This document shows positions 1-64,000 of a DNA stretch of 64,000 nt, in pieces. How positions within the stretch are numbered: the stretch's first letter is position 1; each line of letters begins with the position of its first letter. Source of the stretch: Agelas oroides. Taxonomy: Eukaryota > Porifera > Demospongiae > Agelasida > Agelasidae. The position numbers and the translations under genes were made by a program. The notes beneath the pieces are model-generated. The model saw only the letters and a list, made by a program, of their open reading frames with translations, had not been told where the DNA came from and did no database searches. The stretch covers positions 7,348,566-7,412,565 of the forward strand of contig OX422195.1 in NCBI GenBank assembly GCA_949130485.1, written 5' to 3'.

Positions 1-186
1 GATACACTGAAACTGAAATATTGTCCCAACTCTAGTGACAACACAAGGAATGTTCCGTGGAACTAGTGCAATCTCACGAGTGAACTTTCGTTGTTTGTGT
101 TGACCACACAATTAGCTGGCCTCATGTTGAAACCTTGGCTTGGAAGTACAGGTGTATGTAGCCACCAGTATGGGGAGTAGTGGTTG

Positions 187-425
187 TAGTCTCATGCCCA
201 GACCACACCCTCTCATGAGGAAAAGGGTCTGGTGACACAAGCCTGAATTCCTGGGCTCACTCCAGATTTTGAGAGTGACCAATGAGTGGCATTTATTGGA
301 ATAAAGCACTTGGTACTCATACAGCTTTACAAATATAAAGTCTGAGCACTCCTATAAGCCCAAGGATTCACAGGCTTGTGTCACCAGACCCTTTCCTCTG
401 TGGGTTGGGTCTGGGCATGAGACTA
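187..425. mobile_element. MITE with ~60-bp terminal inverted repeats
   Basis: The left end reads TAGTCTCATGCCCAGACC and the right end is its inverse. The arms run inwards through a shared CTGGTGACACAAGCCTG. The element is 239 bp with no coding capacity. The same insertion is present at 52802-53040, so it predates the duplication. The ends match a family seen many times in this window (TAG-Y-CTCRT-CCCAGRCC). Confidence 0.85.
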
Positions 426-2429
426 GTGTTATTATTTAAGCTTAAAAAATAATTAGGTTTTGACCTTTGGATCATCATAAAATCCTGAAATTGAATTTCT
501 TACTTAAAATTAGAACTTACCTTGCATAAGAATAATATGTGGAGACGCGCAGTCCTGCTTCCACAAGTAAGTGTATAGCTGGTTTTTCCTAGAATTGTGT
601 ACACACCTTGTCGAACTCGGTAACCAATGAAGGCAATACCAAGCTTCCTTTCGCTGGTTTGATGTATGGTCTGGAGTCTAAGCTACCTAAGTGTATAGCT
701 GTGTTTTCCTCAAATTGCATCCGTACCTCGTCAAAAATCTGCAGCCGACAAAGGTAGTACCAAGCATCCTTTGCTACCTAGGTAGGTGTACAGCTGGCTT
801 TTCCTTGAATTGTGTACATACCTCGTCAAACTCTGCAACCAATGAAGGCTGCACCAAGCGTAGCTTGGACTTGTAGGAAGGCCACGAAGGTTGGCTTCAG
901 TCATATGCACCAAGTAAGAACAGCCTATGGCTGAATGGCTCATTAAACTTTCTCATTCTCATTCTTGCGCTAAATTGGATTAGTGTAAATAAATTAAGAC
1001 TCCAGCTTACGTAGAATTGGATTCATGATATATTTCTGGAATTGAATTTCTTATGTAAAATTGAATCATACGTAGTATTAGAATAATTGGGGTGAGCATG
1101 TGCGAGCCCCACACTAGTGAGTTGAATTGCAAATTTTTCATATCTATCTGATGTATGTCGTTCCGTATGTTTTTGGATGCTGTAATTTAACGCGGTAGCC
1201 GTGGGCCGCATGCTGACTGTAAGATTTTCGTACAACTTGGCAGCCAGCTTATCCTTAGGAAGCTAGCTCCAAGGTGAGCTTGAAAGATGACACTTATGAA
1301 AGACAGCCAGGAAGGACAGTTGGACATCGGAATTGGCAGCTGGAGCGTGAGTACCTACCGTATGTCTAAGTATACAAGCACTAACAGTTGTGTAGACAGG
1401 CTTAACACAGAAGGCGGCATGCAGAGACCCTGCTTTACAGCTGATGCATGGCGACTCCCATCTGCCAGCCTTTCTCTAAGATGCCCCAAGTAAGGACTAT
1501 GCATGACAAGCCAGGTTGTGTTCAGACTTAGTCTACAGAGTAGCTGCTTAGGTAGAACAAATGGCTCCATTGTGCTATTCCATCTAACAAGCTTACCCGT
1601 GTAGATGGTTTTTCAGTGTCTGCCCCTGGGGGTATTGACATATTGAGATATCTCTGTACTCTCTTGTAAATTGTTTAGTAAATTTCCCGAACCCCTCCGT
1701 AAACTACTGTCTGTTCTAGGAGTGTCAAGCGAAAATTTTTGTCCCAGGGTAGACATATAGCACTGTCATCCATAGGTGGTACCCTTGTTAAATGGAACCA
1801 CCCATTGTATTGTGCCACCCCATGACAAGCTACTCCCTCTGCAATTGTGACAGTTTTCTCTAAGCTGTTAAACACTTTTGCAGTCAGTAGAGTGACAAAC
1901 TTGTTGAGCTACATGCCACGGCCTGTGTGCTGTGATCTGATACTTCACTGGTAAAGCCTTGGCTGTGTAACAGTCCAATGCCGCTTGCTCACGCTCGCCC
2001 CCCCATGTTCTACATTCGCCTAGTTTAGGAAATGTTTGAGTGCAGTCCATTCTTCCTCCAGGTTGCTTGAGGTGACGACCCATCACATTGTGGACGTGGT
2101 GTCAGTGACCCCAGCAATCAGATGCTGTACAGGGTAGAGGTGAGCAGACATCTCTTATTTATGTGTGTGGGTGGGGGATGGACTTGGGGAGAGGGGCGGG
2201 GTGAAGAGAGGGCCAGCTAGATTAAAGTTCAACTTTAAAGTGTGTGTGTGAAAGTGTTGTTGAAGACTGTATTGTTGTGATGTGATGGGACACAAGTTCT
2301 CAGTATGAGTTCATTACTGTCTTGTCCCACAGTAATGAGTGAAACTGGACTGCGACATATGACGAGGGGTTTCCTGACAATACCACTAACTTGGCACCGG
2401 ACTGCAGGTGGGTGCTTATGTCCGAAGTA

Positions 2430-3350
2430 ACTCATTTCCCTCTCCTGCCACCCTCTCCTCCCCACCCCCCCTCTCTTTTCCCTCTGTGTCTCCGTCCCAC
2501 TTCCTTTCTCTCGCCCTCCCCATTTCTCTCCATCTACTTCCTCCCACCTGTCATTGTCCATCAGGTCCAATTACGATCCATAATGCCGGGCAACCAGATT
2601 GTACACAAACAATTGGTTTACTGCAGTAGGTGTGGATATACAAGTTATTTTGCTGTACACACAAAAACGTAAACAAATTGACACAGTTTACTCGACAAAT
2701 CTGTTTCTAGTGCACCAGATGCTGTGAGAACCTCATTTGCATGATTGAAACATCACGTCTGATACCTCCCTCCCTCTCCCTCCCCCTCCCTCGCCCTCTC
2801 TCCTCCCCGTCTCCTTCCTCCGTCTTCCTCCTCCTTGTTGTGAATGAGCTGGTGTGTGCCTGTCTTACCCCATAGATCTGTGTTTCCAGACAATCATAAA
2901 AACTGAAGTGTGACATACCTGGTGCTGGTAAGTGGAGTGTATGTGTGTTTATGTTAGGACTCCCTCTCACCGTCCCCTTCTCCTCCCTTCCCTTTTGCCC
3001 CTCTACTCACTCTCCTTTTTCCCCCTCCACCATCCCCCTCCTTCCACCTCTTCCCTCCCTCCTCCTCTTCCCTCCCTCCTCCTCTTTCCTCCCTCCTCCT
3101 CTTCCCTCCCTCCACCTCTTCCCTCCCTCCTCCTCTTCCCTCCCTCCTCCTCTTCCCTCCCTCCTCCTCTTCCCTCCCTCCTCCTCTTCCCTCCCTCCTC
3201 CTCTTCCCTCCCTCCTCCTCTTCCCTCCCTCCTCCTCTTCCCTCCCTCCTCCTCTTCCCTCCCTCCACCTCTTCCCTCCTTCCTCCTCTTCCCTCTCTCC
3301 CTCCTCTCTCCTCCCTCCCTCCTTCTCTTCCTTTCACTTTATCTCCTCTC
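2430..3350. repeat. Polypyrimidine-rich tracts, including a 17-bp minisatellite
   Basis: Tracts of C and T at about 2440-2545 and 2760-2835 precede a long block at 2970-3345 built mainly of a 17-bp unit (CCCTCCCTCCTCCTCTT). All three frames of the block stay open for over 100 codons only because the repeat lacks stops. The other copy (about 55060-55850) has fewer units. The block could form triplex or H-DNA, but that is inference. Confidence 0.9.
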
Positions 3351-3669
3351 ACTATTCACCTCATGGTAGTGTAGAGTACAGTCCTTCCATGTGAAATCAT
3401 GATCTCTGACATCTCTCCCTGTGAACCTAATGGTGTTCCTGTTGAGTGCACTGTCAGTGGTGCAATCATGTCAAGCTAAAATAGTACTAAGGGCCAGCCT
3501 GAGGAAGTACGTGCATACACTCCACTACTCACCCTAGCAGCTTGAATCAGAATATGGTGCTCTTTCATTGGAGGGGAAGAGGAGGGAGTCCTCTGGTTAG
3601 TATGGTGTATTTCCATTACCACATCTCTTTTGTCTCTCTCTCCTGGCTCTACCACTCCAGCCAAATTGC

Positions 3670-3752
3670 ACTGTTTGGAGGACCCAGCAGATCAAGCTCA
3701 GGACTAGGCCACTGTTTGGAGGACCCAGCAGATCAAGCTCAGGACTAGGCCA
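3670..3752 (+). repeat. 41-bp tandem repeat, two units
   Basis: The unit starts CTGTTTGGAGGACCCAGCAG and occurs twice here and five times in the duplicate at about 56170-56375. It therefore changed copy number after the duplication. Confidence 0.9.
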
Positions 3753-5543
3753 GCAAGTGGCCCGCAATGGAGTAGCCTCAACATTAGATTGTCTATCTCT
3801 CTTGTTTGCATATTTCATTGTGTGCTTACATACTGCATCTTTCCTCTCTGAAACGAGCCACTTTGCAATGATTACATACCAAACATCTGCATGCCCCACC
3901 TTCTACTGTGGACCCGTTGCAGTCAGGACCCCAGACCCTTCTGACTGGGTGAGGACTGGGGACCACTATACCTGGTGCACGTGATCAGCAGCCTATTTAC
4001 TCTGCATGCAGACTGATATTAAGTACCTCTACTCAGTGATGATCCTGCCCTGCCCCCAGCATCCTATTTACTCTGCATGCAGACTGATATTAAGTACCTC
4101 TACTCCGTGCTGTTATGATCCTGCCCCAACACCCTATTGACTCTGCATGCAGACTGTAAGTACATTGACTGAAAACAGCGCCTCTGCTCGGCTATTGACG
4201 TACAGTCCTCAAGCACTATAGTACTTGCGTGCCCCGCCCCCAAGTACCACAGCACTTGCGTGCTCCGCCCCCCACTCGTGTCAAGTGATCTAAAGAGGTA
4301 ATTACCCAGCCACTCCCCCGCATAGTTGCGGAAGTTGAGAATAGAGGCTCTACAGTATCTATTACTGTAGTTAACAAGAACTATATCGTCTATCTGCGTT
4401 GGAGAAGTTTGGAGAAAACTGATCAACAATTTGGGCGTGGCACAGATTGGCACAGATTGTAACCCCCCCAAGGGTAAGCTGTAATATCAGCAAACAGTAA
4501 CCGCTCCCATGTAGACACCTCTCCAGCTCAGTACAAGTTGCGAGCATGTAAAATGAGCAGTTGCCGCCTCGTGGGGAGGAGCAGTATAATATCTACACAG
4601 TCACCATCAGCAGGCTGGCACCATAGACAACAGAACAAAAATACCATTCTCTTATCAATACAGGCACCTATGAGGACAATGCATAGTTCATAGTGTTCCT
4701 CCTTGAGATGTAGTCTCACAAGCCAGACCGTTTTTGTTCCTCGGTGCTGATCACTTCCAGTATCAGCAAGCAGTTGGCACTGAGAGACAGAGAGGGTGTG
4801 GCTTGTGAGACTACTGGGGTGGGTTGATTTTCATACTGGGGTCAGTGTGTGGCCCAACACCACCATGTCACACCACAGCAACACCTAATAATCATAACTG
4901 TAGTCACCATTAGGAAATCTACAGCTAGATTCCTGCCGTACCCAAAGACCCCCCCCTCCTCATTGTCTACACCCTTGATTTAGCTCCTGGACTGTGCAGA
5001 TTAGTTTCGGGTTTATGTGAGAAAACAGATCATTGGTTGGGTGTGTGCCATAACAATAGAACCATGAATACACATTCCAGTTACCATGGTTAACAAGCAA
5101 TGAGCATGACATGATTCTGTTTACAACTGCACATGTCCTGCATATCACTATTGAATACCATCAGAAGAGATTGGAAGATAAGGATGTTAACGTGTACATG
5201 GTATATTAACTGCTTTTAATAAACAAATTTGTACTGGAATTTTACAAATTCCACGACTGTATCTACTTTACAATGTTTCTCAAGCATCTACAAGAATGTT
5301 AGCCAATCATCGCAGGGGCAGTTGGTACACCCTGTAAAAAACTTTACCTCCCAATCGCAACCTCAAGGTTGTCAGTATCAAGAGTTCATAACAGAGTGTG
5401 CAACTCCCATATGGTTTCTATACCCGCTATCTGGACATGATGTAGGCAATCAGCAGTGAATATGGTTAGCTGTCAGCAGTAAAGAGGCTGGCTTTTGCTA
5501 CGGTGTTCACATAGCTAATGTACACTAGCAGCTAGAATGGCAT

Positions 5544-6284
5544 TCATGTTAAGTACGAACCTGCTTCATGTTAAGTACGTACCTGCTTCATGTTAAGTAC
5601 GAACCTGCTTCATGTTAAGTACGTACCTGCTTCATGTTGAGTACGTACCTGCTTCATGTTAAGTACGTACCTGCTTCATGTTAAGTATGTACCTGCTTCA
5701 TGTTAAGTACGTACCTGCTTCATGTTAAGTATGTACCTGCTTCATGTTAAGTACGTACCTGCTTCATGTTAAGTATGTACCTGCTTCATGTTAAGTACGT
5801 ACCTGCTTCATGTTGAGTACGTACCTGCTTCATGTTGAGTACGTACCTGCTTCATGTTAAGTACGTACCTGCTTCATGTTAAGTACGTACCTGCTTCATG
5901 TTAAGCACGTACCTGCTTCATGTTAAGCACGTACCTGCTTCATGTTAAGCACGTACCTGCTTCATGTTAAGTACGTACCTGCTTCATGTTAAGTACGAAC
6001 CTGCTTCATGTTAAGTACGTACCTGCTTCATGTTAAGTACGAACCTGCTTCATGTTAAGTACGTACCTGCTTCATGTTGAGTACGTACCTGCTTCATGTT
6101 AAGTACGTACCTGCTTCATGTTAAGTACGTACCTGCTTCATGTTAAGTACATACCTGCTTCATGTTAAGTACGTACCTGCTTCATGTTAAGTACGTACCT
6201 GCTTCATGTTAAGTACGTACCTGCTTCATGTTAAGTATGTACCTGCTTCATGTTAAGTACGTACCTGCTTCATGTTAAGTACAC
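5544..6284 (+). repeat. 22-bp minisatellite, about 33 units
   Basis: The unit is CATGTTAAGTACGTACCTGC plus TT, with a few variant bases (GTACGAAC, GTATGTAC, AAGCACGT). The duplicate carries a quite different ~156-bp minisatellite at the matching place (about 58386-59830). GTACGTAC inside the unit is self-complementary. No gene lies in it. Confidence 0.97.
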
Positions 6285-6729
6285 ATTTGTATATGGCATA
6301 CACAAATGTGTGTGTGTGTGTTTTCAACTGAAATGAAAGCTGCAACACACACACAAACATGATACATGCAAATACACTCATGTATGAAATTTCCTAAAAG
6401 TGTTTAATTAGAACGGTACCAGGAAGTATTTCCACCTTTGACCTTTGTGTGGCATGTATTTTGGCTTGTAGATGGACTAATACTAATGTAAGCCACTTGT
6501 CTCCCTGATTTGGTAGTCAAGGAGTGTATCAGGTCACAAGTTGTCAGTCGCTGAGTCTCACCAGATCTAGGGGATGTAGAGAGAACTTTGTCGTGCACTC
6601 TCAGCCTCACCTTGCATCTGTGTGAACACTTTTGAGCTTTAGCCAACTCACCAGTTGAAACCACTGATGGTGGAGAATGTCCCATTTTCCTCAGGCTCAC
6701 TCTTGTATACGTTACCACCACAAACCAAA

Positions 6730-7416
6730 GCTGGAGAGACAGTGGGTAGACCGGGGACTGAGGCCACCACAGAAGTGTTATTACACTGAATGTGTCCTCT
6801 GACCCACAATGTGTTGATAATGAGTGTTGACCTGTCTATTGTTCAGACATGTAGAGTAGGTTTAGTTTTCTCTGTGAGAATGGGAGAACAGTCTGTTCTA
6901 GCTGGAGAGACAGTGGGTAGGCCAGGGACTGAGGCCACCACAGAAGTGTTATTACACTGAATGTGTCCTCTGACCCACAATGTGTTGATAATGAGTGTTC
7001 ACCTGTCTATTGTTCAGACATGTAGAGTAGGTTTAGTTTTCTCTGTGAGAATGGGAGAACAGTCTGTTCTAGCTGGAGAGACAGTGGGTAGACCGGGGAC
7101 TGAGGCCACCACAGAAGTGTTATTACACTGAATGTGTCCTCTGATCCACATATGTGTTGATAATGAGTGTTCACCTGTCTATTGTTCAGACATGTAGAGT
7201 AGGTTTAGTTTTCTCTGTGAGAATGGGAGAACAGTCTGTTCTAGCTGGAGAGACAGTGGGTAGACCGGGGACTGAGGCCACCACAGAAGTGTTATTACAT
7301 TGAATGTGTCCTCTGACCCCACAATGTGTTGATAATGAGTGTTCACCTGTCTATTGTTCAGACATGTAGAGTAGGTTTAGTTTTCTCTGTGAGAATGGGA
7401 GAACAGTCTGTTCTAG
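6730..7416 (+). repeat. ~171-bp tandem repeat, four units, just upstream of the start codon
   Basis: Units begin GCTGGAGAGACAGTGGGTAG at 6730, 6901, 7072 and 7244. The duplicate has two units (60274 and 60445). The last unit ends about 100 bp before the first Kelch coding exon, so the array lies in the 5' untranslated intron or promoter region. Each unit contains CTATTGTTCAG, which resembles a 3' splice site, so alternative leader exons are possible but unproven. Confidence 0.9.
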
Positions 7417-7514
7417 AAACACAGTGGTATATTTCTCACAAAGTGGTAGCTAGTGGTCTCCATGAATTGAGAACTTGTGTCTTGTACACTTATCTCTCTT
7501 GTGCAGGGTGAGCC

Positions 7515-8037
7515 ATGGCATCCCCACCTGGGCATCCCCCATCACAGCATGAGCCTGTTGGACGCTGGGGTCATTGCAGCGCATTCATCGATGGAAAGCA
7601 GTACACCTATGGAGGCCACTGTGGAGCAGGCGGGTCCCCACCTCTCTCAATGGTGGAGATATTGGACTTAGTAACAGAAAAATGGCAGCAGTTACCAACA
7701 ACTGGAGAGACGCCACCAGGACACATCAATGCATCATGTGCTGCTGTTGGAACTTACCTCTTCCATTTTGGTGGGCATTATGCCAACAAGCACTACAACA
7801 CCATCCATTGTTTGGAAATCAGCAAACTGACTTGGAGAGCGACACCTGCTGTCAACCCCCGACAAGCACCGATACCCAAGAGTGGTGCTGGGATGGTAGT
7901 AATTGGGAATATTCTTATCATATCAGGTGGGGTTGGAGACCTGCCAGACCACCCTGATCCAGACAAATATGTTTCTCATCCAGAGTATGAAGGACGGGGA
8001 TATACAAATGAGGTGCACTGCTTCCATGTTGATTCAA
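7515..8037 (+). CDS. Coding exon 1: Kelch blades 1-3
   Basis: This exon encodes 174 residues starting MASPPGHPPSQ. Three Kelch-type beta strands end in the double glycine: QYTYGG, YLFHFGG and ILIISGG, each followed by a loop and an aromatic strand (EKWQQLP, LTWRATP). The donor is at 8038 (GATTCAA|GTGAGT, phase 1). Its paralogue at 60714-61245 shares the first and last dozen residues but only about half of the interior, although the surrounding noncoding DNA is nearly identical. Confidence 0.9.
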
Positions 8038-11000
8038 GTGAGTTATGCTAATTAATGTTTGCACAAGTACATACAGTTCAGTACCATACATGTATATACA
8101 CTGCACCTCTTGGCTTCATAATGGTTGAGCATTGTATAAGGTAAGAGCTCTTGGCTTCATAATGGTCAGGTTGAGCATTCTATAAGGTAAGAGCTCTTGG
8201 CTTCATAATGGTCAGGTTGAGCATTGTATAAGGTAAGAGCTCTTGGCTTCATAATGGTCAGGTTGAGCATTGTATAAGGTAAGAGCTCTTGGCTTCATAA
8301 TGGTCAGGTTGAGCATTGTATAAGGTAAGAGCTCTTGGCTTCATAATGGTTGAGCATTGTATAAGGTAAGAGCTCTTGGCTTCATAATGGTCAGGTTGAG
8401 CATTGTATAAGGTAGGAGCTCTTGGCTTCATAATGGTTGAGCATTGTATAAGGTAAGAGCTCTTGGCTTCATAATGGTCAGGTTGAGCATTGTATAAGGT
8501 AAGAGCTCTTGGCTTCATAATGGTCAGGTTGAGCATTGTATAAGGTAAGAGCTCTTGGCTTCATAATGGTCAGGTTGAGCATTGTATAAGGTAAGGGCTG
8601 TTCGCTTCATAATGGTCAGGTTGAGCATTGTATAACGTGACTGTTATGATGGTACGTAGGACATCAGATATAGGAGGTTTGTGTTATATCTGTACTTGGT
8701 GAAATGCTTTTCACTCCCCATTCAACCAATTTTATAGCCAACAAAGATATGAATGCATAATTTAACTCGCCTAAAACTCTAAAATCATATTCCAAATTCT
8801 TGTTTCTGCCTTACTTTCAGTTTTCGTGTTAATGAGGTCATATACGTAAGACGTTGGTTGTATGAATACCGGCCGTTTGTGAACAGCTTTTCTCTCCGCA
8901 TTCAACCAATTTATAGCCAACAAAGATATGAATGCACAATTTAGCTCGCCTAAAACTCTAAAATCATAATCTAAATTCTTATTTCTGCCTTACTTTCAGT
9001 TTTCATGTTAAGGGGGTCATATACGTAAGACGTTCATTATATGAGTTCATGATGTCGGTAGTTTGTGAAAATCTTTTCCCTTCCATTCAGCGTATGTTAC
9101 AGCTAACACAGATATGAATGCATATTTTAGCATGCCGTAGACTCTAAACCTGTAATCTAAAGTCAGATTTCTCCCTTACTTTCAGTTTTAGTGTTAGTGG
9201 GGTCATATACGTAGGACGTTGGTTGTAGGAAGTTTGTATCATATCGGTACTTTGTAAAATGTATTTCCCTTCCATTCAGCGTACGTTACACCTACCAAAG
9301 ATGTGAATGCATATTTTAGCACGCCTTAGAGTCTAAACTCGTAATCTAAAGTGATATTTCTCCCTTAGTTTCAGTTTTAGTGTTAGTGGGGTCATATACG
9401 TAGGATGTTGGATATAGGAAGTTTCAGTCAATCGGTAGTTTGTGAAATGCTTTTCCTTTCCATTCAGCGTACATTACAGCTACCAAAGATATGAATTCAT
9501 ATTTTAGCATGCCTTAGACTCTAAACTTGTAATCTAAAGTCAGATTTCTCCCTTAGTTTCAGTTTTAGTGTTAGTGGGGTCATATACGTAGGACGTTGGA
9601 TAAAGGAAGTTTGCGTCCTATTGGTACTTTGTGAAATGCTTTTCCCTTCCATTCAGCGTACGTTACAGCTACCACAAATATGAATGCATATTTTAGCATG
9701 CATTAGACTCTAAACTTGTAATCAAAAGTCAGATTTCTCCCTTAGTTTCAGTTTTAGTGTTAGTGGTGTCATATATAATGATATCGGTAGTTTGTGAAAA
9801 GCTTTTCACTCCCCATTCAGCCAATTTTATAGCCAACAAAGATATGAATGCACAATTTAGCTCGCCTTATACTCTAACTTCATAATCTAAATTCTTGTTT
9901 CGGCCTTACTTTCAGTTTTCGTGTTAATGGGGTCATATATGTAAGACGGTTATATGAGTTCACGATATCGGTAGTTTGTGAAAAGCTTTTCACTCACCAT
10001 TCAACCAATTTTATAGCCAAGAAAGATATGAATGCATAATTGAGCTCGCCTAATACTCTAAAATCATGAACTAAATTTTTGTTTCTGCCTTACTTTCAGT
10101 TTTCGTGTTAACGGGTTCATATATGTAAGACGGTTATATGAGTTCACGATATCGGTAGTTTGTGAAAAGCTTTTCACTCACCATTCAACCAAGTTTATAG
10201 CCAACAAAGATATGAATGCATAATTTAGCTCGCCTAATACTCTAAAATCATAATCTAAATTCTTGTTTCTGCCTTGCTTTCAGTTTTCGTGTTAATGGGG
10301 TCATATACGTAAGACGGTTATATGAGTTCATGATATCGGTAGTTTGTGAAAAGCTTTTCACTCCCCATTCAACCAATTTTATAGCTAACAAAGATATGAA
10401 TGCATAATTTAGCTCGCCTAATACTCTAAAATCATAATCTAAATTCTTGTTTCTGCCTTACTTTCAGTTTTCGTGTTAATCTGGTCATATACGTAAGATG
10501 TTGGTTATATGAGTCGATGATATCGGTAGTTTGTGAAAAGCTTTTCACTCCCCATTCAACCAATTTTATAGCCAACAAAGATATGAATGCATAATTTAGC
10601 TCGCCTAATACTCTAAAATCATAATCTAAATTCTTGTTTCTGCCATGCTTTCAGTTTTCATGTTAATGGGGTCATATATGTAAGACGGTTATATGAGTTC
10701 ACGATATCGGTAGTTTGTGAAAAGCTTTTCACTCACCATTCAACCAATTTTATAGCCAAGAAAGATATGAAAGCATAATTTAGCTCACCTAATACTCTAA
10801 AATCATAATCTAAATTCTTGTTTTTGCCATGCTTTCAGTTTTCATGTTAATGGGGTCATATACGTAAGACGTTGGTTATATGAGTACATGATATCGGTAG
10901 TTTGTGAAAAGCTTTACACTCCCCATTCAACCAATTTTATAGCCAACAAAGATATGAATGCATAATTTAGCTCGCCTAATAATCTAAAATCATAATCTAA

Positions 11001-14000
11001 ATTCTTGTTTCTGCCTTGCTTTCAGTTTTCGTGTTAATGGGGTCATATACGTAAGACGTTGGTTATATGAGTTCATGATATCGGTAGTTTGTGAAAAGCT
11101 TTTCACTCCCCATTCAACCAATTTTATAGCTAACAAAGATATGAATGCATAATTTAGCTCGCCTAATACTCTAAAATCATAATCTAAATTCTTGTTTCTG
11201 CCTTACTTTCAGTTTTTGTGTTAATCGGGTCATATACGTAAGATGTTGGTTATATGAGTTCATGATATCGGTAGTTTGTGAAAAGCTTTTCACTCCCCAT
11301 TCAACCAAGTTTATAGCCAACAAAGATATGAATGCATAATTTAGCTCGCCTAATACTCTAAAATCATGATCTAAATTCTTGTTTCTGCCTTCCTTTCAGT
11401 TTTCGTGTTAATGGGGTGATATACGTAAGACGTTGGTTATATGAGTTCATGATATCGGTAGTTTGTGAAATGCTTTTCACTCCCCATTCAACCAATTTCA
11501 TAGCTAACAAAGATATGAATGCATAATTTAGCTAGCCTAATACTCTAAAATCATAATCTAAATTCTTGTTTCTGCCTTACTTTCAGTTTTCGTGTTAATC
11601 GGGTCATATACGTAAGATGTTGGTTATATGAGTTCATGATATCGGTAGTTTGTGAAAAGCTTTTCACTCCCCATTCAACCAATTTTATAGCCAACAAAGA
11701 TATGAATGCATAATTTAGCTCGCCTAATACTCTAAAATCATGATCTAAATTCTTGTTTCTGCCTTCCTTTCAGTTTTCGTGTTAATGGGGTGATATACGT
11801 AAGATGTTGGTTATATTAGTTCATGATATCGGTAGTTTGTGAAAAGCTTTTCACTGCCCATTCAACCAATTTTATAGCCAACAAAGATATGAATGCATAA
11901 TTGAGCTCACCTAATACTCTAAAATCGTAATCTAAATTCTTGTTTCTGCCTTAATTTCAGTTTTCGTGTTAATGGGGTCATATACATAAGACGTTGGTTA
12001 TATGAGTACATTATATCGGTAGTTTGTGAAAAGTTTTTCACTACCCATTCAACCAATTTTATAGCCAACAAAGATATGAATGCATAATTTAGCTCGCCTA
12101 ATACTCTAAAATCATGAACTAAATTCTTGTTTCTGCCTTACTTTCAGTTTTCGTGTTAATGGGTTCATATATGTAAGACGGTTATATGAGTTCACGATAT
12201 CGGTAGTTTGTGAAAAGCTTTTCACTCACCATTCAACCAAGTTTATAGCCAACAAAGATATGAATGCATAATTTAGCTCGCCTAATACTCTAAAATCATA
12301 ATCTAAATTCTTGTTTCTGCCTTGCTTTCAGTTTTCGTGTTAATGGGGTCATATACGTAAGACGGTTATATGAGTTCATGATATCGGTAGTTTGTGAAAA
12401 GCTTTTCACTCCCCATTCAACCAAGTTTATAGCCAACAAAGATATGAATGCATAATTTACCTCGCCTAATACTCTAAAATCATGATCTAAATTCTTGTTT
12501 CTGCCTTCCTTTCAGTTTTCGTGTTAATGGGGTGATATACGTAAGATGTTGGTTATATGAGTTCACGATATCGGTAGTTTGTGAAAAGCTTTTCACTCAC
12601 CATTCAACCAAGTTTATAGCCAACAAAGATATGAATGCATAATTTAGCTCGCCTAATACTCTAAAATCATAATCTAAATTTTTGTTTCTGCCTTGCTTTC
12701 AGTTTTCGTGTTAATGGGGTCATATACGTAAGACGGTTATATGAGTTCATGATATCGGTAGTTTGTGAAAAGCTTTTCACTCCCCATTCAACCAATTTTA
12801 TAGCTAACAAAGATATGAATGCATAATTTAGCTCGCCTAATACTCTAAAATCATAATCTAAATTCTTGTTTCTGCCTTACTTTCAGTTTTCGTGTTAATC
12901 GGGTCATATACGTAAGATGTTGGTTATATGAGTCGATGATATCGGTAGTTTGTGAAAAGCTTTTCACTCCCCATTCAACCAATTTTATAGCCAACAAAGA
13001 TATGAATGCATAATTTAGCTCGCCTAATACTCTAAAATCATAATCTAAATTCTTGTTTCTGCCATGCTTTCAGTTTTCATGTTAATGGGGTCATATATGT
13101 AAGACGGTTATATGAGTTCACGATATCGGTAGTTTGTGAAAAGCTTTTCACTCACCATTCAACCAATTTTATAGCCAAGAAAGATATGAAAGCATAATTT
13201 AGCTCACCTAATACTCTAAAATCATAATCTAAATTCTTGTTTCTGCCATGCTTTCAGTTTTCATGTTAATGGGGTCATATACGTAAGACGTTGGTTATAT
13301 GAGTACATGATATCGGTAGTTTGTGAAAAGCTTTACACTCCCCATTCAACCAATTTTATAGCCAACAAAGATATGAATGCATAATTTAGCTCGCCTAATT
13401 ATCTAAAATCATAATCTAAATTCTTGTTTCTGCCTTGCTTTCAGTTTTCGTGTTAATGGGGTCATATACGTAAGACGTTGGTTATATGAGTTTATGATAT
13501 CGGTAGTTTGTGAAAAGCTTTTCACTCCCCATTCAACCAATTTTATAGCTAACAAAGATATGAATGCATAATTTAGCTCGCCTAATACTCTAAAATCATA
13601 ATCTAAATTCTTGTTTCTGCCTTACTTTCAGTTTTCGTGTTAATCGGGTCATATACGTAAGATGTTGGTTATATGAGTTCATGATATCGGTAGTTTGTGA
13701 AAAGCTTTTCACTCCCCATTCAACCAAGTTTATAGCCAACAAAGATATGAATGCATAATTTAGCTCGCCTAATACTCTAAAATCATGATCTAAATTCTTG
13801 TTTCTGCCTTCCTTTCAGTTTTCGTGTTAATGGGGTGATATACGTAAGACGTTGGTTATATGAGTTCATGATATCGGTAGTTTGTGAAAAGCTTTTCACT
13901 CCCCATTCAACCAATTTCATAGCTAACAAAGATATGAATGCATAATTTAGCTCGCCTAATACTCTAAAATCATAATCTAAATTCTTGTTTCTGCCTTACT

Positions 14001-17000
14001 TTCAGTTTTCGTGTTAATCGGGTCATATACGTAAGATGTTGGTTATATGAGTTCATGATATCGGTAGTTTGTGAAAAGCTTTTCACTCCCCATTCAACCA
14101 AGTTTATAGCCAACAAAGATATGAATGCATAATTTAGCTCGCCTAATACTCTAAAATCATGATCTAAATTCTTGTTTCTGCCTTCCTTTCAGTTTTCGTG
14201 TTAATGGGGTGATATACGTAAGATGTTGGTTATATTAGTACATGATATCAGTAGTTTGTGAAAAGCTTTTCACTGCCCATTCAACCAATTTTATAGCCAA
14301 CAAAGATATGAATGCATAATTGAGCTCACCTAATACTCTAAAATCGTAATCTAAATTCTTGTTTCTGCCTTACTTTCAGTTTTCGTGTTAATGGGGTCAT
14401 ATACATAAGACGTTGGTTATATGAGTACATGATATCGGTAGTTTGTGAAAAGTTTTTCACTACCCATTGAACCAATTTTATAGCCAACAAAGATATGAAT
14501 GCATAATTTAGCTCGCCTAATACTCTAAAATCATGAACTAAATTCTTGTTTCTGCCTTACTTTCAGTTTTCGTGTTAATGGGTTCATATATGTAAGACGG
14601 TTATATGAGTTCACGATATCGGTAGTTTGTGAAAAGCTTTTCACTCACCATTCAACCAAGTTTATAGCCAACAAAGATATGAATGCATAATTTAGCTCGC
14701 CTAATATTCTAAAATTATAATCTAAATTCTTGTTTCTGCCTTGCTTTCAGTTTTCGTGTTAATGGGGTCATATACGTAAGACGGTTATATGAGTTCATGA
14801 TATCGGTAGTTTGTGAAAAGCTTTTCACTCCCCATTCAACCAATTTTATAGCTAACAAAGATATGAATGCATAATTTAGCTCGCCTAATACTCTAAAATC
14901 ATAATCTAAATTCTTGTTTCTGCCTTACTTTCAGTTTTCGTGTTAATCGGGTCATATACGTAAGACGTTGGTTATATGAGTTCATGATATCGGTAGTTTG
15001 TGAAAAGCTTTTCACTCCCCATTCAACCAATTTTATAGCTAACAAAGATATGAATGCATAATTTAGCTCGCCTAATGCTCTAAAATCATAATCTAAATTC
15101 TTGTTTCTGCCTTACTTTCAGTTTTCGTGTTAATCGGGTCATATACGTAAGATGTTGGTTATATGAGTTCATGATATCGGTAGTTTGTGAAAAGCTTTTC
15201 ACTCCCCATTCAACCAAGTTTATAGCCAACAAAGATATGAATGCATAATTTAGCTCGCCTAATACTCTAAAATCATGATCTAAATTCTTGTTTCTGCCTT
15301 CCTTTCAGTTTTCGTGTTAATGGGGTGATATACGTAAGATGTTGGTTATATTAGTTCATGATATCGGTAGTTTGTGAAAAGCTTTTCACTGCCCATTCAA
15401 CCAATTTTATAGCCAACAAAGATATGAATGCATAATTGAGCTCGCCTAATACTCTAAAATCGTAATCTAAATTCTTGTTTCTGCCTTACTTTCAGTTTTC
15501 GTGTTAATGGGGTCATATACATAAGACGTTGGTTATATGAGTACATGATATCGGTAGTTTGTGAAAAGTTTTTCACTACCCATTCAACCAATTTTATAGC
15601 CAACAAAGATATGAATGCATAATTTAGCTCGCCTAATACTCTAAAATCATGAACTAAATTCTTGTTTCTGCCTTACTTTCAGTTTTCGTGTTAATGGGTT
15701 CATATATGTAAGACGGTTATATGAGTTCACGATATCGGTAGTTTGTGAAAAGCTTTTCACTCACCATTCAACCAAGTTTATAGCCAACAAAGATATGAAT
15801 GCATAATTTAGCTCGCCTAATACTCTAAAATCATAATCTAAATTCTTGTTTCTGCCTTGCTTTCAGTTTTCGTGTTAATGGGGTCATATACGTAAGACGG
15901 TTATATGAGTTCATGATATCGGTAGTTTGTGAAAAGCTTTTCACTCCCCATTCAACCAATTTTATAGCTAACAAAGATATGAATGCATAATTTAGCTCGC
16001 CTAATACTCTAAAATCATAATCTAAATTCTTGTTTCTGCCTTACTTTCAGTTTTCGTGTTAATCGGGTCATATACGTAAGATGTTGGTTATATGAGTCGA
16101 TGATATCGGTAGTTTGTGAAAAGCTTTTCACTCCCCATTCAACCAATTTTATAGCCAACAAAGATATGAATGCATAATTTAGCTCGCCTAATACTCTAAA
16201 ATCATAATCTAAATTCTTGTTTCTGCCTTGCTTTCAGTTTTCGTGTTAATGGGGTCATATACGTAAGACGGTTGTATGAGTTCATGATATCGGTAGTTTG
16301 TGAAAAGCTTTTCACTCCCCATTCAACCAATTTTATAGCTAACAAAGATATGAATGCATAATTTAGCTCGCCTAATACTCTAAAATCATAATCTAAATTC
16401 TTGTTTCTGCCTTACTTTCAGTTTTCGTGTTAATCGGGTCATATACGTAAGATGTTGGTTATATGAGTCGATGATATCGGTAGTTTGTGAAAAGCTTTTC
16501 ACTCCCCATTCAACCAATTTTATAGCCAACAAAGATATGAATGCATAATTTAGCTCGCCTAATACTCTAAAATCATAATCTAAATTCTTGTTTCTGCCTT
16601 GCTTTCAGTTTTCGTGTTAATGGGGTCATATACGTAAGACGGTTATATGAGTTCATGATATCGGTAGTTTGTGAAAAGCTTTTCACTCCCCATTCAACCA
16701 AGTTTATAGCCAACAAAGATATGAATACATAATTTAGCTCGCCTAATACTCTAAAATCATAATCTAAATTCTTGTTTCTGCCTTACTTTCAGTTTTCGTG
16801 TTAATCGGGTCATATACGTAAGATGTTGGTTATATGAGTTCATGATATCGGTAGTTTGTGAAAAGCTTTTCACTCCCCATTCAACCAAGTTTATAGCCAA
16901 CAAAGATATGAATACATAATTTAGCTCGCCTAATACTCTAAAATCATGATCTAAATTCTTGTTTCTGCCTTCCTTTCAGTTTTCGTGTTAATGGGGTGAT

Positions 17001-20000
17001 ATACGTAAGACGTTGGTTATATGAGTTCATGATATCGGTAGATTGTGAAAAGCTTTTCACTACCCATTCAACCAATTTTATAGCCAAGAAAGATATGAAT
17101 GCATAAGTTAGCTCGCCTAATACTCTAAAATCATGAACTAAATTCTTGTTTCTGCCTTACTTTCAGTTTTCGTGTTAATGGGTTCATATATGTAAGACGG
17201 TTATATGAGTTGACGATATCGGTAGTTTGTGAAAAGCTTTTCACTCATCATTCAACCAATTTTATAGCCAACAAAGATATGAATGCATAATTTAGCTCGC
17301 CTAATACTCTAAAATCATGATCTAAATTCTTGTTTCTGCCTTACTTTCAGTTTTCGTGTTAATGGGGTCATATATGTAAGACGGTTATATGAGTTCACGA
17401 TATCGGTAGTTTGTTAAAAGCTTTTCACTCACCATTCAACCAATTTTATAGCCAACAAAGATATGAATGCATAATTTAGCTCGCCTAATACTCTAAAATC
17501 ATAATCTAAATTCTTGTTTCTGCCTTGCTTTCAGTTTTCGTGTTAATGGGGTCATATACGTAAGACGGTTATATGAGTTCATGATATCGGTAGTATGTGA
17601 AAAGCTTTTCACTCCCCATTCAACCAATTTTATAGCTAACAAAGATATGAATGCATAATTTAGCTCGCCTAATACTCTAAAATCATAATCTAAATTCTTG
17701 TTTCTGCCTTACTTTCAGTTTTCGTGTTAATCGGGTCACATACGTAAGATGTTGGTTATATGAGTTCATCATGATGTCGGTAGTGTGTGAAAACCTTTTC
17801 ACTCACCATTCAACCAATTTTATAGCCAAGAAAGATATGAATGCATTATTTAGCTCGCCTAATGGTCTAAAATCATAATCTAAATTCTTTTTTATGCCTT
17901 TCTTTCAGTTTTCGTATTAAAGGGGTCATATACGTAAGACGCTGGTTATATGAGTTCAGGATATCGGTAGTTTGTGAAAAGCTTTTCACTCCCCATTCAA
18001 CCAATTTTATAGCCAACAAAGGTATGAATGCATAATTTAGCTCACCTAAAACTCTAAAATCATAATCTAAATCCTTATTTCTGCCTGACTTTCAGTTTTC
18101 GTGTTAATTGGGTCATGTACGTAAGACGGTTATATGAGTGCATGATAGCGGTAGTTTGTGAAAAGCTTTTCACTCCCCATTCAACCAATTTTATAGCCAA
18201 CAAAGATATGAATGCATAATTTAGCTCAACTTATACTCTAAAATCATAATGTAAATTCTTATTTCTGTCTTCCTTTCAGTTTGAGTGTTAATGGGGTCAT
18301 AAACGTAGGACGTTGGATATAGGAAGTTTATGTCATATTGGTACTTTGTAAAATGCTTTTCCCCTCCATTCAGCGTACGTTACAGCTACCACAGATATGA
18401 ATGTATATTTTAGCATGCCTTAGACTCTAAACTTGTAATCTAAAGTCAGATTTCTCCCTTAGTTTCAGTTTTAGTGTTAGTGGTGTCATATACCTAAGAC
18501 GTTGGTTATAGGAAGTTTGTATCATATTTGTGGTACTTTGTGAAATGCAATATCCTAATTTTCTTTCTGTTTTCGTGTTAGTGGGATTACACAGATACGA
18601 ATGTAACACATCAAATTAATGGTCGACTGACTACACAACCAGTATATGCACACAGCAATCAGGAATGTCTCTGACAAGCCCCGGAGCATGTACTGTTCTC
18701 ACTCCGAGTGTGCATTACACAATCAGTACATGTAGTTACAGTACCTCATGTAGGTTATAGATAAAAGAAAGATGGGAATTAAGTTATACACAGTGGAACC
18801 CCTCTTAAAGGACACTCCTGAATTAAGGATATCTTAGTTAATCACGACACCTGACCACACCCCCATTTCATATAAATATGCACTATTGTTCTCCTGAAAT
18901 AAGGACATACACCTTGCTAATCAGGACACATTCTTTGGTCCCAAGGTGTCTGTATTAGAGGGTTTCACTGTAATTACATTTCTATCACATTGAGGAAATT
19001 GGTCTCTGACAGTCATCCATTTTAATGTCTGACATTTTGTTTCTGAGAGGAAATTGCTCTGTGAGCAGCTATGATGAAACCTCGTCTGTGTGTGTACTTC
19101 TCCCCAGGGACCTGGTCATCCCCGGAGATCTCTGGGACTCCTCCACCACCTAGTGAAGGTCACTCATTAACGCGAATCGACCACTCCCGAGCAGTGCAGT
19201 TTGGGGGTGAGCAGCTGGGCAAGCTGGTGCCAAACCATGTCTACCTCCTGGACATGAAGTCATGGGTAAGAGACTATGTGTACATTTGTATGTTGGGTGA
19301 TGAGGGAAAGACTCAAAACATAATTACCTGTGAACTGAAATATGCTAATGCTTACATCAGTTCACATATTGTGTACACACTTACATTTCAACACTTGTTG
19401 GTATATTTTCTGTAAAACTCTGCTGCTTCGTTGTTTGAGCTGTTACGAGCATTTTACATCATAAGTGATCCAACACTTTACCAAGGGGTTTGTTTTCATC
19501 CTAATAAGGTATATAGATTGACTGTCAGAACCTCTGAGTATTGGGGTCAGATATGTCCCTATCTATACCCCCACCAACCATCAGCAGTACGTCACATACC
19601 CCTCGGAGATTTTGATAGTCAATCTACCTTATTGAGATGAAAACAAACCCAATGGTAACAGTATCAAACTAACCTCCTCATAACACCAACATAACATTAC
19701 ATATTTACCACACATAATTATGAGGCTACCTATGGTTATGTAATAATGGGTGGGCTTGTATTGGAAACTTTTGAGCTCTGTTTGAAAGTTGTAGTCATGG
19801 AAACATGGGGTGTGGCTAGTACTTTCATTGTACTGGGTTGTGCAACACCCCCTACCGTCAGGGGGTGAATTGATGGGATACCTATTGAGTGTGCAAGTAT
19901 TACTAGCTAGGTAGTACCATATGCTTCAAGACGTCTTAGTCACAGCTGGGAACATGGTCATTACATTCACCTGAGATTGCTGCATGCGCAGTGGTATCTT

Positions 20001-23000
20001 GTTTGAAATACTCAGAGCAAAAGTACATTTCATGATTTAGTGGGGTAACAGCTGCTGTAATGTTAGGAGTGAACTTACATGTCACAGCTAATCCTAATCT
20101 GGAGTTTAATTTACAGCTAGGTGTCTCAATGTGAGGTCGTGTGTTTGACCCCCAAATCAACAGTAACACTTGGAGGTTAATTCTGATAACCACATCTTCA
20201 GATTTTACAATATGTATGCTTGTATCAGCTTAGAAAGTATTTAGACTCACATACTAGTTAGGTTTTAGAAATTTGTTGATTTAGGGGCAGGTTAGAACGC
20301 CTCTGAAATAAGGAGACTTGGGTCCGGTCCCAATTGTGTCCGGATTGTAGAGGTTCCACTGAATTGGCATTTGTACACAGTGTTTGGAATTTGATAATTA
20401 CAAGTTTGTGGACAGATCTGATTAGTGTTCTCCAATTCCAGAACAGCTGATCCACATGGTGATAATTTTCAGGCAGTCTTCCCTAATTTGTTGCTATGGG
20501 CCTGGTAATGAGGCTGCAGTGTATATGGGCTGTGTGGACAGCTGCTTCTTGTGATTGTTTTCACCCACTGGTTTGCCCCAACCCATTCTCCTACTCATGT
20601 TGTGCTATACTATATAGCAGTTCTCTAGCACGTACTGCACAGTATTGTTCATGTGTCACTGTGTGTGCTCACTGCACATGCGTAGTGTATACTGTAGACT
20701 AAGTAACAGTATTGTGTTACATAGTGTACAGTTGTGTTTTCATTATCATTGTGGCATGTGTTCTTCCATGCATGCAGGAATGGACCAGGGTGGAGGCTAG
20801 TGGGGGTCCCGGCCAGCCCTGGCCTAAGGGTCGATCGTTCCATTCTGCTGTAAGCCTCCATGACAGTGACAGCAGTGCTGCCAACCCGGAACTACTCATC
20901 ACATGGGGACAGGGTGGTGGTGGTGAGGTCCTCAGTGATGGCTGGGTGTTTGGAGTGAATGTGCAGCAGTGGAGGAAGGTGAGGCAAAGTGTCTCCAACA
21001 CATAATTATCATATACACTGTGTACAGTGTAAACAATTACACAACTGGTATAGCTATTATCATTCATGAGTACTTCCTGTCACTAATAACATGTAAGCAC
21101 AATGTTGTTCAATGTTACTTGGAAATATACCACTTAACATGTCTTAGACCCTATGTCCAAAATATAAGGCCAATTATTCCCTTAGTAATTACCACTAAAA
21201 CTGAAAGTATCTGAGAAATCTCACTTTAGATTATGAATTTAGGGTCTAAGGCGTGCTAGGATATGCATTCACATCTGCGGTAGCAGTAATGCTGGACAAT
21301 TGGCATGGGAAAAGCTTTTCACAAAGTACCAATATCACATAAACTTCCGATATCCAATGTCATATGTATATGACCCCACTAACACTAAAACTGAAACTCA
21401 GAGAGAAATCTCACTTTAGATTATCAATTTAGGGTCTAAGGCATGCTAGGATATGTATTCACATCTGCGATAGCAGTAATGCTGGCTAATTGGCATGGGA
21501 AAAGCTTTTCACAAAGTACCGATATCACGTAATTTAAAACTTCCTATATCCAATGTCATATGTATATGACCCCACTAACACTAAAACTGAAACTCAGAGA
21601 GAAATCTCACTTTAGAACATCAATCTAGGGTCTAAGGCATGCTAGGATATGTATTCACATCTGCGATAGCAGTAATGCTGGCCAATTGGCATGGGAAAAG
21701 CTTTTCACAAAGTACCGATATCACGTAATTTAAAACTTCCTATATCCAATGTCATATGTATATGACCCCACTAACACTAAAACTGAAACTAAGGGAGAAA
21801 TCTCACTTTAGATTATGAATTTAGGGTCTAAGGCATGCTAGGATATGTATTCACATCTGCGATAGCAGTAATGCTGGCTAATTGGCATGGGAAAAGCATT
21901 TCACAAAGTACCGAGATCACGTAAACTTTCTATATCCAATGTCATATGTATATGACCCCACTAACACTAAAACTGAAACTAAGGGAGAAATCTCACTTTA
22001 GATTATGAATTTAGGGTCTAAGGCATGCTAGGATATGTATTCACATCTGCGGTAGCAGTAATGCTGGCCAATTGGCATGGGAAAAGCATTTCACAAAGTA
22101 CCGATATCACGTAATTTAAAACTTCTGATATCCAATGTCATATGCATATGACCCCACTAACACTAAAACTGAAACTAAGGGAGAAATCTCACTTTAGATT
22201 ATGAATTTAGGGTCTAAGGCATGCTAGGATATGTATTCACATCTGCGATAGCAGTAATGCTGGCCAATTGGCATGGGAAAAGCATTTCACAAAGTACCGA
22301 TATCACGTAATTTAAAACTTCCGATATCCAATGTCATATGTATATGACCCCACTAACACTAAAACTGAAACTAAGGGAGAAATCTCACTTTAGATTATGA
22401 ATTTAGGGTCTAAGGCATGCTAGGATATGTATTCACATCTGCGGTAGCAGTAATGCTGGCCAATTGGCATGGGAAAAGCTTTTCACAAACTACCGATATG
22501 ATGCAAACTTTATAATTATATATCCAATGCATCATATTTGTAGTTTGTGAAATGCTTTTCCCATGCCAATCACCCGACGTTACTGCTATCGCAGATATGA
22601 ATACATATTTTAGCGTGCCTTAGACCCTAAATTGATAATATAAAGTGAGATTTCTCCCTTTGTTTCAGTTTTAGTATTAGTGGGGTCAAGGACGTTGGAT
22701 ATAGGAAGTTTGCTTCGTATCGGTCCTTTGTGAAATGCTTTTCCCATGCCAATCAGTTGACTTTACTGCTAACACAGACAAGAATGCATATTTTAGCATC
22801 CCTTAGACCCTAAGTTTACATTTTGAGTTTAGGTTTTTCCTCCAGTTTCAATTTCAGTGTTAGTGGGGTCACACACATAGGACGTCAGGTGTAGGGAGTA
22901 TGCCTCATATTCAAAGTTTGTGAAATACTTTTTCCACTCCATTCAACCCACATTACTACTATATCACAGATAAAATTGCATATTTTGCAATGTCTTAGTC

Positions 23001-26000
23001 CCTACATTCATAGCTTGAATAGCTAGTTTGCTAGTTTCACTTTCAGTGTGGCCACATATGTACAGGACATGAGATAAGGGAAGTTTGTGTCAGTTTGGTT
23101 CTTTGTGAAATCCTTTTCCCACTCCAAAGCATTGGTGTCTGTGTATTGGACATAGCATGACTGAATGTACTGTAATCATAGAATGTCCTCCTTGTGTTGC
23201 TCCACATGGCAGCCTCATGTTTTGTCTTACTGTCTGAAATTGTCAAACTCTGCACAAGTGGGTCTACATGGTTTTCAGAGTGCTGTGTGCAAGTTAGAAA
23301 CTCCACAATACAGCAATTAAATATTAGTGAAGTATGGAGAAATGGACCACCAATGCAAGCCCAAAGATATTCATTCACCATTGTAGTTGAGTGTAGTGAC
23401 TAATATTGTGGAAGTGAACTTTGTGTTGACTGCAGACAGTGCAGTGTATACCGTACACACATACATGTGCATATGTAGTGTAGCACTCAACGAGAGTAGA
23501 ACAATGCATGTACTATTATGATCCATTAGAGTTGCAATATTTGTGTTCAATCTGCAGATCATGCTACCTGATAGTCTGAAAGGAAGGTTCTTCCATACTA
23601 CAACAGTGGTGCATCATGACGCCACCCACCAGAGGCTCATCCACTTTGGAGGACTGGATGAAGACCCTGAGGATCCTGGTGATCCAGACACATGGCATCC
23701 AGTGGCAGAGACAACCACTGTGGAGCTAGGTGAGTGGAGTGCACCACATTCACACTGTTGCTATGGTATTCACCTCATTCATTTTGGACACCTGACAGTT
23801 GAGTGTGTGTTGTGGTGAGCACTCTCAGTGTTGACTTCAGTACAAGGAAATGTCAACATCACTGCACACTGGTGTTCATGTACACAATGGTATACATGGA
23901 GTCCTATCAGTCATGGAAATTGTGGTCCAGTGAGAATATTTGTCCAGGAGACAAAACTCCTCCCAAACACCAGTGTGTAGTGATGCTGGGCATCTCCTTG
24001 TACATGTACATGAGGTCAACACTGAGAGTATTCACCACAATAAGATTACTGGTCCACGGTGTACCACAGGAAAAGTAGACTAGCTCCTTTAAAACTGGAG
24101 GTGCCCAGTAGGTCCATACCACCTAGTCTCATGCCCAGACCCCACCCTCTCAGTGAGAATGGTGGGAGGCACACACAGTCTGGACACAAGACTGATACTA
24201 ACCATATACAACCCAGTGGCCTATACACAGGTAGATACAACCCTGTGGGATACAACCTGGGCATGGATACCAGCTAGGTGCATTGTCCACCTCAGGAATA
24301 TTAGTGTTGCTAGGCAACATGGGATGGGGTTCCTGTGTACATAATAACAGCCTGTTGATGTGCTGTAAGTTTACATAAGAACAGCTGTCAGTGATTGTGT
24401 TCTACAAGTTCATGAGGTCAGTGGGCATATATGGTCTAGTACTTACTAGGCTGATATTGTGCTCAACCTATATGCTATGCTATGCTGCACTGCTCCAAAA
24501 ATCTACCTATTGATCAACAAACGTACGCTCCTATAATGCTCATTCACCTGCACCTTAGCTCTCTGCATCACACCTAGCCTCGTACCCAGCGTGGCCTGGG
24601 TATGAGGCTACATCACACCCACCCCTTTTAGGTCAATCAAACAAGTTGGCCGCTCTTTTCTAGTGCCAGTGTATGACAGTGCTTTTACCCTAAGCTTCCT
24701 CTTCCACATTAATTCCAACTGTGTGGAGGCTCGAAGTTTGCTTAGTAAGGACCTTGCTGCCTGACCCTTGTTAACGGGGCTAGTCATCGCCACTACGAAA
24801 TTTATAATCACATGTGACCAACTTTAATTTCCTCAGACAATCTGCCTATTATGCTCGCATTGTGCTCAATGCTTTTTTGCATACCAATTATGTCCATTTT
24901 AATGCCAGCATAATCCACATACTTCCACAACTGATAGACTCATGCATACCTCATTCCCAGACTCTCCTTGCTAAGGAGGATCAGGCAGGGAGAGCCTGGG
25001 AATGAGGCTACATACCTAGCTGATCTAGTACATCAAGAGTGCATAAGAACACTGATACACTAGTACACTTACATCAAGAGTGCATAAGAACACTGATACA
25101 CTAGTACACCTACATCAAGAGTGCATAAGAACACTGATACACTAGTACACTTACATCAAGAGTGCATAAGAACACTGATACACTAGTACACTTACATCAA
25201 GAGTGCATAAGAACACTGGTACACTAGTACACTTACATCAAGAGTGCATAAGAACACTGATACACTAGTACACTTACATCAAGAGTGCATAAGAACACTG
25301 ATACACTAGTACACTCACATCAAGAGTGCATAAGAACACTGACACACTAGTACACTTACATCAAGAGTGCATAAGAACACTGATACACTAGTACACTTAC
25401 GTCAAGAGTGCATAAGAACACTGACACACTAGTACACTTACGTCAAGAGTGCATAAGAACACTGACACACTAGTACACTTACTCAAGAGTGCATAAGAAC
25501 ACTGATACACTAGTACACTTACGTCAAGAGTGCATAAGAACACTGATACACTAGTACACTTACATCAAGAGTGCATAAGAACACTGATACACTAGTACAC
25601 TTACATCAAGAGTGCATAAGAACACTGATACACTAGTACACTTACATCAAGAGTGCATAAGAACACTGATACACTAGTACACTTACATCAAGAGTGCATA
25701 AGAACACTGATACACTAGTACACTTACATCAAGAGTGCATAAGAACACTGATACACTAGTACACTTACATCAAGAGTGCATAAGAACACTGATACACTAG
25801 TACACTTACATCAAGAGTGCATAAGAACACTGATACACTAGTACACTTACATCAAGAGTGCATAAGAACACTGATACACTAGTACACTTACATCAAGAGT
25901 GCATAAGAACACTGATACACTAGTACACTCACATCAAGAGTGCATAAGAACACTGACACACTAGTACACTTACATCAAGAGTGCATAAGAACACTGATAC

Positions 26001-29000
26001 ACTAGTACACTTACATCAAGAGTGCATAAGAACACTGACACACTAGTACACTTACATCAAGAGTGCATAAGAACACTGATACACTAGTACACTTACATCA
26101 AGAGTGCATAAGAACAGTGATACACTAGTACACTTACATCAAGAGTGCATAAGAACACTGATACACTAGTACACTTACATCAAGAGTGCATAAGAACACT
26201 GATACACTAGTACACTTACATCAAGAGTGCATAAGAACACTGATACACTAGTACACTTACATCAAGAGTGCATAAGAACACTGATACACTAGCACACTTA
26301 CATCAAGAGTGCATAAGAACACTGATACACTAGTACACTTACATCAAGAGTGCATAAGAACACTGATACACTAGTACACTTACATCAAGAGTGCATAAGA
26401 ACACTGATACACTAGTACACTTACATCAAGAGTGCATAAGAACACTGATACACTAGTACACTTACATCAAGAGTGCATAAGAACACTGATACACTAGTAC
26501 ACCTACATCAAGAGTGCATAAGAACACTGATACACTAGTACACTTACATCAAGAGTGTTATGCATAAGAACACTGATACACTAGTACACTTACATCAAGA
26601 GTGCATAACAACACTGATACACTAGTACACTTACATCAAGAGTGCATAAGAACACTGGTACACTAGTACACTTACATCAAGAGTGCATAAGAACACTGAC
26701 ACACTAGTACACTTACATCAAGAGTGCATAAGAACACTGATACACTAGTACACCTACATCAAGAGTGCATAAGAACACTGATACACTAGTACACTTACAT
26801 CAAGAGTGCATAAGAACACTGATACACTAGTACACTTACATCAAGAGTGCATAAGAACACTGATACACTAGTACACTTACATCAAGAGTGCATAAGAACA
26901 GTGATACACTAGTACACCTACATCAAGAGTGCATAAGAACACTGATACACTAGTACACTTACATCAAGAGTGCATAAGAACAGTGATACACTAGTACACT
27001 TACATCCCTGACCTCTGAACTAACCTCATAACTAATGGTGCATGATGGCAGTATAGTAATGGTTGAGGGAGAATGAGCCTGTCAATGTGTACATTCTTGT
27101 ACACTGACCTTCAACTGCATTTTTTTATGAATGATACAATTTATGATATTACGTATTGTCTTGTTTGAACTGCACCATATTGTAGTTTAGGGTCATGTGA
27201 CTGACACACCTCCACTCTCTGCCCTCCCTGACAATGTGGTAGTGTGACAGTACATGATTGTCCAACCCCCTCAGAGTGTGGTGGTGCCCCTGGTGAGTGT
27301 GTGGTGACTGATGTCATCCTGAGCAGCCAGCTCGGACAGTCCAGGGAAAACAAGGACGCACTACCCAGACATGTCCAGCTAACACTCGGTGAGTGGCAGC
27401 AACATGGTAGTGAGCTCAGCTGCATGCCCACACCTCACCCCCAGTCTCCAACTGGTGGGTGTGGTACAGCATCTAGAACCATGAGACATGTACAGTACTC
27501 ACGTAGGTGACTTGTGACAACCTGGGTTTCATAATCAGCTTCCAGAGTAGTGTCAATCCCAGACAAAATTTTTCATGTGCCGCCCTGCAGTTAAATAGAG
27601 TTTGGACACTTGCTAGTAAAAACTGCAGTCTGATTATAATTTTGTCCCAACGTACCAACGAGATTGTATAGATTATGTGTTTATATGTCATCACAAATGA
27701 CCAGCTTGCCAGTTAGTGGGGCCATGGCCTACACTAGCACTACTGATAACACTGACCTACAGTTACTGTATGTATATCAACTGGCTCCAGCTTTCCTAGT
27801 GGGTACCATGGCCTACACTAGCACTACTGATAACACTGACCTACAGTTACTGACCACTGTATGTATATCAACTGGCTCCAGCTTTCCTAGTGGGGCCATG
27901 GCCTACACTAGCACTATACTGATAACATACAGTTACTGACCACGGTATGTCACCTACAGTTACTGACCACTGTATGTATATCAACTGGCTCCAACTTTCC
28001 TAGTGGGGCCATGGCCTACACTGGCACTACTGATAACACATACAGTTACTGACCACTGTATGTATATCAACTGGCTCCAACTTTCCCAGTTTTCTAGTGA
28101 AAGTGTCCAGATCCTATTGTTCTGTATGACAGAGTGACCCATGAAAACTTGGTCTGGGAATGAGACTACTTCCAGTTTGAGGTTCAGATATTAATACCCA
28201 CTTCATATGACATAACACCCTGCTCACTGCTCCCGTTGGTGTTGGTTGTTCTCAGTCCATGAGGTACTGGCATGAGATATTAATACCCACATCATATAGC
28301 CCCGTTTACACTACGCGTCTAAACCGGTTTAGAAGCGGCTTAGAAACAAACCGCTTCACGTGTAAACGTGCTAAATCGATTTACAAACCGGTTCACGTAA
28401 ACCACATCCGGTATGTGGTTTGAAGCCGCATTAAAGGCGGTTAAACGCGTTGCGCATTGCGTGTAAACACCTGAAACGGTTTACAGGCGGATTCAAGTGC
28501 GATTGAAGAAGCCAACATGAGTCGTGCGTGGTCTGATGCGGAGGTTAAAGCTTTGATAGCCATCTGGGGTGAAAGGAAGGTACAAGAACAACTGGATGGT
28601 GCAGTGAGAAATAAAACAATTTTTGTAGGTATACAAAAAAAACTAGCAGAACAGGGGTATGAACGTGACTGGCAGCAGTGCCGATCTAAAATCAAAAATT
28701 TGAAAGCAGAATACAGAAAAGTGAAAGATAACAACGGGGAGACTGGAAGGGGAAGAAAAACATGCAAGTTTTACAGTGAGCTTGATAGCATCCTTGGCCA
28801 CAGACCAGCATCTGTTCCCACCATTCTCTTGGACACCGGCAATAGTACTACTGGCAGTTCAACTGATTCCCAGCACAGTGAGCCTGAAGAGAAAGAGGAC
28901 AATTTGGACGGTAAGGAGATTAAACATTACATGTTAATGTGCAGTAGATTGGAAGATAATGCAAACCGAAGGTATGTGTAAACGCTATACTTACCATTGA

Positions 29001-32000
29001 CGAAAGCAGCCATTGCATACAGATATTATTAATTACTGCATTTAAAATATACAGATGGAAGTGATGTGGAGGCTCAGTCCGAACTAGACAGCACTCTGCT
29101 ACCTCAAGCTGACACAGAGGCCACCTGCAGTGTGGAACCAAAAGGTTCATTGTACATTTGCATCATCATTAGCATGCGTAAATTTTGTAGACAAAAAATT
29201 TGTTGCATCATATAACCATTGATTCATTCAGTGCATATAGAAGTGGTTCTTACAATTCAAGTTAGCATTTATTCAGTGTGGAAGCAAGTGGTTCGTATTT
29301 TAACTAGTTTGATGGTATTTAATATGATTTTGCCTGTGTAAAGTTGTGTATTTTTACAAATTATCACACTTTTGGACATTACATGTTTGTTACATATTTT
29401 AGGTGCTCCATTAACAAAAAAGGTGAAGGTAGAAAAGAAGAGCAAAGCTGAAAAGGCAATTGAAAAAGCAGTTACTTCATTTATGAAATATCAGACTGAA
29501 ATGGATGAGCGATTTCAGAAGGCAGAGGAAGAGCGCTGGAAGAAGGAAACAGAATTGGAGGAGAAACGAAGAAAGGATGAGAGAGAACATGAGATGAGGA
29601 TGCTACAAATGTTAGGGCAAATGATAGCTCCAAGAGAACGAGCGCCTGACAGCTACCGTACCTTCCCTCCACCCCACTCTCAAGCATTCAACTACGATTA
29701 TGATAAGTATTAACTATGGATTATTTACAGGTACATACTTTGTAACTGTATGTATACATACACTTAAGTATAGGACATGTAATAACTGTAATATGCCAAT
29801 TATCTTACAAGCTGTTTAATTATACATAACACTGTAACTGTAATACGCCAATTATACTTACAAGCTGTTTAATTATACATAACACTAGGTCATCAGTTAT
29901 ACATGCTATCTACTGCTCCTGAAAATGTGACATAAAAGCTTTGCGTATACTTTGTCCACTGTCTGTTTGAGTTGCTGTTGGGGTGGGTGTGATAGTAGTG
30001 CTGCTGTCCTGTATACCCTCCATCCACTCTTCATTGAAGTGCTCCCCATGAATTTCACAAATATTGTGAAGAACACAACAAGCAGCTACCAACTGTGGAA
30101 CGTCACACACATTAACATCAAGTCGTTTCAACAGGCATCGCCACCTTCCCTTAAGGCGACCATATGCATGCTCCACTACCACTCTTGCACTGCTCAGTCG
30201 ATAGTTAAAGTGCCGCTGTTGTCGTGTTAGTTGGCCGTTGTCTGGAAATGCCTTCATTAGCCATGGGAGAAGAGGGTATGCAGGGTCTCCCAGAAGAACA
30301 AGTGGGACATCTTTGCCACCAATTCGTTTGTTGCATTGCGGGAGAAGGGTACCCTCTTGTCCTTGCACATACAGGGCTGAGTTAGCAAAAACCCTGGCGT
30401 CATGTACCCGACCAGGCCAACCAACATACACATTCGTGAAATGACCCAAGTGATTTACAACACCTTGCATAAGCACTGAGTGCCAGCCTTTCCGATTATA
30501 ATAATCAGCCGGACATTCCTCTGGGGACACTACTGGAATGTGTGTCCCATCGACAGCACCAGCACACTGAGGGAATCCCCACTTGTGTTCAAATCCTTCA
30601 ACAACATCCTTAAGATTATCTCCAGATGGTATCCTGATGTACTTTGGTAATAAGTTACTAACTATAGCTGTACATACATCTTTTGTTATGACACATACCG
30701 TGGATTTAGATACTCCAAATAAATGTCCAATAGTGCGATAATCTGCATTTGTTGCTAAATACCATAATGTAAGTGCGACTCTTTGTTCGGTAGGTATGCA
30801 TTTCCTCATTTTTGTATCTTGTCTTTCGATAGCAGATCGTATTTCGTTGCATAAGTATGTAAATGTAGCATTTGACATTCTAAAATTTTCAAGCCAGTCC
30901 TGTGTTGTAAATGTCTGGCCTACTATCTGCTCCCACCAGTAACTACTTCGCTCTTTGCACCACACCGATCTTATTGGGGAGTGGATGTGAAGGACAGCTA
31001 TGGACATTACAAACAAAAAGACTACCCTTTGTCGACGTTGCTTCGTGATAAACTTCTTTCTACGCCGACAAACCTCCCTCCTCCTACGCAACACAGCTTC
31101 ATCACTTCGCTTTCCACTTTTCTTAGCCAACAAATGCGAGTATACACCAACAGCTTCCATTGTCAAACTTTTACTCCGTTGCTACGCATTCAAAATATCT
31201 ATTACGCGCATGCTCCGATTACACAGACAATCTTACAACGTATATACACACACTGTACCTTTCTGATCCATGGATCCGTCTCTCCAGAGAGCTGTCGCCC
31301 TTCTTCTTCACACACTACTCCAATTAGCGCTCATGGAATAACCCGGTTAGAAATCGCATCACGTTTACACTATGAATCTGATCAAGTCGGCTTAGCCCGC
31401 TGCGTGTGGACGCGGTAATGCGCATTACAAACCGGCTTCCTCCAAAGCGGATTGCGTAGTGTAAACGGGACTATATGACATAACACCCTGCTCACTGCTC
31501 CCGTTGGTGTTGGTTGTTCTCAGTCCATGAGGTACTGGCATGAGATATTAATACCCACATCATATGACATAACACCCTACTCACTGCTCCCCGTTGGTGT
31601 TGGTTGTTCTCAGTCCATGAGGTACTGGCATGAGGTCTGGGTCTACACCCACAGGAGGGAATCTTGCAGGTCTACTAGTATGCAATGGACTAGTTTACTG
31701 CACACATTTCCTTGTGGTGCCGATACACGTTGTGCAGTCCACTCAGCCAGTCACTCCAGGGGTGCTCATCACTGGAAAGTTGGTCTAGGGATCACTTTTT
31801 CAAGCTCTCTTTATGCCCCCTTCCCAGTTTTTTGAAAAGCGATGAACATGGGGTAAAGATTGGAAGAACTGCCTTGCATTTCTCCTACCTCCCATGCATC
31901 ACTCAGGGATCACTTCTTCTTGAATGAATTGTATTCCTTTGTTCCCTACTGTGTAATATTTCCAATAATTAACCTGGCTGTAAAACACGTCTTGCTTTTA

Positions 32001-35000
32001 TGAGCCCCGTAAGTAGCACAGAGAGTTTTGTGTCCACCATGAACACATTCTATTTACTTCTTGCAAGCAAAAAGCAGTGACATCAGACTACCTTTTGACA
32101 CTGTGTGGATTGAATGTTTGAGTCTACAAGTAACATAACACATAATTGTGTCAATATTTAGCTTTCTGTTTACGCTCCATCTGTACATAACATACCCATC
32201 AAAGTTCTTGATCAATCTGCTCACCGGTCAGGATAGATCATCCCCAGGTAGCTCAAGTCTTTGCTATATTAGGAATGCTTCTGGCTGAGAGAAGGGGGAG
32301 GGCATATTTGGTAAATGTGGTTTTCCTCACCATTCTTGTGCCACCTAAAATGATCTGTGGGACCACTTGTGAATTTCCCATGACAGGTACCACATTGCAC
32401 TGGGTGTACTCTAACTTCTGGACTCAAAAGTTTTTGGCTAGTCAAATTTTCGATGGCAGTTTACTCTCTCCTGGAAGTGATATCCATGTCCGGTGCTGTG
32501 TGCTTATGCAGGACTTTCATGCTTTGGTGTGTTGGGGCCTTTGAATGTCTTTCCTTCCATCCATGAGCCTTGGGGTAGTACTGATTCACTTAATATTTCC
32601 TGCCATCTTGATGCACTTGTGTGCCTAAAAAGCTGTGACCATTTCAAGTTTGCTAAAAGTACATCATTCTCTATATATCCCCAGAGGAGGAGATGCGGCA
32701 CCTTACCATCTGCGATCAAATCATGAGAGAGAAAGGAAAAGTCATGCTTAACGCTGTGCAGTGCATGTTCAGTGGCAATCCACGCGTTGGAAAGTCTACG
32801 TTACTCGCACGGCTCACAGGAATGCGACTTTCCACCATTCACCCTGAGGGTCCTGACACTGCCAAGGAATCGCAAACGGTAGAAGAAGCTGGTCATACAT
32901 GTGTTTCTCCAAGCACAGGCGTATTAAATGCTGTTGTGCGTGTCACCGTCAAGAAGGTTACGATGGTTGTTGCTGCGGTTCTTCAACCTGGCTTGATATG
33001 GGAACGAATCGAGTTTGATGTGGAAGCAATAGCACTGCTAAAGTCTGTCACAAAGGATCGGATTTTTCACTCATCACAGATGAAACAACTGGCCCTGGAG
33101 GGTGCTACAAAGGACGAGAGCACAGACAAAACAGAAATGGCAAGTTCATCCACCTCAACACCTGCTGAGAACGAACCGCAGACAGAGAGATCTGCACGTT
33201 CTGGGCTGCAGCCTTTCTTTCGATTTGGAAAACGCAGAGTCTCAGCTTCCTCAACGTCCACTGTCCCTGGGTTCAAGGCTCCTCTTGATATCTTCAAAGA
33301 GGCTCTGAAAAGTGAGAAGTGGGGAGAGATTGAAGCATTCATCAAGGATTCACTCACCATCTACTTTACAGACACGGGAGGACAGCCTGAATTTCAAGAA
33401 GTGCTACCAGCTCTAATCTCTGGCCCCGCTTTGTTCTTCCTGGTCTTCAAGCTTATCGATGATCTCAACCGGAGGTACCAAGTCCAGTTTGTGTCCCCTT
33501 CCAAGGAGAGCAGGCCTTACGTGTCCAGCTTTACAGTGAAAGAAACTCTCCTTCAGTCACTGGCCAGCATTGCCTCTACATGCAGCTATGCTTCCTACAC
33601 CAGCAAGGAGATGGTTGCAATAAAACCACAGGTAGTCTTGGTTGCCACCCACGAAGACCAAGCAAGTGAGGCACAGATCAGAGCTATACAGAAGGAGCTT
33701 AAAGAAACACTGGAGAAGACCGAGTATTACCGCCAGAATATACTTGTGTTTGCAGCTAAAAATGAGCCAGTATTCACAGTCAATAACATCTCGTCAGACG
33801 GTCGAGATACAGACAAGATCCGAGAGATAGTGGAGCGAATCGCAAAGCACCCCTCCTTTCACATTGAGGTCCCCCTTCCCTGGCTAGTTTCTAGCTTAGC
33901 TTTCAGGCTTTTGCAGGTTCCTGTTATCAGCTATGAGCAGTGTACGAGTATCGCTAGTGAGTGCGGCATTGATACACCAGATGAGCTAAAGGAAGCTTTG
34001 TGGTTTCTCCACCACAAGGTAGGTTTCATCCGCTACTTTGAAAGTGTTCCTGAGTTACGTGATGTGGTCATTCTAGACCCACAGCTCCTCTTTGACAAGA
34101 TCACAGAGCTGATTTCGAGGACTTTCACTTTCGATCCAGTAGTAGTGGGTGACTACGACAATGAACAGTTCAGAAAGACTGGTATGTTCTCATTGCGCAC
34201 TATCGAGGAGCTTACAGCATGGTCTCCTGAATACCTTAACAGTACAAAGCTCATAAAGCTCCTGGAACACTTGCATGTTATTGCACCAATTCAAGATGCA
34301 AGTGGAAAGGTAGAGAAATATTTTATGCCTTGTGTGCTCAGTCATGCAACACCCAAAGCAAGCATTCAAGAGGAGGCTTCCAGCAAAGTACCACCTCTCT
34401 TCATCACCTTCCGATGTGGCTACTGTCCCAAGGGTGTCTTCAGTGCACTAATAGTCCACCTAATGTCGAAGCACAACAATGGTGGAGCAAAGATCACCTG
34501 GCGGTTGAAGGAAGATGAAGTGTCAAGAGACCGAGTAACATTCAAGGTTGGGCGAGAGGACAGTGCTGTGTCTATCACCACACACGCGACTCACCTTGAG
34601 GTTTCAGTAGAGTCTGAAACACGTGTATCAGCCAATCTACTGCAGACTTCCCCTCATGAGATATGTAACTCTATCCGACAGTGTATCGATGAAGGCATAG
34701 TTGCTGTTAGCCAGACTTTACACTACAACTGTGACTCAGCGTTCCACTACAGTTTCTACTGCACCCACCCATCCTGCATTAAACCACATGATCATCTGGC
34801 TGTGTGCCATACTGAAGATCCCATTGTCATGGAATGCAGTAAGAGTAAGCGGTCATGTGACCTTCCTGACAACTATCGCATCTGGTTTGGCCATCCGGTG
34901 AGCAAGTATTGATGCATGACATTAACTGTACATGAATATGGACAATTTCATGAGCAGCATAAGTACACATACTGCAGTAGGTCTAACTAACAATGTCAAT

Positions 35001-37507
35001 CATTGGCAATTTCTTCTGCAGTAATCAGTACCTGCAGATCAAGTTACCTGTTGTGTGTTTCACCTTGCAGCTGGCTAAAGGTGCAACTGCTGGAGGACCT
35101 GAGGATGACCAAACACACCTAGGTACAAGTTTGCCAATTAAGGAATGGTTTAAAATTTTACTTCATGTCAAAATCTTTGTTACATTGTTGATTTTTCTTG
35201 TGTAAGCATATTGTAACCTCAGCATAATTACTGTCAATCTCATTTGCAATCTCAGGTGTCTCCTCTCTCAATGTGGCCACAGAGACCTGCAAGGAACAAA
35301 ATCACCTCAGTAAGTACACTATTTTAGAATATACAAGACTTAAAAAACATTAAAAATGTGAAAAGATGTAGGGATGGCATGCCAAAAAGTATGCAAACAA
35401 GGTAGGGATAATGCATGAAAGCAAAAGTCAACATATTGGCAAAGCCCCATCCCTACATCTTTTTCACACTGCAGTTAGACAGTGCATGGGGATCTTCCTA
35501 AAACGTACCACAAGTACACCCCAACCTTTCATGGCTGTAGCCTCGTTTTCAGGCCACTTCCTACCTCCTCCCACATGGCCTCGGAACGAGGCTACAAGTT
35601 TTCTCGTTCTCAGACCACTTCCTAGCTCCTCCCACATGGACTGGGAACGAGGCTACAAGTTCACCAACCTTTCTGCTGTAGCCTCGTTCTCAGGCCACTT
35701 CTACCTCCTCCCACATGGCCTGGGAACGAGGCTAGTATGATCCAGCATTATGTCTTGTAGCCGACGTAGGTACCTATCAGATAGCTACTAAGTAGCTTTA
35801 CTGCCATCATACTACTTGTAGTGACAGTGGCACCCTTTCTGATACAACCTAGACACTGAGCTTGAGTGGGCTGCAGACTAGTCATAGTAATCAGTGTGTA
35901 AACTCAAGTACTCATGCTAACTGCATGGATGGGTACAGATTCAGCTCTCAAGCACACTGTCTAACTGCAGTGTGAAAAAGATGTAGGGATGGGGCTTTGC
36001 CAATATGTTGACCTTTGCTTTCATGCATTATCCCTACCTTGTTTGCATACTTTTTGGCATGCCATCCCTACATCTTTTCACATTTTTAATGTTTTTTAAG
36101 TCTTGTTTCTGTCCTTTTTTTGAGGTTAATCTCAGTTACAGTTAGACCTAAGCCTAAGAAGAATATTTCAAGTGTAACCACAACACCAGAACTTGAAAAG
36201 GCGTTGACAGTTTAGTAGTAGTTCCAGGCATGTAATAATAATGTGTAATATAGCCAGCTAGAACCTGATGAAGGGTCAACCGCTCTCCCTACCAAACTGT
36301 GTGAAACCAATTTCATGTTCAGTTGTCAGCACAGAAAACTATCATACTGACAACTGACCATCCTAGCTTTACAGTTCACTAAAGCTGTGAGTAGGCTATA
36401 ATTTTTTAGTGTAGCTACAAGTAGGTAGCGCCTTACCTACGTGGTGTTCATAAGCCTTGCCCAAAGCCGCGTGGGGAAAAGACCGTGCCAGCCATGCGTA
36501 CTGCCCGCTGGCCATTTCGCCTGTGTACTAGTCTCGCTTCCAGACCAATGACTGTGGTCTTTGGTCTGGGAACGAGACTTCGTGTGCGCATGCGTACAAA
36601 ATTATAAAATGGCGTTCTAAGCAACGGACAGCAGCCTCAGAGTGTTGTGAATGGCTTTTGTTGACCAGGGTGAATTTGAGACTATGAAGACGCTGAGTGG
36701 TTGGGAAGCTGCGCGCTGTGATGAGCATCCGTTTCGTGCTAAAATCAAGGTGAGTGCTTGAACCGTTTTTAAGTTATCGTTGTTTGAACAAAAGTCGTAA
36801 CGAAGAAAGAAGACGAAAAATGGCACTTTTGCTATCGCATACTTTTGTGTTTAGCTGTCTTCCGCGTGCCTTTTGGTCACTTGTATGAGTCTTGCTGATC
36901 ACAAAGGCACTCAAAGAGGAAGCCTGGGCGCTTAAATAAGCTTTTAGCGTGTTTGTGGTGAAGTTGTACGGCTTTTGCTTAAGTATTGCATATATTGCGC
37001 GTCGGCGCCATCCCTACATAGAGAGTCTACCGACTCTCTGATTCATAACACGTGTTCATTTACTGATCTGCATTCACAATACCTGATGACTTCCTAAGGT
37101 GTCCCCTTCCCCCCCATCCAGAACCCCAACTGAAGGACCTAGTGCTGATCCAGACTGTAGAGTGGTATAACATAGGCCTGCAGCTGGGGGTGGAGGATAC
37201 AGAGCTGAAAGTGATCCAGCAGAACTATCCCCGAGACTCTAAGGCCTGCAAAAGGGAGATGTTCAGTGCATGGCTTAAGACCTCCAGTCCATCCTACCAG
37301 CAGCTGGTGGAGGCCCTTCGGGCAGTGGGAGAGAACAGAGAAGCAAACCGCCTCTGCAAGAAATATGGTAAGTGACTTTACTAGAAGTTGCAAACTTTTG
37401 AACATTGATCATGAAGTATCCTATTCTGATCTTTCCATACAGGGATACAAGTTCAGCCTCAGAAAGCACATCCTCGAGCAGAAAAAGGACATTGCACACT
37501 TATGTAA
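7515..37507 (+). CDS. Kelch-Roc-COR-Death domain protein (complete, 10 coding exons)
   Basis: Coding exons: 7515-8037, 19108-19265, 20778-20978, 23558-23729, 27275-27388, 32685-34897, 35071-35122, 35256-35309, 37122-37367, 37443-37507. Every junction is GT-AG and phases match throughout (1,0,0,1,1,0,1,1,1). The coding total is 3798 bases, an exact multiple of three, giving 1265 residues. The ATG at 7515 sits in GAGCCATGG, a strong Kozak context, ten bases after a CAG acceptor, so a noncoding leader exon is likely. Order: six Kelch blades (about 1-350), linker (352-390), Roc GTPase (about 410-770), COR and Cys/His-rich tail (about 780-1128), short linker exons, Death domain (about 1170-1240), C-terminal CTLM. 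ROCO proteins couple a GTPase with COR dimerisation, and Death domains recruit signalling partners, so a cytoplasmic sensor or scaffold is likely (inference). The exon joins come from reading splice sites, without RNA evidence; the Kelch-to-Roc join across a 5.3 kb intron is the least certain. Confidence 0.82.
8106..8640 (+). repeat. 46-bp minisatellite, about 12 units
   Basis: The unit runs TTGGCTTCATAATGGTCAGG then TTGAGCATTGTATAAGGTAA then GAGCTC; several units lack 6 bp. Each unit contains AAGGTAAGAG, a good 5' splice-site match, only ~100 bp after the true exon 1 donor. The duplicate gene copy lacks this array. Confidence 0.95.
8650..18600 (+). repeat. Satellite array of ~186-bp monomers in intron 1
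   Basis: About 53 monomers of 184-188 bp. Core monomers carry the perfect palindrome GTGAAAAGCTTTTCAC, the run ATATGAATGCATAATTTAGC and TTTCTGCCTTACTTTCAG. Marker variants recur exactly 2419 bp apart (10511/12930, 10911/13330, 11811/14230), a 13-monomer higher-order repeat. Monomers at about 9060-9770 and 18300-18600 belong to a second, more diverged type (GAAATGCTTTTCCC, CATTCAGCGTACGTTACAGC), as expected where homogenisation fades. No gene lies in this stretch. Confidence 0.97.
18791..18972. mobile_element. Tc1/mariner-like MITE
   Basis: Left end CAGTGGAACCCCTCTTAAAG and the inverse of the right end CAGTGAAACCCTCTAATACA are related, with GGACAC-type motifs repeated inside. The right end abuts TA; the left boundary is less clear. 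A lone related end lies at about 20325-20362 (GTGTCCGGATTGTAGAGG). The family assignment is by resemblance to common metazoan elements. Confidence 0.6.
19108..19265 (+). CDS. Coding exon 2: Kelch blade 4
   Basis: The acceptor is CTCCCCAG and the donor TCATGG|GTAAGA. The exon encodes a proline-rich turn (SGTPPPPSEGHS), the strand AVQFGG and the strand HVYLLDMKSW, a standard Kelch blade. It enters in phase 1, matching exon 1, and leaves in phase 0. Confidence 0.85.
19486..19650. mobile_element. Short foldback MITE, 165 bp
   Basis: Both ends begin GGGTTTGTTTTCATC when read inwards, and the arms match over about 50 bp with a few gaps. It has no coding capacity and lies in intron 2. The rest of intron 2 (19651-20777) shows no gene. 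Confidence 0.75.
20778..20978 (+). CDS. Coding exon 3: Kelch blade 5
   Basis: The exon opens EWTRVEASGG after a TGCATGCAG acceptor and ends QQWRK before GTGAGG. It holds RSFHSAVSLHD, LLITWGQGGGGE and WVFGVNVQQW, the three recognisable parts of a blade. The glycine pair is expanded to a Gly-rich loop. It is 67 codons in phase 0 at both ends. Confidence 0.85.
21190..23135. repeat. Satellite copies in head-to-head orientation, intron 3
   Basis: About seven monomers of the satellite family lie reverse-complemented from about 21190 to 22510 (for example ATATGACCCCACTAACACTA then AAACTGAAAC). About three more diverged monomers lie in forward orientation from 22530 to 23135. The switch at about 22500-22535 makes a large imperfect inverted repeat. 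From 23135 to 23557 I see nothing further. Confidence 0.92.
23558..23729 (+). CDS. Coding exon 4: Kelch blade 6
   Basis: After a TCTGCAG acceptor it encodes IMLPDSLKGRFFHTTTVVHH, then RLIHFGGLDED, an acidic proline-rich loop, and TTTVEL before the donor CTAG|GTGAGT (phase 1). It completes a six-bladed propeller. Confidence 0.85.
23810..24040. mobile_element. Foldback MITE, 231 bp, intron 4
   Basis: Left end TTGTGGTGAGCACTCTCAGTG matches the inverse of the right end, TTGTGGTGAATACTCTCAGTG. The arms continue through GTTGAC, TACAAGG and CATCACTRCACACTGGTGTT. No coding capacity. Confidence 0.8.
24575..25012. mobile_element. TAGCCTCRT-family MITE or pair of hairpins
   Basis: At 24577-24612 AGCCTCGTACCCAG...CTGGGTATGAGGCTA is a short perfect-arm hairpin. 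At 24947-25012 CTCATTCCCAGACTCTCC ... GGGAATGAGGCTA is another. They could be the two ends of one element or two separate copies. A related end is at 24121 (CTAGTCTCATGCCCAGACCC). Confidence 0.6.
25025..27006 (+). repeat. 41-bp minisatellite, about 48 units, intron 4
   Basis: The unit is ACATCAAGAGTGCATAAGAA then CACTGATACACTAGTACACTT. Units are nearly identical, with scattered single-base variants and one 3-bp insertion near 26560, so the array looks young or well homogenised. No gene lies in it. Confidence 0.97.
27275..27388 (+). CDS. Coding exon 5: linker between Kelch propeller and Roc domain
   Basis: The acceptor is CCAACCCCCTCAG and the donor ACACTCG|GTGAGT; both flanking phases are 1, fitting exons 4 and 6. 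It encodes about 38 residues (GGAPGECVVTDVILSSQLGQ onward), rich in charged residues toward the end, with no known domain. It could be the last propeller strand plus a linker. Confidence 0.65.
27690..28085 (+). repeat. ~100-bp tandem repeat, about four units, intron 5
   Basis: Units share GCCATGGCCTACACTAGCAC, ACAGTTACTGACCACTGTATG and ATCAACTGGCTCCAGCTTTC. Lengths vary through internal deletions. The short open frame over it is an artefact of the repeat. Confidence 0.85.
28517..29713 (+). CDS. Harbinger Myb/SANT-like DNA-binding protein
   Basis: Three exons, 28517-28910, 29055-29144 and 29403-29713, join in phase 1 at both junctions into 264 residues. The second donor (AAAG|GTTCAT) is weak, so that intron is less certain. 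Residues 1-95 form a trihelix Myb/SANT-like domain: RAWSDAEVKALIAIWGE, then KTIFVGIQKKLAEQGYERDW, then QCRSKIKNLKAEYRKVKD. After an acidic Ser-rich stretch there is a basic segment PLTKKVKVEKKSK, a likely nuclear localisation signal, and a long charged coiled coil (QTEMDERFQKAEEERWKKE) before a Tyr/Pro tail. In Harbinger elements this partner binds the transposon ends and helps the transposase enter the nucleus. The ATG follows the left terminal repeat by about 200 bp. Confidence 0.85.
29910..31166 (-). CDS. Harbinger transposase (DDE_Tnp_4 / HARBI1-like)
   Basis: One uninterrupted frame of 418 residues. The N-terminal part is basic (RRRREVCRRRKK). A helix-turn-helix region at about 120-165 (LTLWYLATNADYRTIGHLFG, then VSKSTVCVITKDV) precedes the DDE nuclease. 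D206 is in GAVDGTHIPV, D294 in LLGDPAYPLLPWLM and E332 in RVVVEHAYGRLKGRWRCL, spaced as in HARBI1-type enzymes. It should catalyse cut-and-paste movement of the element and its nonautonomous relatives together with the Myb-like partner. No catalytic residue is missing and the length is close to the family's usual size. The ends of the two genes face each other with about 200 bp between them (29714-29909). Confidence 0.95.
   Translation of the reverse strand: MTMEAVGVYSHLLAKKSGKRSDEAVLRRRREVCRRRKKFITKQRRQRVVFLFVMSIAVLHIHSPIRSVWCKERSSYWWEQIVGQTFTTQDWLENFRMSNATFTYLCNEIRSAIERQDTKMRKCIPTEQRVALTLWYLATNADYRTIGHLFGVSKSTVCVITKDVCTAIVSNLLPKYIRIPSGDNLKDVVEGFEHKWGFPQCAGAVDGTHIPVVSPEECPADYYNRKGWHSVLMQGVVNHLGHFTNVYVGWPGRVHDARVFANSALYVQGQEGTLLPQCNKRIGGKDVPLVLLGDPAYPLLPWLMKAFPDNGQLTRQQRHFNYRLSSARVVVEHAYGRLKGRWRCLLKRLDVNVCDVPQLVAACCVLHNICEIHGEHFNEEWMEGIQDSSTTITPTPTATQTDSGQSIRKAFMSHFQEQ
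31635..32684 (+). other. Rest of intron 5, no recognised feature
   Basis: Unique-looking sequence between the 88-bp repeats and the Roc exon. I see no open frame with a recognisable domain on either strand and no clear repeat. It ends in the acceptor CTATATATCCCCAG. Confidence 0.6.
32685..34897 (+). CDS. Coding exon 6: Roc GTPase plus COR region
   Basis: One long exon of about 738 residues. G1 P-loop GNPRVGKST is at about residues 420-428 of the full protein, G3 DTGGQ at about 619-623, and THED takes the G4 position at about 709, the ROCO form seen in LRRK-type proteins (THxD rather than NKxD). Between G1 and G3 there is an insertion of more than 100 residues, rich in Ser, Thr and Glu. The COR part carries LPWLVSSLAFRLL, a winged-helix-like stretch and KYFMPCVLSH. 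The tail has a Cys/His-rich segment (FYCTHPSCIKPHDH). The frame reads 15 bases past the donor CATCCG|GTGAGC before a stop, so an unspliced transcript would end without a Death domain. Confidence 0.88.
35071..35309 (+). CDS. Coding exons 7 and 8: short linker exons
   Basis: Exon 7 (35071-35122, LAKGATAGGPEDDQTHLG) and exon 8 (35256-35309, VSSLNVATETCKEQNHL) have good CAG acceptors and GTACAAG / GTAAGT donors. Phases 0-1 and 1-1 match their neighbours. The residues look like flexible linker. They are too short to identify by homology, so the call rests on splice sites and phase. Confidence 0.65.
35333..36106. mobile_element. Long foldback element in intron 8 (arms ~155 bp)
   Basis: The left arm 35333-35488 and right arm 35951-36106 are nearly perfect inverted copies. 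They begin ACAAGACTTAAAAAACATTA and include AAAAGATGTAGGGATGG twice per arm in opposite senses. The 460-bp loop holds three copies of the TAGCCTCGTTCTCAGGCC ... GGGAACGAGGCTA hairpin (35529-35733). A transcript of this intron could fold into a long double-stranded stem. There is no coding capacity. The rest of intron 8 (36107-37121) shows only a short TAGTCTCG hairpin at 36530-36576. Confidence 0.92.
37122..37507 (+). CDS. Coding exons 9 and 10: Death domain and C-terminal CTLM
   Basis: Exon 9 (37122-37367) encodes a Death-fold helical bundle: LVLIQTVEWYNIGLQLGV, ELKVIQQNYP, FSAWLKTSSPSYQQLVEAL and ANRLCKKYG, matching the usual pattern of W in helix 1-2, 'L..W' in helix 4-5 and a closing 'A..L'. 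Exon 10 (37443-37507) adds a short basic tail ending GHCTLM and then TAA. CTLM has the form of a CaaX prenylation signal. After the stop there is AT-rich sequence to about 37680 with no clear poly(A) signal of the canonical form. Confidence 0.85.
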
Positions 37508-38128
37508 AGTTAATGACCCTTAAATACTTAAATATTTTACTTTTGTTGTGCTTCTACATATTTTCACTGAGGAATGTTTTTGTTGTGTAGTAATACATGC
37601 ATAGTGTTAATTATTGGGGCATGATGTTTTCAAGTGTGTATTAAGCATTATGTAACCATTAATTTTTTCAAAGAGCACTTCAAAGACAAAGTTGTCCATG
37701 ATTGTTGGCCTAATCTGGCCTCTTCGTGCATGGGCATGTACCGTATCTCAAGTAACTGTCATCCATTGATCCATGATGATGTGGCGATATTATAGAAGAG
37801 GATTGCCTACACTTTGAGTACTGAGGCACAATGTAATACGGTATGTCGTGGAGGAATCCGAGGGGCACATGGCCATGGGTTGGGAGAGGAGATGGGGGAC
37901 ATTTGCGTCATCTTTCAGGAGAGGTGCTGGCTGGCTGCAAGGTGCATGCATGCCTCAACTTCGCCACCTGCATCGATAAGTCCTTATATTAGGACAGCAT
38001 CAGTATAGCTGGTAGAGTAGCATCGATTTTCAAAAGGAAAACAGAAGACCTAAGTCTGTGCCTAGACTAGACTAGCCTCGCTGGCATTGAGAACTACCGC
38101 TATTCAAACGAGTTTCGTTGCAGCTACA
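37508..38128 (+). other. 3' flank of the Kelch-Roc-COR-Death gene, no recognised feature
   Basis: AT-rich sequence to about 37680, then mixed sequence. No open frame with a recognisable domain. The transcript end is presumably here but I cannot place it. Confidence 0.5.
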
Positions 38129-38269
38129 GTTGATTTCACTTCACTTCGAATGAGCGTGAGCGTGAAGCGCAAGCGTTACCGCTCAGCGTACCAGTACAAG
38201 TACACGCCTGTACTCATACGCACGCTGATACGCTCACGCCACGCTCATTCGAAGTGAGGTGAAATCAAC
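38129..38269. mobile_element. Hairpin MITE, 141 bp
   Basis: Left GTTGATTTCACTTCACTTCG and the inverse of the right end GTTGATTTCACCTCACTTCG match. The arms continue through AATGAGCGTG with GCGTGA repeats inside. No coding capacity. Confidence 0.8.
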
Positions 38270-38282
38270 AGTATGCACCCCT

Positions 38283-38563
38283 GCATGGAGGACCAGTGCG
38301 GAACGCGCACGTAAGCGGTTTACGCCGTGCGATGAAAGGACGCGCGTAAATACGCGCGCGTCAGAAATAAATCGCTATTTCTGACACTCGAGACAGTTGT
38401 TCTTCTAGTGAGTCACAGCCACAAAAATGTCCCAAAATGGCCTCAGAAGCCATCTCAGAGCATAAATATTTCCTGCCGGGAGCATGCCCCCAGACCCCCA
38501 CACTCTTGCATCCGCCGTGACGCATTCATAACCCCCCTTCTGAAAATCCTGGCTACGGGCCTG
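38283..38563 (+). mobile_element. 5'-truncated relative of the 51591-52202 MITE
   Basis: Shares GAAAGGACGCGC, AATAAATCGCTATTTCTG, ATGGCCTCAGAAGC and GGGAGCATGCCCCCAGACCC in the same order, and the same right end CCTGGCTACGGGCCTG. The left terminal repeat is absent. Confidence 0.8.
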
Positions 38564-39043
38564 GATGCGCAGCAGATTGGGTGGATGGAGGTTATCAAAC
38601 AGTACATGGTGAGGAGAAAGAGGCGACCTGATCGCCCCCAGGAGGGTTGCCCTGTTATCTACGTAGACTCACAGAAGGAGGGAAGGTATTATGCAACGGT
38701 GAGCCAAGTGGGTAACTACAGTGCATCAACAACAAAGTTGGTTTAGTCTTTAGATAACGAGGATGCAAGCGGCCGTGCTTTGGGGAACACTGCGAAAACA
38801 AAGCAGAAAGAAAATACGATGTTCTACTGCTGGTGCAGTGTGCATGGAGATCCACCCACTTGCACGTGCACCTACAGGCGCGGCGGGCGCCTTGATCGAA
38901 AGGCAGACCTGGGAGCGTGCCAGAAGGAAATTGATCGATTGATCGCGAGGCGAACTGGAACAGATAAGTCAGAGCGTGATGAAGTAGGGAGGAACGGCAA
39001 GAATACGAAAACAAAGGATGGCACCAAATGGAGTAGCCGGTGA
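38564..39043 (+). other. Unassigned open frames
   Basis: A frame open to 38746 includes WMEVIKQYMVRRKRRPDR, then YVDSQKEGRYYAT followed by GTGAGC, which could be an exon with a donor. A second frame at 38780-39043 is Cys- and Lys/Arg-rich (MFYCWCSVHGDPPTCTCTYR). I recognise neither. They may be fragments of a gene or of a transposon. Confidence 0.3.
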
Positions 39044-40162
39044 GGATGAAGATGGGTTTTTAGTCTCTCACACCCCCAGCTGTCGTTGATGAGATGAAGG
39101 CTGGGAGTGTGAGAGGCTGGCAACGAGGCTAGAAGATGAGAGTGACATTGGAGTGCACAGATAGTAGAAGTACAGCGTCTGTGGGGGGACTGCCTTAGTA
39201 AGTGCTTGGGGAAAATTTTACCGTGTTCCCAGGCTCCCACCAGCTTTTCATCACTTGCTGTATGAAAAAGAAGGAAATCCTGGGACACAGTTTCCTGTGG
39301 GTGATGTCAATGATGACTAGGCTCATTAATCTCTAGCCTCGATTTTTCCAAAAGGGGTCTGGGCATGAGACTGTAATGAACCTAGGCACAAAGTTCGTAA
39401 ATTACAATGTTTCCAATCCCTAAACTGTTCTATTATCTATGAGTGAGCCTAGGCACAACCATTTCATTGCACACACATTATCACTGGTAAGTTTTCCCAA
39501 GGTGGCAAAGTTTATCTTCTTTGGTACGAGGTGCTGCTCTTAAGGACAAGTGAGAGGAGCTGGTAGAGTGTGTGCAGTGAGTCCAAGAAACAGTGCACTT
39601 CTGTTGCCTGTGCTGGATCAAAGAAAGCAGTATAACTCTTCATACGCTCTATGCTACATAACCGTTAGCCACTGAGTGCTTCACGTTTGTAGCTACATGT
39701 AGGCCTAGCTATATACTGTAGTCTTGTGGAAAAGTACCCACCTACAAAACAGTACCGACTCCCATGCACCTTTTGGCTCAATTTCCTACATAGGGTTTTA
39801 CTTGAATAAATACCCACCCTTGAACGGAGCCCACTTGTGGAGTGTTGAGAAGCACCACGCATGCCTAAGGTAAGAAGAACTCTGTATTATACTTTAGCAA
39901 AGCAGATCAACAAGGTAGCTTTGTGTCATCTACATTGGCTTTGAGCGTTGAATTGCTTTTAGGTGGTTGTGGTTAATTGGACTGTCATCACAGTGACAAT
40001 CTGCCTTTTGGAGCCACCCCACTGCGTTGAGTGCTGAACCTCCACCAGCAACGCAGCCCTGCCACTGCTGTTTGTATCCTGGAGTTGTAGAGGGTCTACA
40101 AATGCTGCAAACATTGGTCGTGTGCTCCATAGCTCTACTAGTGATAAGATGGTCATTGTGCA
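39044..40162. other. Stretch without a recognised gene
   Basis: A hairpin at 39063-39116 (CTCTCACACCCCCAGC inverted at its right end) and a TAGCCTCG/GGGCATGAGACT hairpin at 39333-39372 are visible. Otherwise I see nothing supportable. Confidence 0.5.
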
Positions 40163-41000
40163 GTGCAGTTAGCCCTAGGTGATGGTTCTGCATGTTTGGT
40201 TCCTTTCTGGGTTGCCAGTTCTCTGAGAGGTCAGTTCTCTCATCTCATCAGTTAGCCCTATATAGGTGATGGTTCTGCATGTTTGGTTGCCAGTTCTCTG
40301 AGAGGTCAGTTCTCTCACCTCATCAGTTAGCCCTATATAGGTGATGGTTCTGCATGTTTGGTTGCCAGTTCTCCGAGAGGTCAGTTCTCTCATCTCATCA
40401 GTTAGCCCTATATAGGTGATGGTTCTGCATGTTTGGTTACCAGTTCTCTGAGGTATCAGTTCTCTCGTCTCATCAGTTAGCCCTATATAGGTGATGGTTC
40501 TGCATGTTTGGTTGCCAGTTCTCTGAGAGGTCAGTTCTCTCGTCTCATCAGTTAGCCCTATATAGGTGATGGTTCTGCATGTTTGGTTGCCAGTTCTCCG
40601 AGAGGTCAGTTCTCTCACCTCATCAGTTAGCCCTATATAGGTGATGGTTCTGCATGTTTGGTTGCCAGTTCTCCGAGGGATCAGTTCTCTCGTCTCATCA
40701 GTTAGCCCTATATAGGTGATGGTTCTGCATGTTTGGTTGCCAGTTCTCCGAGGGATCAGTTCTCTCGTCTCATCAGTTAGCCCTATATAGGTGATGGTTC
40801 TGCATGTTTGGTTGCCAGTTCTCTGAGAGGTCAGTTCTCTCGTCTCATCAGTTAGCCCTATATAGGTGATGGTTCTGCATGTTTGGTTGCCAGTTCTCCG
40901 AGAGGTCAGTTCTCTCATCTCATCAGTTAGCCCTATATAGGTGATGGTTCTGCATGTTTGGTTACCAGTTCTCTGAGGGATCAGTTCTCTCGTCTCATCT
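40163..41000. repeat. 75-bp minisatellite, about 11 units
   Basis: The unit contains TTAGCCCTATATAGGTGATG, GTTCTGCATGTTTGGTTGCC and AGTTCTCTGAGAGGTCAGTT. Its length is a multiple of three, so the minus strand stays open for 247 codons as a 25-residue repeat. That open frame is best read as a by-product, since it has no start context, no domain and no support outside the array. Confidence 0.9.
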
Positions 41001-41145
41001 TGCTAGCACTGCAAGTGACGCAGTGATATCTTAGTGGGAAGGTGTAGGCTGTGAGGAACTCTTTGCAGGATATGAAATTTAATGCACTTTCTTTAATACT
41101 CTCTGCATACACTGTGGTACATTTTGTAAAAGGAGCTTTGAGACA

Positions 41146-41533
41146 TACCGTATAGTGCGAAATTTTTTGAGGGTCTAAATTTCGCGAATAGCAAGTTTTG
41201 AAGGTTTCGTTTAAATAATTTCGCTAATTCGCTGCACACGCATGCCACACACGTAATATACTATGGGTGTGGCATACAATCTAACACATTGTCACACTGT
41301 CGTCTGCTCAAGCTCTCAGCTAATGCCTACTTTGAAGGTATCTCTTTGGAGAGAGCTCCTTGCGGATTCGGCAGCTTAGCCCCGGGATGTTGTCCATTGA
41401 TCCTCCTGCAATCAGAGTGTGAGCAGTGTGTGTGTCGTGCATCAAAATTTTCGTTGAAAACTTTTCGCGAACGGTGGAAAATTTGTGAAATTCAGGAAAT
41501 TAAAGACCCATGAAAATTTAGCACTATATGGTA
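41146..41533. mobile_element. MITE with TACCRTATAGTGC ends, 388 bp
   Basis: Left end TACCGTATAGTGCGAAATTT and the inverse of the right end TACCATATAGTGCTAAATTT match, continuing through GGGTCT and AATTTC. The interior is rich in TTTCGC-type motifs. TA flanks are part of the ends, so a TA target site is possible. No coding capacity. Confidence 0.8.
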
Positions 41534-41614
41534 TTTCCCTCCACCACTCATCGCCTCTCTTCTTCTCCTTTCTCTTTCCCCTCTCCTCTTTCCCTATCAC
41601 TTCCCTCCTCCTCC

Positions 41615-42362
41615 AGTAGGCAAAGAGGGGGTGATCTTTGTCAGTTCTCCCCCGGTGCTACATCTCCACCTGATGTGGTTCCAGTATGACCCTGTCACTG
41701 ACACTCCTGTCAAGATCAACAACAGGTACCACCCTGGCATAATGGCTTCATAGAGAGGTAGTTGAGGGTGGGAGAGACTCAGTCATGGACACCTTCAGTG
41801 AGTAAACATGACCTTAGTTCTAGCTCACTACTAACCTTCACTGGGCAAGTGTGGACCCGGCAATGCTAACTTACTACTAGCCCCATTCCTAGGCCCCAGC
41901 CCAGTAGCTTGTGGTATGGAAAGCCTACTGTAAATTTCCTCATGTGGGGATGATGTAATCAACAAATAGCAAACAACATTTAATAGCAATGTTTATATTT
42001 TCTCATGTGAGTGACGTCAAGAGTAGAAAGAGCTTAAGGGTGTACCTGGGGGCTCAGGACAAGCGTGAAGGTACCAGGCAACATACATGTACCACACGTA
42101 TACATCTTGGTGGGCGGGGCAACTGACATACACACCAAGTATTAAACTTGTAGTTGATTGAGCAATACGCAAACAACCTCACCGTAGCTTTTCACCATTT
42201 GCATGTTCACAGGAAGAGTGTGGGAGAGCCCAAGGCCACCCCTGCTGACTACACACTGCATGTCGTGCTCGTGGACAGTGGGAACAACAATGATGGGCAC
42301 AGTCTGGTTCCGAGACTATGATGGCCATTGGCACCTACCTCAGCACCAGCTAGGAGAAGGTA
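41615..42362 (+). pseudogene. USP7-like ubiquitin hydrolase fragments
   Basis: Two stretches resemble the catalytic domain of the deubiquitinase USP7. The first, about 41620-41727, reads GVIFVSSPPVLHLHLMWFQY then DPVTDTPVKINNR, close to the family's 'PPVLHLQLMRF.YDP.T...KIN.R'. The second, about 42212-42300, reads ADYTLHVVLVDSGNNNDGH, matching the region around the catalytic His (family: ADY-x-LH-x-VLVHSG-x-N-x-GGHY). The glycine-histidine is present but the frame departs from the family directly after it. The exon that should lie between (FEFP segment) was not seen. No Cys-box exon is visible nearby. It is probably a decayed duplicate or relic; a live but very divergent gene is possible but less likely. 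Confidence 0.6.
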
Positions 42363-42700
42363 TGTGTGTGGAACGGAGTGAACTCCATTCTGTAGCCTCA
42401 TTCCCAGGCCTCTTCCTCCTTGTGTCCGGAATGAGACTTCCCTTTCAGTGTATGATGACCAACTACATATACAGAAGTGCTCTCTAGCCTAGCTTGTACC
42501 CAAGCTGCGTGGTAGGAGGAAGACATCCTGTTCTCTCTCATGACCTAGGAACAAGATGGCTTCACAGAGAGACAGTAGAGGGTGGGGGAGACTCAGTCAT
42601 TGACACCTTCAGTCAGTAAACATGAACTTAGTTCCCAGACCTCTTCCTCCTTGTGTCTGGAATGAGACTACGCTTTCAGTGTATGATGACCAACTACATG
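41740..42700 (+). repeat. Local direct repeats
   Basis: GGCTTCATAGAGAGGTAGTTGAGG to AACATGACCTTAG at 41742-41818 recurs at 42557-42630. CCTCTTCCTCCTTGTGTC to GATGACCAACTACAT at 42410-42465 recurs at 42640-42695. CTAGCCTAGCTTGTA with GGTAGGAGGAAGAC at 42486-42533 recurs at 43308-43356. These show small local duplications before the neighbouring MITE inserted. Confidence 0.75.
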
Positions 42701-42713
42701 TACATGTACGGAG

Positions 42714-43288
42714 TAGCCTCGTACCCAGGCCGTGTGGGAGGAGAAAGACGGCCTGGTATTGACTGCTTGCGCATGCGTGATCATTCCTGGGTATCCGTTT
42801 ACGTTTGGAAATTGTCAGCAAAATGAATACGTATACGTCTGATATATTTCCGTATCATCGAGCCGTTTGCCAGTTGATCATGAATTACCTTCAACTCCAT
42901 GAATGTGGAGGATAATCGCCGTGTATACGAAGGCAAAGATGCTTTCTTGTGGCTACCAACTAGTTTTCGTAAGTCAGTATGCTACGAGGTGCTGTCATTT
43001 ACGTGTGTGGACGGGGTAGCTACGCCGTTATCTTGTTAGTCTCGTCGTTGGGGTCACTTACGATTGCCAAATTTAATGGCGTGAGTGTGCGTTGTTTTGT
43101 TGTAGCTCTTTTTTTTTTTGCAGCTTTGTACGTATACTACTTTCGAATATCTTGTCCGTATATTATTGCACGTGGACAACTACGTAAATGTTACAATTTT
43201 ACGGAAATATAGCGGAAACTGCCGCACATGCGCAAGCAGTTGATACCAGGCCGTCTTTCTCCTCCCACTCGGCCTGGGTATGAAGCTA
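42714..43288. mobile_element. Mutator-like MITE with ~65-bp inverted ends, 575 bp
   Basis: The left end starts TAGCCTCGTACCCAGGCC and the right end, read inwards, TAGCTTCATACCCAGGCC. Both continue through GTGGGAGGAGAAAGACGGCC and ACTGCTTGCGCATG. The flanks read ATGTACGGAG (42704-42713) and ATGTACAGAG (43289-43298), a 10-bp target duplication with one difference. Long ends plus a 9-10 bp duplication suggest a Mutator-type source. The open frame inside (42979-43212) shows no known domain. Confidence 0.82.
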
Positions 43289-43911
43289 ATGTACAGAGGT
43301 GCTCTCTAGCCTAGCTTGTATCCAAGCTGCATGGTAGGAGGAAGACGTCCTATTCCCTCACATGACCCAGGAACAAGATCAATCTTTTCTGTAGCCAGTT
43401 CATGCAGTGACATGATAGCTACTTAACATAGATCATGAAATTTTTGCCGTTAAAATATTTTCGTCGGTGTGCCAGTGAAGAATTATAATACGTGTACGCA
43501 CTACATTGCGGAATTGTTGAGCAACGAAATATTTTAATAGAATTTAAAATTAAATAGCTAATATTGATGGCACCACAATAATAACCATACTCAATTTCAA
43601 GGTTTCTGGGGGGGGGGGGGGGGGGAATTCGAGCCCCCCCCCCCCCCCCCCCTCTGTATGAAACCCTGCGTTGGTAGTGAATGTGTATTCATTCTTCAGT
43701 CCATGTCAATTTTATACTGCAATTCTACTTTTTCTGTTCCATACACTAAAAGTCACCTCAAGATTATTGTCAGATAGTTTTTCAGGTGACCCCCTTGTGG
43801 TTTTGCTTCAGTGTAAGTGTGCAAACGTTTCTGTGTCTAGATCCCGTGGGTTAGGGTTACATCCATTGTCCAGTCAATTAACAGATCTTGGCATGGGTAG
43901 ACTATAACCGG
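43289..43911. other. Stretch with homopolymer runs, no gene
   Basis: A run of about 18 G, then AATTCGAG, then about 19 C at 43608-43652, forms a G/C inverted repeat. The run lengths may be assembly-sensitive. Short inverse motifs (TTAAAATATTTTCGT / ACGAAATATTTTAAT) lie at 43451 and 43527. No recognised coding sequence. Confidence 0.6.
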
Positions 43912-44255
43912 TGTCATAGTGTACAATGTCCCCCCTGCATATGTCCCCCCGGACATTATTCACCGGTGAATAATGTCCCCCGCCCGGACAATATTCACTG
44001 GTGAATACTGTCCCCCCTTGGTGGATACTGTCCCCCTACCTGGACATTATTCACCGGTGAATAATATCCGGGGGGACAATATTCACCGGTGAATAATGTC
44101 CCCCCTCATCTAGTCCGACTTATATACACCATTATTTTTTATCCCTACCTGAGTCTTAAAATACAGACACCCTGTAATCAGTCATTGGAGTGGTCCTTTT
44201 TCATAACAGTTATTAGTCTAGTGCAGCTACTGTAATATCAAGTGTACAAAACTAT

Positions 44256-44882
44256 TCATGATGAACATTTGGCACAATGCCACATGGTGTTTGTAGCTAA
44301 ATACTTGGCTGCTACTTTGATACAAGTATCAGAGTGATACCACTCTTTGCACGAGGAACATTCAATCCACTTCGAGTTTGGTAGATCTGGCATGCGGCAC
44401 ACACAGTATACAGGGATTTCTTCAACAGACTTTACTCTTGAACCAGTGCACCTCTTTTTCATTACTGGAAACATAGACATTTGTTGCCGTTCAAGACATT
44501 GGAGGAGATGAGCCCTCATCTTCGTCTGCTCAAAAAGGAAGTACCCTGGCTGTTCTCCAAACACCAACACAGTGGCAAAAGCAATTGAGAAGAGGCCACA
44601 GTCATACCCCCCAGACTGCATCTGCACGTCCATAAAGCTCACTGTGATGGTTGGCTCCTCAGTGGTGAGGAGAGTTGCAATCTGGGCTTTGGCTATTGTG
44701 GGTACGCACATGTACAAACTGTCGAATGTTTGCACCTCTGCATGCTTCAACCCAATAGGCAGCTGTGGGCAGGGTGGGTTCTCAGGTGGTTGTGGCTGTG
44801 GAATCTCAAGGCAGGGTGGATGCTCAGCTGGCTTTGGGCAAGAAGAGGCATTCTCTGAGATTGGTGATGGTACATCTACCAT
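44256..44882 (-). CDS. Ginger gene, C-terminal part: Ulp1-like protease core and PHD finger
   Basis: The segment begins with a proline-rich stretch, then MQSGGYDCGLFSIAFAT, which carries the Gln and Cys of the C48 (Ulp1/SENP) active site. It ends with a PHD finger: CVCRMPDLPNSKWIECSSC, WYHSDTC and WHCAKC, the Cys4-His-Cys3 ligands in order. A SUMO- or ubiquitin-like protease and a histone-tail reader are the family-based expectations. Known Ginger1 elements encode such domains next to the integrase. Confidence 0.75.
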   Translation of the reverse strand: MVDVPSPISENASSCPKPAEHPPCLEIPQPQPPENPPCPQLPIGLKHAEVQTFDSLYMCVPTIAKAQIATLLTTEEPTITVSFMDVQMQSGGYDCGLFSIAFATVLVFGEQPGYFLFEQTKMRAHLLQCLERQQMSMFPVMKKRCTGSRVKSVEEIPVYCVCRMPDLPNSKWIECSSCKEWYHSDTCIKVAAKYLATNTMWHCAKCSS

Positions 44883-46079
44883 TAATGGGAAGAACTGTGG
44901 ACAGCATCCACCTTCTAATTTAGGAGTACTTGATGCAAATCCTCTGGGAGTTGCTTGGACTGAGTTGTGAAGCTGATCCAGCGGTAGAAAGGGAGGGGAT
45001 GACTCGAGATCTGTACCCTGGTTTAGGTAAAGTCTGCTGGTACAGTATTAGCAGTACATAGGTCAATGTAATGCTGACAAAACAATGGAGCTGCAGTAAT
45101 TGTGTGCAGTTTTCTCCAGCTTTAGAATGAGTTGGAGGGGGGTGTGCCTGGCTTGCGAAGCTGATCTAGGCTTGGCAACGGTGGAGGAAGGGGGGGAATG
45201 GACTCATCAGGATTGGGCTGCTCATCCTCCTGAGTGGGGCTGAGGCTGTGGCTAGAGTGTAGCTGAAAGATATCACTATCATCCAGTAGTAGAGGTTGTC
45301 GTGCTGGCTTCTTGAAGAACTGCTTCAGTCTGTAAGGGCAAGGTCAGTATATATCATGTAGACAAGAGTATATAATGTGCTACATGTGTACAAACATACC
45401 TGCAGCCATTGAATGCCTTCTTCAGGACTCGACCTGTTGCAGGATTCACCAGTCGATACACACCTTTTCCAATGTGCTCTTCAATCCTGTAAGGTCCCAG
45501 CCAGCGCTGTGCCAGCTTGTCCCCTTTCCTACCATCTCTAGTGCTGTTACGTAGCAGTACCAATGCTCCTGGTTCCAGCTCCTGTAAAACTGTTGAATTC
45601 AAACATGTATAGTTGGAATACAAGTATAGCTATGAGGTAGTAGGAAATACTTTCACCCAGCCCAAATGCAAATGTTTGCTTACATAGTGAACAGTCAGCT
45701 GCTTTTGGTTTGTACCTGTCTCTTGCCATGTTTCCTGTCATAATCACTCTTCTGTTTCATCTGAGCATCAACAATTTTGCTCTTGGCTTTCTTGAATAAC
45801 TCATCTCTGAAGTCATTCATCTTCTGGATGTAGCATTGCAGGTTTGGATCTTCATCTTCCTTCTCACTCTTACTGTCGTCACTCTGCTCATCCTCAGCCA
45901 GCTCCATTTCAATTGGTATGACAGCCTTTCTGCGAAAACAAAGACAAGTAGAAGTCAATATGTGGAATATTACTGGTACTACTATTCCATGCATGCAAGA
46001 CATAGGCTAGCCTGACCGATTTATCATGTGTGGAAGGGAAGCCTGAGAACAAGGCAGGCATTAAAACTAGGCAGAGTAC

Positions 46080-47243
46080 TTACCGACAATACATCAGTTC
46101 AAATGGAGTCAGCTGGGTTGATTTCTGCTGTGATGTACGGTAGGCAAACAGAACTCCGTCCAGCTTCTCGTCCCAGTCAGTCTGGTTGCTATTAACAAAT
46201 TTGACCAGAGATCTCTGAAGGATTTGGTTGAATCTCTCCACAAGCCCGTTCGTTTGGGGGTGGTAAGCAGAAGAGATCCTGTGCTCTGTCTTGGTCATTG
46301 TGAACAAGAAGTTGCTGACTTGATTCACAAATTCTCTCCCTTGGTCTGATATTACCACTTTAGTGCAGCCATACCTGTATAAATCATAAGAGGTTAGAAG
46401 TGAACAATCAGCAACTCAAACTAGTAATCTATACAAACCTGCACATCATCTTGTACAAGAAGAGAGCCACTGATTTCGCACTTTTGTCTGGAAGCGCCTC
46501 TGCTTCAGGCCACTTCGAAAAATAGTCGACCAGTGTAACGACGTACTTGTTGCCTCTCATTGTTTTTGGCAGTGGACCAACAAGGTCAATTCCAACCTGT
46601 ATAATGAATAGGCATTAGTGACTACATGAATCATATAGCTTTCATGTGCAAGGCGTACCTGATTCCATACTTTAGACTTGACGGGAATAGGGTGAAGTGG
46701 CGCAGTCATCTTCTGAAATTTGACATCACTAGTACGCTGGCAAGTCTCACATTGATGGACGTACTGTTTCACATCAGTCCACAAGGTCTTCCAATAAAAC
46801 CGTGCTGCGATTTTCTGGCAAGTTTTGTCTCTCCCGAGATGCCCCCCTAAAAGAAAACAAATACAGCACTCATTTTTAACACATCGTGTATCACTATAAC
46901 GACACTACAAAAACTCAGTAGGTCTTACTAGCCGGCAGCGTAACGTCTGAAAGTTTAGCGTGCTTACCTTCCACCGGGTCCGAATGATTCTCTGCTGTTC
47001 TGCAACAGTACGGGGAACTTGTCTCCATTCTCGCCTCTCGCCATCAACTCGTCTCTTCGTCGAATAAAACAGTAGCCCCCGCTTCACGCGAAAGTGATCT
47101 TGGCTCTTTCTCCTCAGCACTCGTGTTTGGTTTTTAGAAAAAGCGGTTGGATAGCGATGGAACGTAAGGAACTCGTAGACGTCGTCGTAGTTCAGCTCCA
47201 TGATTCTTACGACTAGAAAAAATATTGCCACCTTTCGGCGCAT
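46080..47243 (-). CDS. Ginger gene, N-terminal part: zinc finger and integrase core
   Basis: Minus-strand coding segments at about 47243-46980, 46850-46670, 46600-46440 and 46380-46080 are separated by short introns. They encode the N-terminal domain, the H2C2 finger (YVHQCETCQRTSD), the first catalytic region (DLVGPLPKT... VTLVDYFSKWPEA) and the second (VVISDQGREFVNQVSNFL, HPQTNGLVERFNQ with the catalytic Glu, AYRTSQQKSTQLTPFELMY). It is the transposase of the element. Confidence 0.8.
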
Positions 47244-47356
47244 GCGCTCGCTCTAGTGTTGGGGGGGGGGGGGGGGGGACATTATTCACGGAGGGGGGGG
47301 GGACAATATTCACCGGTGAATAATGTCCGGGGGGACATTATTCACTCCAACACCGT

Positions 47357-48990
47357 CACAAACACCCCCTTGTAAATGATGTCAGATGTGGCAGGTGCAT
47401 GCAGGTACGCAGAACTTCTCCATCGTCCCAAGGTCTTAATAAGAGAGTCTTCGATTCCTCTTAGTTGCAGCGGTGGATGCCACTCCAATTCTGAAGCTGT
47501 GCCCTGCAAAATGGGATACTTGTATAGCTGCAACTGTGAGAGCTGATCGCACTCTCATCACAAACAACTCCCTGGGCAATGGGGTGCCTTCCTTGAAGGT
47601 AAAGAAAGGGCCCCGTGAGAAACCACAAACTCCCAGGTATGCAGATACAGCTGCCACTGGACACAATCTGTTCTGTGTTTCTCCCATGAAAATTGCCACT
47701 CCTTTTCTGAAGGGTCGGTCTTTGACGCTTTAAAAGTAACTTGTACCGAGGAGGGCTGTTCCCAATTGTCCAAGGTGACATCTCCCTCACTGAGGTGTGC
47801 CCCTGCATCATAGCTATTACTGGAGGGAGCTGTTATTTCTCCAACTCTGAGAGAAAGCCAAAAAAGCACATAGTACAAGCTGCCCATAACATTATATTAC
47901 TGGCATCCCTAGGGTCCTGTTCCCATACTGCACAGCAGTTGGAGCAGTATCTCTGGTGTGATTGGCAACCGTGTCCATGTGGCTGACTTACCTGACTTCT
48001 CTTGTTCACCCTTGATGCCCCGTAACACATACTCCAATAATGGAGGTATCTGGAAGGGGTCTCCAGGCCTCTTTTTCCCACTCAGTACTTTCATATTGCC
48101 ATACTTAGTGCAGTGAATCCCCGGGTGGTGCCCCTGGCATATCTGGCAGAGATGGCGAAACTTGCGAACCTCATAGCTGCACCTTCCTTTGTAGTTGAAA
48201 TGCCTGGAGCACTACTAGGAGCTCTACATTACGTGGGAGTCCTACTTTTCACCTTGCGGGGGACACGGCCCAACTAGATTGTTTTCCTGCTGTATTCGCT
48301 TATACTGGGCACGCATTAGTCTCATGGCCAATGTGGTTGCAGTTTGTGTGTACACCTGCAAGACACGTGCCCTTCCTGTATGAAGGTGATTTCATAGGTC
48401 CTGATCTGACATTGACCACTTCTTGTTACCCGTGGCAGCAGCTTATCTCGTCATAGAATCGCCAAACTGGTTCTCCTCCTCTTTGTATTCGGATCATGAA
48501 CAGCATGTATGCCACCAGTTCTGGTGGGAGGGCTGGCTGCTTTCTAGCCATGACAGTTGGGTAAATTGCAAAGCAGCGAGTCCACGTATGGCTATCTAGC
48601 ACCACCTTCTTCTTTTCCTTTGCTAGCTCTAGGCCTGGCAAAATGACTTAATGGGCTGGATCTGGCTGTGGGTTCTGACACTCTATAGACCCCAGAGGCT
48701 GGAGCTCTGCCATGTCAATATAGCTCCAATTGAGCACCCCCCACTACAGTTTGGGGGGATTGATGGCAAGCCATCCCCAATGAATATGTTCCTTTCTTTG
48801 GAAGTTTCTGACTGCGGAAGGAGGAGGCTCATTAGAGAGGTTGCTGTGCTGTTGCTTGTATTGCTCATTGTTGCCGATGGTAAGGTCCCACTGGGGAGAG
48901 CAGTTATGGGAGGCAGGGAGGATTTCACTTGCTGGTTGTATGTTTCCCAACAGGATGTCTGTGGAGGAACAACAACGTAACATTGTTACC
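47357..48990 (-). mobile_element. Tyrosine-recombinase element remnant (DIRS/Crypton-like), broken
   Basis: Minus-strand pieces appear in the order known for these elements: a Gag-like region (IFIGDGLPSIPP; ALPPELVAYMLFMIRIQRGG), a zinc-binding stretch (HLCQICQGHHPGIHC), and a tyrosine recombinase with LRVGEIT, HSFRIGVAST and GIEDSLIKTLGRW boxes. No reverse transcriptase was recognised between them. It is broken, with several breaks, and looks older than the Ginger element that abuts its 3' side. Assignment between DIRS-like and Crypton-like is open. Confidence 0.75.
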
Positions 48991-49720
48991 AATGCCCCAT
49001 GACATTGAGCCCCTGCCTAGCAATGGTATGAAAGGGTGCGGTACAAAAGATGTAACTCTACACTGTGGTAAAATTGGGAGGTGGTATGGGCCAAGTTTCC
49101 TAAACTGAAGTGACCCATCTTAGGTTAAACCAACCTCCAGTTTTTTCCACTGCATCATCTGTGCCGCGGATCACATAGTAAGAAACCCCAGGCCTTCTCC
49201 CTCTGTTTTTGCGTACTGCAAGTGATCAAAAACTGGAAGTGGGGAAGGCCTGGGAATGGGGCTGGAGGGCTGACTAATGTGAGTGATGTGAAAGATGACA
49301 ATAACATATGAACAGAGGCGCAGGGTTTGTTTTGCCCATGCACTATCACTGATGAGTTTTCCTGAAGTGATAAAGTTAGTGTTCTTGATTTCTATACATG
49401 TTCATACAGATGAGTGAACTAAACTGGGAGAGTGTGTGAGTGATGAGAAACAACACACTTTCATTGTCAGTATTGAGTTGAAAAGAATAGTGCCGGTCTG
49501 TCTGATAAGCATGTTACAGTATTACCCTCTCTCCTCTCTCCCTCCCCCAACTCCTTCTCCCAGGTGATCACTCCCCTGCTGATCTAGCAACCTCCGGACT
49601 GTGGGAGTCTACCTGCTGACAAAGGTCTTGTGTAGGTAAGTATCATAACCTCCTGAAAATAAACCCATGGGTGATGAACTTTAGTTGCTTCTCAAAGTTG
49701 GGGGGGTGGGTATATTAAAT
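48991..49720. other. Stretch without a recognised gene
   Basis: A hairpin-like pair CCCCAGGCCTTCTCCC (49187) and GGGGAAGGCCTGGGAATGGGG (49239) belongs to the CCCAGGCC MITE family. A CTCCTTCTCCCAG acceptor-like site at 49550-49562 precedes a short open stretch (GDHSPADLATSGLWES) ending in a stop, a possible terminal exon with no known relatives. Confidence 0.4.
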
Positions 49721-49723
49721 TTT

Positions 49724-50350
49724 TGAACCAGGCTGAAACAGCTGTGAAAATAATCAACTGTATACAGTTGCACTATGGCAGGCCTCCAGTGGGGGAGGGT
49801 ACAGTTTGAACCAGGCTGAAACAGCTGTAATCAACTGCATACAGTTGCACTAGGGCAGGCCTCCAGTGGGGGAGGGTACAGTTTGAACCAGGCTGAAACA
49901 GCTGTAATCAACTGTATACAGTTGCACTAGGGCAGGCCTCCAGTGGGGGAGGGTACAGTTTGAACCAGGCTGAAACAGCTGTAATCAACTGTATACAGTT
50001 GCACTAGGGCAGGCCTCCAGTGGGGGAGGGTACAGTTTGAACCAGGCTGAAACAGCTGTAAACAACTGTATACAGTTGCACTAGAGCAGGCCTCCAGTGG
50101 GGGAGGGTACAGTTTGAACCAGGCTGAAACAGCTGTAAACAACTGTATACAGTTGCACTAGGGCAGGCCTCCAGTGGGGGAGGGTACAGTTTGAACCAGG
50201 CTGAAACAGCTGTAATCAACTGTATACAGTTGCACTAGGGCAGGCCTCCAGTGGGGGAGGGTACAGTTTGAACCAGGCTGAAACAGCTGTAATCAACTGT
50301 ATACAGTTGCACTAGGGCAGGCCTCCAGTGGGGGAGGGTACAGTTTGAAC
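49724..50350 (+). repeat. 77-bp minisatellite, eight units
   Basis: The unit contains TTTGAACCAGGCTGAAACAG, CTGTAATCAACTGTATACAG and TTGCACTAGGGCAGGCCTCC. AACTGTATACAGTT is a perfect 14-bp palindrome present in most units. The first unit carries a small insertion. Open frames over it are repeat artefacts. Confidence 0.95.
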
Positions 50351-50540
50351 CTCCACTATTCATGTCTACTTGTGGTCACTTGAGGTGGTTGGTGCAAGTG
50401 GTGCCCCAATAACATGCCTCTTCCACACCACTCCTACTGCCAAGCCAAGGTTTCACCATCAGGCAGCTAACTGTGTGCCCAAAACAAACCATGAAAGTTC
50501 TCCAGCAGTTCATTATGCTCTCCTTTTCTCTTGTTTAACG

Positions 50541-50652
50541 TTCTTTGTCTAAAGTTGTCCACGACTTGACTGCTAATAAGGAACAGCACTATAATTATAT
50601 GCACGTACCTACAAGGCTTGAGGTAGTTGTGGACAATTTAGACAAAGTTATT
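50541..50652. mobile_element. Short inverted-repeat element, 112 bp
   Basis: CTTTGTCTAAAGTTGTCCAC near 50543 is inverted as GTGGACAATTTAGACAAAG near 50632, around a ~65-bp loop. No coding capacity. Confidence 0.65.
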
Positions 50653-50758
50653 GAAACAAGGGAAAAAGGAGTGCACAGTAAAGCATTGCATGAGAGAATA
50701 TGGTTACACAAAAAAAGCAATTCTTGCCATCGTGGACATCAAAGCTTCTGATCATTAA

Positions 50759-51354
50759 GGTTACGATGAACAACCTGTCCTATCTCAGAATTCAGCGCTT
50801 GAATGTCAGCGTTATAACTCTAGACTGCTTGGAGGTATTTTAGCGCTTCAAAAGCCTATGGAGATACCGAAGACCAGGCTATACACAATGCTCTTTTGGT
50901 CATAACAGCTCTAGCAGCTTATAATCCACACCATCCAGAACAAAGCCTTCACATAAACTCTTTTGCGTCAAATATCTGCTTACTGACGGCCCTCAAACTC
51001 ACCGTTTTCGGTTACTAGTCTCCTAGCACAAGTATCTAGGTCGAGTCAATGGCAATTTTCAAGCAGCGCTTGAAATGTGGGCGCTACATAAAATTTTGAG
51101 TAGCATTCTTCGTAAACCACGACCGAAAAAAACATTTTCTGACGGTTTGTCCGGAACTTTTTTGGCAAAACTTGACGAGTCGACCTCGAAAATTTAGTAC
51201 GGAAGGCCATTGAGCTGTTATCTTCCACAGAAAATAAAAATAGTTCGCTAAAATTGATGCAAGGTTAGTAACGGTAGGAATGCATTCGGACTTGCGGGTA
51301 TACGTCATGAATATAATTATAAATAAGCGCGCGCACAGCTTGTTCATCGTAACC
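50759..51354. mobile_element. MITE flanked by TTAA, 596 bp
   Basis: Both ends read GGTTACGATGAACAA inwards, perfectly inverted, and each is flanked by TTAA (50755-50758 and 51355-51358), the target of piggyBac-type elements. The end sequence is not the usual piggyBac CCC, so the family is unproven. A ~25-bp direct repeat (CATGAGAGAATATGGT) lies outside it at 50689 and 51498, suggesting it sits inside an older repeat. No coding capacity. Confidence 0.82.
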
Positions 51355-51590
51355 TTAATTGTTCACATGTGATCTAAAAGTAAGAAACAGCCCGATGTAT
51401 TATCCTGAGGTCATGTTACTGCACTTTGTGAAAATTAGCAAAGATTCTTCGGCAATGATGGTATTTAGACAAAACTTCATTTGTGGTAAAACATTCCATG
51501 AGAGAATATGGTCGGCCATCTGTGTGATTCAAAATAGCAACATGTCAGTACTTTCAAGTGGTCAGTATTATCACAGTATATCAATACGTG

Positions 51591-52202
51591 CAGGCCCGTA
51601 GGCAGGGGGGGTTCGAGGGGGTTCGTTCGAACCCCCCTTTTGGCCTCCGAAAGATTTTATATGCACCGCTTAACTATACATTTCGAGTGCCCTACCGTTT
51701 GAAATTGGTCCACTATATAGCCTCGATGCTATTTAGAATCATCGCCGTCAAAACAGGTCTGGTTGCAGGCGAGTTTGTTCATGGAGGAACGCGTACGTAG
51801 CTGTTTACACCACTGCTATGAAAGGACGCGCCTAAATATGTGCGTAAATAAATCGCTATTTCTGGCGCTGGGGAGTTCACCAGTTGTCTTCTAGTGATGT
51901 CACCCCACCTGCTGTTCTGTCAACCTTAGTACCTTCTCTCTTGGAAATTCGAAGTCAGCTGGCTTAGCAAATGCATATGTGGACAGCCAGAAATTGGATG
52001 CAATACTCTGCGAGCCATGTGGCTACTACGGCTCTGGTTTTGTCCCAAATGGCCTCAGAAGCAATCCCAGAGCATCTAATTTCTAAAATTTTCCTGGGGG
52101 AGCATGCCCCCAGACCCCCGTAGTCTTGCATGCTTATGCATGTATACATACACATCTGACATCCATGTAACCCCCCTTCTAAAAATCCTGGCTACGGGTC
52201 TG
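51591..52202. mobile_element. MITE with CAGGCCCGTAG ends, 612 bp
   Basis: Left CAGGCCCGTAGGCAGGGGGG and the inverse of the right end CAGACCCGTAGCCAGGATTT match over the outer part. A truncated relative lies at 38283-38563 and a more distant one may follow at 52247-52596. Internal GTTCGA/TTCGAAC motifs lie near the left end. No protein is encoded. Confidence 0.8.
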
Positions 52203-52246
52203 ACATGTGTACACAGTGTTATCAATATCTGCACAGGGTACATCAT

Positions 52247-52596
52247 GGCCGTAGCAAGCGGTCGGGCTAGTCGGGTTTTGCCCCGCCCACTTTTTTGCAG
52301 ACTAAGCGTGCACATCTGTACATGAAGTCATACGCGTATAAAAACTAGTAAGCCGAACCGTCTCGGAAAACGGCTGCCCATCATCGTGCAAATTTCACTG
52401 ACAAAAAGGTAACGTTGAGTTAGGATTTTCAGCCATTTCAGTTTACTCGATGACCATTCCTTACCCTAACCCTAATCTCCTAGCGTCTAATTTAACAAAA
52501 TTTTCCTTGGGGGAGCATGTCCTCAGACCCCCCTAGATGCTACATGAGGTATATGTAGACTTGGCCCCACCACCTTCAAATAGCTTGCTACAGCCC
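52247..52596. mobile_element. MITE with GGCYGTAGCAAGC ends, about 350 bp
   Basis: Left GGCCGTAGCAAGC and right GCTTGCTACAGCCC are inverted. The interior GGGGGAGCATGTCCTCAGAC resembles the 51591 element. It ends 19 bp before the second duplication copy starts. Confidence 0.65.
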
Positions 52597-55500
52597 TGTA
52601 CATGTATCAATATGTGATACACTGAAACTGAAATATTGTCCCAACTCTAGTGACAACACAAGGAATGTTCCGTGGAACTTGTGCAATCTCACGAGTGAAC
52701 TTTCGTTGTTTGTGTTGACCACACAATTAGCTGGCCTCATGTTGAAACCTTGGCTTGGAAGTACAGGTGTATGTAGCCACCAGTTTGGGGAGTAGTGGTT
52801 GTAGTCTCATGCCCAGACCACACCCTCTCATGAGGAAAAGGGTCTAGTAACACAAGCCTGAATTCCTGGGCTCACTCCAGACTTTGAGAGTGACCAATGA
52901 GTGGCATTTATTGGAATAAAGCACTTGGTACTCATACAGCTTTACAAATATAAAGTCTGAGCACTCCTATAAGCCCAAGGATTCACGGGCTTGTGTCACC
53001 AGACCCTTTCCTCTGTGGGTTGGGTCTGGGCATGAGACTAGTGTTATTGTTTAAGCTTAAAAAATAATTAGGTTTTGACCTTTGGATCATCATAAAATCC
53101 TGAAATTGAATTTCTTACTTAAAATTAGAACTTACCTTGCATAAGAATAATATGTGGAGACGCGCAGTCCTGCTTCCACAAGTAAGTGTATAGCTGGTTT
53201 TTCCTAGAATTGTGTACACACCTTGTCAAACTCGGTAACCAATGAAGGCAATACCAAGCTTCCTTTCGCTGGTTCGATGTATGGTCTGGAGTCTAAGCTA
53301 CCTAAGTGTATAGCTGTGTTTTCCTCAAATTGTGTCCGTACCTCGTCAAAAATCTGCAGCCGACAAAGGTAGTACCAAGCATCCTTCGCTACCTAGGTAG
53401 GTGTACAGCTGGCTTTTCCTTGAATTGTGTACATACCTCGTCAAACTCTGCAACCAATGAAGGCTGCACCAAGCGTAGCTTGGACTTGTAGGAAGGCCAC
53501 GAAGGTTGGCTTCAGTCATATGCACCAAGTAAGAGCAGCCTATGGCTGAATGGCTCATTAAACTTTCTCATTCTCATTCTTACGCTAAATTGGATTAGTG
53601 TAAATAAATTAAGACTCCAGCTTACGTAGAATTGGATTCATGATATATTTCTGGAATTGAATTTCTTATGTAAAATTGAATCATACGTAGTATTAGAATA
53701 ATTGGGGCGAGCATGTGCGAGCCCCACACTAGTGAGTTGAATTGCAAATTTTTCATATATATCTGATGTATGTCGTTCCGTATGTTTTTGGACGCTGTAA
53801 TTTAACGCGGTAGCCGTGGGCCACATGCTGACTGTAAGATTTTCGTACAACTTGGCAGCCAGCTTATCCTTAGGAAGCTAGCTCCAAGGTGAGCTTGAAA
53901 GATGACGCTTATGAAAGACAGCCAGGAAGGACAGTTGGACATCGGAATTGGCAGCTGGAGCGTGAGTACCTACCGTATGTCTAAGTATACAAGCACTAAC
54001 AGTTGTGTAGACAGGCTTAACACAGAAGGCGGCATGCAGAGACCCTGCTTTACAGCTGATGCATGGCGACTTCCATCTGCCGGCCTTTCTCTAAGATGCC
54101 CCAAGTAAGGACTATGCATGACAAGCCAGGTTGTGTTCAGACTTAGTCTACAGTTAGCCAGAGTAGCTGCTTAGGTAGAACAAATGGCTCCATTGTGCTA
54201 TTCCTTCTAACAAGCTCACCTGTGTAGATGGTTTTCAGTGTCTGCCCCAGGGGGTATTGACATATTGAGATATCTCTGTACTCTCTTGTAAATTGTTTAG
54301 TAAATTTCCCGTACCCCTCCGTAAACTACTGTCTGTTCTAGGAGTGTCAAGCGAAAATGTTTGTCCCAGGGTAGACATATAGCACTGTCATCCATAGGTG
54401 GTACCCTTGTTAAATGGAACCACCCATTGTATTGTGCCACCCCATGACAAGCTACTCCCTCTGCAATTGTGACAGTTTTCTCTAAGCTGTTAAACACTTT
54501 TGCAGTCAGTAGAGTGACAAACTTGTTGAGCTACATGCCACGGCTTGTGTGCTGTGATCTGATACTTCACTGGTAAAGCCTTGGCTGTGTAACAGTCCAA
54601 TGCCGCTTGCTCACGCTCGTCCCCCCATGTTCTACATTCGCCTAGTTTAGGAAATGTTTGAGTGCAGTCCATTCTTCCTGCAGGTTGCTTGAGGTGACGA
54701 CCCATCACATTGTGGGCGTAGTGTCAGTGACCCCAGCAATCAGATGCTGTACAGGATAGAGGTGAGCAGACATGTCGTATTTATGTGTGTGGGTGGGGGG
54801 TGGGCTTGGGGAGAGGGGAGGGGTGAAGAGAGGGCCAGCTAGATTAAAGTTCAACTTTAAAGTGTGTGTGTGAAAGTGTTGTTGAAGACTGTATTGTTGT
54901 GATGTGATGGGACACAAGTTCTCAGTATGAGTTCATTACTGTCTTGTCCCACAGTAATGAGTGAAACTGGACTGCGACATATGACGAGGGGTTTCCTGAC
55001 AATACCACTAACTTGGCACCGGACTGCAGGTGGGTGCTTATGTCCGAAGTAACTCATTTCCCTCTCCTGCCACCCTCTCCTCCCCACTCCCCCTCTCTTT
55101 TCCCTCTGTGTCTCCATCCCACTTCCTTTCTCTCGCCCTCCCCATTTCTCTCCATCTACTTCCTCCCACCTGTCATTGTCCATCAGGTCCAATTACGATC
55201 CATAATGCTGGGCAACCAGATTGTACACAAACAATTGGTTTACTGCAGTAGGTGTGGATATACAAGTTATTTTGCTGTACACACAAAAACGTAAACAAAT
55301 TGACACAGTTTACTCGACAAATCTGTTTCTAGTGCACCAGATGCTGTGAGAACCTCATTTGCATGATTGAAACATCACGTCTGATACCTCCCTCCCTCTC
55401 CCTCCCCCTCCCTCGCCCTCTCTCCTCCCCGTCTCCTTCCTCCGTCTTCCTCCTCCTTGTTGTGAATGAGCTGGTGTGTGCCTGTCTTACCCCATAGATC

Positions 55501-57495
55501 TGTGTTTCCAGACAATCATAAAAACTGAAGTGTGACATACCAGACATTGACCTGGTGCTGGTAAGTGGAGTGTATGTGTGTTTATGTTAGGACTCCCTCT
55601 CACCGTCTCCTTCTCCTCCCTTCCCTTTTGCCCCTCTGCTCACTCTTCTCTTCCCTCCCTCCTCCTCTTTCCTCCCTCCACCTCTTCCCTCCCTCCTCCT
55701 CTTCCCTCCCTCTTCCTCTTCCCTCCCTCCTCCTCTTCCCTCCCTCCTCCTCTTCCCTCCCTCCACCTCTTCCCTCCTTCCTCCTCTTCCCTCTCTCCCT
55801 CCTCTCTCCTCCCTCCCTCCTTCTCTTCCTTTCACTTTATCTCCTCTCACTATTCACCTCATGGTAGTGTAGAGTACAGTCCTTCCATGTGAAATCATGA
55901 TCTCTGACATCTCTCCCTGTGAACCTAATGGTGTTCCTGTTGAGTGCACTGTCAGTAGTGCAATCATATCAAGCTAAAATAGTACTAAGGGCCAGCCTGA
56001 GGAAGTACGTACATACACTCCACTACTCACCCTAGCAGCTTGAATCAGAATATGGTGCTCTTTCATTGGAGGGGAAGAGGAGGGAGTCCTCTGGTTAGTA
56101 TGGTGTATTTCCATTACCACATCTCTTTGTCTCTCTCTCTCCTGGCTCTACCACTCCAGCCAAATTGCACTGTTTGGAGGACCCAGCAGATCAAGCTCAG
56201 CACTAGGCCACTGTTTGGAGGACCCAGCAGATCAAGCTCAGGACTAGGCCACTGTTTGGAGGACCCAGCAGATCAAGCTCAGCACTAGGCCACTGTTTGG
56301 AGGACCCAGCAGATCAAGCTCAGGACTAGGCCACTGTTTGGAGGACCCAGCAGATCAAGCTCAGGACTAGGCCAGCAAGTGGCCCACAATGGAGTATAGC
56401 CTCAACATTAGATTGTCTATCTCTCTTGTTTGCATATTTCATTGTGTGCTTACATACTGCATCTTTCGTCTCTGAAACGAGCCACTTTGCAATGATTACA
56501 TACCAAACATCTGCATGCCCCACCTTCTACTGTGGACCCGTTGCAGTCAGGACCCCAGACCCTTCTGACTGGGTGAGGACTGGGGACCACTATACCTGGT
56601 GCACGTGATCAGCAGCCTATTTACTCTGCATGCAGACTGATATTAAGTACCTCTGCTCCGTGCTGTTATGATCCTGCCCTGCCCCCAGCATCCTATTCAC
56701 TCTGCATGCAGACTGTAAGTACATTAACTGAAAACAGTGCCTCTGCTCGGCTATTGACGTACAGTCCTCAAGCACTATAGTACTTGCGTGCCCCGCCCCC
56801 AAGTACCACAGCACTTGCGTGCTCCGCCCCCCACTCGTGTCAAGTGATCTAAAGAGGTAATTACCCAGCCACTCCCCCGCATAGTTGCGGAAGTTGAGAA
56901 TAGAGGCTCTACAGTATCTATTACTGTAGTTAACAAGAACTATATCGTCTATCTGCGTTGGAGAAGTTTGGAGAAAACAATTTGGGCGTGGCACAGATTG
57001 GCACAGATTGTAACCCCCCAAGGGTAAGTTGTAATATCAGCAAACAGTAACCACTCCCATGTAGACAGCTCTCCAGCTCAGTACAAGTTGCGAGCATGTA
57101 AAATGAGCAGTTGCTGCCTCGCGGGGAGGAGCAGTATAATATCTACACAGTCACCATCAGCAGGCTGGCACCATAGACAACAGAACAAAAATACCATTCT
57201 CTTATCAATACAGGCACCTATGAGGACAATGCATAGTTCATAGTGTTCCTCCTTGAGATGTAGTCTCACAAGCCAGACCGTTTTTGTTCCTCGGTGCTGA
57301 TCACTTCCAGTATCAGCAAGCAGTTGGCGCTGAGAGACAGAGAGGGTGTGGCTTGTGAGACTACTGGGGTTGGTTGATTTTCATACTGGGGTCAGTGTGT
57401 GGCCCAACACCACCATGTCACACCACAGCAATACCTAATAATCATAACTGTAGTCCTCATTAGGAAATCTACAGCTAGATTCCTGCCGTACCCAA

Positions 57496-58005
57496 GGAAT
57501 GAGGGTAACATGAAAACATACAAATTGTTGAGTATGTGTAAACCATTTTAGTTTCTGTGGTATACATCCATCCCTTTTGAATATTGTCTGGGGAGGTATA
57601 GGTAAGTGCATGGTACATTAATTGCAGTTGTGCTGGAATTTTACAATTGGATTTACAGGGGTATAGCCATGAGTTAAAAGTGTGTGTGTGTGGGCAGCGG
57701 GGGCTTAATTTTGAGAGGGCACTCAGTGCACAAAGCTCGCAGAAAACGAAATTTTTTAATTAAATTTACAGCTCAAATTATAGTGATTTGAGCATGTCAC
57801 TGTTATCTTAGTGACTGCAAACCAACCCGCGGGTGGCGGAGAGCTCAGTAAAGTATGTGTCAATGAAGTGCATCAATGTATAAACACATTAAATTTTGAT
57901 TTTGTGTAAATGAATATATTCATTCATAAGTCCCATAAGCCCCAAAATCTGGGGTGGGGGTGGGGAGCTGAAGCCCCCAAAGCCCCCCCCCCCCCCCCCC
58001 CCGTT
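57496..58005 (+). other. ~510-bp segment present only in the second duplication copy
   Basis: The copies agree up to TGCCGTACCCAA (4945 and 57497) and again from TTGTCTAC (4963 and 58004). The extra DNA has a GGGGGCTT...AAGCCCCC inverse motif near its ends and a run of about 19 C at 57984-58002, so it may be a decayed insertion; deletion from the first copy is the alternative. Confidence 0.7.
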
Positions 58006-58385
58006 GTCTACCTGATTTAGCTACTGGACTGTGCAGACTAGTTTCAGGTGTATGCAAGAAAGGAGATGATAGGTTGGGTGTGTGCCATAAGAATAGAACC
58101 ATGAATACACATTCCAGTTACCATGGTTACAAACAATGAACAAGACATGATTCTGTTTACAACTGCACATGTCCTGCATATCACTATTGAATACCATCAG
58201 AAGAGATTGGAAGATAAGGATGTTAATGTGTACATGGTACATTAACTGCTTTTAATAAACAAATTTGTGCTGGAATTTTCTTTACAAATTCCATGACTGC
58301 ATCTACTTACAATAGCATCTACAAGAATGTTAGCCAATCATTGCAAGGGCAGTTGGTACACCCTCTCAAAAAACTTTACCTCCCA

Positions 58386-59830
58386 ATTGTAACCTCAGCA
58401 GTAGCAAGGTTGTCAGTCAGTATACAGTCCAGTCGACTGTGACTAGCTCTTGGAGCATCCACTGACACTGTACACAGTACGACACTAGCTAGCTAGCTCC
58501 AACTAGGTAATAAAACAAACCTGAAATTAATGAGTTCTTAATTGTAACCTCAGCAGTAGCAAGGTTGTCAGTAAGTATACAGTCCAGTCGACTGTGGCTG
58601 ACTCTTGGAGCATCCACTGACACTGTACACAGTACGACACTAGCTAGCTAGCTCCAACTAGGTAATAAAACAAACCTGAAATTAATGAGTTCTTAATTGT
58701 AACCTCAGCAGTAGCAAGGTTGTCAGTCAGTATACAGTCCAGTCGACTGTGGCTGACTCTTGGAGCATCCACTGACACTGTACACAGTACGACACTAGCT
58801 AGCTAGCTCCAACTAGGTAATAAAACAAACCTGAAATTAATGAGTTCTTAATTGTAACCTCAGCAGTAGCAAGGTTGTCAGTCAGTATACAGTCCAGTCG
58901 ACTGTGGCTGACTCTTGGAGCATCCACTGACACTGTACACAGTACGACACTAGCTAGCTAGCTCCAACTAGGTAATAAAACAAACCTGAAATTAATGAGT
59001 TCTTAATTGTAACCTCAGCAGTAGCAAGGTTGTCAGTAAGTATACAGTCCAGTCGACTGTGGCTGACTCTTGGAGCATCCACTGACACTGTACACAGTAC
59101 GACACTAGCTAGCTAGCTCCAACTAGGTAATAAAACAAACCTGAAATTAATGAGTTCTTAATTGTAACCTCAGCAGTAGCAAGGTTGTCAGTAAGTATAC
59201 AGTCCAGTCGACTGTGACTAGCTCTTGGAGCATCCACTGACACTGTACACAGTACGACACTAGCTAGCTAGCTCCAGCTAGGTAATAAAACAAACCTGAA
59301 ATTAATAAGTTCTTAATTGTAACCTCAGCAGTAGCAAGGTTGTCAGTCAGTATACAGTCCAGTCGACTGTGACTGACTCTTGGAGCATCCACTGACACTG
59401 TACACAGTACGACACTAGCTAGCTAGCTCCAACAAGGTAATAAAACAAACCTGAAATTAATGAGTTCTTAATTGTAACCTCAGCAGTAGCAAGGTTGTCA
59501 GTAACTATACAGTCCAGTCGACTGTGGCTGGCTCTTGGAGCATCCACTGACACTGTACACAGTACGACACTAGCCAGCTAGCTCCAACTAGGTAATAAAA
59601 CAAACCTGAAATTAATGAGTTCTTAATTGTAACCTCAGCAGTAGCAAGGTTGTCAGTAACTATACAGTCCAGTCGACTGTGGCTGGCTCTTGGAGCATCC
59701 ACTGACACTGTACACAGTACGACACTAGCCAGCTAGCTCCAACTAGGTAATAAAACAAACCTGAAATTAATGAGTTCTTAATTGTAGCAGTAGCAAGGTT
59801 GTCAGTAAGTATACAGTAGCAAGGTTGTCA
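58386..59830 (+). repeat. ~156-bp minisatellite, about nine units
   Basis: The unit contains AATTGTAACCTCAGCAGTAG, ATACAGTCCAGTCGACTGTG, ACACTGTACACAGTACGACA, CTAGCTAGCTAGCTCC and AATAAAACAAACCTGAAATT. It occupies the place of the unrelated 22-bp minisatellite in the first copy. CAGTCGACTG is a palindrome. Confidence 0.95.
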
Positions 59831-60713
59831 GTATGGCATACACAAATGTGTCTGTGCGTGTGTTTTCAACTGAAATGAAAGATGCTACACACACAAACAT
59901 GGTACATGCAAATACATACACACTCATGTATGAAATTTCCTGAAAAAGTGTTTAATTAGAACGGTACCAGGAAGTATTTCCACCTTTGACCTTTGTGTGG
60001 CATGTATTTTGGCTTGTAGATGGACTAATACTAATGTAGGTCACTTGTCTCCCTGATTTGGTAGTCAAGGAGTGTATCAGGTCACAAGTTGTCAGTCGCT
60101 TAATCTCACCAGATCTGGAGGATGTAGAGAGAACTGTCGTGCACTCTCAGCCTTACCTTGCATCAGTGTGAACACTTGAGCTTTAGCCAACTCACCAGTT
60201 GAAACCACTGATGGTGGAGAATGTCCCATTTTCCTCAGGCTCACTTTTGTATACGTTCCCACCACAAACTAAAGCTGGAGAGACAGTGGGTAGACCGGGG
60301 ACTGAGGCCACCACAGAAGTGTTATTACACTGAATGTGTCCTCTGACCCACAATGTGTTGATAATGAGTGTTCACCTGTCTATTGTTCAGACATGTAGAG
60401 TAGGTTTAGTTTTCTCTGTGAGAATGGGAGAACAGTCTGTTCTAGCTGGAGAGACAGTGGGTAGACCGGGACGGAGGCCACCACAGAAGTGTTATTACAC
60501 TGAATGTGTCCTCTGACCCACAATGTGTTGATAATGAGTGTTCACCTGTCTATTGTTCAGACATGTAGAGTAGGTTTAGTTTTCTCTGTGAGAATGGGAG
60601 AACAGTCTGTTCTAGAAACACAGTGGTATATTTCTCACAAAGTGGTAGCTAGTGGTCTCCACGAATTGAGAGCTTGTGTCTTGTACATTTACCTCTCTTG
60701 TGCAGGGTGAGCC

Positions 60714-61245
60714 ATGGCATCCCCACCTGGGCTGTCTCCATCACAATATGAGCCTGTTGGATGCTGGAGTCATTGCAGTGCAATTGTCGATGGAAAGCAG
60801 TACACTTATGGAGGCTACTGTGGAGCAGGTGGGTCCCCAACTCTCACGGCAGTTGACATATTTGATCTTAAAACAGAATTGTGGCAGCAGACACCAACGT
60901 CGGGTGAGCCCCCTCAAGGATATTTGGGGGGATCATGTGCTGTGATTGGGGCACACCTCTTCCATTTTGGTGGTAGAGATGAGTCAGGGAGGTACTACAA
61001 CACCATCCATCAGTTTGATACGATGGTACTAAGATGGAACCCAGTAAACGCCACCAACATTCAGGAAGGTCCAGCAGCCAAGATCAGTGCTGGAATGCTA
61101 TCATACAGTCACAACCTCCTCGTGACATCTGGTGGCTATGGATATGCTCAAGATAAACATCTCCCAGGTAGAGAATATGTTCCTGATCCAGATCGTCAAG
61201 GCTATGAGTGGACAAACGAAGTGCACTGCTTCCATGTTGATTCAA
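60714..61245 (+). CDS. Coding exon 1 of a second Kelch protein (gene continues beyond the window)
   Basis: The same GAGCCATGG start after a GTGCAG acceptor, and the same donor GATTCAA|GTGAGT in phase 1, as the first copy. It encodes 177 residues with three Kelch blades: QYTYGG, HLFHFGG and LLVTSGG. The first residues (MASPPG) and the last (NEVHCFHVDSS) match the paralogue, while roughly half the interior differs, including a longer loop (GYAQDKHLPGREYVPDPDRQ). By analogy a Roc-COR-Death portion should follow downstream, beyond position 64000; that is inference. Confidence 0.85.
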
Positions 61246-61304
61246 GTGAGTTATGATAATTAATGTTTGCACAAGTACATAGCAGTTCAGTACCATACAT
61301 GTAC

Positions 61305-63690
61305 CCTAAACTTGTAATCTAAAGTGAGATTTCTCCCTTAGTTTCAGTTTTAGTGTTAGTGGGGTCCTATACATAGGACGTTGGATATAGTAAGTTTGCG
61401 TCATATCGGTACTTTGTGAAATGCTTTTCCCTTCCATTCAGTGTACGTTACAGCTAACACAGATATCAATGCATATTTTAGCATGCCTTAGACTCTAAAT
61501 TCATAATCTAAAGTCAGATTTCTCCCTTACTTTCAGTTTTAGCGTGAGTGGGGTCATATACGTAGGACGTTGGATATAGGAAGTTTGTGTTATATCAGTA
61601 TTTTGTGAAATGCTTTTCCCTTCCCATTCAGCGTACGTTACAGCTACCAAAGACATGAATGCATATTTTAGTATGCCTTAGACTCTAAAGTTGTAATCCA
61701 AAGTCACATTTCACCCTTAGCTTCAGTTTTAATATTGGTGGGGTCATATACGTAGGACGTTGGATATAGGAAGTTTACGTCATATTGGTACTTTGTGAAA
61801 TGCTTTTCCCTTCCATTCAGCGTATGTTACAGCTAACACAGATATGATTGCATATTTTAGCATGCCTTAGACTCTAAATTCATAATCTAAAGTCAGATTT
61901 CTCCCTTAGTTTCAGTTTTAGCGTGAGTGGGGTCATATACGTAGGACGTTGGATATAGGAAGTTTACGTCCCTTCCATTCAGCGTATGTTACAGCTAACA
62001 CAGATATGATTGCATATTTTAGCATGCCTTAGACTCTAAACTTGTAATCTAAAGTGAGATTTCTCCCTTAGTTTCAGTTTTAGCGTGAGTGGGGTCATAT
62101 ACGTAGGACGTTGGATATAGGAAGTTTGTGTTATATCGGTATTTTGTGAAATGCTTTTCCCTTCCCATTCAGCGTACGTTACAGCTACCAAAGACATGAA
62201 TGCATATTTTAGTATGCCTTAGACTCTAAAGTTGTAATCCAAAGTCACATTTCACCCTTAGCTTCAGTTTTAATATTGGTGGGGTCATATACGTATGACG
62301 TTGGATATAGGAAGTTTGCGTCATATCGGTACTTTGAGAAATCCTTTTCCCTTCTATTCAGCGTATGTTACAGCTACTACAGATATGAATGCACATTTTA
62401 GCACGCCATACACTCTAAATTTCTAATCTAAAGTCAGATTTCTCCCTTACTTTCAGTTTTAGCGTGAATGGGGTCATATACGTAGGACGTTGGATATAGG
62501 AAGTTTGCATCATATCGCGGAACTTTGTGAAATGCTTTTCCCTTCCATTCATCGTACGTTACAGCTACCACAGATATGAATGCATATTTTAGCATGCCTT
62601 AGACTCTAAATTTATAATCAAAAGTCAGATTTCTCCCTTAGTTTCAGTTTTAATATTAGAGTCTATGAGTTCATGATATCGGTAGTTTGTGAAAAGCTTT
62701 TCACTCCCCATTCAACCAATTTTATAGCCAACAAAAATATGAAAGCATAATTTAGCTCGCCTAATACTCTAAAATCATAATCTAAATTCTTATTTCTGCC
62801 TTACTTTCAGTTTTCGTGTTAATGGGGTCATATACGTAAGACGTTGGTTATATGAGTTCATGATATCGGTAGTTTGTGAAAAGCTTTTCACTTCCCATTC
62901 AACCAATTTTGTAGCCAACAAAGATATGAATGCATAATTTAGCTCGCCTAATACTCTAAAATCATAATCTAAATTCTTATTTCTGCCTTACTTTCAGTTT
63001 TTGTGTTAATGGGGTCATATACGTAAGACGCTTGTTATATGAGTTCATGATATCGGTAGTTTGTGAAAAGCTTTTCACTCCCCATTCAACCAATTTTTTA
63101 GCCAACAAAGATATGAATGCATAATTCAGCTCACCTAAAACTCTAAAATCATAATCTAAATTCTTATTTCTGCCTTACTTTCATTTTTCGTGTTAATGGG
63201 GTCATATACGTAAGACGTTGGTTATATGAGTTCATGGTATCGGTAGTTTGTGAAAAGCTTTTCATTCACCATTCAACCAATTTTATAGCCAAGAAAGGTA
63301 TGAATGCATAATTTAGCTTGCCTAATACTCTAAACTCATAATCTAAATTCTTATTTCTGCCTTCCTTTCAGTTTTCATGTTAATGGGGTCATATACGTAA
63401 GACGTTGGTTATATGAGTACATGATATCGGTAGTTTGTGAAAAGCTTTTCACTCCCCATTCAAACAATTTTATAGCCAACAAAGATATGAATGCATAATT
63501 CAGCTCGCCTATTACTCTTAAATCATAATCTAAATTCTTGTTTCTGCCTTACTTTCAGTTTTCGTGTTAATGGGGGCATATACGTAAGACGTTGGTTATA
63601 TGAGTACATGCATGATATCGGTAGTTTGTGAAATGCTTTTCCCTCCCCTTTCAACCAATTTTATAGCCAACAAAGATATGAATGCATAGG
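61305..63690 (+). repeat. Satellite array in intron 1 of the second gene copy
   Basis: About 13 monomers. Those at 61305-62650 are the diverged type (CATTCAGCGTACGTTACAGC), with one partial monomer near 61970. Those from 62670 are the core type with GTGAAAAGCTTTTCAC. Same orientation as in the first gene copy. No gene lies in it. Confidence 0.95.
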
Positions 63691-63699
63691 GGATGGATA

Positions 63700-63776
63700 A
63701 ACTTCGAGTTCGAGTTCGAGTTCGAGTTCGAGTTCGAGTTCGAGTTCCAGTTCGAGTTGACTCGAGTTCGAGTTGC
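63700..63776 (+). repeat. GAGTTC hexanucleotide repeat
   Basis: About ten units of GAGTTC, with one GAGTTCCAGTTC variant and one partial unit. It interrupts the satellite. From 63777 to 64000 the sequence is unassigned, with no gene seen. Confidence 0.9.
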
Positions 63777-64000
63777 TTCCACGATTTCCGGTGCGCACTG
63801 TAAGGAATAATATTGCAAGCCAGATCCGGATCGTTTTATGTCGAAGTTGTTTGGTCGGGTTTGACTTTCGAGGCTAGACAGAGAAGGGTTGCAGGTGTGC
63901 GCAGAGCCCGCTTCTGACTGAGATCCGGCAAGGACAAGTGCTAAGGGGTGTGGCTCGATGCAATTTACATGTACGCAATGAAAACCATTCTCTCAACAAT

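Follow-up and report, generated by a model that had tools for sequence, protein, structure and literature searches.

The Gene Pair and Its Predicted Domains

The window analyzed here, a stretch of 64,000 nucleotides from the sponge Agelas oroides (contig OX422195.1, positions 7,348,566 to 7,412,565), carries on its forward strand one predicted gene (gene 1) and the beginning of a second (gene 2). They are copies C and D of a family with six copies on this contig (C13), of which A to D lie inside 135 kb, E about 1 Mb off and F about 3 Mb off. The 5' flanks of gene 1 (1 to 7514) and gene 2 (52616 to 60713) are counterparts, mostly alike outside repeat arrays. Exon 1 of gene 1 (7515 to 8037; ATG at 7515, donor GT at 8038) holds the start codon and the first three Kelch blades, as read from the open reading frame, the donor, and a Kelch match (PF24681, 4.6e-25), and exon 1 of gene 2 (60714 to 61245, donor at 61246) matched the same family (3.7e-19). 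Blades 4, 5, and 6 of gene 1 are assigned to exon 2 (19108 to 19265), with splice sites in phase and homologues in copies A, B, D, E, and F, to exon 3 (20778 to 20978), from the splice model and copy comparison, and to exon 4 (23558 to 23729), from the splice model and its homologues in the copies.

Downstream lies a predicted ROC-COR GTPase exon (32685 to 34897) with a COR-A match (PF16095, 3.2e-11, 43.8 bits against a cut-off of 35.3), a Roc match (PF08477) of 16.8 bits, below its cut-off of 27, and the motifs GNPRVGKST, DTGGQ, and THED (G1, G3, and G4), recognized by eye. A small linker exon is predicted at 35071 to 35122, where the model keeps an open frame and a consistent phase, and possibly another at 35256 to 35309, where one donor keeps the frame, as does skipping. 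The Death-domain exon (37122 to 37367) exceeded the family cut-off (PF00531, 4.5e-8, 33.6 bits against 22.6). We infer that these exons are joined in one transcript, giving a Kelch-ROC-COR-Death model, and the order of GTPase exon and then Death exon is the same in copies A, B, C, E, and F. Judged by eye, the start of the protein shows no signal peptide, which points to a sensor in the cytosol rather than a receptor at the surface.

The GTPase-Death signaling tail of the original prediction is supported for gene 1, but none was detected for gene 2. Kelch exons 2 to 4 of copy D were located beyond the window; neither the COR-A search nor the DNA search found a GTPase exon for this copy, and the two Death matches downstream of it (150 of 792 candidates scored) lie on the opposite strand at 41-44% identity. 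Among 49 public protein matches to the full-length model none was full-length: 47 covered 59-64% of the model, in its GTPase part, and the other two were weak Kelch matches. Moreover, none of the 15 pattern matches obtained when bacterial and archaeal genome contigs were scanned with the GTPase exon was a relative.

Divergent Kelch Exons within Similar Non-Coding DNA

The original prediction, that non-coding flanks are more conserved than the strongly diverged coding exon between them, was borne out and proved to apply more widely. Between copies C and D, exon 1 showed mismatches at 159 of 523 bases (30.4%), in addition to nine gap columns, whereas mismatches in the bulk of the upstream flank came to 1.5-4%. 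Four segments could be anchored there: 1-2765 versus 52616-55387 (41/2764 mismatches, 1.5%), 4157-4948 (11/699, 1.6%, with 93 gap columns), 6292-6728 (15/431, 3.5%), and 7417-7514, just 5' of the ATG (4/98). The claim of near identity over some 7.5 kb outside repeats holds for most of this flank, with the exception of 4949-5365, which is 88.9% identical to its counterpart. Repeat arrays upstream of gene 1 occupy 3036-3323, 5543-6282, and 6729-7416, and they differ between the copies, as in the 33 units of 22 bp at 5543-6282 against nine units of 155 bp at 58385-59817. In 30-bp steps, mismatches amounted to 4/30 at the ATG, reached 17/30 (7841-7870), were still 14/30 at 7985-8014, and fell to 0/30 at 8015-8044 and 1/29 at 8045-8073. 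Near identity after the donors was likewise found, over about 35-60 bases instead of the 85 first proposed: mismatches were 1/59 around the donor and 9/66 over the start of intron 1 at 8038-8103.

Synonymous divergence was elevated along the whole interior of exon 1 (dS 0.64, dN 0.35, overall dN/dS 0.54). Consequently, positive selection alone cannot explain the contrast, and we rejected it as the sole cause. Exon-wide dN/dS for exon 1 pairs was 0.36-0.56, indicating constraint over the greater part of the exon; these values derive from DNA of five or six copies, in which pairs are non-independent and mosaicism violates the tree that dN/dS assumes.

That the contrast exceeds chance is shown by its return in each of the four Kelch exons over the ten pairs among copies A to E. 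In these pooled pairs each exon forms an island of divergence, with pS between 9 and 37% against 0.8-6% in adjoining introns and 9.7% in one of them. Exon 1 reached pS 0.374 and pN 0.205 (upstream and downstream flanks 0.039 and 0.059), exon 2 pS 0.088 (flanks 0.008 and 0.023), exon 3 pS 0.119 (flanks 0.020 and 0.097, the latter arising from pairs with copy B), and exon 4 pS 0.227 (flanks 0.015 and 0.020). The start of intron 1 (8038 to 8094 in gene 1) is alike in copies A to E, pairs differing at 0-6 of the first 59-60 bases. Upstream of exon 1, copy E resembles the others for about 200 bases only, after which the repeats differ.

Copy F provides a control. Introns differ from those of F by 9-37%, so the low intron divergence among A to E is not intrinsic to these sequences, and divergence from F amounts to 24-40% in the flank preceding exon 1 and in the introns that precede exons 2 and 4. 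Against F the usual order returns for exon 2, intron divergence (35-37 of 149 bases upstream) exceeding exon divergence (dS 0.05-0.21), and exon 4 and its introns are about equally diverged (38-49 of 121-134 bases upstream; exon dS 0.20-0.57). Exon 3 breaks the control, with exon dS of 0.54-0.71 above the 9-17% of its introns (27% downstream in the pair of B and F). Furthermore, compared with copy C, the GTPase exon diverges by 10-16% in A, B, E, F, and X, and its preceding intron shows no close likeness between C and either A or B, so that escape from homogenization extends beyond the Kelch exons.

Variable Residues and Mosaic Structure of Exon 1

An AF2 model of exon 1 of gene 1 (pLDDT 90.4) shows three four-stranded blades, and the 11 most variable positions all belong to d-a or b-c connections if the residue that opens strand c3 is included. 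KLHDC2 binds degrons at the d-a and b-c connections of its propeller, and the variable positions coincide with positions of its degron pocket. Across our own copies, the d-a and b-c codons taken together had pN/pS of 1.23 against 0.48 elsewhere (permutation p 0.009) and pN of 0.432 against 0.141 (p 5e-5); d-a codons alone gave pN/pS of 0.92 and b-c codons 2.08. Since the position of Arg241 in the first contact set had been chosen after seeing the variation, the comparison was repeated for eight contact codons excluding it (pN 0.451 against 0.154, p 2e-4; pN/pS 1.52 against 0.51, p 0.049) and for nine including the aligned residue (pN 0.417 against 0.154, p 1e-4; pN/pS 1.73, p 0.031).

External exon 1 proteins were the best 120 of 135 found, of which eight outgroup proteins (P0232 to P0238 and P0240) were dropped, leaving 112. 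Among these listed matches, 12 loop positions had a mean entropy of 2.24 bits versus 1.04 (p 2e-5) and four exon 1 pocket positions a mean of 1.99 bits (p 0.03). All 106 of 106 proteins carried distinct loop combinations, partly by construction because the set consists of 90%-clustered representatives. Taken as entire segments, b-c connections were no more variable than c-d connections (mean 1.21 bits each), and positions 80, 81, 104, 106, and 133, which lie nearer the opposite face, reached 2.51-2.55 bits. Overall, amino-acid change is concentrated at particular sites of the predicted binding face. Diversifying selection, as originally proposed, is supported at particular codons, the d-a and b-c connections together, but not as an explanation of the full contrast, synonymous sites being raised as well.

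Several signs mark exon 1 as a recombination mosaic (shuffling p 5e-5). Among 103 sites, nine of the ten left of about 7577-7617 group C with D and E with A, and all 93 right of it group C with E and D with A. For 10 of 10 pairs of block states, all four combinations occur, the smallest cell being one sequence. In the 107 full-length external proteins left after removal of five incomplete ones, sites are less strongly associated the farther apart they lie (r -0.36, among the matches listed). Exon 1 has two interior classes (copy C in class I, copy D in class II), separated by dS of 0.64-0.98, and the downstream intron sequence follows the class, C going with E and A with D. Copies B and C show 0 differences over 3,522 bp at the exon 1 locus; differences appear in exon 3, near identity ending between 20697 and 20810, and their GTPase exons are 88% alike. 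Breakpoints among paralogues, at or within exon 3 as well as inside exon 1, agree with the recombination first proposed, but replacement of the exon interior calls for a fuller statement, in which flanks and introns appear to have been made alike among A to E while exons kept older differences.

Evolutionary Explanation and Related Systems

The explanation that we favor, and consider reasonably likely, is a family of predicted cytosolic sensors kept diverse against gene conversion. The receptor would combine a six-bladed KLHDC2-type Kelch domain, encoded in four exons, with a ROC-COR GTPase and a Death domain. Through gene conversion and unequal exchange, flanks and introns would stay largely alike among A to E, conversion products that homogenize the ligand-binding loops would be selected against, letting the Kelch exons escape, and short exchanges and point changes yielding new loop combinations would be retained. 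The exons would consequently hold old synonymous and amino-acid differences within young-looking non-coding DNA. Both the selection that keeps conversion out of the exons and the binding of variable non-self or altered-self ligands by the diverse face, leading to GTPase-dependent Death-domain signaling, are presumed steps. The sensors would probably serve immunity or self-recognition, a role plausible from their anatomy and evolution.

Among the alternatives, it is possible but unlikely that whole exon 1 interiors were copied from divergent family members by non-allelic exchange, with no selection for diversity. The two interior classes with the intron that tracks them, and the four-combination mosaics, are consistent with such copying; it leaves unexplained the islands at all four Kelch exons, small ones included, and the concentration of amino-acid change in loop codons. 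A haplotype or assembly artefact, in which the array joins alleles or chimeric copies and the contrast reflects allelic divergence, could draw on the identity of B and C, and flank divergence of 1.5-4% is within the range of strong heterozygosity. Nevertheless, copies differ in exons 3 and 4, the GTPase exon, the Death exon, and spacing, from which we judged a pure artefact very unlikely; the repeat arrays of C and D differ too, and even if the copies were alleles, the excess of exon dS over flank divergence would have to be explained in the same way.

Functional conservation of the flanks (promoter, 5' UTR, and splicing signals) around a merely weakly constrained exon would account for the first 60 intron bases after exon 1 being alike even between C and F (3/51). 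Yet E and F differ at 20 of 60 bases in the same intron start, the likeness of C and D spans several kilobases, and exon dN/dS is below 1 with open frames. Together with the divergence from copy F before exons 1, 2, and 4, on which our judgment rests, this makes the proposal highly improbable. Least credible is an exon-targeted mutational process, by hypermutation or a templated retroelement: loop-codon changes are frequently at two or three bases, which speaks for it, but synonymous divergence is raised over the entire interior of exon 1. Templated retroelement diversification is adenine-limited, and W, M, E, and K are among the residues seen at variable positions, unlike the product of such a process.

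With regard to known systems, the Kelch domain resembles the C-degron receptors KLHDC2 and KLHDC3 in fold and sequence. PF24681 was matched by 76 of the 76 members of set A2; in a Foldseek search with exon 1, rows 1-28 among the 50 listed were KLHDC2 or KLHDC3, KLHDC2 being the best fold match (TM by query length 0.74-0.80). Exons 2 to 4 had KLHDC2 as their best sequence match (1.3e-10), and designed propellers and LZTR1 matched exon 1 by sequence about as well as KLHDC2. In KLHDC2, Arg236, Arg241, and Ser269 bind the carboxylate of the degron (PMC11377542). This residue set does not recur here. Five copies have E, Q, or Y at the position of Arg236, so that we would not expect them to read di-glycine; the alignment at Arg241 is ambiguous and places V there in all five copies, and four of six copies have S at the position of Ser269. 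The ubiquitin-ligase adaptor part was not seen in our gene model.

Fungal HET-D/HET-E (HNWD) genes are described as a propeller receptor family with an NTPase domain, inter-gene exchange, and positive selection on residue pairs in the d-a loop and b-c turn of the top face (PMC1805685), and in these features they resemble the sponge family. They carry WD40 repeats with internal homogenization and NACHT and HET domains (PMC1805685), whereas the family here has mutually dissimilar KLHDC2-type Kelch blades and a predicted ROC-COR and Death tail; no Pfam match to NACHT, NB-ARC, or WD40 at E 0.1 occurred in ten translations, seven of them from these genes. Brown-algal LRR-ROCO genes similarly join a ROC-COR GTPase to a repeat-type recognition region, with exon shuffling and diversifying selection reported and immune receptors proposed; they have one LRR per 72-bp exon, and no other domain combination was reported there (PMC11378527). 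Here, in contrast, a single exon encodes three Kelch blades, the model includes a predicted Death domain, and introns resemble each other from gene to gene. A peak of exon divergence amid low-divergence introns is a known sign of selection opposing conversion, described for exon 5 of the red/green opsins, a divergent exon between introns homogenized by gene conversion (PMC3924837). That case involves one exon and two functional sites; the present one involves four exons, several copies, and many variants. Sponge Kelch-motif and Death-domain genes were listed separately in one study (PMC6208332), and no description of a diversified Kelch-ROCO-Death family was found in the literature searched, which leaves out subscription papers and most preprints.

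A narrower reading, which we offer tentatively and regard as rather doubtful, is that a KLHDC2-type C-degron pocket was turned into an open-ended set of peptide-tail readers through copy-specific pocket residues, short inter-gene exchanges, and ROC-COR-to-Death wiring. Such a set would parallel, in an animal, the HNWD receptors of fungi, with tail-less members such as copy D as possible sequence donors.

In brief, intracellular receptors joining a diversified propeller, an NTPase, and cell death are known from fungi, and the shuffled ROCO genes of brown algae are candidate immune receptors. If the favored explanation is true, a family joining Kelch, ROC-COR, and Death domains would be an independent invention of the same design in an animal, and its variable positions offer a concrete list of residues for ligand-binding tests. 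With at least 132 COR-A matches in this genome, such families could form a large part of the recognition system of the organism.

Copies and gene structure

Searches of the source assembly (259 Mb, 141 contigs) identified six copies that carry the full, ordered set of four Kelch exons, every one on contig OX422195.1 (C13). Copies A, B, C, and D, with exon 1 at 7274335, 7313775, 7356080, and 7409279, lie inside 135 kb; copy E (6286002) is about 1 Mb off and copy F (4366204, minus strand) about 3 Mb off. Copies C and D are the two genes of the window (C13:7348566-7412565; exon 1 at window 7515-8037 and 60714-61245), and exons 2, 3, and 4 of copy C occupy window 19108-19265, 20778-20978, and 23558-23729. 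A GTPase exon comes after the Kelch exons in A, B, C, E, and F; for copy D, none was found by a COR-A search and a DNA search of the genome. A seventh locus (C13:6332165-6334188), with a partial GTPase exon at 6332198-6333972 and an inverted Death fragment containing a stop, is a decayed family member. From splice phases and conserved exon order, the exons are predicted to belong to one gene; the copy C model is open over 1,206 residues and terminates at a donor, so its last exon is missing.

Within the predicted intron separating Kelch exon 4 from the GTPase exon lie a 41-bp tandem repeat (48 copies, window 25029-27006), a Myb/SANT-like ORF (28475-28978, plus strand), and a DDE_Tnp_4 transposase ORF (29913-31181, minus strand); together (28475-31181) we take these ORFs to be probably a PIF/Harbinger element. 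Minus-strand ORF fragments at 46083-47252 presumably resemble, by motif, a retroelement integrase. Elsewhere, contig C20 (6403558-6704734, minus strand) holds a dense tandem run of COR-A matches from a different ROCO subfamily, and contig C7 (8.3-9.6 Mb) carries numerous Kelch exons of lower similarity (about 30-38% identity) that may form a second diversified family.

Divergent Kelch exons between similar flanks

As the original prediction held, exon 1 of the window pair is more diverged than its near-identical flanks: in an anchored alignment, C and D mismatch at 159/523 exon bases, against 41/2764 in the distal flank, 11/699 at 4157-4948, 15/431 at 6292-6728, and 4/98 immediately 5' of the exon. 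The near identity upstream was mostly confirmed, with 4949-5365 just 88.9% alike, and the likeness past the donor is present over ~35-60 bases rather than 85.

Such islands recur in the other Kelch exons when the ten A-E pairs are pooled, with flanks of 150 bases (60 bases 3' of exon 1). Synonymous difference was 0.374 in exon 1 (flanks 0.039 upstream, 0.059 downstream), 0.088 in exon 2 (0.008, 0.023), the B-C pair contributing zeros to both exons, 0.119 in exon 3 (0.020, 0.097), and 0.227 in exon 4 (0.015, 0.020). The high value downstream of exon 3 comes from pairs involving copy B, whose intron there differs. Copy E shares the likeness 5' of exon 1 over ~200 bases only.

Copy F served as control. 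Against F, 58-60/149 bases differ before exon 1, 35-37/149 before and 21-23/142-144 after exon 2, 12-15/109-141 before and 24-39/144-145 after exon 3, and 38-49/121-134 before and 18-21/147 after exon 4. Consequently, the introns of A-E are not inherently slow to diverge; they have been made alike. Between the two exon 1 classes (divergent interior types), dS among A-E is 0.64-0.98, about equal to 0.54-0.84 against F, as is that of exon 4 (0.17-0.41 and 0.20-0.57). Exon 3 has a smaller dS among A-E (0.09-0.16) than against F (0.54-0.71, above the divergence of its introns), indicating that it was partly homogenised too. The external proteins P0175 (exon 1) and P0005 (GTPase), both listed under a 1,039,716-base contig, are identical to copy F; for exon 1 of A, C, D, and E the best external identity is at most 88% among 240 proteins. 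Should the P0175/P0005 record belong to this species, F would be stable against a background of turnover in the array.

For exon 1 of C and D, dS was 0.64 and dN 0.35 (NG86, ratio 0.54), with dS of 0.27 to 1.38 in windows of at most 30 codons; such counts on mosaic sequences are rough, and pairs of copies overlap. Since this dS is high, neutral change is raised as well, and positive selection on amino acids alone is insufficient.

Exchange among copies

Recombination involving exon 1, also proposed originally, is borne out by a switch in site grouping among C, D, E, and A near 7577-7617: to the left, C groups with D at 9/10 informative sites, and to the right with E at 93/93 (five third-pattern sites omitted; shuffling, p = 5e-5), a grouping that the 3' intron keeps. 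B and C are identical across 3,522 bp at exon 1 (C13:7312275-7315796 and 7354580-7358101), and between 17610 and the beginning of exon 3, exon 2 included, differ at 5 of ~3,200 bases (window 9537-17609 left out). Inside exon 3 (20810-20931) they show 21 differing positions, gaps included, then 2 over the next 140 bases and strong divergence past 21072. Their GTPase exons are 88% alike, F being nearest to C at 90%; the stretch before the C GTPase exon matches F at 92% and B over 91 bases only, at 74%. This makes the array genes composites.

In a set of 107 full-length external exon 1 proteins, variable sites are less associated the farther apart they lie (r = -0.36, p = 5e-4), and all four combinations occur in 10/10 pairs of five block states (smallest cell 1; states were read from simple patterns, omitting unassigned ones). 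Related ~187-196 bp satellite arrays lie in intron 1 of both window genes (8921-18510, 61315-63688) and, in reverse orientation, downstream of gene 1 exon 3 (21193-22499); they are a possible substrate for exchange.

Variable face and proposed working

The AlphaFold2 model of exon 1 (pLDDT 90.4) has three four-stranded blades. Across 112 external proteins, the top 11 variable positions (88, 123, 71, 161, 121, 93, 72, 19, 142, 115, and 90; at least 2.56 bits) all fall in d-a or b-c connections between blade strands, counting 161, with which strand c3 begins, and 115, from a stretch linking strand d2 to a3 that is unclassified in the connection table. The next five (80, 81, 104, 106, and 133; 2.51-2.55 bits) map to the opposite face or close to it. 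Averaged over entire stretches, entropy is 1.64 for d-a, 1.38 for a-b, 1.21 for b-c and c-d, and 0.81-1.14 for strands. Twelve loop positions, picked by motif but after inspection of the entropy table, average 2.24 bits versus 1.04 (p = 2e-5, external proteins). At the DNA level within the source genome, pN is 0.432 for 24 loop codons across exons 1-4 against 0.141 for the other 324 (p = 5e-5), and pN/pS 1.23 against 0.48 (p = 0.009), in permutations assuming exchangeable codons; by kind, pN/pS is 0.92 for d-a and 2.08 for b-c. At these codons the predicted diversifying selection finds support, but not as lone cause of the exon contrast.

KLHDC2 and KLHDC3 were the best fold matches of exon 1 (rows 1-28 among 50 matches listed), and KLHDC2 the best sequence match of exons 2-4. 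Counterparts were hand-counted from HMMER alignments with a numbering shift of 12, which agrees with residue type at all positions named in print. Family positions 124, 140, 161, and 163 align to KLHDC2 Lys147, Tyr163, Arg189, and Trp191, the exon 2 residue following FGG to Arg236, the exon 3 pair following GR to Ser269-Trp270, and an exon 4 position to Trp321, counted here as a pocket residue too. Position 163 is almost always W or Y. The eight clear pocket counterparts have pN 0.451 versus 0.154 (p = 2e-4) and pN/pS 1.52 (p = 0.049). According to PMC11377542, Arg236, Arg241, and Ser269 recognise the end of the degron, and a compound bound in that pocket touches Tyr163, Trp191, Trp270, and Lys147; PMC12169847 gives Arg189 as a docking-predicted contact. 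The carboxylate-binding arginines of KLHDC2 are not kept in these copies, and reading of a C-terminal glycine is therefore not implied.

Gene conversion would render the copies alike, and selection would eliminate products erasing Kelch-exon differences. This part of the mechanism follows existing theory: PMC3924837 describes a divergence peak in an exon amid low-divergence introns as a sign of selection against conversion. A ligand on the variable face may switch the ROC-COR unit and bring Death domains together.
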